Origin: Comamonas granuli NBRC 101663
GTDB taxonomy: Bacteria > Pseudomonadota > Gammaproteobacteria > Burkholderiales > Burkholderiaceae_C
DNA length: 64,000 bases
Reading direction: 5' to 3'
Assembly: GCF_000739995.1 (NCBI RefSeq)
Contig: NZ_BBJX01000011.1
Location: forward strand, 1 to 64,000
Position numbers and translations under genes: made by a program. Positions within the stretch are counted from its first letter, which is position 1; every line of letters begins with the position of its first letter. Shown in pieces: positions 1-64,000 of the stretch. The notes beneath the pieces were generated by a model. That model was not told where the DNA came from. It ran no database searches and saw only the letters and a list, made by a program, of their open reading frames with translations.

Positions 1-1
1 G

Positions 2-106
2 TTGGGCTTTCTGCGCCTGCACGGCTGCGAGCAGTTCCAGGGCTATCTGTTCGGGCGGCCCGGCACCGTCGAGGACATCGAGGCGCAATGGGCCGAGTGC
101 CTGTGA
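2..106 (+). CDS. C-terminal end of an EAL-domain protein (partial, 5' end outside window)
   Basis: The first 34 codons in frame 2 run to a TGA at 104-106. They read LGFLRLHGCEQFQGYLFGRP followed by a short tail. A G-C-x-x-x-Q-G-Y-L-F-x-R-P ending is typical of the last strand of EAL domains, which hydrolyse cyclic-di-GMP. Only the tail is visible, so the catalytic residues and any GGDEF or sensor domains cannot be judged. The gene ends 32 bases before the hybrid kinase on the same strand, which fits a shared signalling operon. Confidence 0.7.
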   Translation: MGFLRLHGCEQFQGYLFGRPGTVEDIEAQWAECL

Positions 107-138
107 CCGTCGGCTGCTGAACACCGCAGGCCCCGCCC

Positions 139-4996
<4,858 letters not shown>

Positions 4997-5019
<23 letters not shown>

Positions 5020-6145
5020 AGGCGCGGCCGCCACCTGGGGCCAGCGCCAGATGCCCACCGTGCTGGTCGTGGACGACACGCCCGACAACCTCGCCATGAT
5101 GGCCGAGCTGCTGGACGAGCGTTACCGCGTCAAGGTCGCCCACAGCGGCGAGCGTGCCTTGAAGGCCATGCAGGCCGACCCGCTGCCCGACCTGGTGCTG
5201 CTCGACATCATGATGCCCGGCATGGACGGCTACGAAGTGTGCCGCCGCCTCAAGGCCAGCGCGCTCACGCGCGACGTGCCGGTCATCTTCCTCACGGCGC
5301 GCAGCGACGTGCAGGACGAGCGCATGGGCCTGGAGCTGGGCGCGGTGGACTACATCACCAAGCCCATCAGCCCGCCCATCCTGCAGGCGCGCGTGCAGAC
5401 GCACCTGGCGCTCAAGGCCACGGCCGACTTTTTGCGCAACAAGAGCGACTACCTGGAGCGCGAGGTGGCGCTGCGCACGCTGGAGCTGCAGGCCCTGCAG
5501 GATGTGACCATCATCGCCCTGGCCTCGCTGGCCGAGACGCGCGACGCCGAGACGGGCAACCACTTGCGGCGCACGCAGTGGTACGTCAAGACCCTGGCCG
5601 AGCAGTTGCGCCGGCACCCGCGCTTCGAGGCCGTGCTCACGGCCTCGATGATCGAACTGCTCTACAAATCCGCGCCGCTGCACGACATCGGCAAGGTGGG
5701 CGTGCCCGACCACATCCTGCTCAAGCCCGGCCGCCTGACCGAAGACGAATTCACCGTGGCCAAGACCCATGCCCAGCTCGGGCGCAAGGCCATCGAGGGC
5801 GCCGAGCGGCGCCTGGGCATGCGCGTGCGCTTTCTCGACGTGGCCAAGGACATGGCCGGCAGCCACCATGAGCGCTGGGACGGCACCGGCTACCCCCAGG
5901 GCCTGGCGGGCGACGCCATTCCCGTGGCGGCGCGCCTCATGGCCGTGGCCGACGTCTACGACGCCGTGATCAGCGCGCGCCCCTACAAGCCTGCGGGCAC
6001 GCACGAACAGGCCTGCAACGCCGTCATCCGCGGGCGCGGCACGCAGTTCGACCCCCTGGTGGTCGATGCCTTCATCGAAGTGGCCGAGGACTGGCGCGGC
6101 ATCGCCCAGCGCTTTCCGGACGAAGCCCAAGCCCCGCCCCCCTGA
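4997..6145 (+). CDS. Response regulator with HD-GYP domain (RpfG-type cyclic-di-GMP phosphodiesterase)
   Basis: A 382-residue REC plus HD-GYP protein. The receiver phosphoacceptor is Asp70 in LLDIMMPGMDG. The HD pair lies at about 229-230 in HDIGKVG and the GYP signature in DGTGYPQG at about 295-302. HD-GYP enzymes hydrolyse cyclic-di-GMP, and this architecture is that of RpfG. The ATG at 4997 is preferred because GGAGG stands five bases upstream; a GTG at 4979 would add six residues. The gene overlaps the 3' end of the hybrid kinase by 23 bases, which implies translational coupling and makes the kinase Hpt the likely phosphodonor. Confidence 0.92.
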
Positions 6146-6193
6146 GCGCCGCGCTCCCCGGGCGTGGGGGCGTGTGCCCGGGCCCGGCCTGTT

Positions 6194-7123
6194 TCAGTCG
6201 CCGCTGCCTTCGCCGGCAGCGTCTGCGCCGTCCCCCTCCTCGGGGCTTTGCGCCTGCGTGGCAGGGTTGTCGGCGTCAATGCCTGCCTGGCGCAGCGCGG
6301 CTTTTTCACCGGCGCTGGCGAACTTGCTGTACTTGCCCAGGATCTGCACCATCTGGCCGTAAATGCGCGGCGTGCCCGCCAGGCACTCGCGCTGCTCCAG
6401 AAAGTCGGCCTCGCCCGTGAAGTTGCCGATCAGGCCGCCCGCCTCGGTCACCAGCAGCGAGCCCGCGGCCACGTCCCAGCTCGACAGGCCGGTCTCAAAG
6501 AAGGCATCGGTGTAGCCCGCAGCCACGTAGGCCAGGTCCAGCGCGGCGGCGCCAGGACGGCGCAGACCGGCGGTGCGCTGCATCACGTCGCCCATCATGG
6601 CCAGGTAGTTCTTGAAGTTGTCGCCCGGGCGGAACGGGAAGCCCGTGGAGATCAGGCACGACTTGAGCTGGGTGCGCTTGGAGACGCGGATGCGCCGTTC
6701 GTTGAGGAAGGCGCCGCGCCCGCGCGTGGCCGTGAACAGGTCGTTGCGCGTGGGGTCATAGACCACCGCCTGCTCGATCTTGCCCTTGAAGGCCAGCGCA
6801 ATGCTCACGCAATAGACCGGAAAGCCGTGGATGAAGTTGGTGGTGCCGTCCAGCGGATCGATGATCCAGATGTAGTCGGAATCCTTGGCGCCATGCTGGC
6901 TGCCCGACTCCTCGGCCAGGATGCCGTGGCCCGGATAGGCCGTGAGCAGCGTCTCGATGATGGCCTGCTCGCTCGCATGGTCCACCTCGGTGACGAAGTC
7001 GTTGATCTGCTTCTGCGAGATGCGCACCGATTCCACGTCGAGCGCCGCGCGGTTGATGATGGCGCCGGCGGCGCGGGCGGCCTTGATGGCCACGTTGAGC
7101 ATGGGGTGCAGATTGGACGACAT
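6194..7123 (-). CDS. suhB: Inositol monophosphatase family protein SuhB
   Basis: A 309-residue Mg-dependent phosphatase of the inositol monophosphatase family. The metal-binding motifs are present: [17 protein letters not shown] and [17 protein letters not shown]. Members hydrolyse myo-inositol-1-phosphate, and in E. coli SuhB also acts in rRNA transcription complexes. The start is set at [11 protein letters not shown], as in family members; the open frame extends 48 codons upstream but that part is unrelated low-complexity sequence. An acidic Ala/Gly-rich tail of about 40 residues exceeds the E. coli length (267). It is divergent from trmJ with about 150 bases between starts. Confidence 0.92.
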
Positions 7124-7275
7124 GGATTGTGCAGGTGAGCGCGGCACGGCTTGTGGCGTGGCGCGCGGGCCAGGAACAGGGAAATCGCCGCCGGGCGATG
7201 CGGGCAGCGACAATAAGGCCCCGATTTTACCCGCACCGCCCGCGCAGCGCCTGCGCCGCCCGGGCACGCGCCCCC

Positions 7276-8067
7276 ATGAAGACCCGTTTCATCCTCATCC
7301 AGACCAGCCATGCCGGCAATGTGGGCGCCGCTGCCCGCGCCATGAAGACCATGGGTTTCGACGACCTGGTGCTGGTCGCTCCGCGCTGGCCCAACGTGCT
7401 GCGGCGCGAGGAGACCATCCAGCGCGCCAGCGGCGCACTCGATGTGCTGCAGAACGCGCGCATCGTGGACACGCTGGACGAGGCGCTCGACGGCATCAGC
7501 CACCTGTGCGCCACGGCCATGACGCCGCGCGACTTCGGCCCGCCCACGCGCGCGCCGCGCGCGCATTTCGATATGCTATTGAAAAAGGAGCTGCCGGCGC
7601 ATGCTGGACAAGCGCTGGAGGCCAAAATCACCTCCAATTCAGAACCGGCGGCTGCCGAAAGCGGCATCGGCTTCCTGTTCGGCTCCGAGCGTTTCGGCAT
7701 GGCCAACGAAGATGTGTACCGCTGCCATGTGGCGCTCTCCATTCCCACCAACCCGCAGTTCGGCTCGCTCAACCTGGGCGCGGCCATCCAGGTCATCGCC
7801 TACGAGTGGCGCCAGGCCCTGGGCGGCTTTGGCGTGGAGCAGGCCACGCCCGAGCGCGCGTTGGCCGATGCGGGCCAGGTGGCCGGCATGCTGGCGCACT
7901 GGGAGCAGGCGCTCACGGCCATCGGCTTCCTCGACCCGGCCGCGCCCAAGAAGCTCATGCCGCGGCTGAACCAGCTTTTCAACCGCGCGCAACTGGGGGC
8001 CGAGGAAATCCACATCCTGCGCGGTGTCGCCAAGGCCATGATCGAGGCGGCCCAGCCAAAGCGCTAG
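7276..8067 (+). CDS. trmJ: tRNA (cytidine/uridine-2'-O-)-methyltransferase TrmJ
   Basis: A 263-residue SPOUT methyltransferase that 2'-O-methylates position 32 of certain tRNAs. Family hallmarks: N-terminal [22 protein letters not shown], then [15 protein letters not shown] and [23 protein letters not shown], forming the knotted SAM site. The ATG at 7276 is chosen because it starts the conserved strand; the frame is open further upstream. Residues about 100-118 ([19 protein letters not shown]) are encoded by a copy of the dispersed 55-bp palindromic repeat. They fall between conserved blocks in a loop that is shorter in E. coli TrmJ. The gene is 34 bases upstream of cysE. Confidence 0.92.
7575..7628 (+). 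repeat. Dispersed 55-bp palindromic repeat, copy 1, inside trmJ
   Basis: Family pattern: GCTAT, a short AT-rich stretch, AGCTG, AGCGCTT-like arm, AAGCGCT arm, then GGAGGCCAAAAT. This copy ends CAAGCGCTGGAGGCCAAAAT and is read in frame by trmJ. Confidence 0.85.
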
Positions 8068-8101
8068 ACTGCGTGTCCTTTCTCCCCAGACCGACCCCCC
8101 C

Positions 8102-8878
8102 ATGTTTGCCCGCCTGCGCTCCGACATCCAGTGCATCCTCGACCGCGACCCCGCGGCCCGCAGCACCTGGGAGGTCATCACCTGCTACCCCGGCCTGCAC
8201 GCCATCTGGCTGCACCGGCCCGCGCACTGGTGCTGGACGCACGGCCTCAAGTGGCTGGGGCGCTTCATCTCGCATCTGGCGCGCTGGCTCACGGGCATCG
8301 AGATCCACCCCGGCGCCAAGATCGGCGAGCGCGTGTTCTTCGACCACGCCATGGGCGTGGTGGTGGGCGAGACCGCCGAGATCGGCGATGGCTGCACCAT
8401 CTACCAGGGCGTCACGCTGGGCGGCACCTCGCTCTACAAGGGCACCAAGCGCCACCCCACGCTGGGCAAGGATGTGGTGGTCAGCGCCGGCGCCAAGGTG
8501 CTGGGCGGCTTCGAGGTGGGCGACGGGGCCAAGATCGGCAGCAACGCCGTGGTCATCAAGCCCGTGCCGGCGGGCGCCACGGCGGTGGGCATTCCCGCGC
8601 GCATCATCCCGTCCAAGGAAGGCCAGAGCGCCGACGTGACCGAGGCCCAGCCGCGCAAGTTCACGGCCTACGGCATCACCCAGGAGGACGACCCGCTGTC
8701 GCAGGCCATGCGCGGCCTGATCGACAGCGCCGCCTCGCAGGAGCACCAGATCGCGCTGCTGTGGCAGGCCATCGAAAAGCTCTCCGACTGCGTCAAGACG
8801 GGCGACTGCGTGCCCGATGACGCGGCGCTGAAGGAGCAGTTCGAGGCGGGCAAGCTCAACGACCTCGTGGGGAAGTAG
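8102..8878 (+). CDS. cysE: Serine O-acetyltransferase CysE
   Basis: A 258-residue left-handed beta-helix acetyltransferase that makes O-acetylserine from serine and acetyl-CoA, the committed step of cysteine synthesis. Hexapeptide repeats run through [40 protein letters not shown] and [16 protein letters not shown]. The catalytic His-Asp region is FDHAMG. The C-terminal 70 residues after the helix are longer than in short CysE forms and lack an obvious known domain. ATG at 8102 directly follows trmJ, so co-transcription is likely. Confidence 0.94.
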
Positions 8879-8963
8879 GTCAGGCGTTGGCTGAGGGGGG
8901 CGGCCGGGGCGAGAGCCGCGGTCAGCCACCGGAACCAATGTGCCGCCTGCCGCGGCACATGCC

Positions 8964-9989
8964 TCACACCAGCCGCTGCAAATGCCCTGCCAGCGTTTGC
9001 AGGTTCACAAAGCTCAGGTCATACATCGCCGACAGGCCTGCAGCCTGTTCCTCGGTGAGATCCGCAGCGCACAGGATGAAGCGGCTTTTGTCCAGTCCCA
9101 GCCGTTTGCGCAGCCGCAGGTATTTGTCGATGTCACGCCGAAATTCGCCCGATTTGCATTCGATGCAAATGGGCGCCTGGCCTGCGGGCAGGCACAGCAC
9201 ATCGAGCTCATGCAAGTCTTCATTGGGAAACACCACCTTGACGCCGCGAGCGCAGGAGAAGCTCTGGCCACTTTGCTGCAGGTGGTCGATCAGCGCCATG
9301 AAGGCGTACCACTCCAGCCAACCCCCATCAAAGAACTGGCGCACCGCAGGCGCCGTCTGCAGTGTGAGGCGAACGATCTTTTCCGGCTTTTGATAGTGGT
9401 AGCGGGCAAAAAAGGTGTGGCTGTACAGCTGGCGGCACAGGGCATTGATGGCTTGTGCGTCCTTTTGCGCCAGTTGGCCCAGTTCCAGGTTCACCCAACT
9501 ATGGCTCTTGCGGTAGGCATAGCGCACGCGGTCCATCAGCTCGCCATACAGCGCATAGTTGCCGCCGACCATGCGCGCCGCGTCGTCGAAGAAGCCACTG
9601 GTGTCCACCAGCGCATGGTCAAAGCGGGCGTCGATTTGCCGCGCTGCAAACCAGTCCCGCAGGGGCGCATGCTGTTGCGCAGTGGCCAGCAGGCTGGTGT
9701 TGTGCAGGTTCACGTCCTGCAGCGCAGAAGGCGCGTCGCTGTGCGCTGTCCCCGGATGGCTTGGTGCTGCAGCCTCGGTCTCAGTGGTGCCGGAGGCTTC
9801 TTCGGTCTGCTGCAATGCCTTGAGTTCGCGCATGGCGGCGAAATACCGCTCCAGCAGCTTTTCCACATAGAACACGGTGCCAAACACGGTCGATGCCGTG
9901 CCACAGCGCGCGCAGGGCATTTGGGACCCGACGGGGGTGGTGGACTCTTCCGAGATGAACCCACACTGGTTGCAGCGGTAGATGGGCAT
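8964..9989 (-). CDS. Zinc-ribbon protein with a PD-(D/E)XK-like nuclease C-terminus, function unknown
   Basis: A 341-residue protein I do not recognise as a named gene. The N-terminus is a zinc ribbon (C6-x2-C9, C26-x2-C29). A helical middle follows with an acidic, Ala/Thr-rich linker near 75-95. The C-terminal third carries ELDVLCLP (Asp263), then ICIECKSGE (Glu277-x-Lys279), which matches the D...ExK core of PD-(D/E)XK nucleases. This suggests a DNA or RNA cleaving or binding role, but that is inference from motifs. Base composition looks visibly less GC-rich than its neighbours, which suggests acquisition. It stands alone between cysE (convergent) and the mog-darP pair, upstream of which it shares orientation. 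Confidence 0.65.
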   Translation of the reverse strand: MPIYRCNQCGFISEESTTPVGSQMPCARCGTASTVFGTVFYVEKLLERYFAAMRELKALQQTEEASGTTETEAAAPSHPGTAHSDAPSALQDVNLHNTSLLATAQQHAPLRDWFAARQIDARFDHALVDTSGFFDDAARMVGGNYALYGELMDRVRYAYRKSHSWVNLELGQLAQKDAQAINALCRQLYSHTFFARYHYQKPEKIVRLTLQTAPAVRQFFDGGWLEWYAFMALIDHLQQSGQSFSCARGVKVVFPNEDLHELDVLCLPAGQAPICIECKSGEFRRDIDKYLRLRKRLGLDKSRFILCAADLTEEQAAGLSAMYDLSFVNLQTLAGHLQRLV

Positions 9990-10051
9990 GGTGCAAGGAG
10001 ATGGTCAGGAACGAAACGGCAGCGCGACAGGACCGCAGGCTTGCAGGGTGC

Positions 10052-10657
10052 TCAAGTGCCTTGCGGCCGCACCGCGCTCTTGGGCCGGAAGGCCTTGCAC
10101 ACGCTGTCGTGCGTCTCCAGGTAGGGGCCGCCGATGAGGTCGATGCAGTAGGGCACGGCCGCGAAGATGCCGGGCACGAGCTGCTGGCCGTCGCTGTCCT
10201 TGAGGCCTTCCAGCGTCTCGGCGATGGCCTTGGGCTGCCCGGGCAGGTTGATGATGAGGCACTGGCCGCGCACCACGGCCACCTGGCGCGAGAGGATGGC
10301 CGTGGGCACGAAGTGCTGGCTGATCCGGCGCATCTGCTCGCCAAAGCCCGGCATCTCCTTGTGCGCCACGGCCAGCGTGGCCTCGGGCGTCACATCGCGC
10401 GGGGCCGGTCCGGTGCCGCCCGTGGTCAGCACCAGGCTGCAGCCCTCGTCCGCCAGCGCGATCAGCGTGGCGCTGATGCTGTCCTGCTCGTCGGGGATCA
10501 GGCGCGGCTCGAAGCTGATGGGGTTCTTGAGCGCGCGCGCGAGCCAGTCCTGCAGCGCGGGCAGGCCCTTGTCCTCGTAGACGCCGCTGCTGGCGCGGTC
10601 GCTGATGGAGACGATGCCGATCTTTACCGGCTCGCAGGTGGGGGTGTTGTCAGTCAT
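10052..10657 (-). CDS. mog: Molybdopterin adenylyltransferase
   Basis: A 201-residue MoaB/Mog family protein that adenylates molybdopterin before molybdenum insertion. Visible motifs: VKIGIVSISDRASSGVYEDKG at the N-terminus, VLTTGGTGPAPRDVTPEAT (the MPT-binding GGTG loop) and VVRGQCLIINLPGQPKA. Length matches E. coli MogA (195). The start codon overlaps the end of darP by 8 bases, so the two are translationally coupled. Confidence 0.93.
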   Translation of the reverse strand: MTDNTPTCEPVKIGIVSISDRASSGVYEDKGLPALQDWLARALKNPISFEPRLIPDEQDSISATLIALADEGCSLVLTTGGTGPAPRDVTPEATLAVAHKEMPGFGEQMRRISQHFVPTAILSRQVAVVRGQCLIINLPGQPKAIAETLEGLKDSDGQQLVPGIFAAVPYCIDLIGGPYLETHDSVCKAFRPKSAVRPQGT

Positions 10658-11315
10658 CGGCGGGCTCCTCGCCAGGGGGGATGGGTGCCTGCGCGGCGGC
10701 CTCCGCCAGTTGGGTGCGCAGCAGGGTGAACAGGTCGCGGTAGGCGCGGCCCTTGCGCGGCGCCTGCCCGTGGGACTGGGCGGCGGCGGCTTCGCGCTCG
10801 GGCAAGGCGTCCTTGCGCGCCTGGCGGATCAGGGCGCGCAGTTGCTGCATGTCGGCGCCGGGGAAGCTGGCGATCCACTCGGCCAGGGCCTGGTCGTGCG
10901 CGATGAGCTGGTCGCGCCAGTGCTCGGCCTGGTGCAGCAGCAGGGTCTCGCGCGCGGGGCCGCTGCGCTGCTCGGCCAGGGCGTCGCGGGCGGCCTGCAC
11001 GGCGTCCTCGTCGAGCTTGCGCATGAGCTTGCCCACGTACTGCATCTGGCGGCGCTTGCCTTCGAAGTTGGTGATGCGGCGCGCTTCGGCCAGGGCCAGG
11101 ACCAGGGTCTCGGGCAGTTGCAGGCGCTCGAACAGATCGCTGCGCAGGGTGAGCAGGTCATGGCCCAGGTCCTGCAGTTCGTCGCTTTCCCGCTTGAGGT
11201 CGGTCTTGCTGGAGTCCGTGCCCTTGAGTTCGGCTTTGAGCTGCAGATCCAGTTCGCTGCCTTCGGCGATGAACTGGCCTTTCACGAAATAGCCTTTTTT
11301 GGGTTTGCGTGGCAT
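10650..11315 (-). CDS. darP: Ribosome-associated protein DarP/YjgA (DUF615)
   Basis: A 221-residue DUF615 protein. The E. coli homologue acts in late 50S ribosomal subunit maturation. The sequence is highly charged and helical, starting MPRKPKKGYFVKGQFIAEGS, with QMQYVGKLMR and a C-terminal RAYRDLFTLLRTQL segment typical of the family. The ATG at 11315 is preferred to the open upstream frame, which is Pro-rich and unlike the family. It is divergent from pmbA with 95 bases between starts, and its stop overlaps the mog start. Confidence 0.88.
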   Translation of the reverse strand: MPRKPKKGYFVKGQFIAEGSELDLQLKAELKGTDSSKTDLKRESDELQDLGHDLLTLRSDLFERLQLPETLVLALAEARRITNFEGKRRQMQYVGKLMRKLDEDAVQAARDALAEQRSGPARETLLLHQAEHWRDQLIAHDQALAEWIASFPGADMQQLRALIRQARKDALPEREAAAAQSHGQAPRKGRAYRDLFTLLRTQLAEAAAQAPIPPGEEPADD

Positions 11316-11410
11316 GGTGGCGTCGGGGGAAAAGAGAGGCGGGCGCTGGCGCGGGGGCGTGGGGGGTGCGCCGGGCGCGGGCCGCGGCGGCAAGTATCAT
11401 AGCCGTCGCC

Positions 11411-12796
11411 ATGAACCATATGTCCACCGCTGCCGAATCCGGCTTTGCCTATACCCGTGCCCAGTTTGAACGACTCGTGGACCACGCGCTCGCGCACGCG
11501 CGCAAGCTCGGCGCCACCGACGCCGGGGCCGAGGCCTCCGAAGGGGCCGGCCTGTCGGTGAGCGTGCGCAAGGGCGAGCTCGAGACGGTGGAGCGCAACC
11601 GCGACAAGTCGCTGGGCGTGACCGTCTACCTCGGGCAGCGGCGCGGCAACGCCAGCACCTCGGATTTTTCGGACGCCGCCATCGAGCGCACGGTGCAGGC
11701 CGCCTACGACATCGCGCGCTTCACGGCCGAAGACCCGGTGGCCGGTCTCCCCGATGCGGATGACATCGCCCCGCCCCAGGAGCACCGCGACTTGGATCTG
11801 TTCCACCCCTGGCTGCCTACGAGCGAGGAGGCCGCGCGCATGGCCCTGGAGTGCGAGGCCGCGGCCTTTGACACGCACAAGCGCATCACCAACAGCGAGG
11901 GCGCGGCCGTCTCGGCCCAGCAGAGCCATTTCTTCAGCGCGCACACGCGGGGGTTTCGCGGCGGCTACGCCTCGTCGCGGCACAGCGTCTCGGTCGCGCC
12001 CATCGCCTCGCTGCCCGGCCGGCATGGCGAGATGCAGCGCGACGCCTGGTACAGCTCGCAGCGCAGCGTGGGCGAGCTGGCGTCGCCCGCCGCCGTGGGC
12101 CGCTATGCCGCCGAGCGCGCGCTCAGTCGCCTAGGCAGCCGCAAGATCGCCACCACCGAATGCCCGGTGCTGTTCGAGTCCTCGCTGGCTGCCGGCCTGC
12201 TGGGGGCCTACGTGCAGGCCACGAGCGGCGGCGCGCTCTACCGCAAGAGCAGCTTCCTGGTCGATTCGCTGGGCAAGCCGGTGTTTCCCAAGCACATCGA
12301 CATCCTCGAAGACCCGTTCGTGCTGCGCGGCAAGGGCAGCTCGCCGTTCGACGAGGAGGGCGTGCGCGTGCAGGCGCGCAAGGTGGTGGACGCCGGGCGC
12401 GTGCAGGGCTACTTCCTCAGCAGCTATTCGGCGCGCAAGCTCGGCATGAAGACCACCGGCAACGCCGGCGGCTCGCACAACCTGGTGCTGACCTCGCGCC
12501 GCACGAAGAAGGGCGACAACCTCGAGGCCATGCTGCAAAAGCTGGGCACGGGCCTGTTCGTCATCGAGCTCATGGGCCAGGGAGTGAATTACGTGACGGG
12601 CGACTACTCGCGCGGCGCCAGCGGCTTCTGGGTGGAGAACGGCCGGATCGCCTTCCCCGTGCACGAGATCACCATCGCCGGCAACCTCAAGACCATGTTC
12701 AAGGGCATCGAGGCCGTGGGCGCCGACGCCTACGCCTACGGCGCCAAGACCGTGGGCTCGGTGCTCATCAACCGCATGACGGTGGCGGGGAGCTGA
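11411..12796 (+). CDS. pmbA: Metalloprotease PmbA (TldE)
   Basis: A 461-residue member of the TldD/PmbA family. The TldD-TldE pair degrades unfolded peptides and matures microcin B17 and related peptides in enterobacteria; PmbA is the partner without the zinc motif. Recognisable blocks are VRKGELETVERNRDKSLGV, GRYAAERALSRLGSRK, TTGNAGGSHNLVL and the C-terminal NYVTGDYSRGASGFWVENG. The start is set at MNHMSTAAESG; an alternative ATG lies three codons later. The partner tldD is not in this window. darP divergent and pmbA is a common proteobacterial arrangement. Confidence 0.93.
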   Translation: MNHMSTAAESGFAYTRAQFERLVDHALAHARKLGATDAGAEASEGAGLSVSVRKGELETVERNRDKSLGVTVYLGQRRGNASTSDFSDAAIERTVQAAYDIARFTAEDPVAGLPDADDIAPPQEHRDLDLFHPWLPTSEEAARMALECEAAAFDTHKRITNSEGAAVSAQQSHFFSAHTRGFRGGYASSRHSVSVAPIASLPGRHGEMQRDAWYSSQRSVGELASPAAVGRYAAERALSRLGSRKIATTECPVLFESSLAAGLLGAYVQATSGGALYRKSSFLVDSLGKPVFPKHIDILEDPFVLRGKGSSPFDEEGVRVQARKVVDAGRVQGYFLSSYSARKLGMKTTGNAGGSHNLVLTSRRTKKGDNLEAMLQKLGTGLFVIELMGQGVNYVTGDYSRGASGFWVENGRIAFPVHEITIAGNLKTMFKGIEAVGADAYAYGAKTVGSVLINRMTVAGS

Positions 12797-13459
12797 TTGG
12801 ACGGCCACCCGGCACTGCGCGCCTGCTTTCGCGCGCCGATCCCGGAGATCGCGCAGGCCGCCGCGCTGCTGGATGCGGCCGTCACCGCTCACCTGCGGGG
12901 CCAGGCCGCCCAGGCCGAAGCCTGGATCCGGCAGGCCGACATGCCGGCGGTGGCTGCGTGGGTGGAGTCCATTCTGGGCAGGAACAGCCCCTATGCTGTC
13001 ATCCGTCCCGCCCCTGCGCCCCGCCTGGCCGGGGCGCCACGGGTGCCGGCACGCATGCCCAGCGCGCAGGAACGCTGCCAACTGCATGCGCGCGATGGCT
13101 TTCACTGCCGGTTCTGCGGCATTCCCGTCATCCGCCAGGAGGTGCGCGAGCGCATCCGGCGGGCCTACCCCCAGGCGCTGCGCTGGGGCAAGCGCAACGC
13201 AGAGCGGCACGCCGCGTTTTTTGCCCTCTGGGCGCAATATGACCACCTGCTGCCGCACGCCCTGGGCGGCGGCAACGAGCTCTCGAACATGGTCATTACC
13301 TGCGCCGCGTGCAATTATGGGCGCGGCGGGTACACCTTGGCAGAGGCCGGCCTCGCCCATCCCCTGGAGCAGCCTCCGGTGCGGTCCGCGTGGGACGGTC
13401 TGGAGCGCTTTGGGCGCGCGCCCCCCGCCGTGGGGACCGATGCAGTCTTGCCTCAGTAG
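12797..13459 (+). CDS. HNH endonuclease-type protein
   Basis: A 220-residue protein with a zinc-bound HNH fold. C104-x2-C107 (HCRFCG) and C169-x2-C172 (CAACN) form the zinc knuckle, and YDHLLPHALGGGNELSNM provides the H-(x)-N-(x)-H/N catalytic strand. The first 80 residues are helical and Ala-rich and I cannot assign them. It begins with TTG immediately after the pmbA stop, so it is probably co-transcribed and coupled; a later start is possible. Its 3' end overlaps the convergent hpaI gene by 7 bases. HNH proteins range from restriction enzymes to repair nucleases, and nothing here narrows the choice. Confidence 0.75.
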   Translation: MDGHPALRACFRAPIPEIAQAAALLDAAVTAHLRGQAAQAEAWIRQADMPAVAAWVESILGRNSPYAVIRPAPAPRLAGAPRVPARMPSAQERCQLHARDGFHCRFCGIPVIRQEVRERIRRAYPQALRWGKRNAERHAAFFALWAQYDHLLPHALGGGNELSNMVITCAACNYGRGGYTLAEAGLAHPLEQPPVRSAWDGLERFGRAPPAVGTDAVLPQ

Positions 13460-14256
13460 GCCGCGCCGGGGGCGCGTGCCGGCTGCGCCGCACCGCCAAA
13501 CTGCGCGCGCAGCTGGCGCGCCGCATGGGCGAACACCAGCACGTCCACCCCCACGGCGACGAAGGTGCAGCCCAGGTCCAGGTAGCGCTGGGCCAGGGCC
13601 GGGTCGGAGGTGAGGATGCCCGCCGCCTTGCCGCTGGCCGTGATGGTGGCGATGGCGCCCTCGATGGCCGCCTGCACCTCGGGGTGGCCGGGGTTGCTGC
13701 GGTGGCCCATGGAGGCCGACAGGTCCGCCGGGCCGATGAAGACGCCGTGCACGCCGTCCACGGCGCAGATCGCAGGCAGGTTGCGCATGGCGGTCACGGT
13801 CTCGGCCTGCACCAGCAGGCAGATTTCATCGTCGGCCACCTCCATGTAGTCGGCGCGCGCCGTCCATAGCGACGAGCGCGCCACGGCGCTGCCCACCCCG
13901 CGCACGCCGCGCGGCGGGTACTGCGTGGCCGCGGCGATGGCGCGCGCCTGCTCGGCCGTGTCCACCATGGGCACGAGCAGCGACTTGGCGCCGATGTCCA
14001 GCACCTGCTTGATGAGCGCCGTGTCGCCCTGCGGCACGCGCACCACGGCGTGCGAATCGGGGTAGCCCTGGATGGCCTGCAGTGCCGCGAGCGTGCTGCG
14101 CAGGTCGTTGGGCGCGTGTTCGCCGTCGATCAGCAGCCAGTCGTAGCGCGCCGTGGCGGCGACTTCGGCGAGGTAGGGCTCGGCCATGGAGAGCCACAGG
14201 CCGATCTGGGCCTGGCCGGCGGTGAGGGCGGTCTTGAAGGGGTTGTGGGCGGGCAT
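13453..14256 (-). CDS. hpaI: HpcH/HpaI family aldolase (4-hydroxy-2-oxoheptanedioate aldolase-like)
   Basis: A 267-residue class II pyruvate aldolase. The family cleaves 4-hydroxy-2-ketoacids to pyruvate plus an aldehyde. Motifs: LLIDGEHAPNDL (with the family His), VQAETVTAMRNL (metal-binding Glu), and VFIGPADLSASMGH (metal-binding Asp). The length matches E. coli HpaI (262). A good AGGAG precedes the ATG at 14256; the frame is open for 27 codons more. No other homoprotocatechuate genes are nearby, so the physiological substrate is uncertain. It lies downstream of the tartrate/malate-type dehydrogenase with a palindromic repeat between them. Confidence 0.88.
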   Translation of the reverse strand: MPAHNPFKTALTAGQAQIGLWLSMAEPYLAEVAATARYDWLLIDGEHAPNDLRSTLAALQAIQGYPDSHAVVRVPQGDTALIKQVLDIGAKSLLVPMVDTAEQARAIAAATQYPPRGVRGVGSAVARSSLWTARADYMEVADDEICLLVQAETVTAMRNLPAICAVDGVHGVFIGPADLSASMGHRSNPGHPEVQAAIEGAIATITASGKAAGILTSDPALAQRYLDLGCTFVAVGVDVLVFAHAARQLRAQFGGAAQPARAPGAAY

Positions 14257-14330
14257 GGGGGGCTCCTGGGGGCGGGCGGTGGCGGGGCGGCGCCGGTGGG
14301 TGCCGGCGGGCCGCGTTCTTGGGCGCATCA

Positions 14331-14390
14331 TAGCCAAAAAGGCCTGCAGCGCTCGCCCAGCAAGCGCTGCCAGCTATTGTTTCAGTAGCT
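14331..14390 (-). repeat. Dispersed 55-bp palindromic repeat, copy 2, between the dehydrogenase gene and hpaI
   Basis: Read on the minus strand it shows ACAATAGCTGGCAGCGCTTG, the second arm GAGCGCTG, and the AGGCC end. It lies in the 168-base gap and touches no coding sequence, and could affect expression of hpaI downstream. Confidence 0.85.
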
Positions 14391-14424
14391 GCCAATGCCT
14401 GCGCGGCGCAGCGGCAGGGCCGTG

Positions 14425-15513
14425 TCAGCCCTGCGCGATGCGCTGCGCGATGGCCTCGCCCACCTGCGTGGTGCTGGCCGTGCCGCCCAGGTCGGGCGTG
14501 CGCGGGCCGCTGCGCAGCACTTCCTCGATCGCCGCCACGATGGCGTCGTGCGCCGCGCGGCCCGCGCCCTGGCCGTGGGTGAGGAAGTCCAGCATCAGCG
14601 CGCCGGACCACACCATGGCGATGGGGTTGGCGATGTTCTGGCCGTAGATGTCGGGCGCCGAGCCGTGCACGGGCTCGAACAGGCTGGGGAAGCGCCGCTC
14701 GGGGTTGAGGTTGGCCGACGGTGCCAGGCCGATGGTGCCGGTGGTGGCCGGGCCCAGGTCGGAGAGGATGTCGCCGAACAGGTTGGTGGCGGCGACCACA
14801 TCGAAGCGCCCCGGCTGCAGCACGAAGCGCGCGGTCAGGATGTCGATGTGCTGCTTGTCCAGCGTGACCCCGGGGTAGTGCCGGCCCACGTCCTCGGCGC
14901 GCTGGTCCCACCAGGGCATGCTGATGGCGATGCCGTTGCTCTTGGTGGCCAGGGTCAGGTGCTTGCGTGGGCGGCTTTGCGCCAGGTCGAAGGCGAACTT
15001 GAGCAGGCGCTCGGCGCCGTGGCGCGAGTACACCGACTCCTGGATCACGATCTCACGCTCCGTGCCCTCGTACATGATGCCGCCCAGCGAGGTGTACTCG
15101 CCCTCGGTGTTCTCGCGCACCACGAGGTAGTCGATGTCGCCGGGCTTGCGGCCCGCGAGCGGGCAGGGCACGCCCTCGAACAGGCGCACGGGGCGCAGGT
15201 TGATGTACTGGTCGAATTCGCGCCGGAACTTGAGGAGGGACCCCCACAGCGAGACATGGTCCGGCACGGCGCTCGGCCAGCCCACGGCGCCGAAGAAGAT
15301 GGCGTCCATGCCCGAGAGTTGCGCCTTCCAGTCGTCCGGCATCATCCGGCCGTGCTGCAGGTAGTAGTCGCAGTGCGCCCAGTCGAAGGTGTGGAATTTC
15401 AGCGCCAGGCCGCAGCGCTGGGCGGCGGCCTGCACGGTGCGCAGGCCCTCGGGCATGACTTCCCGGCCGATGCCGTCACCGGGAATGACGGCAATCTGGT
15501 AGCTGCGGGCCAT
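14425..15513 (-). CDS. Tartrate dehydrogenase / D-malate dehydrogenase family protein (TtuC/DmlA-like)
   Basis: A 362-residue beta-decarboxylating dehydrogenase of the isopropylmalate/isocitrate family. Motifs: IAVIPGDGIGREVMPEG, GAVGWPSAVPDHVSLW and FDQYINLRPVRLF (family basic residues), VVRENTEGEYTSLGG, and NLFGDILSDLGPATTGTIG (Mg-binding Asps). The combination of GAVGWP and VPDHVSLWG is that of tartrate/D-malate dehydrogenases rather than LeuB. It would oxidise tartrate, D-malate or a similar 2-hydroxyacid with NAD. ATG at 15513 is 17 bases after yqeY, so it may be in the rpsU-yqeY transcript. Which substrate is used cannot be told. Confidence 0.87.
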   Translation of the reverse strand: MARSYQIAVIPGDGIGREVMPEGLRTVQAAAQRCGLALKFHTFDWAHCDYYLQHGRMMPDDWKAQLSGMDAIFFGAVGWPSAVPDHVSLWGSLLKFRREFDQYINLRPVRLFEGVPCPLAGRKPGDIDYLVVRENTEGEYTSLGGIMYEGTEREIVIQESVYSRHGAERLLKFAFDLAQSRPRKHLTLATKSNGIAISMPWWDQRAEDVGRHYPGVTLDKQHIDILTARFVLQPGRFDVVAATNLFGDILSDLGPATTGTIGLAPSANLNPERRFPSLFEPVHGSAPDIYGQNIANPIAMVWSGALMLDFLTHGQGAGRAAHDAIVAAIEEVLRSGPRTPDLGGTASTTQVGEAIAQRIAQG

Positions 15514-15530
15514 GGCTGTCGGTGCCCGCG

Positions 15531-15977
15531 TCAGCCCGCCAGCGCGGCCTTGACCGCTGCCGACACCTGGCCCATGTCGGCCTTGCCGGCCAGGCGCGTC
15601 TTGACCACGCCCATGACCTTGCCCATGTCGCCCGGTCCCTTGGCGCCGACCTCGGCGACGATGGCCTGGATCGCGGCGCTCACCTCATCGGCCGACATGC
15701 GTGCGGGCAGGTAGACCTGCAGCACGGCCAGCTCGGCCTTTTCCTTGTCGGCCAGGTCCTGGCGGCCCGCGCCCTCGAAGGCGGCGATGCTGTCCTTGCG
15801 CTGCTTGATGAGCTTGTCCACGATGGCGACGATGGCGGCGTCGTCCAGCGTCACGCGCTCGTCCACCTCCTTTTGCTTCATGGCCGCCTGCAGCAGGCGG
15901 ATGGTGCCCAGGCGCTCGCTGTCCTTGGCGCGCATGGCGGTCTTCATGTCGTCGGTGATCTGGTCCTTGAGGCTCAT
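15531..15977 (-). CDS. GatB/YqeY domain-containing protein
   Basis: A 148-residue YqeY-family protein, related to the tail domain of the GatB amidotransferase subunit. It matches the family in length and in blocks LKDQITDDMKTAMRAKDSER, KQRKDSIAAFEGAGRQDLA and AIVAEVGAKGPGDMGKVMG. Its function is unsettled; a tRNA-linked role is usually supposed. It lies directly downstream of rpsU beyond a terminator. In many Burkholderiales rpsU and yqeY are followed by dnaG and rpoD; here a metabolic dehydrogenase follows instead. Confidence 0.9.
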   Translation of the reverse strand: MSLKDQITDDMKTAMRAKDSERLGTIRLLQAAMKQKEVDERVTLDDAAIVAIVDKLIKQRKDSIAAFEGAGRQDLADKEKAELAVLQVYLPARMSADEVSAAIQAIVAEVGAKGPGDMGKVMGVVKTRLAGKADMGQVSAAVKAALAG

Positions 15978-16015
15978 GGTGTTTTTCTCCAGTCAAACAC
16001 GGTGTAGAAAACAAA

Positions 16016-16047
16016 AAACCCGCGCTTGGCGTCCCTAGCGCGGGTTT
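16016..16047 (-). terminator. Rho-independent terminator downstream of rpsU
   Basis: Perfect 11-bp stem (16016-16026 with 16037-16047), 10-base loop, and on the minus strand a run of six T followed by G and four more T. It lies 32 bases after the rpsU stop and 38 bases before yqeY, so yqeY is expressed by read-through or its own promoter. Confidence 0.85.
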
Positions 16048-16078
16048 GGTGGGCGTCTGGTGCAAACGCCGGCTGTGC

Positions 16079-16291
16079 TCAGTACAGCTTTTTGGGCAGC
16101 TGCATGCTGCGCACGCGCTTGTAGTGGCGCTTGACGGCGGCAGCCTTCTTGCGCTTGCGCTCGGCGGTGGGTTTTTCGTAGAACTCGCGGGCGCGCAGGT
16201 CGGTCAGCAGGCCCAGCTTCTCGATGGTGCGCTTGAAGCGGCGCAGCGCCACGTCAAAGGGTTCGTTCTCTTTTACACGGATGGTGGTCAT
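16079..16291 (-). CDS. rpsU: 30S ribosomal protein S21
   Basis: A 70-residue basic protein: starts [20 protein letters not shown] and has ATEKL-type [20 protein letters not shown] followed by the Lys/Arg-rich tail. It is a small-subunit protein needed for mRNA start selection. Length matches E. coli S21 (71). It has its own promoter (16421-16448), a leader of about 120 bases and a strong terminator, so its expression is set apart from neighbours. Confidence 0.97.
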
Positions 16292-16366
16292 TAGCTAATG
16301 GTTTCCAAAATGTGCCGCCAGAGGGTTGCGGGGAAGATCGGGCCCTGCAGCCGTGCGCGGCGGGTT

Positions 16367-16400
16367 GCCCCGTCTGTAACTAGTATTTGGCCGACGGGGC
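16367..16400 (-). promoter_or_regulatory. Hairpin in the rpsU 5' leader
   Basis: A perfect 8-bp inverted repeat (GCCCCGTC at 16367-16374, GACGGGGC at 16393-16400) with an 18-base AT-richer loop. It begins about 14 bases after the predicted rpsU transcription start. A regulatory or mRNA-stabilising role is inferred only from position and perfect pairing. Confidence 0.5.
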
Positions 16401-16420
16401 TAGTGCCAGCAAAGCCGGGC

Positions 16421-16448
16421 ATTATAGCCTTTTTGCACTGCAAATCAA
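16421..16448 (-). promoter_or_regulatory. rpsU: Sigma70 promoter of rpsU
   Basis: On the minus strand TTGATT (16448-16443), 16-base spacer, consensus TATAAT (16426-16421). The -35 box overlaps the stop codon of the upstream flavoprotein gene. Confidence 0.75.
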
Positions 16449-17728
16449 GTCGCTGCGGGCGCGGCCAGCGCCAGGGCGCAGGCATGGGCGCTGGCCCAGG
16501 CCCACTGGAAGTTGTAGCCCCCCAGCCAGCCCGTGATGTCCACCACCTCGCCGATGAAGTACAGCCCCGGCTGGGCCTTGGCCTCCATGGTCTGCTGCGA
16601 CAGGGCGCGCGTGTCCACGCCGCCCAGGGTCACTTCGGCCTTCTTGTAGCCCTCGGTGCCGGTGGGCGTGAGCTCCCAGCGCGTCATCTGCGCGGCCAGG
16701 CGGGCCAGGGCCTTGTCGGAGGCCTCGTTGATGGGGCGCTGCCATTCGGGGTCGCGCGCCGCCCAGGCGTCGGCCAGGCGGCTGGGCACGAAGGCGGCCA
16801 GGGCGTTGGCGATGTGCTTGCGCGATTGCAGCTTGGCCTGCGCGAGCGCGGCGGGCAGCTCCGCGCCGGGCGCCAGGTCGATGGCCAGCGGCGTGCCCTC
16901 CTGCCAGTAGCTGGAGATCTGCAGCACCGCCGGGCCCGACAGGCCCCGGTGGGTGAACAGCAGGTCTTCGTCGAAGGCCATGTGCGTCTTCTTGCTGCCG
17001 GTGGCGATGCGCACGGGCAGGGCCAGCCCGGCCAGCTGCGCCCAGGGCGCCCAGTCCTGGCCGTCGAAGGTGAGCGGCACCAGGCCGGGGCGGCGCTCCA
17101 CCAGGGGGATGCCGAATTGCTGGGCGATGCGGTAACCCAGGTCGGTGGCGCCGATCTTGGGGATGGACAGGCCGCCCGTGGCCACCACCAGGCTGCGCGT
17201 CCGCACGCGGCCCCGGTCAGTATCAATTTGATAGCTACCCGCGCTTGTATCTTCTGCGCTGGAGGCCAAAAAGGCAATCTTTTTCACGCTGCAGGGTTGC
17301 CAGTGCGTCACCCCCCCTGCGGCGCATTCGGCCAGCAGCATGGCGATGAGGTCCTCGGCCGAGCGGTCGCAGAACAATTGCCCCTTGTGCTTTTCGTGGA
17401 AGGCGATGCCGTGCTTTTGCACCAGGGCGATGAAGTCCTGCGGCCCAAAGCGCGCCAGCGCCGAGCGGCAGAACTGCGGGTTCTGGCCCACGAAGTGCTT
17501 GTGCGGCGCCTGCGGGTCCAGGTCGCGGTTGGTGAAGTTGCAGCGCCCGCCGCCCGAGATGCGGATCTTCTCGGCCACCTGCGCGGCGTGGTCGATGAGC
17601 AGCACCTTGCAGCCGCGCTGGCCCGCCTGGGCGGCGCAGAACAGGCCGGCGGCGCCCGCGCCGATGACGACGGCATCGAACTGCGGCACGGCGCTGCCCG
17701 CCGCGCTCGCGCTGGCGTGCGCCGTCAT
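16445..17728 (-). CDS. NAD(P)/FAD-dependent oxidoreductase, HI0933/BaiN-like flavoprotein
   Basis: A 427-residue flavoprotein. The N-terminal dinucleotide fold reads DAVVIGAGAAGLFCAAQAG. The family signature ISGGGRCNFTN follows, then LVVATGGLSIPKIGATDLGY, THRGLSGPAVLQISSYW, EVTLGGVDT and the C-terminal YFIGEVVDITGWLGGYNFQW. The HI0933 family includes YhiN and BaiN; the reaction in most bacteria is unknown. Residues about 152-170 (IAFLASSAEDTSAGSYQID) are encoded by a reversed copy of the dispersed palindromic repeat. ATG at 17728 overlaps the stop of the ABC ATPase gene by 4 bases, so the two are coupled. Confidence 0.9.
   Translation of the reverse strand: MTAHASASAAGSAVPQFDAVVIGAGAAGLFCAAQAGQRGCKVLLIDHAAQVAEKIRISGGGRCNFTNRDLDPQAPHKHFVGQNPQFCRSALARFGPQDFIALVQKHGIAFHEKHKGQLFCDRSAEDLIAMLLAECAAGGVTHWQPCSVKKIAFLASSAEDTSAGSYQIDTDRGRVRTRSLVVATGGLSIPKIGATDLGYRIAQQFGIPLVERRPGLVPLTFDGQDWAPWAQLAGLALPVRIATGSKKTHMAFDEDLLFTHRGLSGPAVLQISSYWQEGTPLAIDLAPGAELPAALAQAKLQSRKHIANALAAFVPSRLADAWAARDPEWQRPINEASDKALARLAAQMTRWELTPTGTEGYKKAEVTLGGVDTRALSQQTMEAKAQPGLYFIGEVVDITGWLGGYNFQWAWASAHACALALAAPAAT
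17221..17272 (+). repeat. Dispersed 55-bp palindromic repeat, copy 3, inside the BaiN-like gene
   Basis: Reads TATCAATTTGATAGCT, a degenerate GCGCTT arm, and the diagnostic end GCGCTGGAGGCCAAAAA. The gene runs on the opposite strand and translates the reverse complement without a stop or frameshift. Confidence 0.8.
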
Positions 17729-18804
17729 GCGCCGTGCGGCGCCGTGCGCTCGAAGGTCACCACATGGTCCACCTCGGCGCGTATGCCTATCCACTCGCCG
17801 ATGGCGTGGTCGTGGTGGCTGGGCACATGGGCCAGGAGCTGCTGGCCATTGTCCAGCCGCAGGGTGTAGAGGAACTCGGAGCCGCGGAAGGCCTTGCGCA
17901 CGATCTGCGCCTGCACCGGGGCATGGTCGTCGTGCACGATGTCGTCGGCGCGCAGCAGCACGTCGCATGCGCCGCCCGGGTAGCGTGCGGGCAGGGGGCA
18001 CTCGGTGAGGTTGGCCAGGTCGCCCAGCGGGGTGCGCACTACCACGGCCTGGCCTTGCTGCACCAGCGTGGCCGGAGCGAACACGCCGTGCCCGATGAAG
18101 TCGGCCACGAAGCGCGTGGCCGGACGGTGGTAGAGGGTGTAGGCATCGTCCCACTGCTGCAGGCGGCCCTGGTCCATCACGCCGATCACGTCGCCGATGG
18201 CAAAGGCCTCGAACTGGTCGTGCGTGACGAACAGCGCCGTCGTGCCCGCCTGCTGCAGGATGGCGCGCACCTCGTGCGCCAGGCGCTCGCGCAGCTCCAC
18301 GTCGAGGTTGGAGAAGGGCTCGTCGAGCAGCATGAGCCGCGGGCGCGGGGCCAGGGCGCGCGCCAGTGCCACGCGCTGCTGCTGCCCGCCCGAGAGCTCG
18401 TGCGGGTAGCGCGCCGCGCTGCCCTGCAGGCCCACGAGCTCCAGCACCTCGGCCACGCGCGCGGCGCGCGCGGCGCGCGGCAGGTCGGCGATGCCGAAGG
18501 CCACGTTGGCGCCCACGTCCAGGTGGGGAAACAGCGCGTAGTCCTGGAACACCATGCCGATGCGCCGCTCCTCGGGCGGCAGACAGCGCCCCGGGGCGCC
18601 GACCTCCTGCCCGGCGAGCCGGATGCGGCCGGCGGACACGGGCTCCAGGCCGGCGACGCAGCGCAGCAGGGTGGTCTTGCCGCAGCCCGAGGGACCGATG
18701 AGCACGCCGATCTGCCCGGCACTCAGGCCCAGCGAGACGTCCTGCACCGCCGCCGCGGCCTGGCCGCGGTAGCGCACTTGCAGTTGGGAAACTTCCAGGA
18801 ACAT
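17725..18804 (-). CDS. ABC transporter ATP-binding protein, FbpC-like (ferric iron type)
   Basis: A 359-residue importer ATPase. Walker A GPSGCGKTTLL, Q-loop VFQDYALFPHLDVG, signature LSGGQQQRVALARAL, Walker B LMLLDEPFSNLD, and switch His in FVTHDQ. A TOBE-like C-terminal domain follows (DVLLRADDI). The combination resembles FbpC/AfuC of ferric iron uptake and close polyamine or thiamine systems. ATG at 18804 is chosen at MFLEVSQLQVRY; upstream open frame is a shadow. The gene is divergent from the permease gene with only 27 bases between start codons. No periplasmic binding-protein gene is adjacent, so the substrate is not certain. Confidence 0.88.
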   Translation of the reverse strand: MFLEVSQLQVRYRGQAAAAVQDVSLGLSAGQIGVLIGPSGCGKTTLLRCVAGLEPVSAGRIRLAGQEVGAPGRCLPPEERRIGMVFQDYALFPHLDVGANVAFGIADLPRAARAARVAEVLELVGLQGSAARYPHELSGGQQQRVALARALAPRPRLMLLDEPFSNLDVELRERLAHEVRAILQQAGTTALFVTHDQFEAFAIGDVIGVMDQGRLQQWDDAYTLYHRPATRFVADFIGHGVFAPATLVQQGQAVVVRTPLGDLANLTECPLPARYPGGACDVLLRADDIVHDDHAPVQAQIVRKAFRGSEFLYTLRLDNGQQLLAHVPSHHDHAIGEWIGIRAEVDHVVTFERTAPHGA

Positions 18805-18830
18805 GGACCCATTGTAAAAGCGCCCAGGTG

Positions 18831-18849
18831 AATGCGTAGAATTCGCATT
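18831..18849. promoter_or_regulatory. Inverted repeat at the divergent ABC ATPase/permease start
   Basis: AATGCG (18831-18836) and CGCATT (18844-18849) are perfect reverse complements around a 7-base AT-rich centre. It includes the annotated permease ATG and lies 27 bases from the ATPase start, where an operator for both genes would sit. It matches a Fur box only poorly. Confidence 0.35.
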
Positions 18850-20505
18850 TTCATTGGGCTGCCTGTCTTGCCGCGCCTGTCTCCCGTTTTCCGTCCACTT
18901 CTCCTCCTGCTCCTGGCCAGCGTGCTGTCCCTGCCCGTGCTGGCGTTGCTGGCCGCCTGGCTGCCGGGGGGCGCGGGCGCGGCGTCGGCCTGGGGCATCC
19001 TGCGCGAGATGGCGGCCACCGTGCTGCCCGGTTATGCCTGGACCACGCTGTGGCTGGCGCTGTGGGTGGGCCTGGGGGCCGCCTGCGTGGGCACGGCCGC
19101 CGCCGCGGCGGTGACCTTGTTCGACTTTCCGGGGCGGCGCGCGTTCGAGTGGTTGCTGCTGTTGCCGCTGGCCATGCCCGCCTACGTCACGGCCTATGCC
19201 TACACCGATTTCCTGCAGTTCAGCGGGCCGCTGCAGGTGGGGCTGCGCGCGGCCTTCGGCTGGGAGGGGCGGCTGCTGCCCGAGGTGCGCAGCCTGTGGG
19301 GCGCGGTGCTGGTGTTCGTGTTCGCGCTCTACCCCTACGTCTACCTGCTGGCGCGCACGGCGCTGGGTGAGCGTGCCGCGCACCTCATGGAGGCGGCGCG
19401 GCTGCTGGGCGCGCCCTTGCGCCGGCGCATCGCGCGCATTGCCTTGCCCCTGGCGCGCCCGGCCGTGGCCGCGGGGGTGGCGCTGGTGCTCATGGAAACG
19501 CTGGCCGACTACGGCGTGACGAGCTACTTCGGCATCCAGAGTTTTTCCACCGGCATCTACAAGGCCTGGCTGGCCATGGACAACCGCATCGCCGCGGCCC
19601 AGCTCTCGACGCTGCTGCTCGTGCTGGTGCTGGCCCTGCTGGGCCTGGAGCAGCGCGCCCAGCGGCGCATGCGCTTTGCCGGCGGCGGCGTCGGCCGGGC
19701 GGGGTCGGCCGAGGCGCGGCCTGCCCGGCTGCGCGGGCGCCATGCCGTGCTGGCCTGGGCGGTGTGCGGTCTGCCGGTGCTGCTGGGCTTCGTGGCACCG
19801 GTGCTGTTCATGCTGCGGCCACTGACGGCCGATTGGTCGGTGCTGCCCTGGGAGCGCTTTGGCGCGTGGACCTGGAACAGCATGCGCCTGGGGGGCATGA
19901 CGGCGCTGCTGTGCGTGGCCGTGGCCCTGGCCCTGGCCTTTGCCGTGCGCCGCCAGCCCACGGCCCTCACGCGCGGCGTGGTGCGCCTGGCCAGCCTGGG
20001 CTATGCGGTGCCCGGCTCGGTGGTGGTGGTGGGCCTGCTGCTGCCCGTGGGCTGGCTGCAGGAGCGCGTGCCGCAGTGGGGGCTGGGCGCGCTGGTCACG
20101 ACCACGGCGCTGGGCATCGTCTGGGCCTATCTGGTGCGTTTTGGCGCCGTGGCCCTGCAGTCGGTGCAGAGCGGCTATGCGCGCATTCCGGCGAGCCTGG
20201 ACGATTCGGCGCGCCTGCTGGGCGTGGGCCGCTGGGGCCTGCTGCGGCGCGTGCACTGGCCGCTGCTGCGCCGTTCCACGGCCGCGGCGGCGCTGCTGGT
20301 GTTCGTCGACGTGATGAAGGAGCTGCCCGCCACCCTGGTGCTGCGCCCCTTCGACAGCGACACCCTGGCCGTGGTCGCCTACCAGCTCGCGCGCGACGAG
20401 CGCCTGGGCGAGGCGGCGCTGCCTTCGCTGGCGTTGGTGCTCGTGGGGCTGGTGCCCGTGGTGCTGCTCAGCCGCGCCCTGCGCAGCCGCGAGGCCGATG
20501 CGTAG
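18832..20505 (+). CDS. ABC transporter permease, FbpB-like (ferric iron type)
   Basis: A 557-residue inner-membrane permease with two fused permease halves and about twelve hydrophobic segments. EAA-loop-like motifs occur in each half (EAARLLGAPLRRRIARIALP near residues 187-206; DDSARLLGVGRWGLLRRVHWP in the second). This duplicated form is typical of FbpB/CysT-like iron(III) permeases. It partners the divergent ATPase gene. The start at 18832 lies inside a 19-bp palindrome; a TTG about 12 codons later is a possible alternative if that palindrome is an operator. Confidence 0.87.
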   Translation: MRRIRIFIGLPVLPRLSPVFRPLLLLLLASVLSLPVLALLAAWLPGGAGAASAWGILREMAATVLPGYAWTTLWLALWVGLGAACVGTAAAAAVTLFDFPGRRAFEWLLLLPLAMPAYVTAYAYTDFLQFSGPLQVGLRAAFGWEGRLLPEVRSLWGAVLVFVFALYPYVYLLARTALGERAAHLMEAARLLGAPLRRRIARIALPLARPAVAAGVALVLMETLADYGVTSYFGIQSFSTGIYKAWLAMDNRIAAAQLSTLLLVLVLALLGLEQRAQRRMRFAGGGVGRAGSAEARPARLRGRHAVLAWAVCGLPVLLGFVAPVLFMLRPLTADWSVLPWERFGAWTWNSMRLGGMTALLCVAVALALAFAVRRQPTALTRGVVRLASLGYAVPGSVVVVGLLLPVGWLQERVPQWGLGALVTTTALGIVWAYLVRFGAVALQSVQSGYARIPASLDDSARLLGVGRWGLLRRVHWPLLRRSTAAAALLVFVDVMKELPATLVLRPFDSDTLAVVAYQLARDERLGEAALPSLALVLVGLVPVVLLSRALRSREADA

Positions 20506-20521
20506 GCGGGGGAAACCCTGA

Positions 20522-20833
20522 TCACCGCCCGCCCGGGGTTTGGATTTTCAGGCGAATGGCGTTAACCTCCCAGCCCTTGCTGCGCAGGTGGGCCTGCAGG
20601 GCGGGCAGCAGTTGGCGCAGCTTGGCGGCGGCGGCGTTGCTCTTGACCACCAGGCACCAGGTGTCCCCGTCGATGGGGCCGGGCTGGAGGCTGGCGCGCA
20701 GCAAGGGGGGGACCAAGGCTTCCACGGCCTTGAGGCGTTCACCGGACTCCTGCGCGAGTGCGGTCAGCTTCGCCAGTGTGGGGGACTCATCGGCAGCCTG
20801 CTGCAGCGTGATGGCGTGGTGGCGGCGGAGCAT
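20522..20833 (-). CDS. dciA: DUF721 protein, DciA-like helicase loader
   Basis: A 103-residue DUF721 protein. DciA is the ancestral loader of the replicative helicase DnaB in bacteria lacking DnaC/DnaI. The sequence shows the family helical core with LRASLQPGPIDGDTWCLVVK and AAAAKLRQLLPALQAHLRSKG. The ATG at 20833 gives a normal size; the frame is open for hundreds of codons upstream as a shadow of the peptidase gene. It is divergent from the M23 peptidase with 27 bases between starts and close to secA, a neighbourhood seen in other betaproteobacteria. Confidence 0.8.
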   Translation of the reverse strand: MLRRHHAITLQQAADESPTLAKLTALAQESGERLKAVEALVPPLLRASLQPGPIDGDTWCLVVKSNAAAAKLRQLLPALQAHLRSKGWEVNAIRLKIQTPGGR

Positions 20834-20860
20834 GTTCGATTCAGGAAACGGAATACACGG

Positions 20861-21829
20861 ATGCAGTTGATTATCATGGACTCGCGGCTGGCGCGCAGCC
20901 GCGCCATCCACCTCACGGGCGGGCGCCTGCTGGCGGTGTTCCTGGCGGCGTCGCTGGTGCTGATGTGCATGGCGGCGCTGCTCTACCACCTGGTATTCCT
21001 CAAGGGCGCGCGCGAGGGCTGGCCCGTCATCGGCGCGGTTCTGCGCCTGGTGGTGCAGGATGAGTTCGCGCAGCGCGACCGCTTCGTGCGCCAGAACATC
21101 GACGCCATGGCGCGCAAGCTCGGGGAGATGCAGGCGCGCATGGTGGAGCTCGAATCGCTGGGCGAGCGCGTCTCGGGCCTGGCCGGGATCGAGCTGCCGC
21201 GCAAGTCCGCGGCGCCGGGCATGGGCGGTGCGCTCATCGCCAGCCATTCGCTCAGCATGGAGGAGCTCGACGCCACCCTGCAGCAGCTCGACCAGCTCTC
21301 GGGACAGCGCGTGGACCTGCTCACGGTGCTCGAATCGCGCCTGTTCGACCAGCACATCCACAAGCATCTGGTACCCACCGAGTCGCCCGCGCCAGGGCGC
21401 AGCGTGGGTTCGGGCTTTGGCTGGCGCATCGACCCCATCGTGGGCAAGACGGCGCTGCATGCCGGGCTGGATTTCCCGGCCGAAACCGGCGCCGACATCG
21501 TCGCTGCCGCCGCCGGGGTGGTCGTCACGCAGGAATATCACGCCGAGTTCGGCAACATGGTCGAGATCGACCACGGCAACCAGATCGTCTCGCGCTACGC
21601 CCACTCCTCCAAGGTGCTGGTCAAGCGCGGCGACCTGGTGCGCCGCGGGCAGAAGATCGCCGAGGTCGGCACCACGGGCCGCTCCACCGGGCCGCACCTG
21701 CACTTCGAGGTGCTGGTGCAGGGAGTGCCCCAGGATCCGCAGAAATTCCTCACGGCGGGCAGCCAGGCGGCGCGCAAGCTCGCTGCCGCACCCGCCCGCC
21801 CCGCCGGGCGGCAGGTGGCGGGCAGGTAG
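20861..21829 (+). CDS. M23 family metallopeptidase (membrane-anchored, LytM/NlpD-type)
   Basis: A 322-residue periplasmic endopeptidase homologue. One N-terminal membrane anchor (about residues 24-47, [20 protein letters not shown]), a coiled-coil-prone stretch at 65-150, then the LytM domain. Zinc ligands are visible: H-x3-D in LHAGLDFP and H-x-H in [24 protein letters not shown] and [13 protein letters not shown] are the usual strands. It is either an active cross-link hydrolase or an amidase activator; the intact H/D/HxH set favours activity. The ATG at 20861 precedes MDSRLARSR, itself a possible start five codons later. Confidence 0.9.
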
Positions 21830-21966
21830 AATCCGCCCCACCGCGGCCTTCCCCGGCAAGCAGTAGCGCGCTTGATTTCCCCGGGCTTGGCCGCATCTGC
21901 TGTCACTTCAATACAAGCTTCTGGCCGTCCGGTGTCACCGCGGGCGCACGGGGCGTATCTGTTCGC

Positions 21967-24726
<2,760 letters not shown>

Positions 24727-24850
24727 AACCAGGCACAACACCCTGAGCGGCTGCGCCGCTTCCCCCTTCTCTCGGCTTCGCCGGGAAGGGGGGCAACACC
24801 AGCGCGGCGGGGCGGCCCTTGCGCGGTGTCTGCTGGCACGGCTCGCGCCA
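24727..24850. repeat. Second repeat family, copy 1 (secA-argJ gap)
   Basis: A GC-rich block of about 120 bp beginning near CCTGAGCGGCTGCGCCGCTT, with a CGGCTTCGCCG hairpin flanked by a C-rich and G-rich pair, and containing GCGGCGGGGCGGCCCTTGC at 24804-24822. The same plan recurs at 26160-26290 beyond argJ, with that 19-base core identical. Confidence 0.8.
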
Positions 24851-24925
24851 GTTGCAGGGACGGCAGCCCATGGTTTGTTTGGGGGTGCCCTATCATCGCC
24901 CCCTGCTTTTGGAAGGATCACCCCC

Positions 24926-26155
24926 ATGCCCGTTCATCTCTCCGCTCCCAACCCTGCCGACCTGCACCCCGTGGCCGGCGTGCGCATCGGCGTCGCCGAA
25001 GCCGGCGTGCGCAAGGCGAATCGCAAGGACTTGACCGTTTTTCTGCTCGACGAGGGCGCGAGCGTGGCGGGCGTGTTCACGCAGAACCGCTTCTGCGCCG
25101 CGCCGGTGCAGGTCTGCCGTGAGCACCTGGCGGGCGGCCAGGCCGTCCGCGCCCTGGTGGTGAACACCGGCAACGCCAACGCCGGCACGGGGGCGGATGG
25201 CCTGGCGCGCGCGCGCGCCACCAGTGCGGCGCTGGCGCGGCATCTGCAAGTGGATGCGGCGCAGGTGCTGCCGTTCTCCACCGGCGTCATCATGGAGCCG
25301 CTTCCCGTGGACCGCATCGAGGCCGGCCTGCCCGCGGCCATCGCCGACGCGCAGCCGGCCCATTGGGCGCGCGCGGCCGAGGGCATCATGACCACCGACA
25401 CCGTGGCCAAGGCCTTCAGCCGCCAGGTGCAGATCGGCGGCGCCACCGTCACGGTGACCGGCATCGCCAAGGGCGCGGGCATGATCCGCCCGAACATGGC
25501 CACCATGCTGGGCTTCGTGGCCACCGACGCGCGCATCGCGCCGGCGCTGTTGCAGGGCCTGGTGCGCGAGCTGGCGGACCAGTCGTTCAACCGCATCACC
25601 ATCGACGGCGACACCTCCACCAACGACTGCTTCATGCTGATCGCCACGCAGCAGGCAGCGCATGCCCCCATTGAAGCGCTGTCCAGCGCCGAGGGCCAGG
25701 CCCTCCAGGCCGCGCTGCTGGAAGTGGCGCAGAAGCTGGCCCAGGCCATCGTGCGCGACGGCGAGGGCGCGACCAAATTCATCACCGTGCGCGTGGAAGG
25801 CGGCAAGACCGGCGAGGAATGCCGCAAGGTGGCCTACGCCATCGCCCATTCGCCGCTGGTCAAGACGGCGTTCTTCGCCAGCGACCCGAACCTGGGCCGC
25901 ATCCTGGCGGCCGTGGGCTATGCCGGCATCGAGGATCTGGACCAGACCGGCATCGACCTCTACCTCGACGACGTGCACGTGGCCGTGCAGGGCGGGCGCA
26001 ACCCCGCGTACCGTGAGGAAGACGGCCAGCGCGTGATGAAGCAGAGCGAGATCACCGTGCGCGTGCTGCTGGGCCGCGGCAGCGCGCAGGACACGGTCTG
26101 GACCTGCGATCTGAGCCACGACTACGTGACCATCAACGCCGATTACAGATCTTGA
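24926..26155 (+). CDS. argJ: Bifunctional glutamate N-acetyltransferase / amino-acid acetyltransferase ArgJ
   Basis: A 409-residue enzyme that transfers acetyl from N-acetylornithine to glutamate in the cyclic arginine pathway. The autocleavage site is clear: [18 protein letters not shown], with the Thr of ATML as nucleophile that becomes the beta-chain N-terminus. [12 protein letters not shown] and [12 protein letters not shown] are also conserved. GGAAGG stands 10 bases before ATG 24926. The gene sits between two copies of the same GC-rich repeat. Confidence 0.96.
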
Positions 26156-26159
26156 GGTG

Positions 26160-26290
26160 GAACACCCCCCTGAGCCGCTGCGCGGCTTCCCCCCGCTCTC
26201 ACAGCGCTTCGCGCTGCGGGCAGGGGGACGCCCCCAGTGCGGCGGGGCGGCCCTTGCACGGGGGCTCTGGCCTGGGCCGTGCCAGGTTTG
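26160..26290. repeat. Second repeat family, copy 2 (downstream of argJ)
   Basis: Shares order and sequence with 24727-24850: CCTGAGCCGCTGCGCGGCTT, a CAGCGCTTCGCGCTG hairpin, and the identical GCGGCGGGGCGGCCCTTGC at 26239-26257. It starts five bases after the argJ stop. Confidence 0.8.
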
Positions 26291-26326
26291 TCCATGGTGG
26301 GCGTAGCGTGTGCAGGGGTTTTTGCT

Positions 26327-26378
26327 GCTAATTTGATAGCTGCTGGCGCTTTATTGGTGCGCGCTGGAGGCCAAAATG
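26327..26378 (+). repeat. Dispersed 55-bp palindromic repeat, copy 4, providing the start of the DUF815 gene
   Basis: Reads GCTAATTTGATAGCTGCTGG and ends GCGCTGGAGGCCAAAATG. The last three bases are the DUF815 start codon and GGAGG (26366-26370) is its Shine-Dalgarno sequence. Confidence 0.88.
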
Positions 26379-27248
26379 AACGAAAAATTTGAACATCTGA
26401 TCGAACGCGCCGAGCAGCTCATCGCGCGCATCGAATCCGTGCTGCCGCAGCCGCTGGCGGCGCCCGACTGGTCTTCTGCCATTGCCTGGCGCTACCGCAA
26501 GCGCAGCAGCGGGCACGGCACGCTGGAGCCCGTGCGCCATGTGGCGGCGATGCGTCTGGAAGACCTGAAGGAAATCGACGGCCAGAAAGAGAAGATCCAG
26601 CGCAACACCGAGCAGTTCGTCCGCGGCCTGCCGGCCAACAACGTGCTGCTCACGGGGGCGCGCGGCACGGGCAAGTCCTCGCTCATCAAGGCCTGCCTGA
26701 ACTCTTACGCGCCGCAGGGCCTGCGCCTGATCGAGGTGGACAAGGCCGATCTGACCGACCTGCCCGACATCGTCGAGGTGGTGGCCGGCCGGCCGGAATA
26801 CTTCATCGTGTTCTGCGACGACCTGAGCTTCGAGGACGGCGAGCCGGGCTACAAGGCGCTCAAGTCCATCCTCGACGGCTCGGTGGCCGCCGCCACGCCC
26901 AACGTGCTGATCTACGCCACCAGCAACCGGCGCCACCTGCTGCCCGAGTACATGCGCGAGAACCTCACGTACACCCACACCGACGATGGCGAGGTGCACC
27001 CGGGCGAGGGCGTGGAGGAGAAGATCTCGCTGTCCGAGCGCTTCGGCCTGTGGGTGAGCTTCTACCCGTTCAGCCAGGACGAATACCTGGCCATCGCCGG
27101 GCAGTGGCTGGCCTCGTTCGGGCTGGGCGGCGATGCCATCGCCGCAGCGCGCCCCGAGGCCCTGGTCTGGGCGCTGGAACGCGGTTCGCGCAGCGGCCGC
27201 GTGGCCTATCAGTTTGCGCGCGACTATGCAGGACGCCACGGTGGTTGA
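26376..27248 (+). CDS. DUF815 AAA-type ATPase
   Basis: A 290-residue ATPase of the DUF815 family. Walker A is [14 protein letters not shown] (about residues 91-104), Walker B-like [18 protein letters not shown], and sensor-like [16 protein letters not shown]. The C-terminal lid region is [13 protein letters not shown]. Its cellular role is unknown. The start is well fixed: an in-frame TAG at 26337-26339 closes the frame upstream and the only ATG before residue 59 is at 26376. Both that ATG and its GGAGG belong to the dispersed repeat. The 3' end overlaps mutT by 23 bases. Confidence 0.88.
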
Positions 27249-27681
27249 GCCGGCGCGCAAGCACACCGAGGTCGCGGTCGGCATCCTGATCCGCGCCGAT
27301 GGCGCGCTGCTCTTGAGCACAAGGCCGCCGGACAAGGTGTATGCGGGCTACTGGGAGTTCCCTGGCGGCAAGATCGAGGCGGGCGAGACCGTGGAGCAGG
27401 CGCTGCGCCGCGAGCTGCAGGAGGAGCTGGGCATCACCATCGGCCCGGCGGCGGTCTGGAAGGTGACCGAGCACGACTACCCCCACGCCCTGGTGCGCCT
27501 GCACTGGTGCAAGGTGCATGACTGGACCGGGGACTTCGAGATGCGCGAGGGCCAGGCCATGGCCTGGCAGCACTGGCCCATCGAGGTGCGTCCGGTGCTG
27601 CCAGGCGCGTTGCCGGTGCTGGCTTGGCTGGCCGAGGAGCGCGGCGTGCCGTTCGATCCGGCAATACTATCGAATGGATAG
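27226..27681 (+). CDS. mutT: 8-oxo-dGTP diphosphatase, MutT-type Nudix hydrolase
   Basis: A 151-residue Nudix enzyme. The Nudix box is complete in [20 protein letters not shown] followed by [24 protein letters not shown] and GYWEFPGG match MutT, which removes oxidised dGTP from the nucleotide pool. The ATG at 27226 lies inside the DUF815 gene, in another frame, so translation is probably coupled. The last residues (ILSNG) and the TAG stop come from a copy of the dispersed palindromic repeat. Confidence 0.9.
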
Positions 27682-27717
27682 CTGCCGGCGCTTGCTCAGT
27701 AAGCGCCAGAGCCCCAT
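27666..27717 (+). repeat. Dispersed 55-bp palindromic repeat, copy 5, at the mutT stop
   Basis: Reads ACTATCGAATGGATAGCTGC then CGGCGCTTGCTCAGTAAGCG. Its TAG at 27679-27681 terminates mutT. It fills the gap to the convergent yacG gene. Confidence 0.85.
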
Positions 27718-27718
27718 T

Positions 27719-27937
27719 TCACTCCAAACTGGTCCGTGGATCGCCGAACGGGGCGTCCTCGGGCGGGGCCTCCGCAGGGACGCGAAAATCCTCGCGCGCC
27801 CAGGCGCCCAGGTCCATCTGCTGGCAGCGCTGGCTGCAGAACGGGCGCCAGGGGTTGTCCGGGTGGTAGAGGCTGGGGCCTTGGCAGGCGGGGCAGCGCA
27901 CGGTGCGCGGGGCGGGCTGTGGTGCGGGGCGGTGCAT
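27719..27937 (-). CDS. yacG: DNA gyrase inhibitor YacG
   Basis: A 72-residue zinc protein. The four Cys are in VRCPACQG and FCSQRCQQMDLGAWA, the YacG pattern C-x2-C...C-x3-C. The E. coli protein binds GyrB and inhibits gyrase. The acidic tail after FRVP is normal. It closes the minus-strand pilB-to-zapD series, 26 bases after zapD, as in many gamma- and betaproteobacteria. Confidence 0.9.
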   Translation of the reverse strand: MHRPAPQPAPRTVRCPACQGPSLYHPDNPWRPFCSQRCQQMDLGAWAREDFRVPAEAPPEDAPFGDPRTSLE

Positions 27938-27963
27938 GGCGCGGGAGGCTGGGGCAGAGCTGC

Positions 27964-28719
27964 TCAGGCGCACAGGGTGAGCTCGAAGACGGCGTCCTCG
28001 CTGCAGGCCTGCAAATGCCATTGCGGCGTCTGGCGCATGAGGCGCACGGACACCATGAGCCGGTTGCCGCTGATCTCGGGCACCAGGCCCAGGGCGGGAT
28101 CGATGCGCAGGCGCAGGAGCTGAAAGCTCCGCCCTTGCGGCAGGTTTTGCTGGAACTGTCCGCGCTCGGCGGCAACCTTTTGCGGCATGCCGGAGTCGCG
28201 CAGCAGCTTGAGCAGCAGGTAAATCGAGTCGGCCAGGGGCGCGAGGGTGCCGGCCCATTCCTGCAGGGCCGCCTGGCGCTCGGTGGCAGGCCGGTGTTGC
28301 CAGGCATAGTAGCTCGGCAGGTCGAACCCGCAGGTGCCGCCAGGAATGCCCGCGCGGCTGCGTATGCCCATGAGCCATTCGTTCTCGGTCAGCAGGTGGC
28401 CGGTCTTGCCGACCTGGCTGCTGAGCGTGCCGAAGCAGCGGTCGAGCTGTGCCACCACACCGTCGAGCGCCGCCTCGGAGATGGCCGGGTTGCCGCGGTA
28501 GCCGTCGAGCACGTGCTTTTGCTTCTCGATGTCCTTGAGCACGTCGGCCTTGAGGTCCGCGCGCGCCGCCACGTCCATGATTTCAAAGATGGTGGTGAGG
28601 GCGAAGTGGTGGTCCAGCGGGTGGCTGCGCGGGATCAGCTCGCCCAGGCGCCGCAGCAGGTATTCGAGCCGCAGGTAGGTGCGGATGCGCTCGTTGAAGG
28701 GGTATTCGTACAGAATCAC
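27964..28719 (-). CDS. zapD: Cell division protein ZapD
   Basis: A 251-residue FtsZ-bundling protein of the Z ring. It begins (GTG) VILYEYPFNERIRTYLRLEY, the family N-terminus; the frame is open 11 codons further but those residues are not conserved. LPSYYAWQH and LRLRIDP are also typical. E. coli ZapD is 247 residues. It lies 7 bases after coaE in the coaE-zapD-yacG block. Confidence 0.93.
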   Translation of the reverse strand: MILYEYPFNERIRTYLRLEYLLRRLGELIPRSHPLDHHFALTTIFEIMDVAARADLKADVLKDIEKQKHVLDGYRGNPAISEAALDGVVAQLDRCFGTLSSQVGKTGHLLTENEWLMGIRSRAGIPGGTCGFDLPSYYAWQHRPATERQAALQEWAGTLAPLADSIYLLLKLLRDSGMPQKVAAERGQFQQNLPQGRSFQLLRLRIDPALGLVPEISGNRLMVSVRLMRQTPQWHLQACSEDAVFELTLCA

Positions 28720-28726
28720 GGCGAAA

Positions 28727-29338
28727 TCATAGCCCGAACCTGCGGGCCGCAAGGCTGACCTGGCTGCGCAGGGCGTCGAGGGACAGGCCGTCGTTGTACA
28801 TCACCAGGTCGGCGCAGGCACGCCGCTGGCTGCGGCTGGCCTGGGCGGCCAGGATGTCGCGCACGGCGGCGGGGGAGAGCTGGTTGCGTGCGACCACGCG
28901 CTCGATCTGGGTGTCCTCGCGGCAGTCGACCACGATGACGGCGTCGAGCCGACGGCGCCAGTGGCCCGATTCGACCAGCAGGGGGATGTCGTGCACCACC
29001 AGGCGCGCGCCCTGGGCCCGGGCCTGCAGCGCCTGGCGCTCCGTCTCCTGGCCCACCAGGGGGTGGATGATGGCTTCGAGCCGCTGGCGCGCCTCGGGCT
29101 GGGTGAAGGCCAGCGTGCGCATGCGCGCGCGGTCCAGGGCGCCATCCGCGGCCATCAGTTCCGGGCCGAAGGCCGCGGCGATGGCGGGCATGGCCGCGCC
29201 GCCGGGCGCCGTCAGTTCACGCGCGATGCGGTCGGCATCGATGATGGTGGCACCGCAGTCGGCGAGCATGGCGGCCACGGTGCTCTTGCCGCTGCCAATG
29301 CCCCCGGTCAGGCCCACCTGCCAGCAATGCTTGTCCAT
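28727..29338 (-). CDS. coaE: Dephospho-CoA kinase
   Basis: A 203-residue kinase for the last step of coenzyme A synthesis. P-loop GLTGGIGSGKSTVA, DADRIARELTAPGG, HPLVGQE, DIPLLVESG, and VVDCREDTQIERV are conserved. The start codon overlaps the pilD stop by one base (TGATG), giving tight coupling. Confidence 0.95.
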   Translation of the reverse strand: MDKHCWQVGLTGGIGSGKSTVAAMLADCGATIIDADRIARELTAPGGAAMPAIAAAFGPELMAADGALDRARMRTLAFTQPEARQRLEAIIHPLVGQETERQALQARAQGARLVVHDIPLLVESGHWRRRLDAVIVVDCREDTQIERVVARNQLSPAAVRDILAAQASRSQRRACADLVMYNDGLSLDALRSQVSLAARRFGL

Positions 29339-30210
29339 CACAGTCCCAGCCAGCCCCAGAGGGCGTGCAGGATGGTGGACGGCCCCAGCACCATGCCGAT
29401 CAGGCCTGCGCCCACCAGGAAGGGCCCGAAGGGCACGTAGCCGCCTTCGCGCAGGCTGCGCTTGAGCTTCATCGCAATGCCCACGGCAGCGCCGACCACG
29501 GAGGCCAGCAGAATCAGCGGCACCAGTGCCTGCCAGCCAAACCAGGCACCCAGCGCGGCAAACAGCTTGAAGTCGCCGTAACCCATGCCTTCCTTGCCGG
29601 TGGCGAGCTTGAATGCCCAGTACACCAGCCAGAGCGAGAGATAGCCTGCGGCGGCGCCCAGCACGGCGTCCTGCAGGGAGATGCCCGTCCACCCGGCGGC
29701 CGCGCTGAGCAGGCCGGCCCACAGCAAGGGCAGGGTCAGGTCGTCGGGGAGCAGGGTGGTGTCCCAGTCGATGAACGCCAGGGCGACCAGCACGGCGCTG
29801 AAGGCACACCAGGCCAGACCGGACGTGCCCAGCCCCCAGCGCTGCACGCAGTAATAGAACAGGGCGCCGGTGAGCAGCTCCACCGCCGGGTAGCGCGCGC
29901 TGATGCGCGTCTGGCACGCCGCGCAGCGCCCGCGCAGCGCCAGATAGCTGAGCACCGGAATGTTCTCGTACCAGGCCAGGGTGTGCCCGCAGGCCTGGCA
30001 GCGCGAGCGCGGCACGGCCAGGTTGAAGGCCGCGGCGTCCGGGGCCGCAGGGGCCGGGCCGCCGGTTGCGTGCGCATAGTCCGCATGCTCGCGTGCCCAC
30101 TGGCGCTCCATCATCTGCGGCAGGCGGTAGATCACCACGTTGAGAAAACTGCCGACCATGAGGCCCAGGACACCGGCCAGGGCCGCATCCCACCAGGGAT
30201 CCAGGATCAT
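29338..30210 (-). CDS. pilD: Type IV prepilin peptidase PilD
   Basis: A 290-residue membrane aspartyl protease that cleaves and N-methylates type IV prepilins. The N-terminal zinc-binding four-Cys domain is present (CQACGHTLAWYENIPVLSYL then CAACQ). The two catalytic Asp motifs are FIDWDTTLLPDD and GMGYGDFKLF. About eight hydrophobic segments are visible. It lies between pilC and coaE with one-base overlaps on both sides, the standard pilBCD order. Confidence 0.95.
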   Translation of the reverse strand: MILDPWWDAALAGVLGLMVGSFLNVVIYRLPQMMERQWAREHADYAHATGGPAPAAPDAAAFNLAVPRSRCQACGHTLAWYENIPVLSYLALRGRCAACQTRISARYPAVELLTGALFYYCVQRWGLGTSGLAWCAFSAVLVALAFIDWDTTLLPDDLTLPLLWAGLLSAAAGWTGISLQDAVLGAAAGYLSLWLVYWAFKLATGKEGMGYGDFKLFAALGAWFGWQALVPLILLASVVGAAVGIAMKLKRSLREGGYVPFGPFLVGAGLIGMVLGPSTILHALWGWLGL

Positions 30211-31427
30211 CAAACCACCTGGCCCAGCTTGAAGATGGGCAGGTACATGGAGACCACGATGCCGCCGATCAAGGTGCCCAGGAAGACGATGATGATGGGC
30301 TCCATGAGGCTGGAGAGACCGGCCACCATTTCGTCCACTTCCTGCTCGTAGAAGTCGGCCGCCTTGCTCAGCATGTGGTCGATGGAGCCCGATTCCTCGC
30401 CGATGGCGCACATCTGCAGCACCATGGAGGGGAAGACGTTGGCATTGGTCATGGCCACGGTGAGGCTGGTGCCCGTGGAGACCTCCTGCTGGATCTTGTC
30501 GGTGGCCAGGGTGTAGACCGAGTTGCCAGCGGCGCCGCCGACCGAATCCAGAGCCTCGACGAGCGGCACGCCGGCAGCGAACATGGTCGCCAGCGTGCGC
30601 GTCCAGCGGGCCACGGCGGACTTGTAGATCAGGTCGCCGAAGATGGGGATGCGCAGCAGCAGGCGGTCCATGAACATCTGCATCTTCTCATTGCGCTTCC
30701 AGGCCTGCATGAAGAAGTAGAAGCCGCCGCCGATGATGCCGAAGATCAGCCACCACCATTGCACGAACACTTCGCTCATGCCCATCACGAACAGGGTGGG
30801 CGCGGGCAGGTCGGCGCCGAACGAGGTGAACACCTCCTTGAAGGCGGGGATCACGAAGATCATGATCACCGTGACCACCACGAAGGCGACGATGATCACC
30901 GAGATCGGGTACATCAGCGCCGACTTGATCTTGCCCTTGATGGCCTCGGTCTTTTCCATGTAGGTGGCAAGGCGGTCGAGCAGGGCTTCCAGGATACCGG
31001 CGGCCTCGCCTGCCTCGACCAGGTTGCAGTAGAGGCTGTCGAAGTACAGCGGGTACTTGCGAAACGCCGCATTGAGCGAGGTGCCGGTCTCCACGTCGGC
31101 ACGGATGTCGTTGAGCAGTTTGCCCACGCTGGGGTTGGCGTTGCCGCGTCCCACGATGTCAAAGGCCTGCAGCAAGGGCACGCCGGCCTTCATCATGGTG
31201 GCCATCTGCCGGGTGAACAGGGCGATGTCCTTGGGCTTGATCTTCTTGCCGCTGCGCATGCGGCGCTTCTTGATCTTGGTGGGCAGCACGCCCTGGCGGC
31301 GCAGCATGGCCATCACCTGGTTTTCCCCGGTGGCGCGGGTCTCGCCGCGCACGACCTTGCCGTTGCGGTCCTTGCCTTCCCACTCGAAGACGAAGTCCTT
31401 GATGCCTGCTTTTGCTGCCGTTGCCAT
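30210..31427 (-). CDS. pilC: Type IV pilus inner-membrane platform protein PilC
   Basis: A 405-residue T2SS/T4P platform protein with two GspF-type domains. Hydrophobic segments lie near 180-205, 225-245 and 375-400. FTRQMATMMKAGVPLLQAF and the parallel WTRTLATMFAAGVPLVEALD mark the duplicated domain. The start at MATAAKAGIKDFVFEW is well supported. It is 25 bases after pilB. Confidence 0.96.
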   Translation of the reverse strand: MATAAKAGIKDFVFEWEGKDRNGKVVRGETRATGENQVMAMLRRQGVLPTKIKKRRMRSGKKIKPKDIALFTRQMATMMKAGVPLLQAFDIVGRGNANPSVGKLLNDIRADVETGTSLNAAFRKYPLYFDSLYCNLVEAGEAAGILEALLDRLATYMEKTEAIKGKIKSALMYPISVIIVAFVVVTVIMIFVIPAFKEVFTSFGADLPAPTLFVMGMSEVFVQWWWLIFGIIGGGFYFFMQAWKRNEKMQMFMDRLLLRIPIFGDLIYKSAVARWTRTLATMFAAGVPLVEALDSVGGAAGNSVYTLATDKIQQEVSTGTSLTVAMTNANVFPSMVLQMCAIGEESGSIDHMLSKAADFYEQEVDEMVAGLSSLMEPIIIVFLGTLIGGIVVSMYLPIFKLGQVV

Positions 31428-31452
31428 AGATCTCCACCTCGTACGGTCGTTG

Positions 31453-33189
31453 TTATTCGTTGGTCACGGCGAGCACTTCCTCCAGCGAGGTCAGTCCCAG
31501 CTTGACCTTGTGCAGCCCCGATTCGCGCAGCGAGCGCACGCCCTCGTTGCGTGCCTGCTCGGCGATCTCCAGGGCGCTGCCATCGCGCAGGATGATGCGC
31601 TGGATCTCCTCGCTGATGGGCATCACCTGGTAGATGCCCAACCGTCCCTTGTAGCCGTTGTTGCACGCCGAGCAGCCCACGGGTCGGTAGGGTACCCAGG
31701 AGCCGTCGATTTCCTCTTCCGGATAGCCCGCGTCGAGCAGCGCCTCGTGCGGCACGTCGGCCGGAGCCTTGCAGTGCGGGCACAGCCGGCGCGCCAGGCG
31801 CTGGGCCGTGATGAGGATCACGCTGGAGGCGATGTTGAACGGCGCAATGCCCATGTTGCGCATGCGCGTGAGCGTGGTCGGTGCGTCGTTGGTGTGCAGG
31901 GTGGAGAGCACCAGGTGGCCCGTCTGCGCCGCCTTGATCGCGATGTCGGCTGTCTCCAGGTCGCGGATTTCACCCACCATGATGATGTCCGGGTCCTGGC
32001 GCAGAAAGGACTTGAGCGCGGCAGCGAAGGTCAGTCCCGCCTTCTCATTGACGTTGACCTGGTTGACGCCGGGCATGTTGATTTCCGAGGGGTCCTCGGC
32101 TGTGGCGATGTTCACCCCGGGCTTGTTCAGCAGGTTCAGGCAGGTGTAGAGCGACACCGTCTTGCCCGAGCCCGTGGGGCCGGTCACCAGGATCATGCCG
32201 TAGGGCCGATTGATCGCCTGCAGCAGCCGCTCCTTTTCCTCCGGCTCATAGCCCAGCGCGTCGATACCCATCTTGGCGCTGCTCGGGTCCAGGATACGGA
32301 TCACGATCTTCTCGCCGAACAGCGTGGGCAGGGTGCTGACGCGGAAGTCGATCACACGGTCGGGGCCGACCTTGAGCTTCATGCGCCCGTCCTGGGGCAC
32401 GCGCTTTTCGGAGATGTCCAGGCGCGAGATCACCTTGATGCGGGAGGCGAGCTTGTCCTTGATGGCCACGGGCGGCGAGGCAATCTCGCGCAATTCGCCG
32501 TCGATGCGAAAGCGCACGCGGTACTGGTGCTCGTACGGCTCGAAGTGCAAGTCCGAGGCGCGCATGTTGAACGCATCCACCAGCATCTTGTGCAGGAACT
32601 TGACGATGGGGGCGTCCTCGACGTCGGCGGCCGCGCCGGTGTCCTCGGGCTCATCCGGGATCTCGGAGGACACATCGTTGAAGTCGAAATCGCCGCCGGA
32701 GAGCGCCTCCATGGACTCGCCCGCCGACTTGGTCGCTGCCTCGACCAGCTTGGAGAGCTTGTCGTACTCGGCAATGATCCAGTCCACGCCCATCTGGGTC
32801 GTGAACTTGATCTTTTCGGCCGCTTCCTGGTCCGTGGGGTCGGCGGTGGCCACGATCAGCCGGTTGTTGCGCTTGCTCAGCACGAGCACCCGGTAGGCCT
32901 GGCAAATCTTGTTGTCGAGCAGATCCTTGGGCAGGCGCAGGGGATCGATGGCGTCCAGGTCGAGCAGCGGGGCGCCGAATACGGCCGATACCGTGTGTGC
33001 CAGGTCGGAGGGCGAGACCGCGCCCGAGCCGGTCAGTTCGGCGATGAAGCTGGTGCGGCTGGCCTGCGACTTGCGGAAGATGTCCTCTGCTGCCTTGGGG
33101 GTGAGCTTGCCCGCGGAAATCAACGCCCTGCCCAGGCCGGGCAAGGCAATTGATACAGGGTCTTTGTGCGTGGAATCTACAGCGGCCAT
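31453..33189 (-). CDS. pilB: Type IV pilus assembly ATPase PilB
   Basis: A 578-residue extension ATPase. The N-terminal MshE-type domain (GRALISAGKLTPKAAEDIF) is followed by Walker A GPTGSGKTVSLYTCL, Asp box IATAEDPSEI, Walker B DPDIIMVGEIRDLETADIA, and His box LVLSTLHTNDAPTTL. The zinc site is RLCPHCKAP...GCSACN. The ATG at 33189 (MAAVDSTHKD) is chosen; the frame remains open upstream with a weaker Met 12 codons earlier. No pilin gene is in the window. Confidence 0.95.
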   Translation of the reverse strand: MAAVDSTHKDPVSIALPGLGRALISAGKLTPKAAEDIFRKSQASRTSFIAELTGSGAVSPSDLAHTVSAVFGAPLLDLDAIDPLRLPKDLLDNKICQAYRVLVLSKRNNRLIVATADPTDQEAAEKIKFTTQMGVDWIIAEYDKLSKLVEAATKSAGESMEALSGGDFDFNDVSSEIPDEPEDTGAAADVEDAPIVKFLHKMLVDAFNMRASDLHFEPYEHQYRVRFRIDGELREIASPPVAIKDKLASRIKVISRLDISEKRVPQDGRMKLKVGPDRVIDFRVSTLPTLFGEKIVIRILDPSSAKMGIDALGYEPEEKERLLQAINRPYGMILVTGPTGSGKTVSLYTCLNLLNKPGVNIATAEDPSEINMPGVNQVNVNEKAGLTFAAALKSFLRQDPDIIMVGEIRDLETADIAIKAAQTGHLVLSTLHTNDAPTTLTRMRNMGIAPFNIASSVILITAQRLARRLCPHCKAPADVPHEALLDAGYPEEEIDGSWVPYRPVGCSACNNGYKGRLGIYQVMPISEEIQRIILRDGSALEIAEQARNEGVRSLRESGLHKVKLGLTSLEEVLAVTNE

Positions 33190-33304
33190 GTCACCAGATG
33201 GAACGGGAAATCGCGAAACCATCCTATCATCGTCGAACAGTGCAGCACTGTAAATCGTGACAGGGATTGCCCGAGGGGACCGCTGGACGCAATCCGTGGG
33301 CACC

Positions 33305-33381
33305 TGGTCGGGGTGAGAGGATTCGAACCTCCGGCCTCTACGTCCCGAACGTAGCGCTCTACCAGGCTAAGCTACACCCCG
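33305..33381 (-). tRNA. tRNA-Pro, anticodon CGG
   Basis: A 77-base cloverleaf on the minus strand. Acceptor CGGGGTG pairs with CACCCCG. The anticodon arm is CTACG-TTCGGGA-CGTAG with anticodon CGG at 33347-33345. The T arm is GGAGG-TTCGAAT-CCTCT. The 3' CCA is encoded (33307-33305). It reads the proline codon CCG, abundant in this GC-rich genome. Confidence 0.95.
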
Positions 33382-33402
33382 ATGGTCTGTGCGCGGAACC
33401 GT

Positions 33403-34389
33403 TCAGGTTCTGCGCGTCAGCAGCTGAGCCGCCAATTGTAGCAAAGCTGCGCGGTGCGGATTGTCCGGAAGGATAGAAATTGCGTCCATGGCGCGCTGCG
33501 CCTCTGCGGCGGCGGCCTGCCGGGCCACGTCCAGGGCCCCTGTTTCGCGCACGATGGCGGCGATGGCGTGCAGCTCGTCGGTGCTGCCCTGCTCGATGGC
33601 GTGGCGCACCGTGAGCGCCTGCGCCGGCGTGCCGCGTTGCATGGCGGCGATCAAGGGCAGCGTGGCCTTGCCCTCGCGCAGGTCGTCACCCAGGTTCTTG
33701 CCCATTTCCTGGGTGTCGCCGTCGTAGTCGAGGACGTCATCGATGATCTGGAACGCTGTGCCCAGGGCCTGGCCGTAGGTCGCGCAGGCCTCTTCGGTGG
33801 CCGCGCTGCTGCCCGCCAGGATGGCTGCGAGGCGACTGCTGGCCTCGAACAGCTTGGCGGTCTTGGAGCGGATGACCTGGAGGTAGGCGGCTTCGTCCAG
33901 CGATGCGTCATGCATGTTCATGAGCTGCATGACCTCGCCTTCGGCAATGACGTTGGTGGCGTCGGCCAGGACTTCCATGATGCGCATCTGCCCGGCATCG
34001 ACCATCATCTGGAAGGCGCGCGAGTACAGAAAATCGCCCACCAGCACGCTGGCGGGGTTACCGAAAGTTTCATTTGCTGTGGCGCGGCCGCGACGCATCG
34101 TGGAGGCATCGACCACGTCGTCGTGCAGCAGGGTGGCGGTATGGATGAATTCAACCACCGCGGCCAGGTTGAACCGCTGTGCGCTGTGACAGCCCAGGGC
34201 GCCAGCGACGAGCAGCAGCAGCGCCGGCCGCAGCCGCTTGCCGCCGGCCGCGATGATGTATTGGGAGATCTGGCCCACCAGCGGGACATGGGAGTCCAGC
34301 CGCAGGGCGATGACCCGGTCCACTTCGCGCATGTCCGGGGCGATGAGTGCGAGCGGGGAGGGAGGGGATGGGGGGGTGGAGGCGGTCAA
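33403..34389 (-). CDS. ispB: Octaprenyl diphosphate synthase / polyprenyl synthetase
   Basis: A 328-residue trans-prenyltransferase making the ubiquinone side chain. The first Asp-rich motif is LLHDDVVDASTMRRG and the second IIDDVLDYDGD; GGKRLRPALLLL and LVGDFLYSRAFQMMV match IspB closely. No ATG fits: the TATAAT at 34422-34417 places the transcript start near 34410, and alignment with E. coli IspB needs residues upstream of DMREV. A TTG at 34389 is therefore the best start (E. coli length 323). The N-terminal linker STPPSPPSP is unusual. It is divergent from rplU. Confidence 0.92.
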   Translation of the reverse strand: MTASTPPSPPSPLALIAPDMREVDRVIALRLDSHVPLVGQISQYIIAAGGKRLRPALLLLVAGALGCHSAQRFNLAAVVEFIHTATLLHDDVVDASTMRRGRATANETFGNPASVLVGDFLYSRAFQMMVDAGQMRIMEVLADATNVIAEGEVMQLMNMHDASLDEAAYLQVIRSKTAKLFEASSRLAAILAGSSAATEEACATYGQALGTAFQIIDDVLDYDGDTQEMGKNLGDDLREGKATLPLIAAMQRGTPAQALTVRHAIEQGSTDELHAIAAIVRETGALDVARQAAAAEAQRAMDAISILPDNPHRAALLQLAAQLLTRRT

Positions 34390-34416
34390 GGTGCGTGCTG
34401 CTAGCGAAGTGGGCCG

Positions 34417-34422
34417 ATTATA
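34417..34422 (-). promoter_or_regulatory. ispB: -10 box of ispB
   Basis: Consensus TATAAT on the minus strand, 28 bases upstream of the TTG start. No convincing -35 hexamer is visible at 16-18 bases. Confidence 0.55.
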
Positions 34423-34494
34423 AAAAGCGCCCGCCGTGTCTCCGGGCGCGGTCCCCCGGCTTGGCAAGGGGATGGCTCTTTCGGACAAAAAAGC

Positions 34495-34500
34495 TATAAT
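34495..34500 (+). promoter_or_regulatory. rplU: -10 box of the rplU operon
   Basis: Consensus TATAAT about 97 bases before the rplU ATG. The -35 region is weak. The resulting leader is about 90 bases. Confidence 0.6.
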
Positions 34501-34596
34501 TTACGGTTCCTTGGAAATCGTTCCTCGGAATGGGTGTGCACGAAGCGTCCTGGAAAGCCCGGGGCCGGGGTGCACAAATGCAAGAAAGAGGTCAAC

Positions 34597-34908
34597 ATGT
34601 ACGCGGTCATAAAAACCGGCGGCAAGCAGTATCGCGTTGCTTCCGGCGAAAAAATCAAGGTAGAACAGATTGCTGCGGACGTAGGCCAGGAAATCGTGAT
34701 CGACCAGGTTCTGGCCGTCGGCAACGGCGCGGAACTCAAGGTGGGCACGCCCCTGGTGTCCGGCGCCACCGTGAAAGCCACCATCGTGGCCCACGGCAAG
34801 CACGACAAGGTGCGCATCTTCAAGCTGCGCCGTCGCAAGCACTACCAGAAGCGCCAGGGCCATCGCCAGCAGTTCACCGAACTGCTGATCGGTGCAATTG
34901 CCGCTTGA
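34597..34908 (+). CDS. rplU: 50S ribosomal protein L21
   Basis: A 103-residue protein starting [20 protein letters not shown] and ending in the basic [20 protein letters not shown] segment. It matches E. coli L21 in length (103). AAAGAGGT is 4-12 bases before the ATG; the frame is open 21 codons earlier but that part is leader. It is 17 bases before rpmA and forms the conserved rplU-rpmA-obgE order. Confidence 0.97.
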
Positions 34909-34925
34909 ACTGAGGAGTAGAAGTC

Positions 34926-35186
34926 ATGGCACAGAAAAAAGGCGGCGGCTCTACGCGAAACGGGCGCGATTCCAAGCCCAAGATGCTCGGCGTGAAGGCG
35001 TTTGGCGGTGAACTGATCAGCGCCGGCTCCATCATCGTGCGCCAGCGCGGCACCAAGTTCCACCCCGGCACGAACGTCGGTGTGGGCAAGGACCACACGC
35101 TGTTTGCCCTGGTCGACGGCCACGTGTCGTTCGCCACCAAGGGTGCGCTGAACAAGCATACGGTCAACGTGACGCCGGCTGCCTGA
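34926..35186 (+). CDS. rpmA: 50S ribosomal protein L27
   Basis: An 86-residue protein, [20 protein letters not shown] at the N-terminus, which reaches the peptidyl transferase centre. [20 protein letters not shown] is also diagnostic. GAGGAG-like sequence precedes the ATG. A terminator follows 28 bases after the stop. Confidence 0.98.
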
Positions 35187-35214
35187 GGCCTGCCGTCCCG
35201 CGTTCCCCGCTGCG

Positions 35215-35244
35215 AAGCCCCGCCCAAGCGGGGCTTTGTATTTT
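35215..35244 (+). terminator. Rho-independent terminator downstream of rpmA
   Basis: Nine-base-pair stem AAGCCCCGC / GCGGGGCTT (35215-35223, 35228-35236) with a CCAA loop and a TGTATTTT tract. It separates rplU-rpmA from obgE, which would need read-through or a promoter in the next 40 bases. Confidence 0.8.
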
Positions 35245-35272
35245 CCGGGGCAGGGCCGCTGCTGTTTTGTAA

Positions 35273-36355
<1,083 letters not shown>

Positions 36356-36360
36356 AATAC

Positions 36361-36413
36361 GCTACTATTTTGATAGCTTATAGCGCTTGCCCAGCAAGCG
36401 TTGCAACACAAAA
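36361..36413 (+). repeat. Dispersed 55-bp palindromic repeat, copy 6, obgE-proB gap
   Basis: Reads GCTACTATTTTGATAGCTTA then TAGCGCTTGCCCAGCAAGCG. It fills nearly the whole 68-base gap and ends 10 bases before the proB ATG, where no Shine-Dalgarno sequence is evident. Confidence 0.85.
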
Positions 36414-36423
36414 AGACGCAAAA

Positions 36424-37563
36424 ATGGCTTCGAACGTGCTGCGCGATGCCCGCCGCATCGTGGTGAAAGTGGGCTCCAGCCTGGTAACCAACGAAGGCCG
36501 CGGCCTGGACGAAACGGCCATTGCCCAGTGGTGCCGCCAACTGGCTGCGCTGGTGCGCGGCGACGGCCAGGTGCGCCGCGAGGTCATCATGGTCTCCAGC
36601 GGCGCCATCGCCGAGGGCATGAAGCGCCTGGGCTGGACGAGCCGCCCCAAGGAAGTGCATGAGCTGCAGGCCGCTGCCGCCGTGGGCCAGATGGGCTTGG
36701 CGCAGATGTACGAGACCAAGCTGCGCGAGCAGGGGTTGGGCAGCGCCCAGGTGCTGCTCACCCATGCCGACCTGGCTGACCGCGAGCGCTACCTCAACGC
36801 GCGTTCCACCCTGCTCACGCTGCTGCAGCTCGGCGTGCTGCCGGTGATCAACGAGAACGACACCGTGGTCAACGACGAGATCAAGTTCGGCGACAACGAC
36901 ACCCTGGGGGCGCTGGTCGCCAACCTGGTGGAGGCCGACGTGCTGGTCATTCTCACGGACCAGAAGGGCCTGTACACCGCCGATCCGCGTAAGGACCCCG
37001 AGGCGCGGTTCGTGCATGAGGCGCGGGCGGGCGATCCGGCACTGGAGGCCATGGCCGGCGGCGCGGGCTCAAGCATCGGCAAGGGCGGCATGATCACCAA
37101 GATCCTGGCGGCCAAGCGCGCCGCAGGCTCGGGCGCCTCGACCGTCATTGCCTGGGGGCGCGAGAGTGACGTGCTCGTGCGCCTGGTGCAGGGCGAGGCC
37201 ATCGGCACGCTGCTGGTGGCGCAGACGGCCAAGACGCAGGCGCGCAAGCAATGGATGGCCGACCATCTGCAGTTGCGTGGCGCTGTGGTCGTGGATGCCG
37301 GCGCCGCCGCCAAGCTGCGGGGCGAGGGCAAAAGCCTGCTGCCCATCGGCATGACCGCGGTGGAAGGCGAATTCTCGCGCGGGGACGTGATTGCCGTGCG
37401 TGACGCGCAGGGCCGGGAAATTGCACGCGGCCTGGCCAACTACGCCAGCGCCGAGGCGCGCCTGCTGTGCCGCAAGCCCTCGGGTGAATTCGAGCGCCTG
37501 CTGGGCTACGCGGCGGAGCCCGAGATGGTGCACCGCGACAACCTGGTGCTCACCGGCGCCTGA
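36424..37563 (+). CDS. proB: Glutamate 5-kinase
   Basis: A 379-residue amino-acid kinase with a C-terminal PUA domain, first step of proline synthesis. [53 protein letters not shown] and [14 protein letters not shown] are conserved. PUA begins near [23 protein letters not shown] 36424 is chosen ([11 protein letters not shown]); an upstream in-frame ATG at 36370 would lie inside the repeat and add non-conserved residues. Confidence 0.96.
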
Positions 37564-37575
37564 AAGCACGGCCCC

Positions 37576-37592
37576 GCGCCGCTGCGCGGCGC
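37576..37592. terminator. GC-rich hairpin between convergent proB and rppH
   Basis: Perfect 7-bp stem GCGCCGC / GCGGCGC with a TGC loop, 13 bases after the proB stop and 29 bases from the rppH stop. There is no T tract on either strand, so a terminator role is only possible. Confidence 0.35.
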
Positions 37593-37620
37593 CCGCGGCC
37601 TGTGCCGGGGCGCGCGCCCC

Positions 37621-38304
37621 TCAACGGGTTCCGTGCGGCAGCTTGCTGCCCCCGGCAGGCGTATCCGGCAGCGCCGACGACGGCGGCGCGGGGTCGAAGC
37701 TGGCGCCAGGCGGCATTTCCACCCCTGGGTGCAGCAGCAACTGGTTCGCGCGCAGGGCGGTGCCCGCTGCCTGGGCGGACTCGGGTTCCCGCGTGCGCAT
37801 ATTGCCGCGCAGGTAGCGGTTGCGGTACTCCTGGCGCGGCAGGAAGCGTGCGAGCTCCGTGAGTGCCATTTCATAGACGCCGCGCTTGAATTCGACCACC
37901 ACATCGAGGGGCACCCAGTAATCGTTCCAGCGCCAGGCGTCGAACTCGGGGTGATCGGTCGCGCGCAGGTTCAGATCCCAGTCGTGACCCAGGAGCTGCA
38001 GCAGGAACCAGATCTGCTTCTGGCCCTTGTAATGTCCGCGCGCGTCGCGGCGGATGTACCGGTCAGGCACCTCGTAGCGCAACCAGTCCCGGGTACGGGC
38101 CACCAGACGAACGTGGCTGGGCGACAATCCGACCTCTTCGTGGAGCTCCCGGTACATGGCTTGTTCGGGGGATTCGCCCCGGTCGATGCCGCCCTGTGGA
38201 AACTGCCAGCTATGGGTGCGTATGCGCTTGCCCCAGAACACCTGGTTCTTGTGGTTGAGCAGGATGATGCCGACGTTCGGGCGAAAGCCGTCCCGGTCAA
38301 GCAT
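37621..38304 (-). CDS. rppH: RNA pyrophosphohydrolase RppH (Nudix)
   Basis: A 227-residue Nudix enzyme that removes pyrophosphate from mRNA 5' ends and so starts decay. It begins [20 protein letters not shown] and has the Nudix box [30 protein letters not shown] and EFDAWRW are RppH-specific. It is about 50 residues longer than the E. coli protein (176) through a Pro/Ala-rich C-terminal tail. It is divergent from proS. Confidence 0.95.
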
Positions 38305-38397
38305 AATCTAACCCCAATTTTTACAACTGCGTCCATTATGCATGCCACCTGGTTTGCGGCAAGTGCGGCGCCCCTTCCCCCCGCCTGATTGCGTCCG

Positions 38398-40143
38398 ATG
38401 AAAGCCTCCCAGTTCTTCATTTCCACCCTCAAGGAAGCCCCGGCCGATGCCGAGGTGGTCAGCCACAAACTCATGATGCGCGCCGGCATGGTCAAGAAGC
38501 TGGGCGCCGGCATGTACAACTGGATGCCCATCGGCCTGCGCGTGGTGCGCAAGATCGAGGCCATCGTGCGGGAGGAGATGAATCGCGCCGGCGCGGTGGA
38601 ACTGCTGATGCCGGTGGTGCAGCCGGCCGAGTTCTGGCAGGAAACCGACCGTTGGAGCAAGATGGGGCCGGAGTTGATGCGCGTGAAGGACCGGCATGGC
38701 CGCGATTTCGTCATCCAGCCCACCAGCGAGGAAGTGATCACCGACATTGCACGCCAGGAACTGCGCAGCTACAAGCAGTTGCCCAGGAACTTCTATCACA
38801 TCCAGACCAAGTTCCGCGACGAGCGCCGCCCGCGTTTCGGCGTGATGCGCAGCCGTGAATTCATCATGAAGGACGCGTACAGCTTCGACCGCGACCTGGA
38901 CGCCGCCAAGGGCAGCTACCAGGCCATGGCCAAGGCCTACCGCGCCATCTTCGACCGTTTCGGTCTGCGCTACCGTGCCGTCGCCGCCGACAGCGGCGCC
39001 ATTGGCGGCGATCTGTCCGAGGAGTTCCAGGTCATCGCTGCCACGGGCGAGGATGCCATCGTCTACTGCCCGGGCAGCGGCTACGCCGCCAACATGGAAA
39101 AGGCCGAGGCCCTGGCCCCGGCCGGTCCGCGGCCGGCACCGGCCCACGCCATGGAGAAGATGCCCACGCCCGGCAAGGCCACCTGCGCCGACGTGGCCGA
39201 ATTGCTCGGTGTGCCGCTGGCCACCACCGTCAAGTCGCTGGTGCTGGCCACGGACGAGGTGAACGAGGCGGGCGAGACGGTGAAAAGCACCGTCTGGCTG
39301 CTGCTGCTGCGCGGCGACCATGACATGAACGAGATCAAGGTCGGCAAGGTGCCGGGGCTGGATGCGGGCTTCCGCTTCGCCACCGTGGGCGAGATCGAGG
39401 AGCATTTCGGCTGCAAGCCCGGCTACCTGGGCCCCATCGGCTTGAAGAAGCCCGTGAAGATCGTCGCAGACCGCGAGGTGGCCGTGCTGGCCGACTGGAT
39501 CTGCGGCGCCAACGAGGTGGACTACCACCTCACCGGCGTGAACTGGGGCCGCGACCTGCCCGAGCCCGATGCCGTGGCCGACCTGCGCAACGTGGTGGCG
39601 GGCGACCCCTCGCCCGACGGCAAGGGCGAGCTGGCCATCGAGCGCGGCATCGAGGTGGGGCATATCTTCGTGCTCGGCACCAAGTACAGCAAGGACATGG
39701 GCGCCACGTTCCTGGACGAGAACGGCAAGCCGCAGTTCTTCGAGATGGGCTGCTATGGCATCGGCATCACGCGCCTTCCTGCCGCCGCCATCGAGCAGAA
39801 CCACGACGAGCGCGGCATCATCTGGCCCGATGCCATTGCGCCCTTCACCGTGGTGGTCTGCCCGGTGGGCATGGACCGCAGCGAGGCCGTCAAGGCCACC
39901 GCCGAGCAGCTCTACGCCGACCTGTGCGCCGCCGGCGTGGACGTGATCCTCGACGACCGCGGCGAACGCCCTGGCGCCATGTTCGCCGACTGGGAGCTGA
40001 TCGGCGTGCCGCACCGCGTGACCATTGGCGACAAGAGCCTCAAGGACGGCGTGGTCGAGTACCAGCACCGCCGCGACGCCGCCGCGACCAAGGTGGCCGT
40101 GGCCGACATCCTGGCCCATGTGAAGGGCCGGCTATCGGTATGA
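38398..40143 (+). CDS. proS: Proline--tRNA ligase
   Basis: A 581-residue bacterial-type ProRS. Motif 1 is [20 protein letters not shown], motif 2 [21 protein letters not shown], motif 3 GIGITRL. The YbaK-like editing insertion lies between motifs 2 and 3 (about residues 230-390). The ATG at 38398 ([10 protein letters not shown]) is the conserved start. Its stop overlaps the next gene in ATGA. Confidence 0.97.
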
Positions 40144-40763
40144 GCATCGGCCGCCGGGCCTGCCTCGCGGCGGGGGCCGGGCTGTTCCTGGCGCCTGGGG
40201 TTGCGCGCGCGGGCGGACAGATCGAGGAGCCCCTGGCCGATGCCGTGCGCACGGCCTTGAGCTCGGCCATCGCCAACAGCGCGCCGCCCGAACCCCATTT
40301 CGCCACCACCGAGGCGCGCCTGCACTACCTGCGCTGGCTGGGCACCATGAGCAACCGCCTGCGCCGGCGCAAGGCCGACCTGGAGGTGCGGCGCGAGTTC
40401 TTGCAGACCGCCTGGTACGAGAGCGCGCGCGCCGGGCTCGATGTGTCCCTGGTGCTGGGCCTGATCCAGGTGGAGAGCGCGTTCCGCAAGTTCGCCGTCT
40501 CCAGCGTGGGGGCGCGCGGCTACATGCAGGTCATGCCGTTCTGGAGCCGGCTGATCGGCGACGGCGACCCCGGCAAGCTGTTCCATATGCAGACCAATCT
40601 GCGCTTTGGCTGCGTCATCCTGCGCCACTACCTGGACCGCGAGCGCGGCGACCTGTACCTGGCCCTGGGCCGCTACAACGGCAGCCGGGGCAAGCCGGCC
40701 TACCCCAATGCGGTGTTTGCCGCGCAGCGCCATTGGGCCTTCGACGGGCGCCTGGCCCTGTGA
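40140..40763 (+). CDS. Lytic transglycosylase domain-containing protein
   Basis: A 207-residue soluble-lytic-transglycosylase-like protein. A signal peptide is visible ([20 protein letters not shown], with an Arg pair). The SLT core has the catalytic Glu in [20 protein letters not shown] and [10 protein letters not shown], then [20 protein letters not shown]. It would cut peptidoglycan glycan strands in the periplasm. The ATG overlaps the proS stop by 4 bases, so it is coupled to proS, an arrangement I have seen noted in related genomes. Confidence 0.88.
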
Positions 40764-40769
40764 GTGGGC

Positions 40770-42083
40770 TCAGGCGGGGGGCGCGGCAGGCGAGTCCTCG
40801 GGCAGGCGCGTGACCATGACCTGGTCGATGCGGTAGCTGTCCACGTCGATGACCTCGAACTTGTAGCCCTTCCAGGCCACGCTGTCCGTGCGCCGAGGCA
40901 CGCGGCGCAGCATGACCATCAGAAAGCCCGCCAGCGTCTCGTACTCGTCGGCGTGCGGCAGCTCGTCGAGCTGCAGTGCGTGCAGCACGTCGGTGATGGG
41001 CGTGACGCCGTCGATGAGCCAGGAGTGCTCGTCGCGCCGCACGATCTGCTCCTCGTCGGCGGGGCCCACGAGGTCGCCCATCACCGTGCTCATGACATCG
41101 TTGAGCGTGACCACGCCGACGATGAGGCTGTACTCGTTGACGATGACGGCAAAGTCCTCGTGCACCTGGCGGAACTGCTCCAGCACCTCGGCCAGCGTCA
41201 GGCGGTCGGGCACGATGAGCATCTTGCGCACCAGGTGCTCGTCGGCGAGCGAGATCGGCTGGTTGTTGAGCACGCGCTGGAACAGGTCCTTGGCGTCCAC
41301 GTAGCCCAGCACGTGGTCGATGTCGCCATCGCACACCGGGTAGGTGGAATAGGGCTCGGCGGCGATGCGCGCGCGGATCACCTCGTCGGGGTCGTCGCGC
41401 AGGAAGTAGGCGATGCGGTCGCGCGGCGTCATGGCTGACTCCACGGTGCGCGTGTCGAGTTCGAAGACGTTGGCGATCACCTGCTGCTCGCGCAGCGCGA
41501 GCACGCCGGCGCGCGCGCCGGCCTCGGTCATGGCCAGGATGTCCTCGGAGGTGATGCGCTCGTCGCGCTGGCTGGACAGGCCCGAGAGGCGCAGGAGCGC
41601 ATCGGCGGCGCGCCCGTAGAGCCAGACCATGGGCCGGAAGACGGCCATGCACCACTGCATGGGCAGCACCACGCGCACGGCCACAGACTCCGGGTGCGCC
41701 ATGCCCAGGCGCTTGGGCAGCAGGTCGGCAAACAGGATGAACAGCGAACTGACGGCCAGAAACGAGGCCAGAAAACCCAGGGTCTGGGCGCTCTTGGCGC
41801 TCAGCCACAGCTCGAACAGCGCAGTGAAGTAGGGGCTCAGCGCGCCTTCGCCCACGATGCCGCCGAGGATGGCCACGGCGTTGAGCCCGACCTGCACCAC
41901 GGTGAAATAGTCGCCCGGCTGTTCCTGTATGTGCAGCACGCGCTCGGCGCGTGCGTCGCCCTCGTCGGCCATCTGGCGCAGGCGCAGGCGGCGCGCGGCG
42001 GCCAGTGTGATCTCGGCCACGGAGAAGAAGGCGCTGGCCGCAATCAGCAGGCCGATGATGAACAGGCTTTGGCTCAGGGTCAT
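40770..42083 (-). CDS. CNNM/CorC-type membrane protein (hemolysin family, CBS domains)
   Basis: A 437-residue protein with an N-terminal DUF21/CNNM transmembrane domain (LFIIGLLIAASAFFSVAEIT, VVQVGLNAVAILGGIVGEGA), a CBS pair (MTPRDRIAYFLRDDPDEVIR; MLIVPDRLTLAEVLEQF), and a C-terminal CorC_HlyC domain (SWLIDGVTPITDVLHAL). Such proteins are linked to Mg/Co homeostasis; the hemolysin label is historical. It is convergent with the transglycosylase gene with six bases between. Confidence 0.9.
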   Translation of the reverse strand: MTLSQSLFIIGLLIAASAFFSVAEITLAAARRLRLRQMADEGDARAERVLHIQEQPGDYFTVVQVGLNAVAILGGIVGEGALSPYFTALFELWLSAKSAQTLGFLASFLAVSSLFILFADLLPKRLGMAHPESVAVRVVLPMQWCMAVFRPMVWLYGRAADALLRLSGLSSQRDERITSEDILAMTEAGARAGVLALREQQVIANVFELDTRTVESAMTPRDRIAYFLRDDPDEVIRARIAAEPYSTYPVCDGDIDHVLGYVDAKDLFQRVLNNQPISLADEHLVRKMLIVPDRLTLAEVLEQFRQVHEDFAVIVNEYSLIVGVVTLNDVMSTVMGDLVGPADEEQIVRRDEHSWLIDGVTPITDVLHALQLDELPHADEYETLAGFLMVMLRRVPRRTDSVAWKGYKFEVIDVDSYRIDQVMVTRLPEDSPAAPPA

Positions 42084-42156
42084 GCAATGGCGGCAGAGGT
42101 GCCGGAGCGTGCGCGTGGCGCACCACGGTCTGAGTGTAGCCGGGTGTCCTGGGCCC

Positions 42157-43164
42157 CTATTGCACGAAGCCTATGCGGGCCTTGCCGCTGGCCGCGCGCG
42201 GCAGGTCTTCGGGCTGCACGGCGCTGCGCTGGGCCAGGCGGGCGTTGCCAAAGCCCGTCATGAGCGCGCGGCGCATCTCACGCGGGGGCAGGGCGGCCAG
42301 CAGGTCCAGCACATCGTCGAGCGGCTCGGGCTCCAGCAGGCGCCCCCAGTCGTGGTCGGCGCGGATCTGGGCGTACAGATTGCGCGCGATGGTGCGCGCC
42401 TGCGCGGGGGAGGGGGCCTGCACCTCGAAGACGTTCATGCGGTTGAGGATGGGGTCGGGGATGCTGCGCTCGTCGTTGGCCGTGGTGATCCAGATGACCT
42501 GGCTCGCGTCGATGGGCACTTCGGCGAACTCGTCGGTGAAGGCCTGGGCCGTGTCATGCTCCAGCAGGCTGTAGAGCGCGCCCAGTGGGTCGTACTGCGC
42601 CTCGCTGCTGGCCTTGTCGATCTCATCGACCACGAGCACGGGGTTGGCGTATTCGCCCTCGACCAGGGCCTCGAACACCTTGCCGGGGCGCGCGCCCTTC
42701 CATTGCGCGGACGAGCCCGACAGCAGCCAGCCCGCCGTCATGGAGCCCATGGGCAGCAGGTTCATGCCCGTGCCCAGCAGCTCGGCCAACTGGCGTGCGA
42801 AATGCGTCTTGCCGATGCCCGGCGGCCCGAGCAGCAGCATGGGCGTGACCTCCAGGCCATCGCTGCTGTCCTGCGCCAGGGCGACATGGCGGCGCACATC
42901 GTCGAGCGCCTCGGTGAAGTTGGGCAGTTGCTCGTACAGCGCGCCCATGTCGGGCACGCCGCGCGGCTTGACCTGAAAGCGCTCGGGTCCGCGTTCGAGC
43001 ATGCGTTCGTACACGCTGCGCAGGCCCTCGTGCTCGCGCTGGCCCGCGCCGTCCTGCAGGCGGGCGAGCTTGCGCTCCACGTCGCCGGGATGGAACACCT
43101 TGTGCATGCGCGCCACCGGCAGGTTCAGGTGGAGGGTTTGTGGAACCAGGCTATGGGCTGTCAT
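42157..43164 (-). CDS. Lon-like AAA ATPase lacking a protease domain
   Basis: A 335-residue AAA+ protein. Walker A MLLLGPPGIGKTHFARQLAE, Walker B NPVLVVDEIDKAS, sensor 1 VIWITTANDERSIPDP, Arg finger region ILNRMNVFEV. The Walker A to sensor region resembles the ATPase part of Lon, but no substrate-binding N-domain and no Ser-Lys protease domain follow. A helical N-terminal 100 residues precede the ATPase. Function is not known. It stands alone downstream of a grxD terminator and ends 73 bases before the CNNM gene, all on the minus strand. Confidence 0.8.
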   Translation of the reverse strand: MTAHSLVPQTLHLNLPVARMHKVFHPGDVERKLARLQDGAGQREHEGLRSVYERMLERGPERFQVKPRGVPDMGALYEQLPNFTEALDDVRRHVALAQDSSDGLEVTPMLLLGPPGIGKTHFARQLAELLGTGMNLLPMGSMTAGWLLSGSSAQWKGARPGKVFEALVEGEYANPVLVVDEIDKASSEAQYDPLGALYSLLEHDTAQAFTDEFAEVPIDASQVIWITTANDERSIPDPILNRMNVFEVQAPSPAQARTIARNLYAQIRADHDWGRLLEPEPLDDVLDLLAALPPREMRRALMTGFGNARLAQRSAVQPEDLPRAASGKARIGFVQ

Positions 43165-43267
43165 GGCGAGCTCCTGCGGTCGGGGATGTCACGCCCAAAT
43201 TCAAGCACAGATGCCCGGGCCGCTCAATGCTGGAAATGCCCGGTGTTGCACCCCCTGTTCCAGGCAC

Positions 43268-43293
43268 AAAAAAAGCCGCCCTGGGGGGCGGCT
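43268..43293 (-). terminator. Rho-independent terminator downstream of grxD
   Basis: Seven-base-pair stem AGCCGCC / GGCGGCT (43274-43280, 43287-43293), six-base loop, and seven T on the minus strand. It lies 20 bases after the grxD stop and ends the hemA-prfA-prmC-grxD series. Confidence 0.85.
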
Positions 43294-43313
43294 GGCGCGT
43301 GCGGCGTGCGGGC

Positions 43314-43631
43314 TCAGGTGCCGAGCATCTTCTTGAGTTCGCCCGACTCGTACATCTCCATCATGATGTCCGAGCCGCCGATGAATTCGCCCTTGATGTA
43401 GAGCTGCGGGATGGTGGGCCAGTGGCTGTAGTCCTTGATGCCCTGGCGGATCTCGTCGTCGTCGAGCACGTTGACGGTGGCGATGTCCTTGGGGTCCACG
43501 CCGCAGGCCTTGAGGATTTGCACGGCGCGGCCCGAGAAGCCGCACATGGGGAAGCTGGCCGTCCCCTTCATGAACAGCAGAAGGTCGTTGGATTTGACGA
43601 GGGCGTCGATGCGTTGGTGGATGTCGCTCAT
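43314..43631 (-). CDS. grxD: Monothiol glutaredoxin GrxD (CGFS type)
   Basis: A 105-residue glutaredoxin with the CGFS active site (FPMCGFSGRAVQIL), WPTIPQLYIKGEFIGGSDI for glutathione binding. CGFS glutaredoxins carry [2Fe-2S] clusters. Start at MSDIHQRIDALV. It follows prmC by about 50 bases in the conserved order. Confidence 0.95.
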   Translation of the reverse strand: MSDIHQRIDALVKSNDLLLFMKGTASFPMCGFSGRAVQILKACGVDPKDIATVNVLDDDEIRQGIKDYSHWPTIPQLYIKGEFIGGSDIMMEMYESGELKKMLGT

Positions 43632-43681
43632 GGAGGCTCCGGGATAGGGCTGCTGTGGCGGCAGCGATGGCAAAACCGCGA

Positions 43682-44548
43682 TTATTTCATCCCTGGCCAT
43701 TGGCCGCCCGAGCAACGCACGATGCCGGCGAGGTCTTTGCGTGTTTGCACGGCGGCAAAGCCGGCCTCCTGCAGCAGGGCGCAGACGGCCGGGGCCTGGT
43801 CCCAGCCGTGCTCGAGCAGCAGCCAGCCGCCCGGCGCCAGGCAGGCCGGGGCCTGGGCGATGATGGCGCGCAGGTCCGCCAGGCCGTCGGCGCCGCTGGC
43901 CAGGGCCGCGCGCGGCTCGTGGCGCAGCGCGGCCAGGTGCGGGTCGGCCTGGGGGATGTAGGGCGGGTTGGCGACGATGGCGTCGAACGGCCCCTGCAGC
44001 CCCTGCAGCCAATCGCCCTGCAGGCATTGCACCGGCAGGCGCAGGCGCGCGGCATTGCCCTGGGCGACGGCGAGCGCGCCGGCGCTGGCATCCACGGCCA
44101 GCACCCGAGCGTCGGGGCGCTGGCTTTGCAGGGCCAGGGCGATGGCGCCGCTGCCCGTGCCCAGGTCGACGATGCGCGGCGCGGTGCGCGCCTGCAGCGC
44201 CTGCAGGGCCCAGTCCACCAGGGTCTCGGTGTCGGGGCGCGGGTCGAGCACGCGCGCGTCCACCTGCAGCTCCAGGCCGTAAAAGGCCTTGCGCCCCGTG
44301 AGGTAGGCCACGGGCTCGCCCGCCTGGCGCCGCGCGCACAGGGCGGCGTACTGCGCCTGCACGGGCGCCGGCAGGGTGTCGGTGTCGTGCGTGAGCAGCC
44401 AGGCGCGGTCGTGCAGGGGGCGGCCCAGGGCGTGCAGCAGCAGCATCTGCGCATCGATGCGCTCCAGGCCCTGGGCGCGCGCCTGCTCCAGTGCCTGCTG
44501 GACGCTCCAGGGTGCTATGTTTTCAGGAGCTTCTGGCGCTTGTTCCAT
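43682..44548 (-). CDS. prmC: Peptide chain release factor N5-glutamine methyltransferase PrmC
   Basis: A 288-residue SAM methyltransferase that modifies the GGQ glutamine of release factors. SAM motif VDLGTGSGAIALAL, catalytic NPPYIP, and LLEHGWDQ match. It lies just after prfA, its substrate gene. Residues 2-12 (EQAPEAPENIA) are the translation of part of a dispersed palindromic repeat, so the N-terminus has been extended by, or starts within, the repeat. The conserved helix begins near residue 14. Confidence 0.94.
   Translation of the reverse strand: MEQAPEAPENIAPWSVQQALEQARAQGLERIDAQMLLLHALGRPLHDRAWLLTHDTDTLPAPVQAQYAALCARRQAGEPVAYLTGRKAFYGLELQVDARVLDPRPDTETLVDWALQALQARTAPRIVDLGTGSGAIALALQSQRPDARVLAVDASAGALAVAQGNAARLRLPVQCLQGDWLQGLQGPFDAIVANPPYIPQADPHLAALRHEPRAALASGADGLADLRAIIAQAPACLAPGGWLLLEHGWDQAPAVCALLQEAGFAAVQTRKDLAGIVRCSGGQWPGMK
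44514..44545 (+). repeat. Dispersed palindromic repeat, partial copy 7, at the prmC start
   Basis: GCTATGTTTTCAGGAGCTTC then TGGCGCTTGTTC: the left half of the family pattern. The prmC gene runs opposite and its ATG lies one base outside the repeat. Confidence 0.75.
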
Positions 44549-44568
44549 GGGCGCTGCCTGCGGTTTTC

Positions 44569-45657
44569 TTAGATGCCCGTGCCGCGTTCGAGCTCGGCGA
44601 GCTGCTCGGCCTCGCGGGCGTGGCGCAGGGCCTGCAGCACCTCGTCCAGATCGCCCTCCATGATGGCCAGCAGCTTGTAGAGCGTGAGGTTGATGCGGTG
44701 GTCGGTCAGCCGCCCCTGCGGGAAGTTGTAGGTGCGGATGCGGTCGCTGCGGTCGCCGCTGCCGATCAGGCCCTTGCGCTCGGCGGCCTCCTTGGCGGCG
44801 CGCTCGCTGCGCTCCTTGTCCTGGATGCGCGCCTGCAGCACCTGCAGGGCCTTGGCCTTGTTGGCGTGCTGGCTGCGCCCGTCCTGGCATTCGGCGACGA
44901 TGCCCGTGGGCAGGTGCACCACGCGCACGGCCGAGTCCGTCTTGTTGATGTGCTGGCCGCCGGCGCCGCTGGCGCGGAAGGTGTCGATGCGCAGGTCGGC
45001 CGGGTTGAGGGTGATGGCCTCGGCTTCGTCCGGCTCGGGCATCACGGCCACGGTGCAGGCGCTGGTGTGGATGCGGCCCTGCGCCTCGGTGGCGGGCACG
45101 CGCTGCACGCGGTGGCCGCCCGATTCAAAGCGCAGCGTGCCGTAGGCGCCCTCGCCCACGATGCGCAGCACGATTTCCTTGTAGCCGCCGAGCTCGGCAG
45201 GGCTCTCGCTCACCACCTCCGTGCGCCAGCCGGTGTTGGCCGCCCAGCGCGTGTACATGCGCGCCAGGTCGCCGGCGAACAGGGCCGACTCGTCGCCGCC
45301 CGTGCCGGCGCGGATTTCGAGGAAGGCGTTGCGCGCGTCGTCCGGGTCCTTGGGCAGCAGCAGGCGCTGCAGTTCGTCTTCGAGCTGGGCCAGCTCGGCC
45401 TCGCAGCCCTGGATTTCCTCCTGCGCCATCTCGGCCATGTCGGGGTCGGCGAGCATGTCGCGCGCGCCGGCCAGGTCGGCCTCGCGCTGCAGGTAGCGGG
45501 CGTAGCGCCCGGCGATCTGCGTGACCTCGGCGTGCTCGCGCGAGATGGCGCGGTACTGCGCCATGTCGGCCATGATGTCCTCGCGCGAGAGCAGGAAGTC
45601 GAGCTCCTCCAGGCGCCGGGCATAGCGCTCCAGTTGGGTGCGGAGAAAGGGTTTCAT
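44569..45657 (-). CDS. prfA: Peptide chain release factor 1
   Basis: A 362-residue RF1. The peptidyl hydrolysis motif [20 protein letters not shown] and the RF1-specific PAT-like region ([20 protein letters not shown]) are clear. It reads UAA and UAG. It lies between hemA and prmC; a repeat occupies the gap to hemA. Confidence 0.97.
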
Positions 45658-45679
45658 GGCGTTCCGGGGGAAGGGGTTT

Positions 45680-45729
45680 GCTACGCTTTGGGTAGCTGGA
45701 GGCGCTTGCCAGTCAAGCGCCAGAGGCCG
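45680..45729 (+). repeat. Dispersed 55-bp palindromic repeat, copy 8, hemA-prfA gap
   Basis: GCTACGCTTTGGGTAGCTGG then AGGCGCTTGCCAGTCAAGCG. The arms pair perfectly (GGCGCTTG/CAAGCGCC). It lies 22 bases upstream of the prfA start. Confidence 0.85.
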
Positions 45730-45762
45730 ATGGGGCTTGCAATGCTGCGGCAGCGAGCGCCG

Positions 45763-47055
45763 CTAGAGCGTCTTCTTGCTCTGCGAGCGCAGGAACAGGC
45801 GTGCGGCGGTGTCCGCCGTCTGTGCGCGCGTGCTGGCGTCGCCCGCGCGCAGCTCGGCCAGGGTGCCGTGCAGCATCTTCTGCGCCAGGCCGCGCGAGAG
45901 GGCGTCGAGCACGGTGTCGATGTCCTCGCCCTTGGCCAGGCGCTTTCTGGCGCGGTCGAGTTCGATGGCGCGCCAGACGTCGGCCTGGTCCTGGATCTGG
46001 CGGATCAGCGGCACCACGCCGTGCTCGGGGTGGCGCTGGTCCAGCCAGTGCATGAAGCTTTGCACGCCCGCGTCGATGATGGCCTCGGCCTGCGCCACGG
46101 CGGCCTGGCGGTTGGCCTGGGCGGTCTGCACCACGCTGGCCAGGTCGTCCACGGTGTAGAGGTAGACGTCGTCGAGCTGCTTGACCTCGGGCTCGATGTC
46201 GCGCGGCACGGCCAGGTCCACCATGAACATGGGGCGGTGGCGGCGCTTCTTGAGGGCGCGCTCGACGGCGCCCAGGCCCACGATGGGCAGGCTGCTGGCG
46301 GTGCAGCTCACCACGATGTCGAACTCGTGCAGGCGCTCGGGCAGGTCGGCCAGGCGCATGACGGAGCCGCCAAAGCGCGTGGCCAGCTTTTCGCCGCGCT
46401 CGAGCGTGCGGTTGGCGATGGCGATCTGCCTGGGGTTGCGCGCGGCGAAATGCGTGGCGCACAGCTCGATCATCTCGCCCGCGCCGATGAACAGCACGCG
46501 CGTTCTGCCCAGGTCTTCAAAAAGCTGGCTCGCCAGGCGCACGGCGGCGGCGGCCATGCTGATGCTGTGCGCGCCGATCTCGGTGCTGGTGCGTACCTCC
46601 TTGGCCACGGCGAAGCTGCGCTGGAAGAGCTGGTTGAGCGTGCTGCCCAGGGCGCCCGCGCTTTCGGCGGCGCGCACGGCGTCCTTCATCTGGCCCAGGA
46701 TCTGGGCTTCGCCCAGCACCATGGAGTCGAGCCCGCTGGCCACGCGGAAGGCGTGGCGCGCCACGGGGCCGTGCTCCAGGATGTAGGAATGCTCGCGCAG
46801 CACGGCGGGGCTCACGCCGCCGCTGTGGGCCAGCCAGCCCAGGGTGCTGTCCAGGGCCGGGCGCTCGCCCGCGCAGTAGATCTCGGTGCGGTTGCAGGTG
46901 GAGATGATGGCCGTCTCCACGCTGGCGCCGCCCTGGCCCAGCGCCTGGCGCAGGCCGTGCAGCGTGGGCGCGATCTGGTCGAGCGCAAACGCAAAGCGAC
47001 CGCGCAGATCGAGCGGCGCGGTCGTGTGGTTGATGCCCAGGGCCCAGACAGTCAT
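45763..47055 (-). CDS. hemA: Glutamyl-tRNA reductase
   Basis: A 430-residue enzyme, first step of tetrapyrrole synthesis from glutamyl-tRNA. Catalytic Cys in [33 protein letters not shown], and NADPH-binding [14 protein letters not shown] are present. TATAAT on the minus strand (47069-47064) ends only 8 bases from the ATG, so the mRNA may be nearly leaderless. It heads the hemA-prfA-prmC-grxD cluster. Confidence 0.97.
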
Positions 47056-47063
47056 GGGTCCGG

Positions 47064-47069
47064 ATTATA
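47064..47069 (-). promoter_or_regulatory. hemA: -10 box of hemA
   Basis: Consensus TATAAT on the minus strand, eight bases upstream of the hemA ATG. No Shine-Dalgarno sequence fits between them. Confidence 0.5.
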
Positions 47070-47129
47070 AAATTTCTGCCGCACTAGGCCAGGCGCATGC
47101 GCACAGGTCTTGATTTACGTCATTTTTCC

Positions 47130-47408
47130 ATGGCCCCGCTGACCCTGCTCAACCACCTGCTCAACTTTGCCGCCCCCGCGGCGGCGCTGGCCCTGGCGCT
47201 TGCGCTGGGGGGGCGGTTCTTGATGCCAAAATCGGCTTCGCGCCTTTCCTGGTGGGCGCGAGCAGCTATTGTTTTCGTAGTAGGCTGCGCCGTGCTCGCC
47301 GCCGGCCTGTGGTACTACGGCCGCGACGGCAAGATGGCCACCTACGCGGCCCTGGTACTGGCCATGGCCACGGCCCAGTGGCTGCTGGGGCGTGGCTGGA
47401 GAGGTTGA
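47130..47408 (+). CDS. Small membrane protein of unknown function
   Basis: A 92-residue protein (103 if it starts at 47097) with three hydrophobic segments: FAAPAAALALALALGGRFLM, AAIVFVVGCAVLAAGLWYY and YAALVLAMATAQWLLG. No catalytic motif is seen. Residues about 32-51 (MPKSASRLSWWARAAIVFVV) are encoded by a copy of the dispersed palindromic repeat, which supplies a cytoplasmic loop and the start of the second membrane segment. It is divergent from hemA. Confidence 0.6.
   Translation: MAPLTLLNHLLNFAAPAAALALALALGGRFLMPKSASRLSWWARAAIVFVVGCAVLAAGLWYYGRDGKMATYAALVLAMATAQWLLGRGWRG
47225..47280 (-). repeat. Dispersed 55-bp palindromic repeat, copy 9, inside the small membrane protein gene
   Basis: Read on the minus strand: CTACGAAAACAATAGCTGCT, degenerate arms GCGCCCACC/GGCGCG, then the GATTTTGGC end. 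The host gene translates it through without interruption. Confidence 0.7.
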
Positions 47409-47455
47409 GCGGGCCGCCGCGCCGCGCTGGGGTGAAGGCGCGCAGCGCCTGGGGG

Positions 47456-48595
47456 TCACCCCAGCACCGCCCAGTGGTTGCCCGCCGCCATGCCCGCGGG
47501 CCAGCGCAGCATGGCCGGGGGCTCCGTGGGGTGCCAGCGCGCCAGCCCCAGTCCGCCGCCCAGGGTGACGCCGGGCGCGTCCTCCAGGGGCCACAGGCCG
47601 CATGGGTTTTGCACTTTGCCGATGGTCAGCAGCTTGTCGGGCTCGTGCGGTTGCCACAGCACGACGCGGTGGGCGAACTGGGCAGTGAGCACGAAACCCC
47701 CGTTGGGCCCGGCGGCCACGTCGCCCGCGTAGCCATCGGCCACCATGTGGGTCGGCGTGGTGAGCTGCGCGCCGTCCCACACGGCCAGCAGCGGGGCGTC
47801 GCGGCGCCGGGCGGGGTCGTCGTGCTCGGCCTGCAGGCCCACGCCCAGGAGCTGCGCGCCGCCGGCGAGCGGGCGGTTCCAGGCGATGTGGTGCGGCGCC
47901 AGGCGCTTGTCGCGCAGGCTCCATGTGCCCAGGAGTTCACCGTTCTCGGGCTTGAGCAGCACGAGCTTGGGGTCCATGCGCTCCAGGTTGCGCTTGTCGC
48001 CCGTGGGGGTGCGCGGGATGCCGCCGTTGGCAATCACCAGGCGCCCCTGCGCGTCCACGAGGATCTGGTGCGGGTCGATGCCGTGCGTGCGGTGCTCGGC
48101 CACCTTGCGCAGGTCGCGCACGTCGCGCACGCTGACCCAGCCGGCGCCGGTCTGGCGGTCGGTCTCGCCGGTGTAGAGCCAGTGCCCGTCGGGGCTGGCG
48201 ATGACGTGGCCGTCCAGCGTGCGCGCATCGCCTTCGTCGGCCATGGTGAGGCGCTGCTGCACCTGGCCCTGGGCGTCGAGGCGCAGCATCCAGGTGCCGG
48301 GGCGCGTGGCCACCGCCAGGAAGCCGCCGCCCGGCTCGGGCACGATGGCGTGGGGCAGGGTGGGCGTGCTGACGGCGAACTGCGTGCTCACGCGGCCCTG
48401 CTCCCAGTCCACCCGCAGGGCGCCGGTCTGCCAGTCGCGTTCGTTCATGCGCCAGCCGCCGGCCACGCGCAGGGGTTGGCCCGTGGCGGCGGCACGGGAC
48501 AGGGCGGGCAGTGCGGCGGCTCCCAGGGCGGCGCCCAGTTGTTCCAGAAAATGGCGGCGGTGCACGGCGGTCTCGGGCAGGAAGTGGCGATGCAC
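47456..48595 (-). CDS. DUF1513 protein with a Tat-type signal (iron-regulated type)
   Basis: A 379-residue DUF1513 protein (beta-propeller-like, e.g. TMADEGDARTLDGHVIASPD, HGIDPHQILVD, LAPHHIAWNR). A twin-arginine signal is present: HRRHFLEQLGAALGAAALPA. In pseudomonads DUF1513 genes belong to Fur-controlled operons with imelysin and di-heme DUF1111 proteins; none of these is adjacent here. A Fur-box-like palindrome sits 13 bases upstream of the GTG at 48595. A GTG at 48565, ten codons later and directly before the RR motif, is an equally possible start. Confidence 0.8.
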   Translation of the reverse strand: MHRHFLPETAVHRRHFLEQLGAALGAAALPALSRAAATGQPLRVAGGWRMNERDWQTGALRVDWEQGRVSTQFAVSTPTLPHAIVPEPGGGFLAVATRPGTWMLRLDAQGQVQQRLTMADEGDARTLDGHVIASPDGHWLYTGETDRQTGAGWVSVRDVRDLRKVAEHRTHGIDPHQILVDAQGRLVIANGGIPRTPTGDKRNLERMDPKLVLLKPENGELLGTWSLRDKRLAPHHIAWNRPLAGGAQLLGVGLQAEHDDPARRRDAPLLAVWDGAQLTTPTHMVADGYAGDVAAGPNGGFVLTAQFAHRVVLWQPHEPDKLLTIGKVQNPCGLWPLEDAPGVTLGGGLGLARWHPTEPPAMLRWPAGMAAGNHWAVLG

Positions 48596-48608
48596 GAAGA
48601 ATACTACA

Positions 48609-48628
48609 AATAAGAATGATTCGTAATT
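48609..48628 (-). promoter_or_regulatory. Fur-box-like operator upstream of the DUF1513 gene
   Basis: AATAAGAATGATTCGTAATT is close to the classical AATGAGAATGATTCTCATT arrangement (AGAAT-G-ATTC core). It lies in an AT-rich 40-base island just before the coding start, where Fur would block transcription. Confidence 0.6.
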
Positions 48629-48674
48629 GATAAATCGCAAGCGCCGGAGCAATCTGCGCCCCGCGGGGCGCTGT

Positions 48675-49442
48675 TCAGGCGTCCGTGGGGGCGAACAGGT
48701 CGACGCGGTCGGTGATGATGCCGTCCGTGCCCAGGGCGATGAGGCGCTCGGCGGCCCAGGCGTCGTTCACGGTGTAGCTCAGGCAGCGCATGCCCGCACC
48801 CTGCACCAGGGCGACGAGCCCGGCGTTCCACAGCGCATGGTCGCAGACGATGGCGGTGCAGCCCAGCTCCCGGGCCAGGCTCCACCAGCCGTCCCACAGC
48901 GCATCCAGCAGCAGGGCGCGCGGCAGGTGCGGGGCCGCGGCCTGGGCGCCGCGCAACGCGGGCACCTGGAAGGACGACAGCAGCGGCGCCACGGCCTGGC
49001 CCTGCCACAGGCGCGCGGCATGTTCGGCCACCACGCGGCCCGTGGCTTCCTCCAGGCCCGGCGTGGGCTTGATTTCGATGTTCAGGGCATGGCCGTTGGC
49101 CAGGCAGTAGCGCGCGATGGCGGCCAGGCTGGGCAGCGGCTCGCCGGCGTAGTTGCGGCTGTGCCAGCTCCCGGCGTCGAGCTGCGCGAGCGTGCCCCAG
49201 GCGTGCTCGCCGCCGATGGGGCTGGCCTGCGGGCCCAAGGCCTGGGCGGCGTTGGTGGTGCGCGCGAGCTCGGCGTCGTGCATGAGAAAGGGCAGGCCGT
49301 CGCGCGTGAGTTTGACGTCGCATTCGAACATGCGGTAGCCGTAGCGTGCGCCCAGGCGGAAGGCGGCCAGCGTGTTCTCGGGCGCGAGGCGGCCGGCGCC
49401 GCGGTGCGCGATCCAGCGGGGGTAGGGCCAGGGGGCGGTCAT
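48675..49442 (-). CDS. ugpQ: Glycerophosphodiester phosphodiesterase (UgpQ-like)
   Basis: A 255-residue cytoplasmic GDPD. The active-site block is [19 protein letters not shown] with metal ligands in [31 protein letters not shown] and [13 protein letters not shown] complete the TIM barrel. It cuts glycerophosphodiesters to sn-glycerol-3-phosphate. The start overlaps the ugpC stop by 4 bases, fitting joint action with the Ugp importer. Confidence 0.94.
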
Positions 49443-50461
49443 GGCTGTGCGGGCGCGGCGATGCGCTTGCCGCTGGCGGCGTCGAAGGCGTGCAGGCGGT
49501 CGGGCCGCGGGCGCACGCGCAGGCGCTCGCCGCTGCGCGGCGCGGGGGCGCCTTCCTCGATGCGCACGATGAGCGGCTCGTCCCCCAGGCGCGCATAGAC
49601 CAGGCGCTCGGCGCCCAGCAGCTCCACGGTGTCCACGGCCACGTCCCAGCCGTCCGGGCCCACGTCCAGGTGCTCGGGGCGTATGCCCAGGATCTGCCCG
49701 GGCGCCACGCCCGGCGCGTGCTGCAGCAGGTTCATGGGCGGCGAGCCGATGAAGCTGGCCACGAAGGTGGAGGCGGGCGTGTGGTAGACCTCCTCGGGCG
49801 TGCCGAACTGCTCCATGTGGCCCGCGTTCATGACGATCATGCGCTGCGCCAGCGTCATGGCCTCGACCTGGTCGTGCGTGACGAACAGGCTGGTGATGCT
49901 TAGGCTCCGGTGCAGCTTCTGGATTTCGATGCGCGTCTGTGCGCGCAGCTTGGCGTCGAGGTTGGAGAGCGGCTCGTCGAACAGGAACACCTGTGGCTGG
50001 CGCACGATGGCGCGCCCCATGGCCACGCGCTGGCGCTGGCCGCCCGAGAGTTCGCGCGGCTTGCGCTCGAGCAGGTGCGAGAGCTCCAGGATCTTGGCGG
50101 CCTTGTCCACGCGCGCGCGGATTTCGTCGCGCGGCCGCTTGGCGATCTTCAGGCCGTAGGCCATGTTGTCGAACACGCTCATGTGCGGGTAGAGCGCATA
50201 GTTCTGGAACACCATGGCGATGTCGCGCTCGGCGGGCTCGAGCTGGTTGACCACGCGGCTGCCGATGGCGATCTCGCCGCCGCTGATCTCCTCCAGCCCG
50301 GCGACCATGCGCAGCAGCGTGGACTTGCCGCAGCCCGAGGGGCCGACGATGACGATGAATTCGCCGTCCGCGATCTCGGCGTTCACGCCGTGGATGACCT
50401 GGTTGGCCTTGGGGCCGTGGCCGTAGCGCTTGACGACGTTGCGCAGGGAGAGGGATGCCAT
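49439..50461 (-). CDS. ugpC: sn-glycerol-3-phosphate import ATP-binding protein UgpC
   Basis: A 340-residue ABC ATPase. Walker [19 protein letters not shown], signature [14 protein letters not shown], Walker [17 protein letters not shown], His switch [10 protein letters not shown], then the regulatory MOI/TOBE domain. It energises UgpA-UgpE. A palindromic repeat ends four bases upstream of the ATG, and no clear Shine-Dalgarno sequence is visible. Confidence 0.95.
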
Positions 50462-50464
50462 GGT

Positions 50465-50514
50465 GCTATGTTTTCAGTAGCTTCCAGCGCTTGCTGTATA
50501 AGCGCTGAAAGCGG
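50465..50514 (+). repeat. Dispersed 55-bp palindromic repeat, copy 10, ugpE-ugpC gap
   Basis: GCTATGTTTTCAGTAGCTTC then CAGCGCTTGCTGTATAAGCG. It fills the 60-base gap between ugpE and the ugpC start codon. Confidence 0.85.
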
Positions 50515-50521
50515 ATTTTGC

Positions 50522-51379
50522 TTATTTTTCCGTGTCCACCAGGCCCTTGACGAACCACTTCTGCATGAGCATCACGACCAGCGCCGGCGGCAGCATGGCG
50601 AGGATGGCGGTGGCCATGACCACGTTCCACTCCACGTAGACCTCGCCGAAGATGGCGCGCTTGATGCCCAGCACGATGGGGTACATGTCCTCGCTGGTGG
50701 TGACCATCAGCGGCCAGAGGTACTGGTTCCAGCCGTAGATGAACTGGATCACGAACAGCGCCGCCATGGTGGTCTTGGACAGGGGCAGCAGCACGTCGAG
50801 GAAAAAGCGCATGGGCCCGGCGCCGTCGATGCGCGCCGCCTCCACCAGCTCGTCGGGCACGGTGAGGAAGAACTGGCGGAACAGGAAGGTGGCCGTGGCC
50901 GAGGCGATCAGCGGCACCGTGAGGCCGGCATAGGTGTTGAGCATGCCCAGATTGGAGATCACCTCGTAGGTCGGGCCGATGCGCACCTCCACGGGCAGCA
51001 TCAGCGTGATGAAGATCATCCAGAACACGGCGTTCTTCAGCGGGAAGCGGAAGTACACGATGGCAAAGGCCGAGAGCAGCGAGATGGCGATCTTGCCCAC
51101 GGCGATGGCCAGGGCCATGGCCAGGCTCACGCCCAGCATGGGCCAGCCTGCGGCGATGGTCGAGCCCGCGTGCGTCTTGCCGCCCAGCAGGGCGAGGCGG
51201 TAGGTCTCGAGCAAGTGCGTGCCCGGCAGCAGCGACAGCGGGTGGCTGGAGGCGATCTGCTCGGCCGACTGCGTGGAGGCGATGAAGGCCAGGTAGACCG
51301 GGAAGGCGATGACCAGCACGCCCAGCAGCAGCACGGCGTGGGCGACGAAGTCGAGGACGGGGCGGCGTTCGACCATCAT
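50522..51379 (-). CDS. ugpE: sn-glycerol-3-phosphate ABC transporter permease UgpE
   Basis: A 285-residue MalG-type permease with six hydrophobic segments and the EAA loop [40 protein letters not shown] and [20 protein letters not shown] match UgpE. It is two bases after ugpA. Confidence 0.94.
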
Positions 51380-51381
51380 GA

Positions 51382-52263
51382 TCAGTACTGGACCTTCTTC
51401 TCGACAAAGCGGAACTGCACCACCGTGAGGGCTATGACCACGCCCATCAGCACCACCGACTGCGCGGCCGAGCCGCCCATGTCCAGGGCCTTGAAGCCGT
51501 CGTAGTAGAGCTTGTAGACCAGGATGGCCGTGTCCTTGCCCGGGCCGCCGTGCGTGGCCGCGTCCACCGTGCCGAAGGTGTCGAAGAACGCGTAGATCAC
51601 GTTCATCACCAGCAGGAAGAAGGTGGTGGGCGAGAGCAGCGGGAACACGATGGTCCAGAAGCGCCGCCAGGGCGAGGCGCCGTCGATCGTCGCCGCCTCG
51701 ATGAGCGAGTGCGGTATGGACTGCAGGCCCGCGAGGAAGAACAGGAAGTTGTAGGAGATCTGCTTCCAGGCGGCGGCCATGACGATGAGCGCCATGGCGT
51801 GGTTGGCGTTGAGCAGGTGGTTCCAGTCATAGCCCAGGGACTGCAGCGCGAAGGCGATCACGCCGTAGGGCGAGGCGAACAGCATGAGCCACAGCACGCC
51901 GGCCACCACGGGCGCGACGGCATAGGGCCAGATGAGCAGCGTCTTGTACAGGCCTGCGCCGCGCACCACACGGTTGGCCATGACGGCCAGCAGCAGCGCC
52001 AGCGACATGGACGAGGCGGCCACCAGCACGGAGAAGATGGCCGTGGTCTGGAAGGACTCGAGGTAGCCCGGGTCGCTCCACAGGCGCTCGAAGTTCGCCA
52101 TGCCCACGAACTCGCGGCTGGTGCCGAAGGCGTCCTCCTGCAGCACGCTCTGGTAGAGCGCCTGGCCCGCAGGCCAGAAGAAGAACACCACGATGATGGC
52201 CATCTGCGGCGCGATCAGCAGCCAGGGCAGCCAGGCAGAGCGGAAGAGAACACGTTTTTCCAT
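51382..52263 (-). CDS. ugpA: sn-glycerol-3-phosphate ABC transporter permease UgpA
   Basis: A 293-residue MalF-type permease. It begins [20 protein letters not shown]; the EAA loop is [20 protein letters not shown]. Six membrane segments are evident. It pairs with UgpE. The gene lies 103 bases after ugpB, a gap holding a GC-rich hairpin. Confidence 0.94.
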
Positions 52264-52290
52264 GCGATGCGTGCGCCGGTTGAAGGCCCC

Positions 52291-52320
52291 AAAACCCTCC
52301 CCCGCGGGGCGGGAAAGGGT
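52291..52320 (-). terminator. Hairpin/attenuator between ugpB and ugpA
   Basis: On the minus strand ACCCT...AGGGT encloses CCCCGCGGGG, followed by four T. Such partial terminators after a binding-protein gene let it be made in excess of the permeases; that role is inferred here. Confidence 0.4.
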
Positions 52321-52366
52321 CGGGCGGGGGGATTGTCAGTGCTGCCGCTGCCAGCGGACGGGGGGT

Positions 52367-53674
52367 TTAGCCCTTGTTCGCTTTCTGGAAGCGTTCCAAT
52401 TGCTCGTTGCCGCGCCGGATGGCCGCGCCGATCGCCTCCTTGGCGCTCTTCTTGCCGCTCCAGACGCCTTCCATCTCCTCGTCGATGATGGTGCGGATCT
52501 GCACGAAGTTGCCCAGGCGCACGCCGCGCGACTTGTCCGTGGTCTTGCGGATCATCTGCTCGACCGAGACGTCCGTGCCCGGGTTCTGCTTGTAGAAGCC
52601 GGACTTCTCGGTCAGCTCGTAGGAGGCCTTGGTCACCGGCAGGTAGCCGGTGCGCTGGTGGCTGGCGGCGGCCACCTCGGGCTTGGAGAGGTAGGCGAAG
52701 AACTGCGCCACGCCCTTGTACTCGGCCGGCTTCTTGCCGCTCATGACCCACAGGCTGGCGCCGCCGATCACGGTGTTCTGCGGTGCGCCCGGCACGTCGG
52801 GGTAGTAGGGCAGGGTGCCGATGCCGTAGTCGAATTTGCCGTTGCGCTTGACGTTGCCGTACAGCGCCGAGGAGCCGGTGGCCATGGCGCATTCGCCCGA
52901 GACGAAGGTGGCGTCGGCCGCGTTGCCCCGGCCCTTGTAGACGAACAGGCCCTGCTTGGACATGTTGGCCAGGTTCTCGATGTGGCGCAGGTGCAGCGGC
53001 GTGTTGAAGGCCAGGCGCGTGTCCAGGCCGCCGAAGCCGTTGTTCTTGGTGGCGAACAGCACGTTGTGCCAGGCCGAGAAGCTCTCGAGCTGCGTCCAAC
53101 TGATCCAGCTCGTGGTGAAGGGGCACTTGTGGCCGGTGGCCTTGAGCTTGGCCGCGGCGGAGGCCACCTCGGGCCAGGTCGTGGGCGGCTTGTTCGGGTC
53201 CAGGCCCGCGGCCTTGAAGGCGTCCTTGTTGTAGTGGAACACCGGCGTGGAGCTGTTGAACGGGAAGCTCAGCATCTGCCCGTTGGGCGCCGTGTAGTAG
53301 CCGGCCACGGCGGGCACGTAGGCGCCGGGGTCGAACTTCACGCCGCCGGCCTGCATCACCTTGCCCACGGGCACGATGGCGCCCTTGCTGGCCATCATGG
53401 TGGCCGTGCCGACCTCGAACACCTGCAGGATGTGCGGCGCATTGCCCGCGCGGAAGGCGGCGATGGCGGCCGTCATGGATTCGTCATAGCTGCCCTTGAA
53501 GGTGGGCACGATCTTGTAATCCTTCTGGCTGGCGTTGAACTCCTTGGCCAGGTCGCCCACCCACTCGCCCAGGGCGCCGCCCATGGAGTGCCACCATTGG
53601 ATTTCGGTTTGGGCCTGGGCCGTGCCGCCCAGCAGGGCCAGTGCGGCGCCAAGGGCCAGGGTGCGGTATGTCAT
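52367..53674 (-). CDS. ugpB: sn-glycerol-3-phosphate-binding periplasmic protein UgpB
   Basis: A 435-residue solute-binding protein. Signal peptide MTYRTLALGAALALLGGTAQ with AQA cleavage. The body starts EIQWWHSMGGALGEWVGDLA, and NSSTPVFHYNKDAFKAAGLD and SWISWTQLESFSAWHNVLFA match UgpB. ATG 53674 is preceded by GGAG; the frame is open 34 codons further upstream. It heads the ugpB-A-E-C-Q operon. Confidence 0.95.
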   Translation of the reverse strand: MTYRTLALGAALALLGGTAQAQTEIQWWHSMGGALGEWVGDLAKEFNASQKDYKIVPTFKGSYDESMTAAIAAFRAGNAPHILQVFEVGTATMMASKGAIVPVGKVMQAGGVKFDPGAYVPAVAGYYTAPNGQMLSFPFNSSTPVFHYNKDAFKAAGLDPNKPPTTWPEVASAAAKLKATGHKCPFTTSWISWTQLESFSAWHNVLFATKNNGFGGLDTRLAFNTPLHLRHIENLANMSKQGLFVYKGRGNAADATFVSGECAMATGSSALYGNVKRNGKFDYGIGTLPYYPDVPGAPQNTVIGGASLWVMSGKKPAEYKGVAQFFAYLSKPEVAAASHQRTGYLPVTKASYELTEKSGFYKQNPGTDVSVEQMIRKTTDKSRGVRLGNFVQIRTIIDEEMEGVWSGKKSAKEAIGAAIRRGNEQLERFQKANKG

Positions 53675-53730
53675 GCGTTTCTCCTCGGATGAATGGACGG
53701 AATGCTGCGCCCTATCGTCGGGTGGGTCTG

Positions 53731-53750
53731 TGACAGGCGCGTGGCTGTCA
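53731..53750. promoter_or_regulatory. Inverted repeat upstream of ugpB
   Basis: TGACAG (53731-53736) and CTGTCA (53745-53750) are perfect reverse complements, 57 bases before the ugpB ATG. CTGTCA is also the Pho-box half-site, but here the two copies face each other rather than repeating directly. Confidence 0.35.
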
Positions 53751-53882
53751 TGAAGGCATGGGGGCTTTTTACCCATGCGGGGCGGGATTCCCTACCGGGA
53801 AAACCCGCCTGCGAACGCTCCCGCTTTGTCCCTGATGCGGGTAGTGGCGCCCCGCCATCCTGCGGTTTTGTGCACTGCACCA

Positions 53883-53891
53883 TGCTAGGAT
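53883..53891 (+). promoter_or_regulatory. serA: Extended -10 promoter element upstream of serA
   Basis: TG-C-TAGGAT, an extended -10, about 80 bases before the serA ATG. The region 53675-53971 (297 bases) between ugpB and serA contains no gene; it holds this element and the inverted repeat at 53731-53750. Confidence 0.4.
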
Positions 53892-53971
53892 AACCCGCCA
53901 ATTTACTCAGCTACTACCCCGGCCCAGCGCGCACCTGCCGCGCGCCCCGGCCGTGCCACCACAGGACTGCC

Positions 53972-55201
53972 ATGCCCCCCACCTCGCTCGACAAAAGCAA
54001 GATCAAATTCCTGTTGCTCGAAGGCCTGCACCCCAGCGCTCTGCAGGTGCTGCGCAATGCCGGGTACAGCCAGATCGAGGCGCTCTCCGGCGCGCTGCCG
54101 CAGGAGGAGTTGATCCAACGCATCGCCGACGTGCATTTCATCGGCATCCGCTCGCGCACCCAGCTCACCGCCGAGGTGCTGGCGCACGCGCACAAGCTGG
54201 TGGCCATCGGGTGCTTCTGCATCGGCACCAACCAGGTGGACCTGCTGGCCGCCCGCGAGCGCGGCATCGCCGTGTTCAATGCCCCGTACTCCAATACCCG
54301 CTCGGTGGCCGAGCTGGTGCTGGCCGAGGCCATTCTGCTGCTGCGCGGCGTGCCCCAGAAGAACGCCGTGGCGCACCGCGGCGGCTGGCTCAAGAGCGCC
54401 GAGAACGCCTACGAGGCGCGCGGCAAGACGCTGGGCATCGTCGGCTACGGGGCGATCGGCTCGCAGCTCTCCGTGCTCGCCGAAAGCCTGGGCATGCACG
54501 TCGTCTTCCACGACGTGGTGGCCAAGCTGCCGCTGGGCAACGCGCGCCAGGCCGCCAGCCTGCAGGACCTGCTGGCGCAAAGCGACATCGTCTCGCTGCA
54601 CGTGCCCGAGCTGCCCTCCACGCAATGGATGATGGGCGCCGCCGAGATCGCCGCCATGAAGCCCGGCAGCATCCTCATCAACGCCTCGCGCGGCACGGTG
54701 GTCGAGATCGAGCCCCTGGCCGAGGCGCTCCGGGCGGGCAGGCTGCTGGGCGCGGCGGTGGACGTGTTTCCGGTCGAGCCGCGCAGCAACAAGGACGAGT
54801 TCGTCTCGCCCCTGCGCGGCCTGGACAACGTCATCCTCACGCCGCACATCGGCGGCTCCACGCTGGAGGCCCAGGCCAACATCGGCGTGGAGGTGGCGGA
54901 AAAGCTGGTGCGCTACAGCGACAACGGCACCACCACCTCGTCGGTGAACTTTCCCGAGGTGGCGCTGCCCGCGCAAAGCGGCAAGCACCGCCTGCTGCAC
55001 GTGCACCGCAACGTGCCGGGCGTGCTCTCGGAGATCAACCGCATCTTCTCGGACAACGCCATCAACGTCTCCGCCCAGTACCTGCAGACCAACGAGGCCA
55101 TCGGCTACGTGGTGATCGACATCGACGCCCAGTCCTCCGAGCTGGCGCTGCAAAAGCTCCAGCAGGTGCCGCACACCCTGCGCTGCCGCGTGCTGTTCTG
55201 A
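53972..55201 (+). CDS. serA: D-3-phosphoglycerate dehydrogenase
   Basis: A 409-residue enzyme, first step of serine synthesis. N-terminal KIKFLLLEGLHPSALQVL, NAD-binding LGIVGYGAIGSQLSVLAESL, INASRGTVVEIEPLAEAL, catalytic His in ILTPHIGGSTLEAQANI, then a C-terminal ACT domain (LLHVHRNVPGVLSEINRIFS) for serine feedback. Length equals the E. coli type (410). Confidence 0.96.
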   Translation: MPPTSLDKSKIKFLLLEGLHPSALQVLRNAGYSQIEALSGALPQEELIQRIADVHFIGIRSRTQLTAEVLAHAHKLVAIGCFCIGTNQVDLLAARERGIAVFNAPYSNTRSVAELVLAEAILLLRGVPQKNAVAHRGGWLKSAENAYEARGKTLGIVGYGAIGSQLSVLAESLGMHVVFHDVVAKLPLGNARQAASLQDLLAQSDIVSLHVPELPSTQWMMGAAEIAAMKPGSILINASRGTVVEIEPLAEALRAGRLLGAAVDVFPVEPRSNKDEFVSPLRGLDNVILTPHIGGSTLEAQANIGVEVAEKLVRYSDNGTTTSSVNFPEVALPAQSGKHRLLHVHRNVPGVLSEINRIFSDNAINVSAQYLQTNEAIGYVVIDIDAQSSELALQKLQQVPHTLRCRVLF

Positions 55202-55326
55202 GGCCTGGCGCGGGGCGCCCGTTTGGATGGCGCCCCCTAGACCCGCGGCCTGCACGGTGCAGGGCGCTGGCATAAAATCGCGCCCCCGAGGCTCAAAGGC
55301 GCTCGTGCGTCCAGGCAAGATTCCCC

Positions 55327-58300
55327 ATGAATGTTTCGAATGCACAGGCGGCCCAGGTGCAGGCTGCTGAACCTGCGCGCTTGCGCGAGATTCCGTACAA
55401 CTACACCAGCTTTTCCGACCGGGAAATCGTCATCCGCCTGCTGGGCGAGGAGGCCTGGGGCGTGCTCGACCAGTTGCGCCGCGAGCGCCGCACCGGCCGC
55501 TCGGCGCGCATGCTCTACGAGGTGCTGGGCGACATCTGGGTCGTGCAGCGCAACCCCTACCTGCAGGACGACCTGCTGCACAACCCGGCGCGCCGCAAGC
55601 TGCTGGTCGATGCGCTCGAGCACCGCATGGCGGAGATCGACAAGCGCCGCCTGCCGCAGGAAGACGCCGAGCGCGACCGCCGCGTGGGCGTGCTGGTGGA
55701 TGCCGCGCGCCGTGCCATCGCCGAGTTCGACGCCACGCTGGTCGAGGCCGGCGAGCTGCGCAAGAAGGTGGCGCGCCGCCTGGGCCGCCACACCGCCAAG
55801 GACAACATCAAGTTCGACGGCCTCTCGCGCGTGAGCCACGTGACCGACGCTACCGACTGGCGCGTGGAATACCCGTTCGTGGTGCTCACGCCCGACACCG
55901 AGGCCGAGATGGCCGCGCTGGTCAAGGCCTGCATCGAGCTGGAGCTGACCATCATCCCGCGCGGGGGCGGCACGGGCTACACGGGGGGGGCGGTTCCGCT
56001 CACCTGGCGCAGCGCCGTGATCAACACCGAAAAGCTCGAGGCCATGACCGGGGTGGAAATGCGCTGCCTGCCGGGCGTGGACCGCGAGGTGGGCACGATC
56101 TGGACCGAGGCCGGCGTGGTCACCCAGCGCGTGGCCGACGCGGCGGAGGCGGCCGGCTTCGTCTTCGCGGTGGACCCCACCAGTGCCGAGGCCTCGTGCG
56201 TCGGCGGCAACATCGCCATGAACGCAGGCGGCAAGAAGGCCGTGCTGTGGGGCACGGCGCTGGACAACCTGGCGAGCTGGCGCATGGTCACCCCAGACGG
56301 CGAGTGGCTGGAGGTCACGCGCGTGGGGCACAACCTGGGCAAGATCCACGATGCCGAGCTGGCCAGCTTCGAACTGCAGTATTTCCAGGCCGACGGCAAG
56401 ACGCCCATCCGCACCGAGCGCCTGGACATCCCCGGCAGGACCTTCCGCAAGGAGGGCCTGGGCAAGGACGTGACGGACAAGTTCCTCGCCGGCCTGCCGG
56501 GCGTGCAGAAGGAGGGCACCGACGGCCTGATCACCAGCGCGCGCTGGATCGTGCACCGCATGCCCGAGCACACGCGCACCGTGTGCCTGGAGTTCTTCGG
56601 CAATGCCAAGGACGCCGTGCCCAGCATCGTGGAGATCAAGGACTTCATGTTTGCCGAGCAAAAGCGCAGCGGCGTGCTGCTGGCCGGCCTGGAGCACCTG
56701 GACGACCGCTACCTCAAGGCCGTGGGCTACACCACCAAGTCCAAGCGCGGTGGCCTGCCCAAGATGCTGCTGGTGGGCGATATCGTGGGCGACGACCCCG
56801 ACGCCGTGGCCCGCGCCGCCGCCGAGGTGGTGCGCATCGCCAACTCGCGCTCGGGCGAGGGCTTCACGGCGGTGAGCGCCGAGGCGCGCAAGAAGTTCTG
56901 GGCGGACCGCAAGAAGACCGCAGCCATCAGCCGCCACACCAACGCCTTCAAGATCAACGAGGACGTGGTGATCCCGCTGCCGCGCATGGCGGAGTACACC
57001 GACGGCATCGAGCGCATCAACATCGAGCTGAGCCTGCGCAACAAGATCGAGCTGGCCGATGCGCTGGAGGACTTCCTGACCCGCGGCGATCTGCCGCTGG
57101 GCAAGCCCGGGGCGGGCGGCGAGCTGCCTTCGCCCGAGCTGCTGGAGGAGAAGCTGGCCCTGGCTCTGGCCCTGGTGCGCGAGACGCGCGCGCTCTGGCA
57201 GGACTGGCTGCGGCGCGTGGAGGAGCTGTTCCCGCAGCTGCAGGACCACCGCCTGCGCGCGAGCTGGAAGACGCAGATCCGCGATCCGCTGCGCAACATC
57301 TTCACCGGCAGCGACTTCGAGCCGCTGATGCAGGCCCTGGGCGAGGTGCAGCAGCGCGTGCTGCGCGGCCGCGTGTGGGTGGCGCTGCACATGCACGCGG
57401 GTGACGGCAACGTGCACACCAACATCCCCGTGCACAGCGACAACTACGCCATGCTGCAGACCGCGCACGAGGCCGTGGCGCGCATCATGGTGCTGGCGCG
57501 CAGCCTGGACGGCGTGATCTCGGGCGAGCACGGCATCGGCATCACCAAGCTCGAATTCCTGACCGACGAGGAACTGGCGCCGTTTGCCGAATACAAGCGC
57601 AAGGTGGACCCGCACGGCCGCTTCAACCGCGGCAAACTGCTGCGAAATCAGGAGCTGCTGGCGCAGAGTCAGCAAGCGTTGCAGGCCAATCCGGCCCATA
57701 AGGGCGCGCGCAGTTCGCTGATGTTCGCCGACCTGACCAACGCCTACACGCCCAGCTTCGGCCTGATGGGCCACGAGTCGCTGATCATGCAGCAGAGCGA
57801 CATCGGCGACATCGTCGCCAGCGTCAAGGACTGCCTGCGCTGCGGCAAGTGCAAGCCGGTGTGCGCCACGCACGTGCCGCGCGCCAACCTGCTGTACAGC
57901 CCGCGCAACAAGATCCTCGCCACCTCGCTGCTGGCCGAAGCCTTTCTGTACGAGGAGCAGACGCGCCGCGGCGTGTCCATCCGCCACTGGCAGGAGTTCG
58001 AGGACGTGGCCGACCACTGCACCGTGTGCCACAAGTGCTACAACCCCTGCCCGGTCAAGATCGACTTCGGCGACGTGACCATGAACATGCGCAACCTGCT
58101 GCGCAAGATGGGCAAGAAGAGCTTCCGCCCGGGCAACAAGCTGGCCATGGCCATGCTCAACGCCACCAACCCCGACACCATCAAGCTGCTGCGCGGCGCC
58201 ATGGTCAACGTGGGCTTCAAGGCCCAGCGCATGGCCGTGGACGCGCTGCGCAGCGTGGCCCGCAAGCAGACCGCGCACCCGCCGGCCACCGTGGGCACGG

Positions 58301-59247
58301 CGCCGGTCAAGGAGCAGGTGATCCACTTCGTGAACAAGAAGCTGCCCGGCGGCCTGCCCAAGAAGACGGCGCGCGCGCTGCTGGACATCGAGAACAAGGA
58401 CTACGTGCCCATCATCCGCAACCCGGCCGCCACCTCGGCCGACACGGAGGCGGTGTTCTACTTCCCCGGCTGCGGCTCCGAGCGCCTGTTCAGCCAGGTG
58501 GGCCTGGCCACGCAGGCCATGCTGTGGCACGCCGGCGTGCAGACCGTGCTGCCGCCCGGCTACCTGTGCTGCGGCTATCCGCAGCGCGGCAGCGGCCAGT
58601 TCGACAAGGCCGAGAAGATGATCACCGACAACCGGGTGCTGTTCCACCGCGTGGCCACCACGCTGAACTACCTGGACATCAAGACGGTGGTGGTCTCGTG
58701 CGGCACCTGCTACGACCAACTGCAGGGCTACCAGTTCGACAAGATCTTCCCCGGCAGCCGCATCATCGACATCCACGAATACCTGCTGGAAAAGGGCATC
58801 ACCCTGCCGGCAGGGCAGGGCGGTTACCTGTACCACGAGCCCTGCCACAACCCCATGAAGCAGGGCGACTCCATGCAGACCGTGCGCGCCCTGGTGGGCG
58901 ACCAGGTGCTCAAGAGCGAGCGCTGCTGCGGCGAATCGGGCACGCTGGGCGTGACGCGGCCCGATGTCTCCACCCAGGTGCGCTTCCGCAAGGAAGAGGA
59001 AATCCGCAAGGGCGAGGCGCAACTGCGCGCCAGCGGCGCCGTGGGCGCGCAGGACAACATCAAGATCCTCACGAGCTGCCCCAGCTGCCTGCAGGGCATC
59101 TCGCGTTACCAGGATGACCTGCAGAACGGCCTGCTCGAGGCCGACTACATCGTCATCGAGATGGCCAAGCAGATCCTGGGCGAGAACTGGCTGCCCGAGT
59201 ACGTGCAACGCGCCAACGCCGGCGGCATCGAACGGGTGCTGGTGTGA
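55327..59247 (+). CDS. FAD-linked oxidase fused to Fe-S/CCG domains (DUF3683, D-lactate/glycolate-dehydrogenase-like)
   Basis: A 1306-residue multidomain oxidoreductase. Order: a DUF3683-type N-terminus (about 1-180), FAD-binding-4 domain with [15 protein letters not shown] (about 208-222), FAD-oxidase C domain ([32 protein letters not shown]), two 4Fe-4S sites ([11 protein letters not shown] from 836, [12 protein letters not shown] from 898), then two CCG domains ([11 protein letters not shown] near 1081; [10 protein letters not shown] and CCGESGTLG near 1170-1208). It would oxidise a 2-hydroxyacid and pass electrons to the quinone pool; the substrate is unknown. It overlaps the HIT gene by 4 bases. 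Confidence 0.88.
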
Positions 59248-59729
59248 GCGCGCTCCCCGCGCCAGGTACGGGCGGACCTGCGGCGGCGGCCGCCAGCCCG
59301 GCGTGCCCGCTCTGCGCCACCGAGGGCGGTGAGCTGGTCTGGCGCGGCGCGGCGCTGCGCGTCATCCGCGCCGACGAGGCCGGTTTTCCGGCCTTCTACC
59401 GCGTGGTCTGGAACGCGCATGTGGCCGAGTTTTCCGACCTGTCCGCCGCCGAGCGCCAGCACTGCATGGAGGCCGTCGCCGCCGTCGAGCAGGTGCTGCG
59501 TGCGCAGCTGGCGCCCACCAAGATCAACCTCGCCGCGCTGGGCAACATGGTGCCGCACCTGCACTGGCACGTGATCGCGCGCTTCGACTGGGACAGCCAC
59601 TTTCCCGCACCCGTCTGGGCGCCGGCGCAGCGCGCGCGCGCCGTGGAGCAGGAGGCGGCGCTGGCCGCACGCCTGCCGCACGTGCACGCACGGCTGCGCG
59701 AGCGCTTGCAGGCGCTATCGCAACAATAG
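59244..59729 (+). CDS. HIT family protein
   Basis: A 161-residue histidine-triad nucleotide hydrolase-like protein with the HIT core [10 protein letters not shown] and an N-terminal C-x2-C (CPLCATEGG). [20 protein letters not shown] is typical of a betaproteobacterial subgroup. It starts with GTG overlapping the stop of the oxidoreductase gene. The last codons (ALSQQ) and the stop TAG come from a dispersed palindromic repeat. Confidence 0.9.
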
Positions 59730-59767
59730 CTGGCAGCGCTTGTGCAGCAAGCGCTGCAGCCGGTTTT
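59714..59767 (+). repeat. Dispersed 55-bp palindromic repeat, copy 11, at the HIT gene stop
   Basis: GCTATCGCAACAATAGCTGG then CAGCGCTTGTGCAGCAAGCG, ending near GCCGGTTTT. Its TAG (59727-59729) ends the HIT gene. Confidence 0.87.
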
Positions 59768-59788
59768 CTTCTGAAATGGAGGTTCCCC

Positions 59789-60268
59789 ATGGCAGGCCTG
59801 GTCCCCGGCGCTCCCACCCCCCGGTCCATCACCGTGCACGGCCAGTCGCGCACCCTGGAGCTGGTGTTTTCCGACGGCGCGCACTTTCGCATCCCCTTCG
59901 AGCTGCTGCGCGTGTACTCGCCCTCGGCCGAGGTCATGGGCCATGGCCCGGGCCAGGAGGTGCTGCAGACCGGCAAGCGCGCGGTCGAGATCGAGGACAT
60001 CGCCGCCATCGGCAACTACGCCATCCAGCCGCGCTTTTCCGACGGGCATGACAGCGGCATCTACTCCTGGGACTACCTCTACGACCTGGGCCAGCGGCAG
60101 GACGCGCTGTGGCAGCGCTACCTGCAGCGCCTGCAGGACGCCGGCCTGGAGCGCGACGCACCCATGCCCGGCGCACACGCCGGCGGCGCGCCCGCGCAGG
60201 GCTTTTCCCTCACGCGCAGCAAGCCCGAGGGCGGCGGCTGCGGCTCCGGGGGCTGCGGCTGCCAATAA
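59789..60268 (+). CDS. DUF971 protein with Cys-rich C-terminus
   Basis: A 159-residue protein. The N-terminal part matches DUF971 (SITVHGQSRTLELVFSDGAH, FELLRVYSPSAE, IAAIGNYAIQPRFSDGHDSG, IYSWDYLYDLG), a fold shared with the N-domain of gamma-butyrobetaine hydroxylase and implicated in Fe-S handling. The end is GGGCGSGGCGCQ, three Cys that could bind metal. It lies upstream of ubiE, as in many betaproteobacteria. Confidence 0.88.
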   Translation: MAGLVPGAPTPRSITVHGQSRTLELVFSDGAHFRIPFELLRVYSPSAEVMGHGPGQEVLQTGKRAVEIEDIAAIGNYAIQPRFSDGHDSGIYSWDYLYDLGQRQDALWQRYLQRLQDAGLERDAPMPGAHAGGAPAQGFSLTRSKPEGGGCGSGGCGCQ

Positions 60269-60410
60269 GCAACACCCGGCAGGCTTTGTTGCGCTATCAA
60301 AAGCAGAGCTTGCCGCGCCGATTTGACGAGCCTCAAGGGCCGCTAAGGCTTAAAATGTGTATACCCCACGCCAGCGCGGGGTTGTCACCTTCACCTATAG
60401 CATCCCTACC

Positions 60411-61142
60411 ATGAGCAGCACGCATTTCGGTTTCGAGTCGGTCGATGAAAAGGACAAGGCACGCCGCGTGCGTGGTGTGTTCGACTCCGTCGCCTCGAAG
60501 TACGACGTGATGAACGACCTGATGTCCGGCGGCCTGCACCGCGCCTGGAAGGCCTACACCGTCATGGTGGCCCGCCTGAAAGAGGGCGACCAGGTGCTCG
60601 ACATCGCGGGCGGCACGGGCGACCTGTCCCTGGCTTTCGCCAAGAAGGTCGGCGCCACCGGCCGCGTGGTGCACACGGACATCAACGAGGCCATGCTGCG
60701 CGTGGGGCGCGACCGCCTGCTCGACCAGGGCGTGGTGCTGCCCACCCTGGTGTGCGACGCCGAGCAGTTGCCGTTTCCCGACGCCCATTTCGACCTGGTC
60801 AGCGTGGCCTTCGGCCTGCGCAACATGACGCACAAGGACGTCGCCCTGCGCGAGATGTGCCGCGTGCTCAAGCCCGGCGGCCGACTGCTGGTGCTGGAGT
60901 TCTCCAAGGTCGCCCAGCCGCTGGCCAAGCCCTACGACTGGTATTCCTTCCACATCCTGCCGCGCCTGGGCCAGCTCGTGGCCGGCGATGCCGACAGCTA
61001 CCGCTACCTCGCCGAGTCCATCCGCATGCACCCGGGCCAGGAGGAGCTCAAGGCCCTGATGCACGAGGCCGGCTTCGGCCATGTGGACTACCACAACATG
61101 ACCGCGGGCGTCGTCGCCCTGCATGTCGGAATCAAGTGTTGA
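60411..61142 (+). CDS. ubiE: Ubiquinone/menaquinone C-methyltransferase UbiE
   Basis: A 243-residue SAM enzyme. [59 protein letters not shown] and the C-terminal [14 protein letters not shown] are diagnostic. It methylates the benzoquinol ring at C5. The 142-base gap before it holds a short half-copy resembling the dispersed repeat and a small GC hairpin. Confidence 0.96.
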
Positions 61143-61174
61143 CCCGTAACGTGAACCCCAAGGAGAGCCCTGTG

Positions 61175-62170
61175 ATGAGAACCTTCCTGTCCGCCCTGTT
61201 CGTGCTTGCTCTGCTGGCCGTGCAGCCCGAGGCCGAGGCCAAGCGCCTGGGAGGCGGCAGGTCCGTGGGCCAGCAATCGGGCAATGTGACGCAGCGCAGC
61301 GCCAACCCGCCCGCCGCCCCGGCAGCGCCCGCGCAGGGCACGGCGGCGGCTCCCGCCAAGCCCGCCCCCGCCGGCGCACCGCCGGCCGCGGCCGCGCCCA
61401 AGAAGCCCTGGGGCGCCATGCTCGGTGGCCTGGCCGCGGGCCTGGGCCTGGCCTGGCTGGCGCATTCGCTGGGCCTGGGGGCCGCGTTCGGCAACATCCT
61501 GCTGGTGGCCTTGCTGGCGCTGGTGGCCTTTGGCGTCATCGGCATGATCATGCGTGCGCGCAAGCCGGCGGCCGCCGCCGCTGGCGGGGCGCCCTTTGCC
61601 TTCCAGGGCGCAGGCGCCGCCACGCCGCAGGAGGCGAGCGTGCCGCGCAACTACAGCCCGGACAAGGTCGGCAACGACGCCTCGGCCCGCCCCTGGGAGC
61701 GCGCCAGCATGGCCTTCGAGGCTCCGCGCAGCGGCGGCGGCTCCATCATCGGCTCGGCCCTGGGCGGCTCGCAGAACTGGGGCGTGCCCGAGGGTTTCGA
61801 CGTGGCCGGCTTCACCGATGCGGCGCGGCGCAACTTCATCACCCTGCAGGCCGCCTGGGACCGCGCCGACGTGGCCACGCTGCGCTCCATGATGACCGAC
61901 ACCATGCTGAGCGAAATCCGCAGCCAGCTCGCCGAGCGCGAACAGCAGGGTGGCGGCCAGCCCAACCAGACCGACGTGGTCATGCTCGAAGCCCAGTTGC
62001 TGGGCATCGAAGACCTGGGCGAGGCCTACATGGCCAGCGTGGAGTTCTCGGGCATGATCCGCGAGGAACCCTCCGCCGGCCCCAGCCCCTTCCGCGAGGT
62101 CTGGAACATGACCAAGCCCAAGGACGGCAAGAGCGGCTGGCTGGTGGCCGGCGTGCAGGCGCTGCAGTAA
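61175..62170 (+). CDS. Tim44-domain membrane protein
   Basis: A 331-residue protein. Signal peptide MRTFLSALFVLALLAVQPEA, a Pro/Ala-rich stretch (residues about 45-80), two hydrophobic segments (GAMLGGLAAGLGLAWLAHSL, NILLVALLALVAFGVIGMIM), then a C-terminal Tim44-like domain (TDAARRNFITLQAAWDRADV, VVMLEAQLLGIEDLGEAYMA). Tim44-like bacterial proteins are of unknown function. It sits between ubiE and ubiJ, on the same strand. Confidence 0.87.
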   Translation: MRTFLSALFVLALLAVQPEAEAKRLGGGRSVGQQSGNVTQRSANPPAAPAAPAQGTAAAPAKPAPAGAPPAAAAPKKPWGAMLGGLAAGLGLAWLAHSLGLGAAFGNILLVALLALVAFGVIGMIMRARKPAAAAAGGAPFAFQGAGAATPQEASVPRNYSPDKVGNDASARPWERASMAFEAPRSGGGSIIGSALGGSQNWGVPEGFDVAGFTDAARRNFITLQAAWDRADVATLRSMMTDTMLSEIRSQLAEREQQGGGQPNQTDVVMLEAQLLGIEDLGEAYMASVEFSGMIREEPSAGPSPFREVWNMTKPKDGKSGWLVAGVQALQ

Positions 62171-62231
62171 TGTCCCGCGTTTGATGTTGCCGTGCGCCCG
62201 GGGCGCACGGTTCGGGGAATAATCGGGGGCT

Positions 62232-62795
62232 ATGGCAACACAGTCCCCTTTTTCCTTTCTGGGCCCGCTGTTCGAGCGCGTGGCCGCCGGGCCCCAGCCG
62301 CCGCAGTGGGTGGTGCACGAGACGCAGCACCGCCTGGTGCTGCTGCTCAACCACGTGCTCATGCAGGAGGACGCGGCCACCCAGCGCCTGCTGCCGCGGC
62401 GCGGCCGCGTGGTGCGCGTGCAGTGGCGCCAGTTCTTCCTGGCGCTGCAGGTCACGCCCGCCGGCCTGTTCGACCTGGCCCCCGAGGCGCGCGTGCCCGA
62501 CCTGCGCCTGGAGGTGACCGAGTCCTCGCCGCTCGGCCTGGCGCAGGCGGCGCTGCGCGGCGAACGCCCGGCCGTGCGCATCGACGGTGACGTGCAGTTC
62601 GCGGGCGACATCCAGTGGCTGGCCGACAACCTGCGCTGGGACCTGGAGGACGACCTCGCCCGCCTGCTCGGCGACGTGCCGGCGCACGCCCTGGCCAGTG
62701 CCGCGGGCAGCGCCGTGCAGGCCTTGCGCGGCTTTCTGCAGACGCGCGCGCCGGGCGGCGCCGCGGCCTGGTCCGCGGACCGCACCATCCCATGA
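62232..62795 (+). CDS. ubiJ: Ubiquinone biosynthesis accessory factor UbiJ
   Basis: A 187-residue SCP2-domain protein. [40 protein letters not shown] and [18 protein letters not shown] match UbiJ, a lipid-binding scaffold of the ubiquinone complex. Its stop overlaps the ubiB ATG by 4 bases. Confidence 0.92.
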
Positions 62796-64000
62796 AGCAG
62801 TTCTACCGGGGGGCCACCATCGTCTGGGTGGCGCTGCGCTTCGGGCTCGACGAGCTGGTGCTCAACAGCTTCCAGAAGCCCTGGCTGCGCCTGCTGGCGC
62901 GCCTGGTCTCCGTCGGGCGCGACCTGCGTGCGCCGCGCGGCCAGCGCCTGCGCGAGGCGCTCGAGCGCCTGGGGCCCATCTTCGTCAAGTTCGGCCAGGT
63001 GCTGTCCACGCGGCGCGACCTCATGCCGCCCGACATCGCCGACGAACTGGCCCTGCTGCAGGACCGCGTGCCGCCCTTCGACCCCGCCATCTCGGTGGCC
63101 ACCATCGAGCGCGCGTTCAAGCGGCCGATCGCCGAGGTGTTCGAGAGCTTCGAGCGCGAGCCCGTGGCCAGTGCCTCCATCGCCCAGGTGCACTTTGCCA
63201 CCCTGCGCGACCGCCAGGGCCGGCGGCACGATGTGGCCGTCAAGGTGCTGCGCCCGGGCATGCTGCCCGTGATCGAGAAAGACCTGGCCCTCATGCGCAT
63301 GATGGCCGGCTGGGTCGAGAGCCTGTCGGCCGACGGCAAGCGCCTCAAGCCCCGCCAGGTGGTGGCCGAGTTCGACAACTACCTGCACGACGAGCTCGAC
63401 CTAGTGCGCGAGGCCGCCAACGCCGCCCAACTGCGGCGCAACATGGAGGGGCTGGGCCTGGTGGAAGTGCCCATCGTGCACTGGGACTTCTGCCACCCCG
63501 AGGTGATGGTGATGGAGCGCATGAACGGCGTGCCCATCAGCCAGGTCGAGCGGCTGCGCGAAGCGGGGGTGGACATCCCCAAACTCGCGCGCGACGGCGT
63601 GACCATCTTCTTCACCCAGGTGTTCCGCGACGGCTTCTTCCATGCCGACATGCACCCGGGCAACATCCAGGTGAGCCTGGATCCAGCCACCTTCGGGCGC
63701 TACATCTCGCTGGACTTCGGCATCGTGGGCACGCTCACGGCGACCGACAAGGAGTACCTGGCGCAGAACTTCACGGCCTTCTTCCGGCGCGACTACAAGC
63801 GCGTGGCCGAGCTGCACATCGAGAGCGGCTGGGTGCCGCCCGAGACGCGCGTGAACGATCTCGAATCGGCCGTGCGCACCGTGTGCGAGCCGTATTTCGA
63901 CCGCCCGCTCAAGGAGATCTCGCTCGGCATGGTGCTGTTGCGCCTGTTCCAGACCTCGCGCCGCTTCAACGTCGAGATCCAACCCCAGCTCGTGCTGCTG
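62792..64000 (+). CDS. ubiB: Ubiquinone biosynthesis kinase-like protein UbiB (partial, 3' end outside window)
   Basis: The first 403 codons of an atypical ABC1/ADCK kinase. [20 protein letters not shown] holds the KxGQ motif, ASIAQVHFA the Ala-rich loop, [10 protein letters not shown] the Lys, and [11 protein letters not shown] and LDFGIVG the catalytic and metal motifs. The family is about 520-550 residues with two C-terminal membrane helices, which lie beyond 64000. It is coupled to ubiJ by an ATGA overlap. Confidence 0.95.

Follow-up and report, generated by a model that had tools for sequence, protein, structure and literature searches.

A dispersed motif of about 65 bp in Comamonas granuli overlies coding DNA in several housekeeping genes without changing protein length

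Short repeats in genomes are commonly put down to parasitic elements that insert themselves. Rickettsia palindromic elements are short palindromic repeats that lie in frame in unrelated genes, as inserts of about 150 bp (PMC10969869). BRE is described as a repeat common to Bordetella and the Comamonadaceae, usually intergenic with some copies in genes, and in Bordetella about 90 bp long, 64-79% GC and tandem at some loci (PMC3110155). According to PMC3630211, known DNA uptake sequences are 9-12 bp long and, as PMC1939737 describes them, they are not palindromes. Table 7 of PMC5217627 (2017) gives two word pairs, GCTTAT(N)5AAGCG with 114 copies in Acidovorax ebreus and ATAGCT(N)22CAAAAG with 125 copies in Polaromonas naphthalenivorans. 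Like the motif described below, these pairs are reported there as mostly intergenic and close to genes; in the passages that describe them, they are short pairs without an explanation, a full element or an overlay on genes.

The original prediction listed 11 copies of a palindromic repeat of about 55 bp in a 64,000-nucleotide stretch of the Comamonas granuli NBRC 101663 genome (NZ_BBJX01000011.1, positions 1 to 64,000; the window). All 11 are present: a weight matrix derived from 29 strict genome copies, 3 of them within the window, recovers every one at 26-81 bits and adds two more, at 57639..57702 (+ strand, 31.6 bits) and 60293..60356 (+ strand, 22.8 bits), while 24 Markov-simulated windows (orders 1, 2 and 5) give no match at ≥8 bits. 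A covariance model built from the 11 copies was set aside because the weight matrix separated cleanly. The informative stretch proved longer than predicted, at about 65 bp, from about -16 to +52 around ATAGCT. Searched with the strict pattern, the genome yields 59 matches, and none with the pattern reversed, and an 883-kb sample (25% of this genome) holds 135 motif copies, about 1 per 6.5 kb, which bears out a genome-wide family in a betaproteobacterium of the Comamonadaceae. The copies are dispersed and have a mean GC content of 48% (38-58%, 68 copies). Its copies are full length and sharply bounded: a search for half-copies and single-arm copies found none, and no over-represented short words were found outside the motif copies. 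Rfam 15 at gathering scores matched only a tRNA in the window and left the motif without a match, as did an Rfam search of 26000-26450; one real copy, queried against plasmid and phage collections, found no counterpart in the two, a result neutral among the readings discussed below.

How does this family compare with the described ones? By description it differs from BRE in being about 65 bp long, 48% GC and dispersed, and resembles it in being mostly intergenic with some copies in genes. A separate repeat of 76% GC at 26153-26290 is more BRE-like than the motif. The A. ebreus word pair of PMC5217627 equals the core of the motif's right dyad and has 10 matches in the C. granuli sample. The P. 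naphthalenivorans pair has none, either there or in 11 Polaromonas-type loci totalling 217 kb, so its link to the motif is tentative.

Of the 13 copies in the window, seven overlap called genes. Three lie inside. Copy 7587 (7575..7638, + strand, 63.4 bits) is in sense and shares the reading frame of a SpoU-methylase-like gene (ORF 7129-8067, + strand), where GAG stands in place of the element's TAG; copy 17231 (17219..17282, + strand, 40.7 bits) is antisense to an HI0933-like flavoprotein gene (16445-17728, - strand); and copy 57651, the first of the two additions, is in sense within a 1306-codon FAD-oxidase-like gene (55327-59247). Two overlap 5' ends. Copy 26336 (26324..26387, + strand, 67.4 bits) has the sequence GGAGGCCAAAATG, which supplies a Shine-Dalgarno-like GGAGG plus ATG, so that its right-end GGAGGCC and ATG serve gene 26376-27248, and copy 44526 (44514..44577, + strand, 38.3 bits) lies across the region where a - strand PrmC-like gene starts. 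At both 3'-end copies, the stop codon is the TAG of ATAGCT: 27666..27729 (+ strand, 80.8 bits) ends a NUDIX gene (ORF 27133-27681, TAG at 27679-27681), and 59714..59777 (+ strand, 68.5 bits) ends a HIT-domain gene (59244-59729, TAG at 59727-59729). The remaining copies lie outside the gene calls. Two are between pairs of - strand genes, 14326..14389 (- strand, 74.8 bits; genes 14425-15513 and 13453-14331) and 45680..45743 (+ strand, 40.7 bits), and the second addition, at 60293, is intergenic and has counterparts at the same place scoring 57.9 bits in genome G003 and 67.9 bits in G014. Two others fill gaps, 36361..36424 (+ strand, 65.3 bits) from gene 35285-36355 to the next + strand gene and 50465..50528 (+ strand, 67.8 bits) from the start of 49439-50461 to the stop of 50522-51379 (both - strand). 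Copy 47269 (47218..47281, - strand, 26.4 bits) lies in frame in a 103-codon + strand ORF (47097-47408) that is absent from the gene calls, has no Pfam match and is ungapped in G003 and G014. The repeats do supply start and stop codons and lie in frame in genes, as predicted. The predicted tally (seven of eleven touching coding sequence: four in frame, one start and two stops) came close without being identical: the two stops stand, and the gene calls place one of the three inside copies antisense, put two copies at 5' ends and leave in-frame copy 47269 outside. Because the motif fills whole gaps between genes, the start and stop codons within it may be side effects.

Across the 883-kb sample, 79 of the 135 copies are intergenic. 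Gene overlap beyond chance, which the prediction implied, was not found for whole genes, which the copies instead avoid (32 copies inside, against about 117 expected); gene-end overlaps alone exceed chance (24 versus about 10). Of 61 nearby same-strand genes, 20 have a stop codon that ends 13-15 bases ahead of ATAGCT, directly before GCTAT. This placement, together with two inverted repeats, would fit an RNA-level device at gene ends, either a bidirectional terminator or an mRNA-stability double hairpin, as would the 13 of 79 intergenic copies between convergent genes (convergent junctions are 95 of 749 overall) and the 44 convergent versus 4 divergent gene pairs that PMC5217627 gives for the related A. 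ebreus word pair. Against such a device, 19 of the 135 copies are antisense inside genes, 10 of the 79 intergenic copies lie between divergent genes, and the consensus has an ATTT run 8 bases behind the right arm. Pairing covariation is also almost absent, with 896 Watson-Crick cells versus 889 expected from column composition in 103 copies and a slight surplus at the two innermost right-dyad pairs. We thus consider an RNA device very improbable. Between co-directional genes, the two orientations number 33 and 23. By strand, the copies number 11 on + and 2 on - in the window, 37:32 on C30 and 16:24 on C33; the relation to GC skew is not clear, and replication polarity was rejected as a correlate.

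The in-gene copies offer the best test of insertion. Four genes, dxr, lpxB, a SpoU-methylase gene and anmK, carry the motif over coding DNA, and the length of the protein is unchanged. For dxr, all 27 aligned genus and family sequences are ungapped under the motif, 17 of them with copies at 26-58 bits and 10 without (G004, in which the gene is split, was left out of 28). Among the matches listed, none of 80 dxr loci has a gap under the site, and the same is true of all loci in that set whose alignment spans the site in lpxB (65 of 65, 17 at ≥10 bits) and in the SpoU-methylase gene (64 of 64, 18 at ≥10 bits); the remaining 15 and 16 loci, respectively, either have no such gene or stop partway through it, and none is split at the site. 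Dxr, AnmK (a 70-bit copy) and LpxB (53.7 bits) are likewise ungapped under the motif against solved homologues. The peptide VLQAPDALETIASH of dxr is identical in G028, which has no motif, and G029 (26.3 bits), and the six codons that differ beneath it all do so synonymously; whichever allele came first, five of the six differences give G029 the better match and one, GCA>GCT, a slightly poorer one. Under in-gene copies, 362 of 703 codons (51.5%) end in A or T versus 7.9% elsewhere, and 31 of 31 such copies (1 of 32 was dropped) outscore each of 2000 synonymous recodings of the peptide in question, in tests where the copies were preselected by score and where an insertion would bring A/T-ending codons too. 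Since the proteins keep their length and their codons spell the motif against this genome's strong G/C-ending bias, a force on the DNA letters is needed at many loci in several genera. The DNA sequence itself seems to be the object of some process that reads and preserves it.

These observations bear directly on a possible ancient spread of a mobile palindrome of the RPE, REP or MITE kind, since remodelled, whose in-gene copies would be old in-frame inserts. The motif shares with Rickettsia palindromic elements its presence in frame in unrelated genes, 32 of the 135 copies being in genes, and differs in standing without insertion in the four genes above. The predicted Rickettsia-like invasion of genes is therefore unsupported: of the two outcomes that the prediction named as refuting it, the lack of excess gene overlap was seen, and the other was seen in part, in that repeat-less orthologues of these four genes have homologous residues and equal length at the sites. 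In comparison with Giesbergeria anulus (G002), 4 of 9 in-gene copies show no length change and none a full-length gain. Some copies do add length, against a pure overlay. Relative to G. anulus, gains of +39, +40, +67 and +91 bp lie at gene junctions or close to them, and others of +15, +18 and +36 bp within genes. The 67 bp (approximately) at C30:254205 are present in C. granuli and missing in both G022 and G. anulus, and this looks like a young 67-bp gain. Relative to solved homologues, the HI0933-like protein, DapE and GlmU have 7-8 extra residues under the motif (the first has 8 more than 3v76 in the stretch with copy 17219), and by our reading there are extra residues at C30:336447 also. 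In the window SpoU-like gene with copy 7587, the Pfam match takes 173 residues for 140 profile positions, possibly another such case. These loci are what is left of the insertion idea. The sharp-edged full-length unit, the lack of partial copies and the intergenic majority also suit a mobile element, and C. granuli has a PF01797 (RAYT-like) gene with a motif copy 40 bp behind it. As in REP/RAYT systems, there are short intergenic palindromes and an IS200-like protein in this genome; unlike them, the motif overlies coding DNA uninserted and has hardly any hairpin covariation. A copy lies 35-43 bp downstream of the PF01797 gene in G000 (this genome), G029, G004 and G006, and one lies within the G035 frame (20 loci), but PF01797 genes are present in motif-free G002 and G005 too, and the RAYT link is unsupported. 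Given 209 ungapped homologues of three genes among the loci listed, and a conservation that tracks information content, we regard a mobile element as quite unlikely; it is incompatible with dxr, lpxB, the SpoU-methylase gene and anmK as they stand.

The motif is conserved letter by letter, not as a hairpin, and recurs as a full-length unit in the same places in several species. Of 27 comparable C. granuli copies, 22 are at the same place in G022 (20 of 21 in the reverse comparison), and over 21 orthologous pairs, with mean motif scores of 54.1 and 54.7, divergence drops with information content (Spearman -0.64, 66 positions). In seven intergenic pairs, divergence falls from 54% to 12% as information content rises; in 10 in-gene pairs the gradient is weaker, from 36% at the least to 24% at the most informative positions. 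A long C33 gene used as an anchor had no full orthologue among the five relatives asked. In 438 kb of G. anulus, there is no match from 0 bits up. G. anulus and G005, whose stretches are motif free, group with G010 in a one-gene tree (support 0.83), and G010 has 4 strict copies plus some decayed ones.

Could the motif simply be the binding site of a host protein that organizes or maintains the chromosome, with each copy kept by ordinary selection? By our reading, the consensus has weak dyads, GCTAT/ATAGC, AGCGCTT/AAGCGCT and ATTT/AAAT, with centers about 23-25 bp apart, and three such dyads would seat a dimer array. Letter-level conservation with almost no pairing covariation, a discrete unit without half sites and the use of both strands on C30 would all fit. 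Spacing is somewhat more even than at random gene junctions in some measures only (C33 spread, 0.67 versus 0.91, P 0.015; C30 gaps under 1 kb, 2 versus 7.2, P 0.016; compare C30 spread, P 0.39, and C33 gaps under 1 kb, P 0.45). However, hundreds of 65-bp sites under selection strong enough to enforce rare codons are demanding, and absence from the G002 and G005 stretches would require loss of function. We consider this main rival somewhat unlikely.

In total, we tentatively favor, as a possibility, a DNA signal, about 65 bp long and sequence specific, that is spread and kept by biased DNA exchange and is not an insertion parasite. In this model, cells would preferentially take up, or convert to, DNA with a better motif match, and homologous recombination would then swap out the resident allele. 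The motif would improve stepwise, through point changes or through letters added in spacers and loops, at any site that tolerates them and above all in short intergenic gaps; where the reader protein is lost or changed, copies would decay. Like DNA uptake sequences (DUS of Neisseriaceae, USS of Pasteurellaceae), the motif behaves as DNA that a process acting in trans reads and maintains. It is like them in lying in coding DNA without insertion, other genes gaining partial length. It differs in being about 65 bp rather than 9-12 bp long, at about 1 per 6.5 kb, in having dyad-symmetric halves that always occur together and in the lack of any excess short word outside its copies. Known uptake sequences are far denser than the motif. 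Candidate proteins looked at were RAYT, ComEC and DprA. DprA is found in 12 of 12 genomes and ComEC in 15 of 16, the exception being G008, which is 84% complete; in G028, the ComEC gene is spread over three frames. The motif-free G002 and G005 carry both genes as well, so the distribution of competence genes does not follow that of the motif, and they were dropped as uninformative.

The fullest form of the favored exchange model is rather unlikely in our estimate: a 65-bp dyad-symmetric watermark for DNA self-recognition in Acidovorax, Giesbergeria and Polaromonas relatives, outside the Neisseriaceae and Pasteurellaceae, that would be read whole, written into housekeeping genes by biased exchange over the genera's divergence and erased where the reader is lost. 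Our literature search found no mate-recognition signal reported for this group, and biased DNA exchange, if true, would provide one. A protein site, if true, would be an unusually long and frequent one. Under either reading, the contrast between motif-rich and motif-free sister species makes a direct search for the reader protein possible. Several housekeeping genes keep the same protein length while their codons spell a DNA signature common to many intergenic sites.

The original prediction described 11 copies of this motif in the window, C24:1-64000, and read them as palindromic repeats invading genes in the manner of Rickettsia palindromic elements. All 11 exist and are recovered by a weight matrix (span -15 to +50 around ATAGCT) built from 29 strict copies in the 3.5-Mb, 34-contig genome of Comamonas granuli, 3 of them from the window; the matrix adds two window copies and, at ≥8 bits, matches nothing in 24 simulated windows. 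The strict pattern, which diverged versions would escape, has 59 matches in this genome (0 when reversed) and occurs in 26 of 60 genomes (C. granuli and 59 relatives): 23 of 26 in the genus, C. granuli counted (the exceptions are Giesbergeria anulus, G002, and the relatives G005 and G008), 3 of 10 in the family's remaining genera, and 0 of 24 outside the family. By dxr similarity, the kin of C. granuli are Giesbergeria and Acidovorax.

The consensus reads, 5' to 3', GCTAT, an A/T-rich stretch, ATAGCT, n3, RGCGCTT, n7, AAGCGCT, GGAGGCC, and nATTTnaCTnnAAAT, with information content from about -16 to +52 and a mean GC of 48% (68 copies) versus 69% for the window. By our reading, it contains three weak dyads, centered near -4, +19, and +45. 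Across 103 intergenic or gene-end copies, paired positions hold 896 complementary cells versus 889 expected from column composition, and complementarity so little above expectation indicates that letters rather than pairing are conserved; a slight excess appears at the two innermost pairs of the right dyad (67 versus 59 and 62 versus 54 expected). No half-copies were found after full copies were masked, and no short words were overrepresented. In two variants (C30:165652 and C30:232229), an enlarged loop, about 40 to 45 bp long and containing a TTTCAG...TGAAA-like inverted repeat, opens the right dyad. In the available portion of one report, the core of this dyad, GCTTAT(N)5AAGCG, is given as a potential novel motif in Acidovorax ebreus, with 114 copies, 107 of them intergenic, between 44 convergent, 4 divergent, and 59 co-oriented gene pairs (PMC5217627). 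Even with weight given to that convergent bias, we consider a device acting at the RNA level to be very improbable.

Fourteen copies could be compared with motif-free G. anulus. The nine in genes differ in length by 0, 0, 0, 0, -3, -10, +15, +18, and +36 bp, never by the full element; the other five are longer by 39, 40, 67, 91, and 190 bp, with a separate GC-rich repeat making up part of the last difference. In dxr, length under the motif is equal in all 27 aligned sequences (G004 dropped), 17 of them carriers (26 to 58 bits) and 10 without it, and among at least 80 named loci, none of the 80 listed has a gap at this site. Among the matches listed for these loci, no gap occurs in 65 of 65 lpxB and 64 of 64 SpoU-methylase genes whose alignments span the site (15 and 16 loci were left out, as they lack the gene or stop inside it). 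The motif is present at 10 to 65 bits in 17 and 18 of these, respectively; the listed carriers belong to Giesbergeria, Acidovorax, Polaromonas, and unclassified Comamonadaceae or Burkholderiales, along with a single Comamonas and a single Variovorax that score about 10 to 12 bits, and most listed Variovorax, Ramlibacter, and Limnohabitans loci lack it. Dxr, AnmK (a 70-bit copy), and LpxB align without gaps to solved homologues under the motif; an HI0933-like protein, DapE, and GlmU have 8, 8, and 7 extra residues in the motif region relative to the best solved homologue.

At DALETIA or its counterpart in Dxr, the 10 motif-free sequences have Leu in 8 and Ile in 2 (G031 and G034), and the 17 carriers have Leu (AGAGC) in 8 and Ile (ATAGC, the consensus) in 9, as if the change were stepwise. 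The peptide VLQAPDALETIASH is common to the Dxr of G028 (no motif) and G029 (26.3 bits), with six codon differences, all synonymous; five favor the motif in G029 and one is slightly against it, with no ancestral state assigned. Codons ending in A or T make up 51.5% under 31 in-gene copies versus 7.9% elsewhere, and none of 2,000 synonymous recodings matches the score of any of the 31. The case for overlay rests on the missing gaps, since matrix preselection of such copies, or inserted DNA bringing its own A/T-ending codons, could also explain the codon bias. Insertion of a mobile element, to which the length gains at some copies lend weight, is in our estimate unlikely.

Position is retained among relatives. 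Excluding 7587, 14377, and 17231, which have no anchors in relatives, window copies are occupied at ≥20 bits in 9 of 10 cases in G003, 8 of 10 in G014, 8 of 9 in G035 (another genus), and 3 of 3 in G022; the vacant sites are 59726 in G003 (a 2.9-kb interval) and G014, 50477 in G014 (partly deleted), and 60305 in G035. For C30 and window copies together, 22 of 27 have a counterpart in G022, and the reverse comparison gives 20 of 21. Unoccupied in G022 are 24082 (3-bp difference), the enlarged-loop variants, 226193 (46 bp shorter in G022 and not cleanly excised), and 254205, where G022 and G. anulus are both 67 bp shorter. In 21 of the 22 occupied pairs, the more informative a position is, the less it has diverged (Spearman -0.64 over 66 positions; the strict training pattern inflates information at its fixed positions, and divergence was measured separately). 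Between the least and the most informative positions, divergence drops from 54% to 12% in 7 intergenic pairs and from 36% to 24% among 10 in-gene pairs. The two sides of the pairs average 54.1 and 54.7 bits, and each has lost a similar number of consensus letters (90 and 86). The gradient in divergence is not what neutral decay of old inserts predicts.

Placement was scored at ≥20 bits in 883,001 bases (the window, L035, C30:1-400000, C33:1-340000, and C29:1-60000), with our own gene calls from codon usage (stops exact, starts approximate). Of 135 copies, 79 lie between genes (8 expected), 32 wholly within genes (117 expected), and 24 over gene ends (10 expected). Copies occupy the whole gap separating genes: of the 61 stops that lie on the same strand no more than 250 bp away, 20 end 13 to 15 bases before ATAGCT, just ahead of GCTAT, and in 5 the element's own TAG is the stop. 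At 26336, most relatives run from stop codon through motif to start codon, and the spacers of G. anulus, G005, and G027 are unrelated. Compared with random gene junctions, the copies are only a little more evenly spaced, and not consistently so.

A second dispersed repeat (26153-26290; about 130 bp, 76% GC) begins at a stop codon, has a diverged second copy at 24732-24837, and is missing from that site in most relatives compared. Similar copies are many in C. granuli, G003, G004, G022, G023, and others (up to 93% identity among the matches listed), and it presumably resembles the Bordetella BRE. The BRE itself, as described in the accessible part of PMC3110155, is GC rich and different from the motif.

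Taken together, these data show that a long stretch of DNA is read as a single unit and maintained, within and between genes, by something that differs among lineages. G. anulus has no match from 0 bits upward in 438 kb; in the single-gene dxr tree, where deeper nodes have low support, it groups with G005 (1.0), joined by G010 (0.83), whose copies are few and decayed. In the G. anulus sample (L155-L174), GGCGCC-containing words are nearly absent (e.g., AGGCGCCC, 0 versus 189 in C. granuli), as if avoided owing to a restriction enzyme. A site for a chromosomal protein fits in part, better than biased exchange for a discrete unit and more poorly for loss in sister species. Our leading reading, tentatively held by analogy with a proposal made for uptake sequences, is that biased DNA exchange may have spread and kept the motif; such exchange would maintain it in genes and between them. 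According to PMC1939737, uptake sequences are considered to originate through point mutation of preexisting sequence and to prefer noncoding DNA; the motif is unlike them in its length, dyads, low density, and absence of half sites. We found no literature on uptake sequences in Comamonadaceae or Burkholderiales, and the presence of ComEC and DprA does not track the motif. The length added by some copies counts against biased exchange, and this, the one contrary codon, and the A. ebreus convergent bias slightly lower our confidence in the exchange reading (and in the self-recognition signal that it would imply) and slightly raise it in the insertion and RNA readings.

Separately, ComEC (PF03772) matches in G028, which has 26 strict copies, are split over three frames (C1:1836740-1837544), and a RAYT-like gene (PF01797; C34:55302-55625 in C. 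granuli, about 237 to 250 codons) occurs once in most family members examined, with or without the motif.

If biased exchange did write the motif, it would be a genome-wide signal of DNA self-recognition outside the known uptake-sequence groups, a conclusion that we regard as conceivable but rather doubtful.
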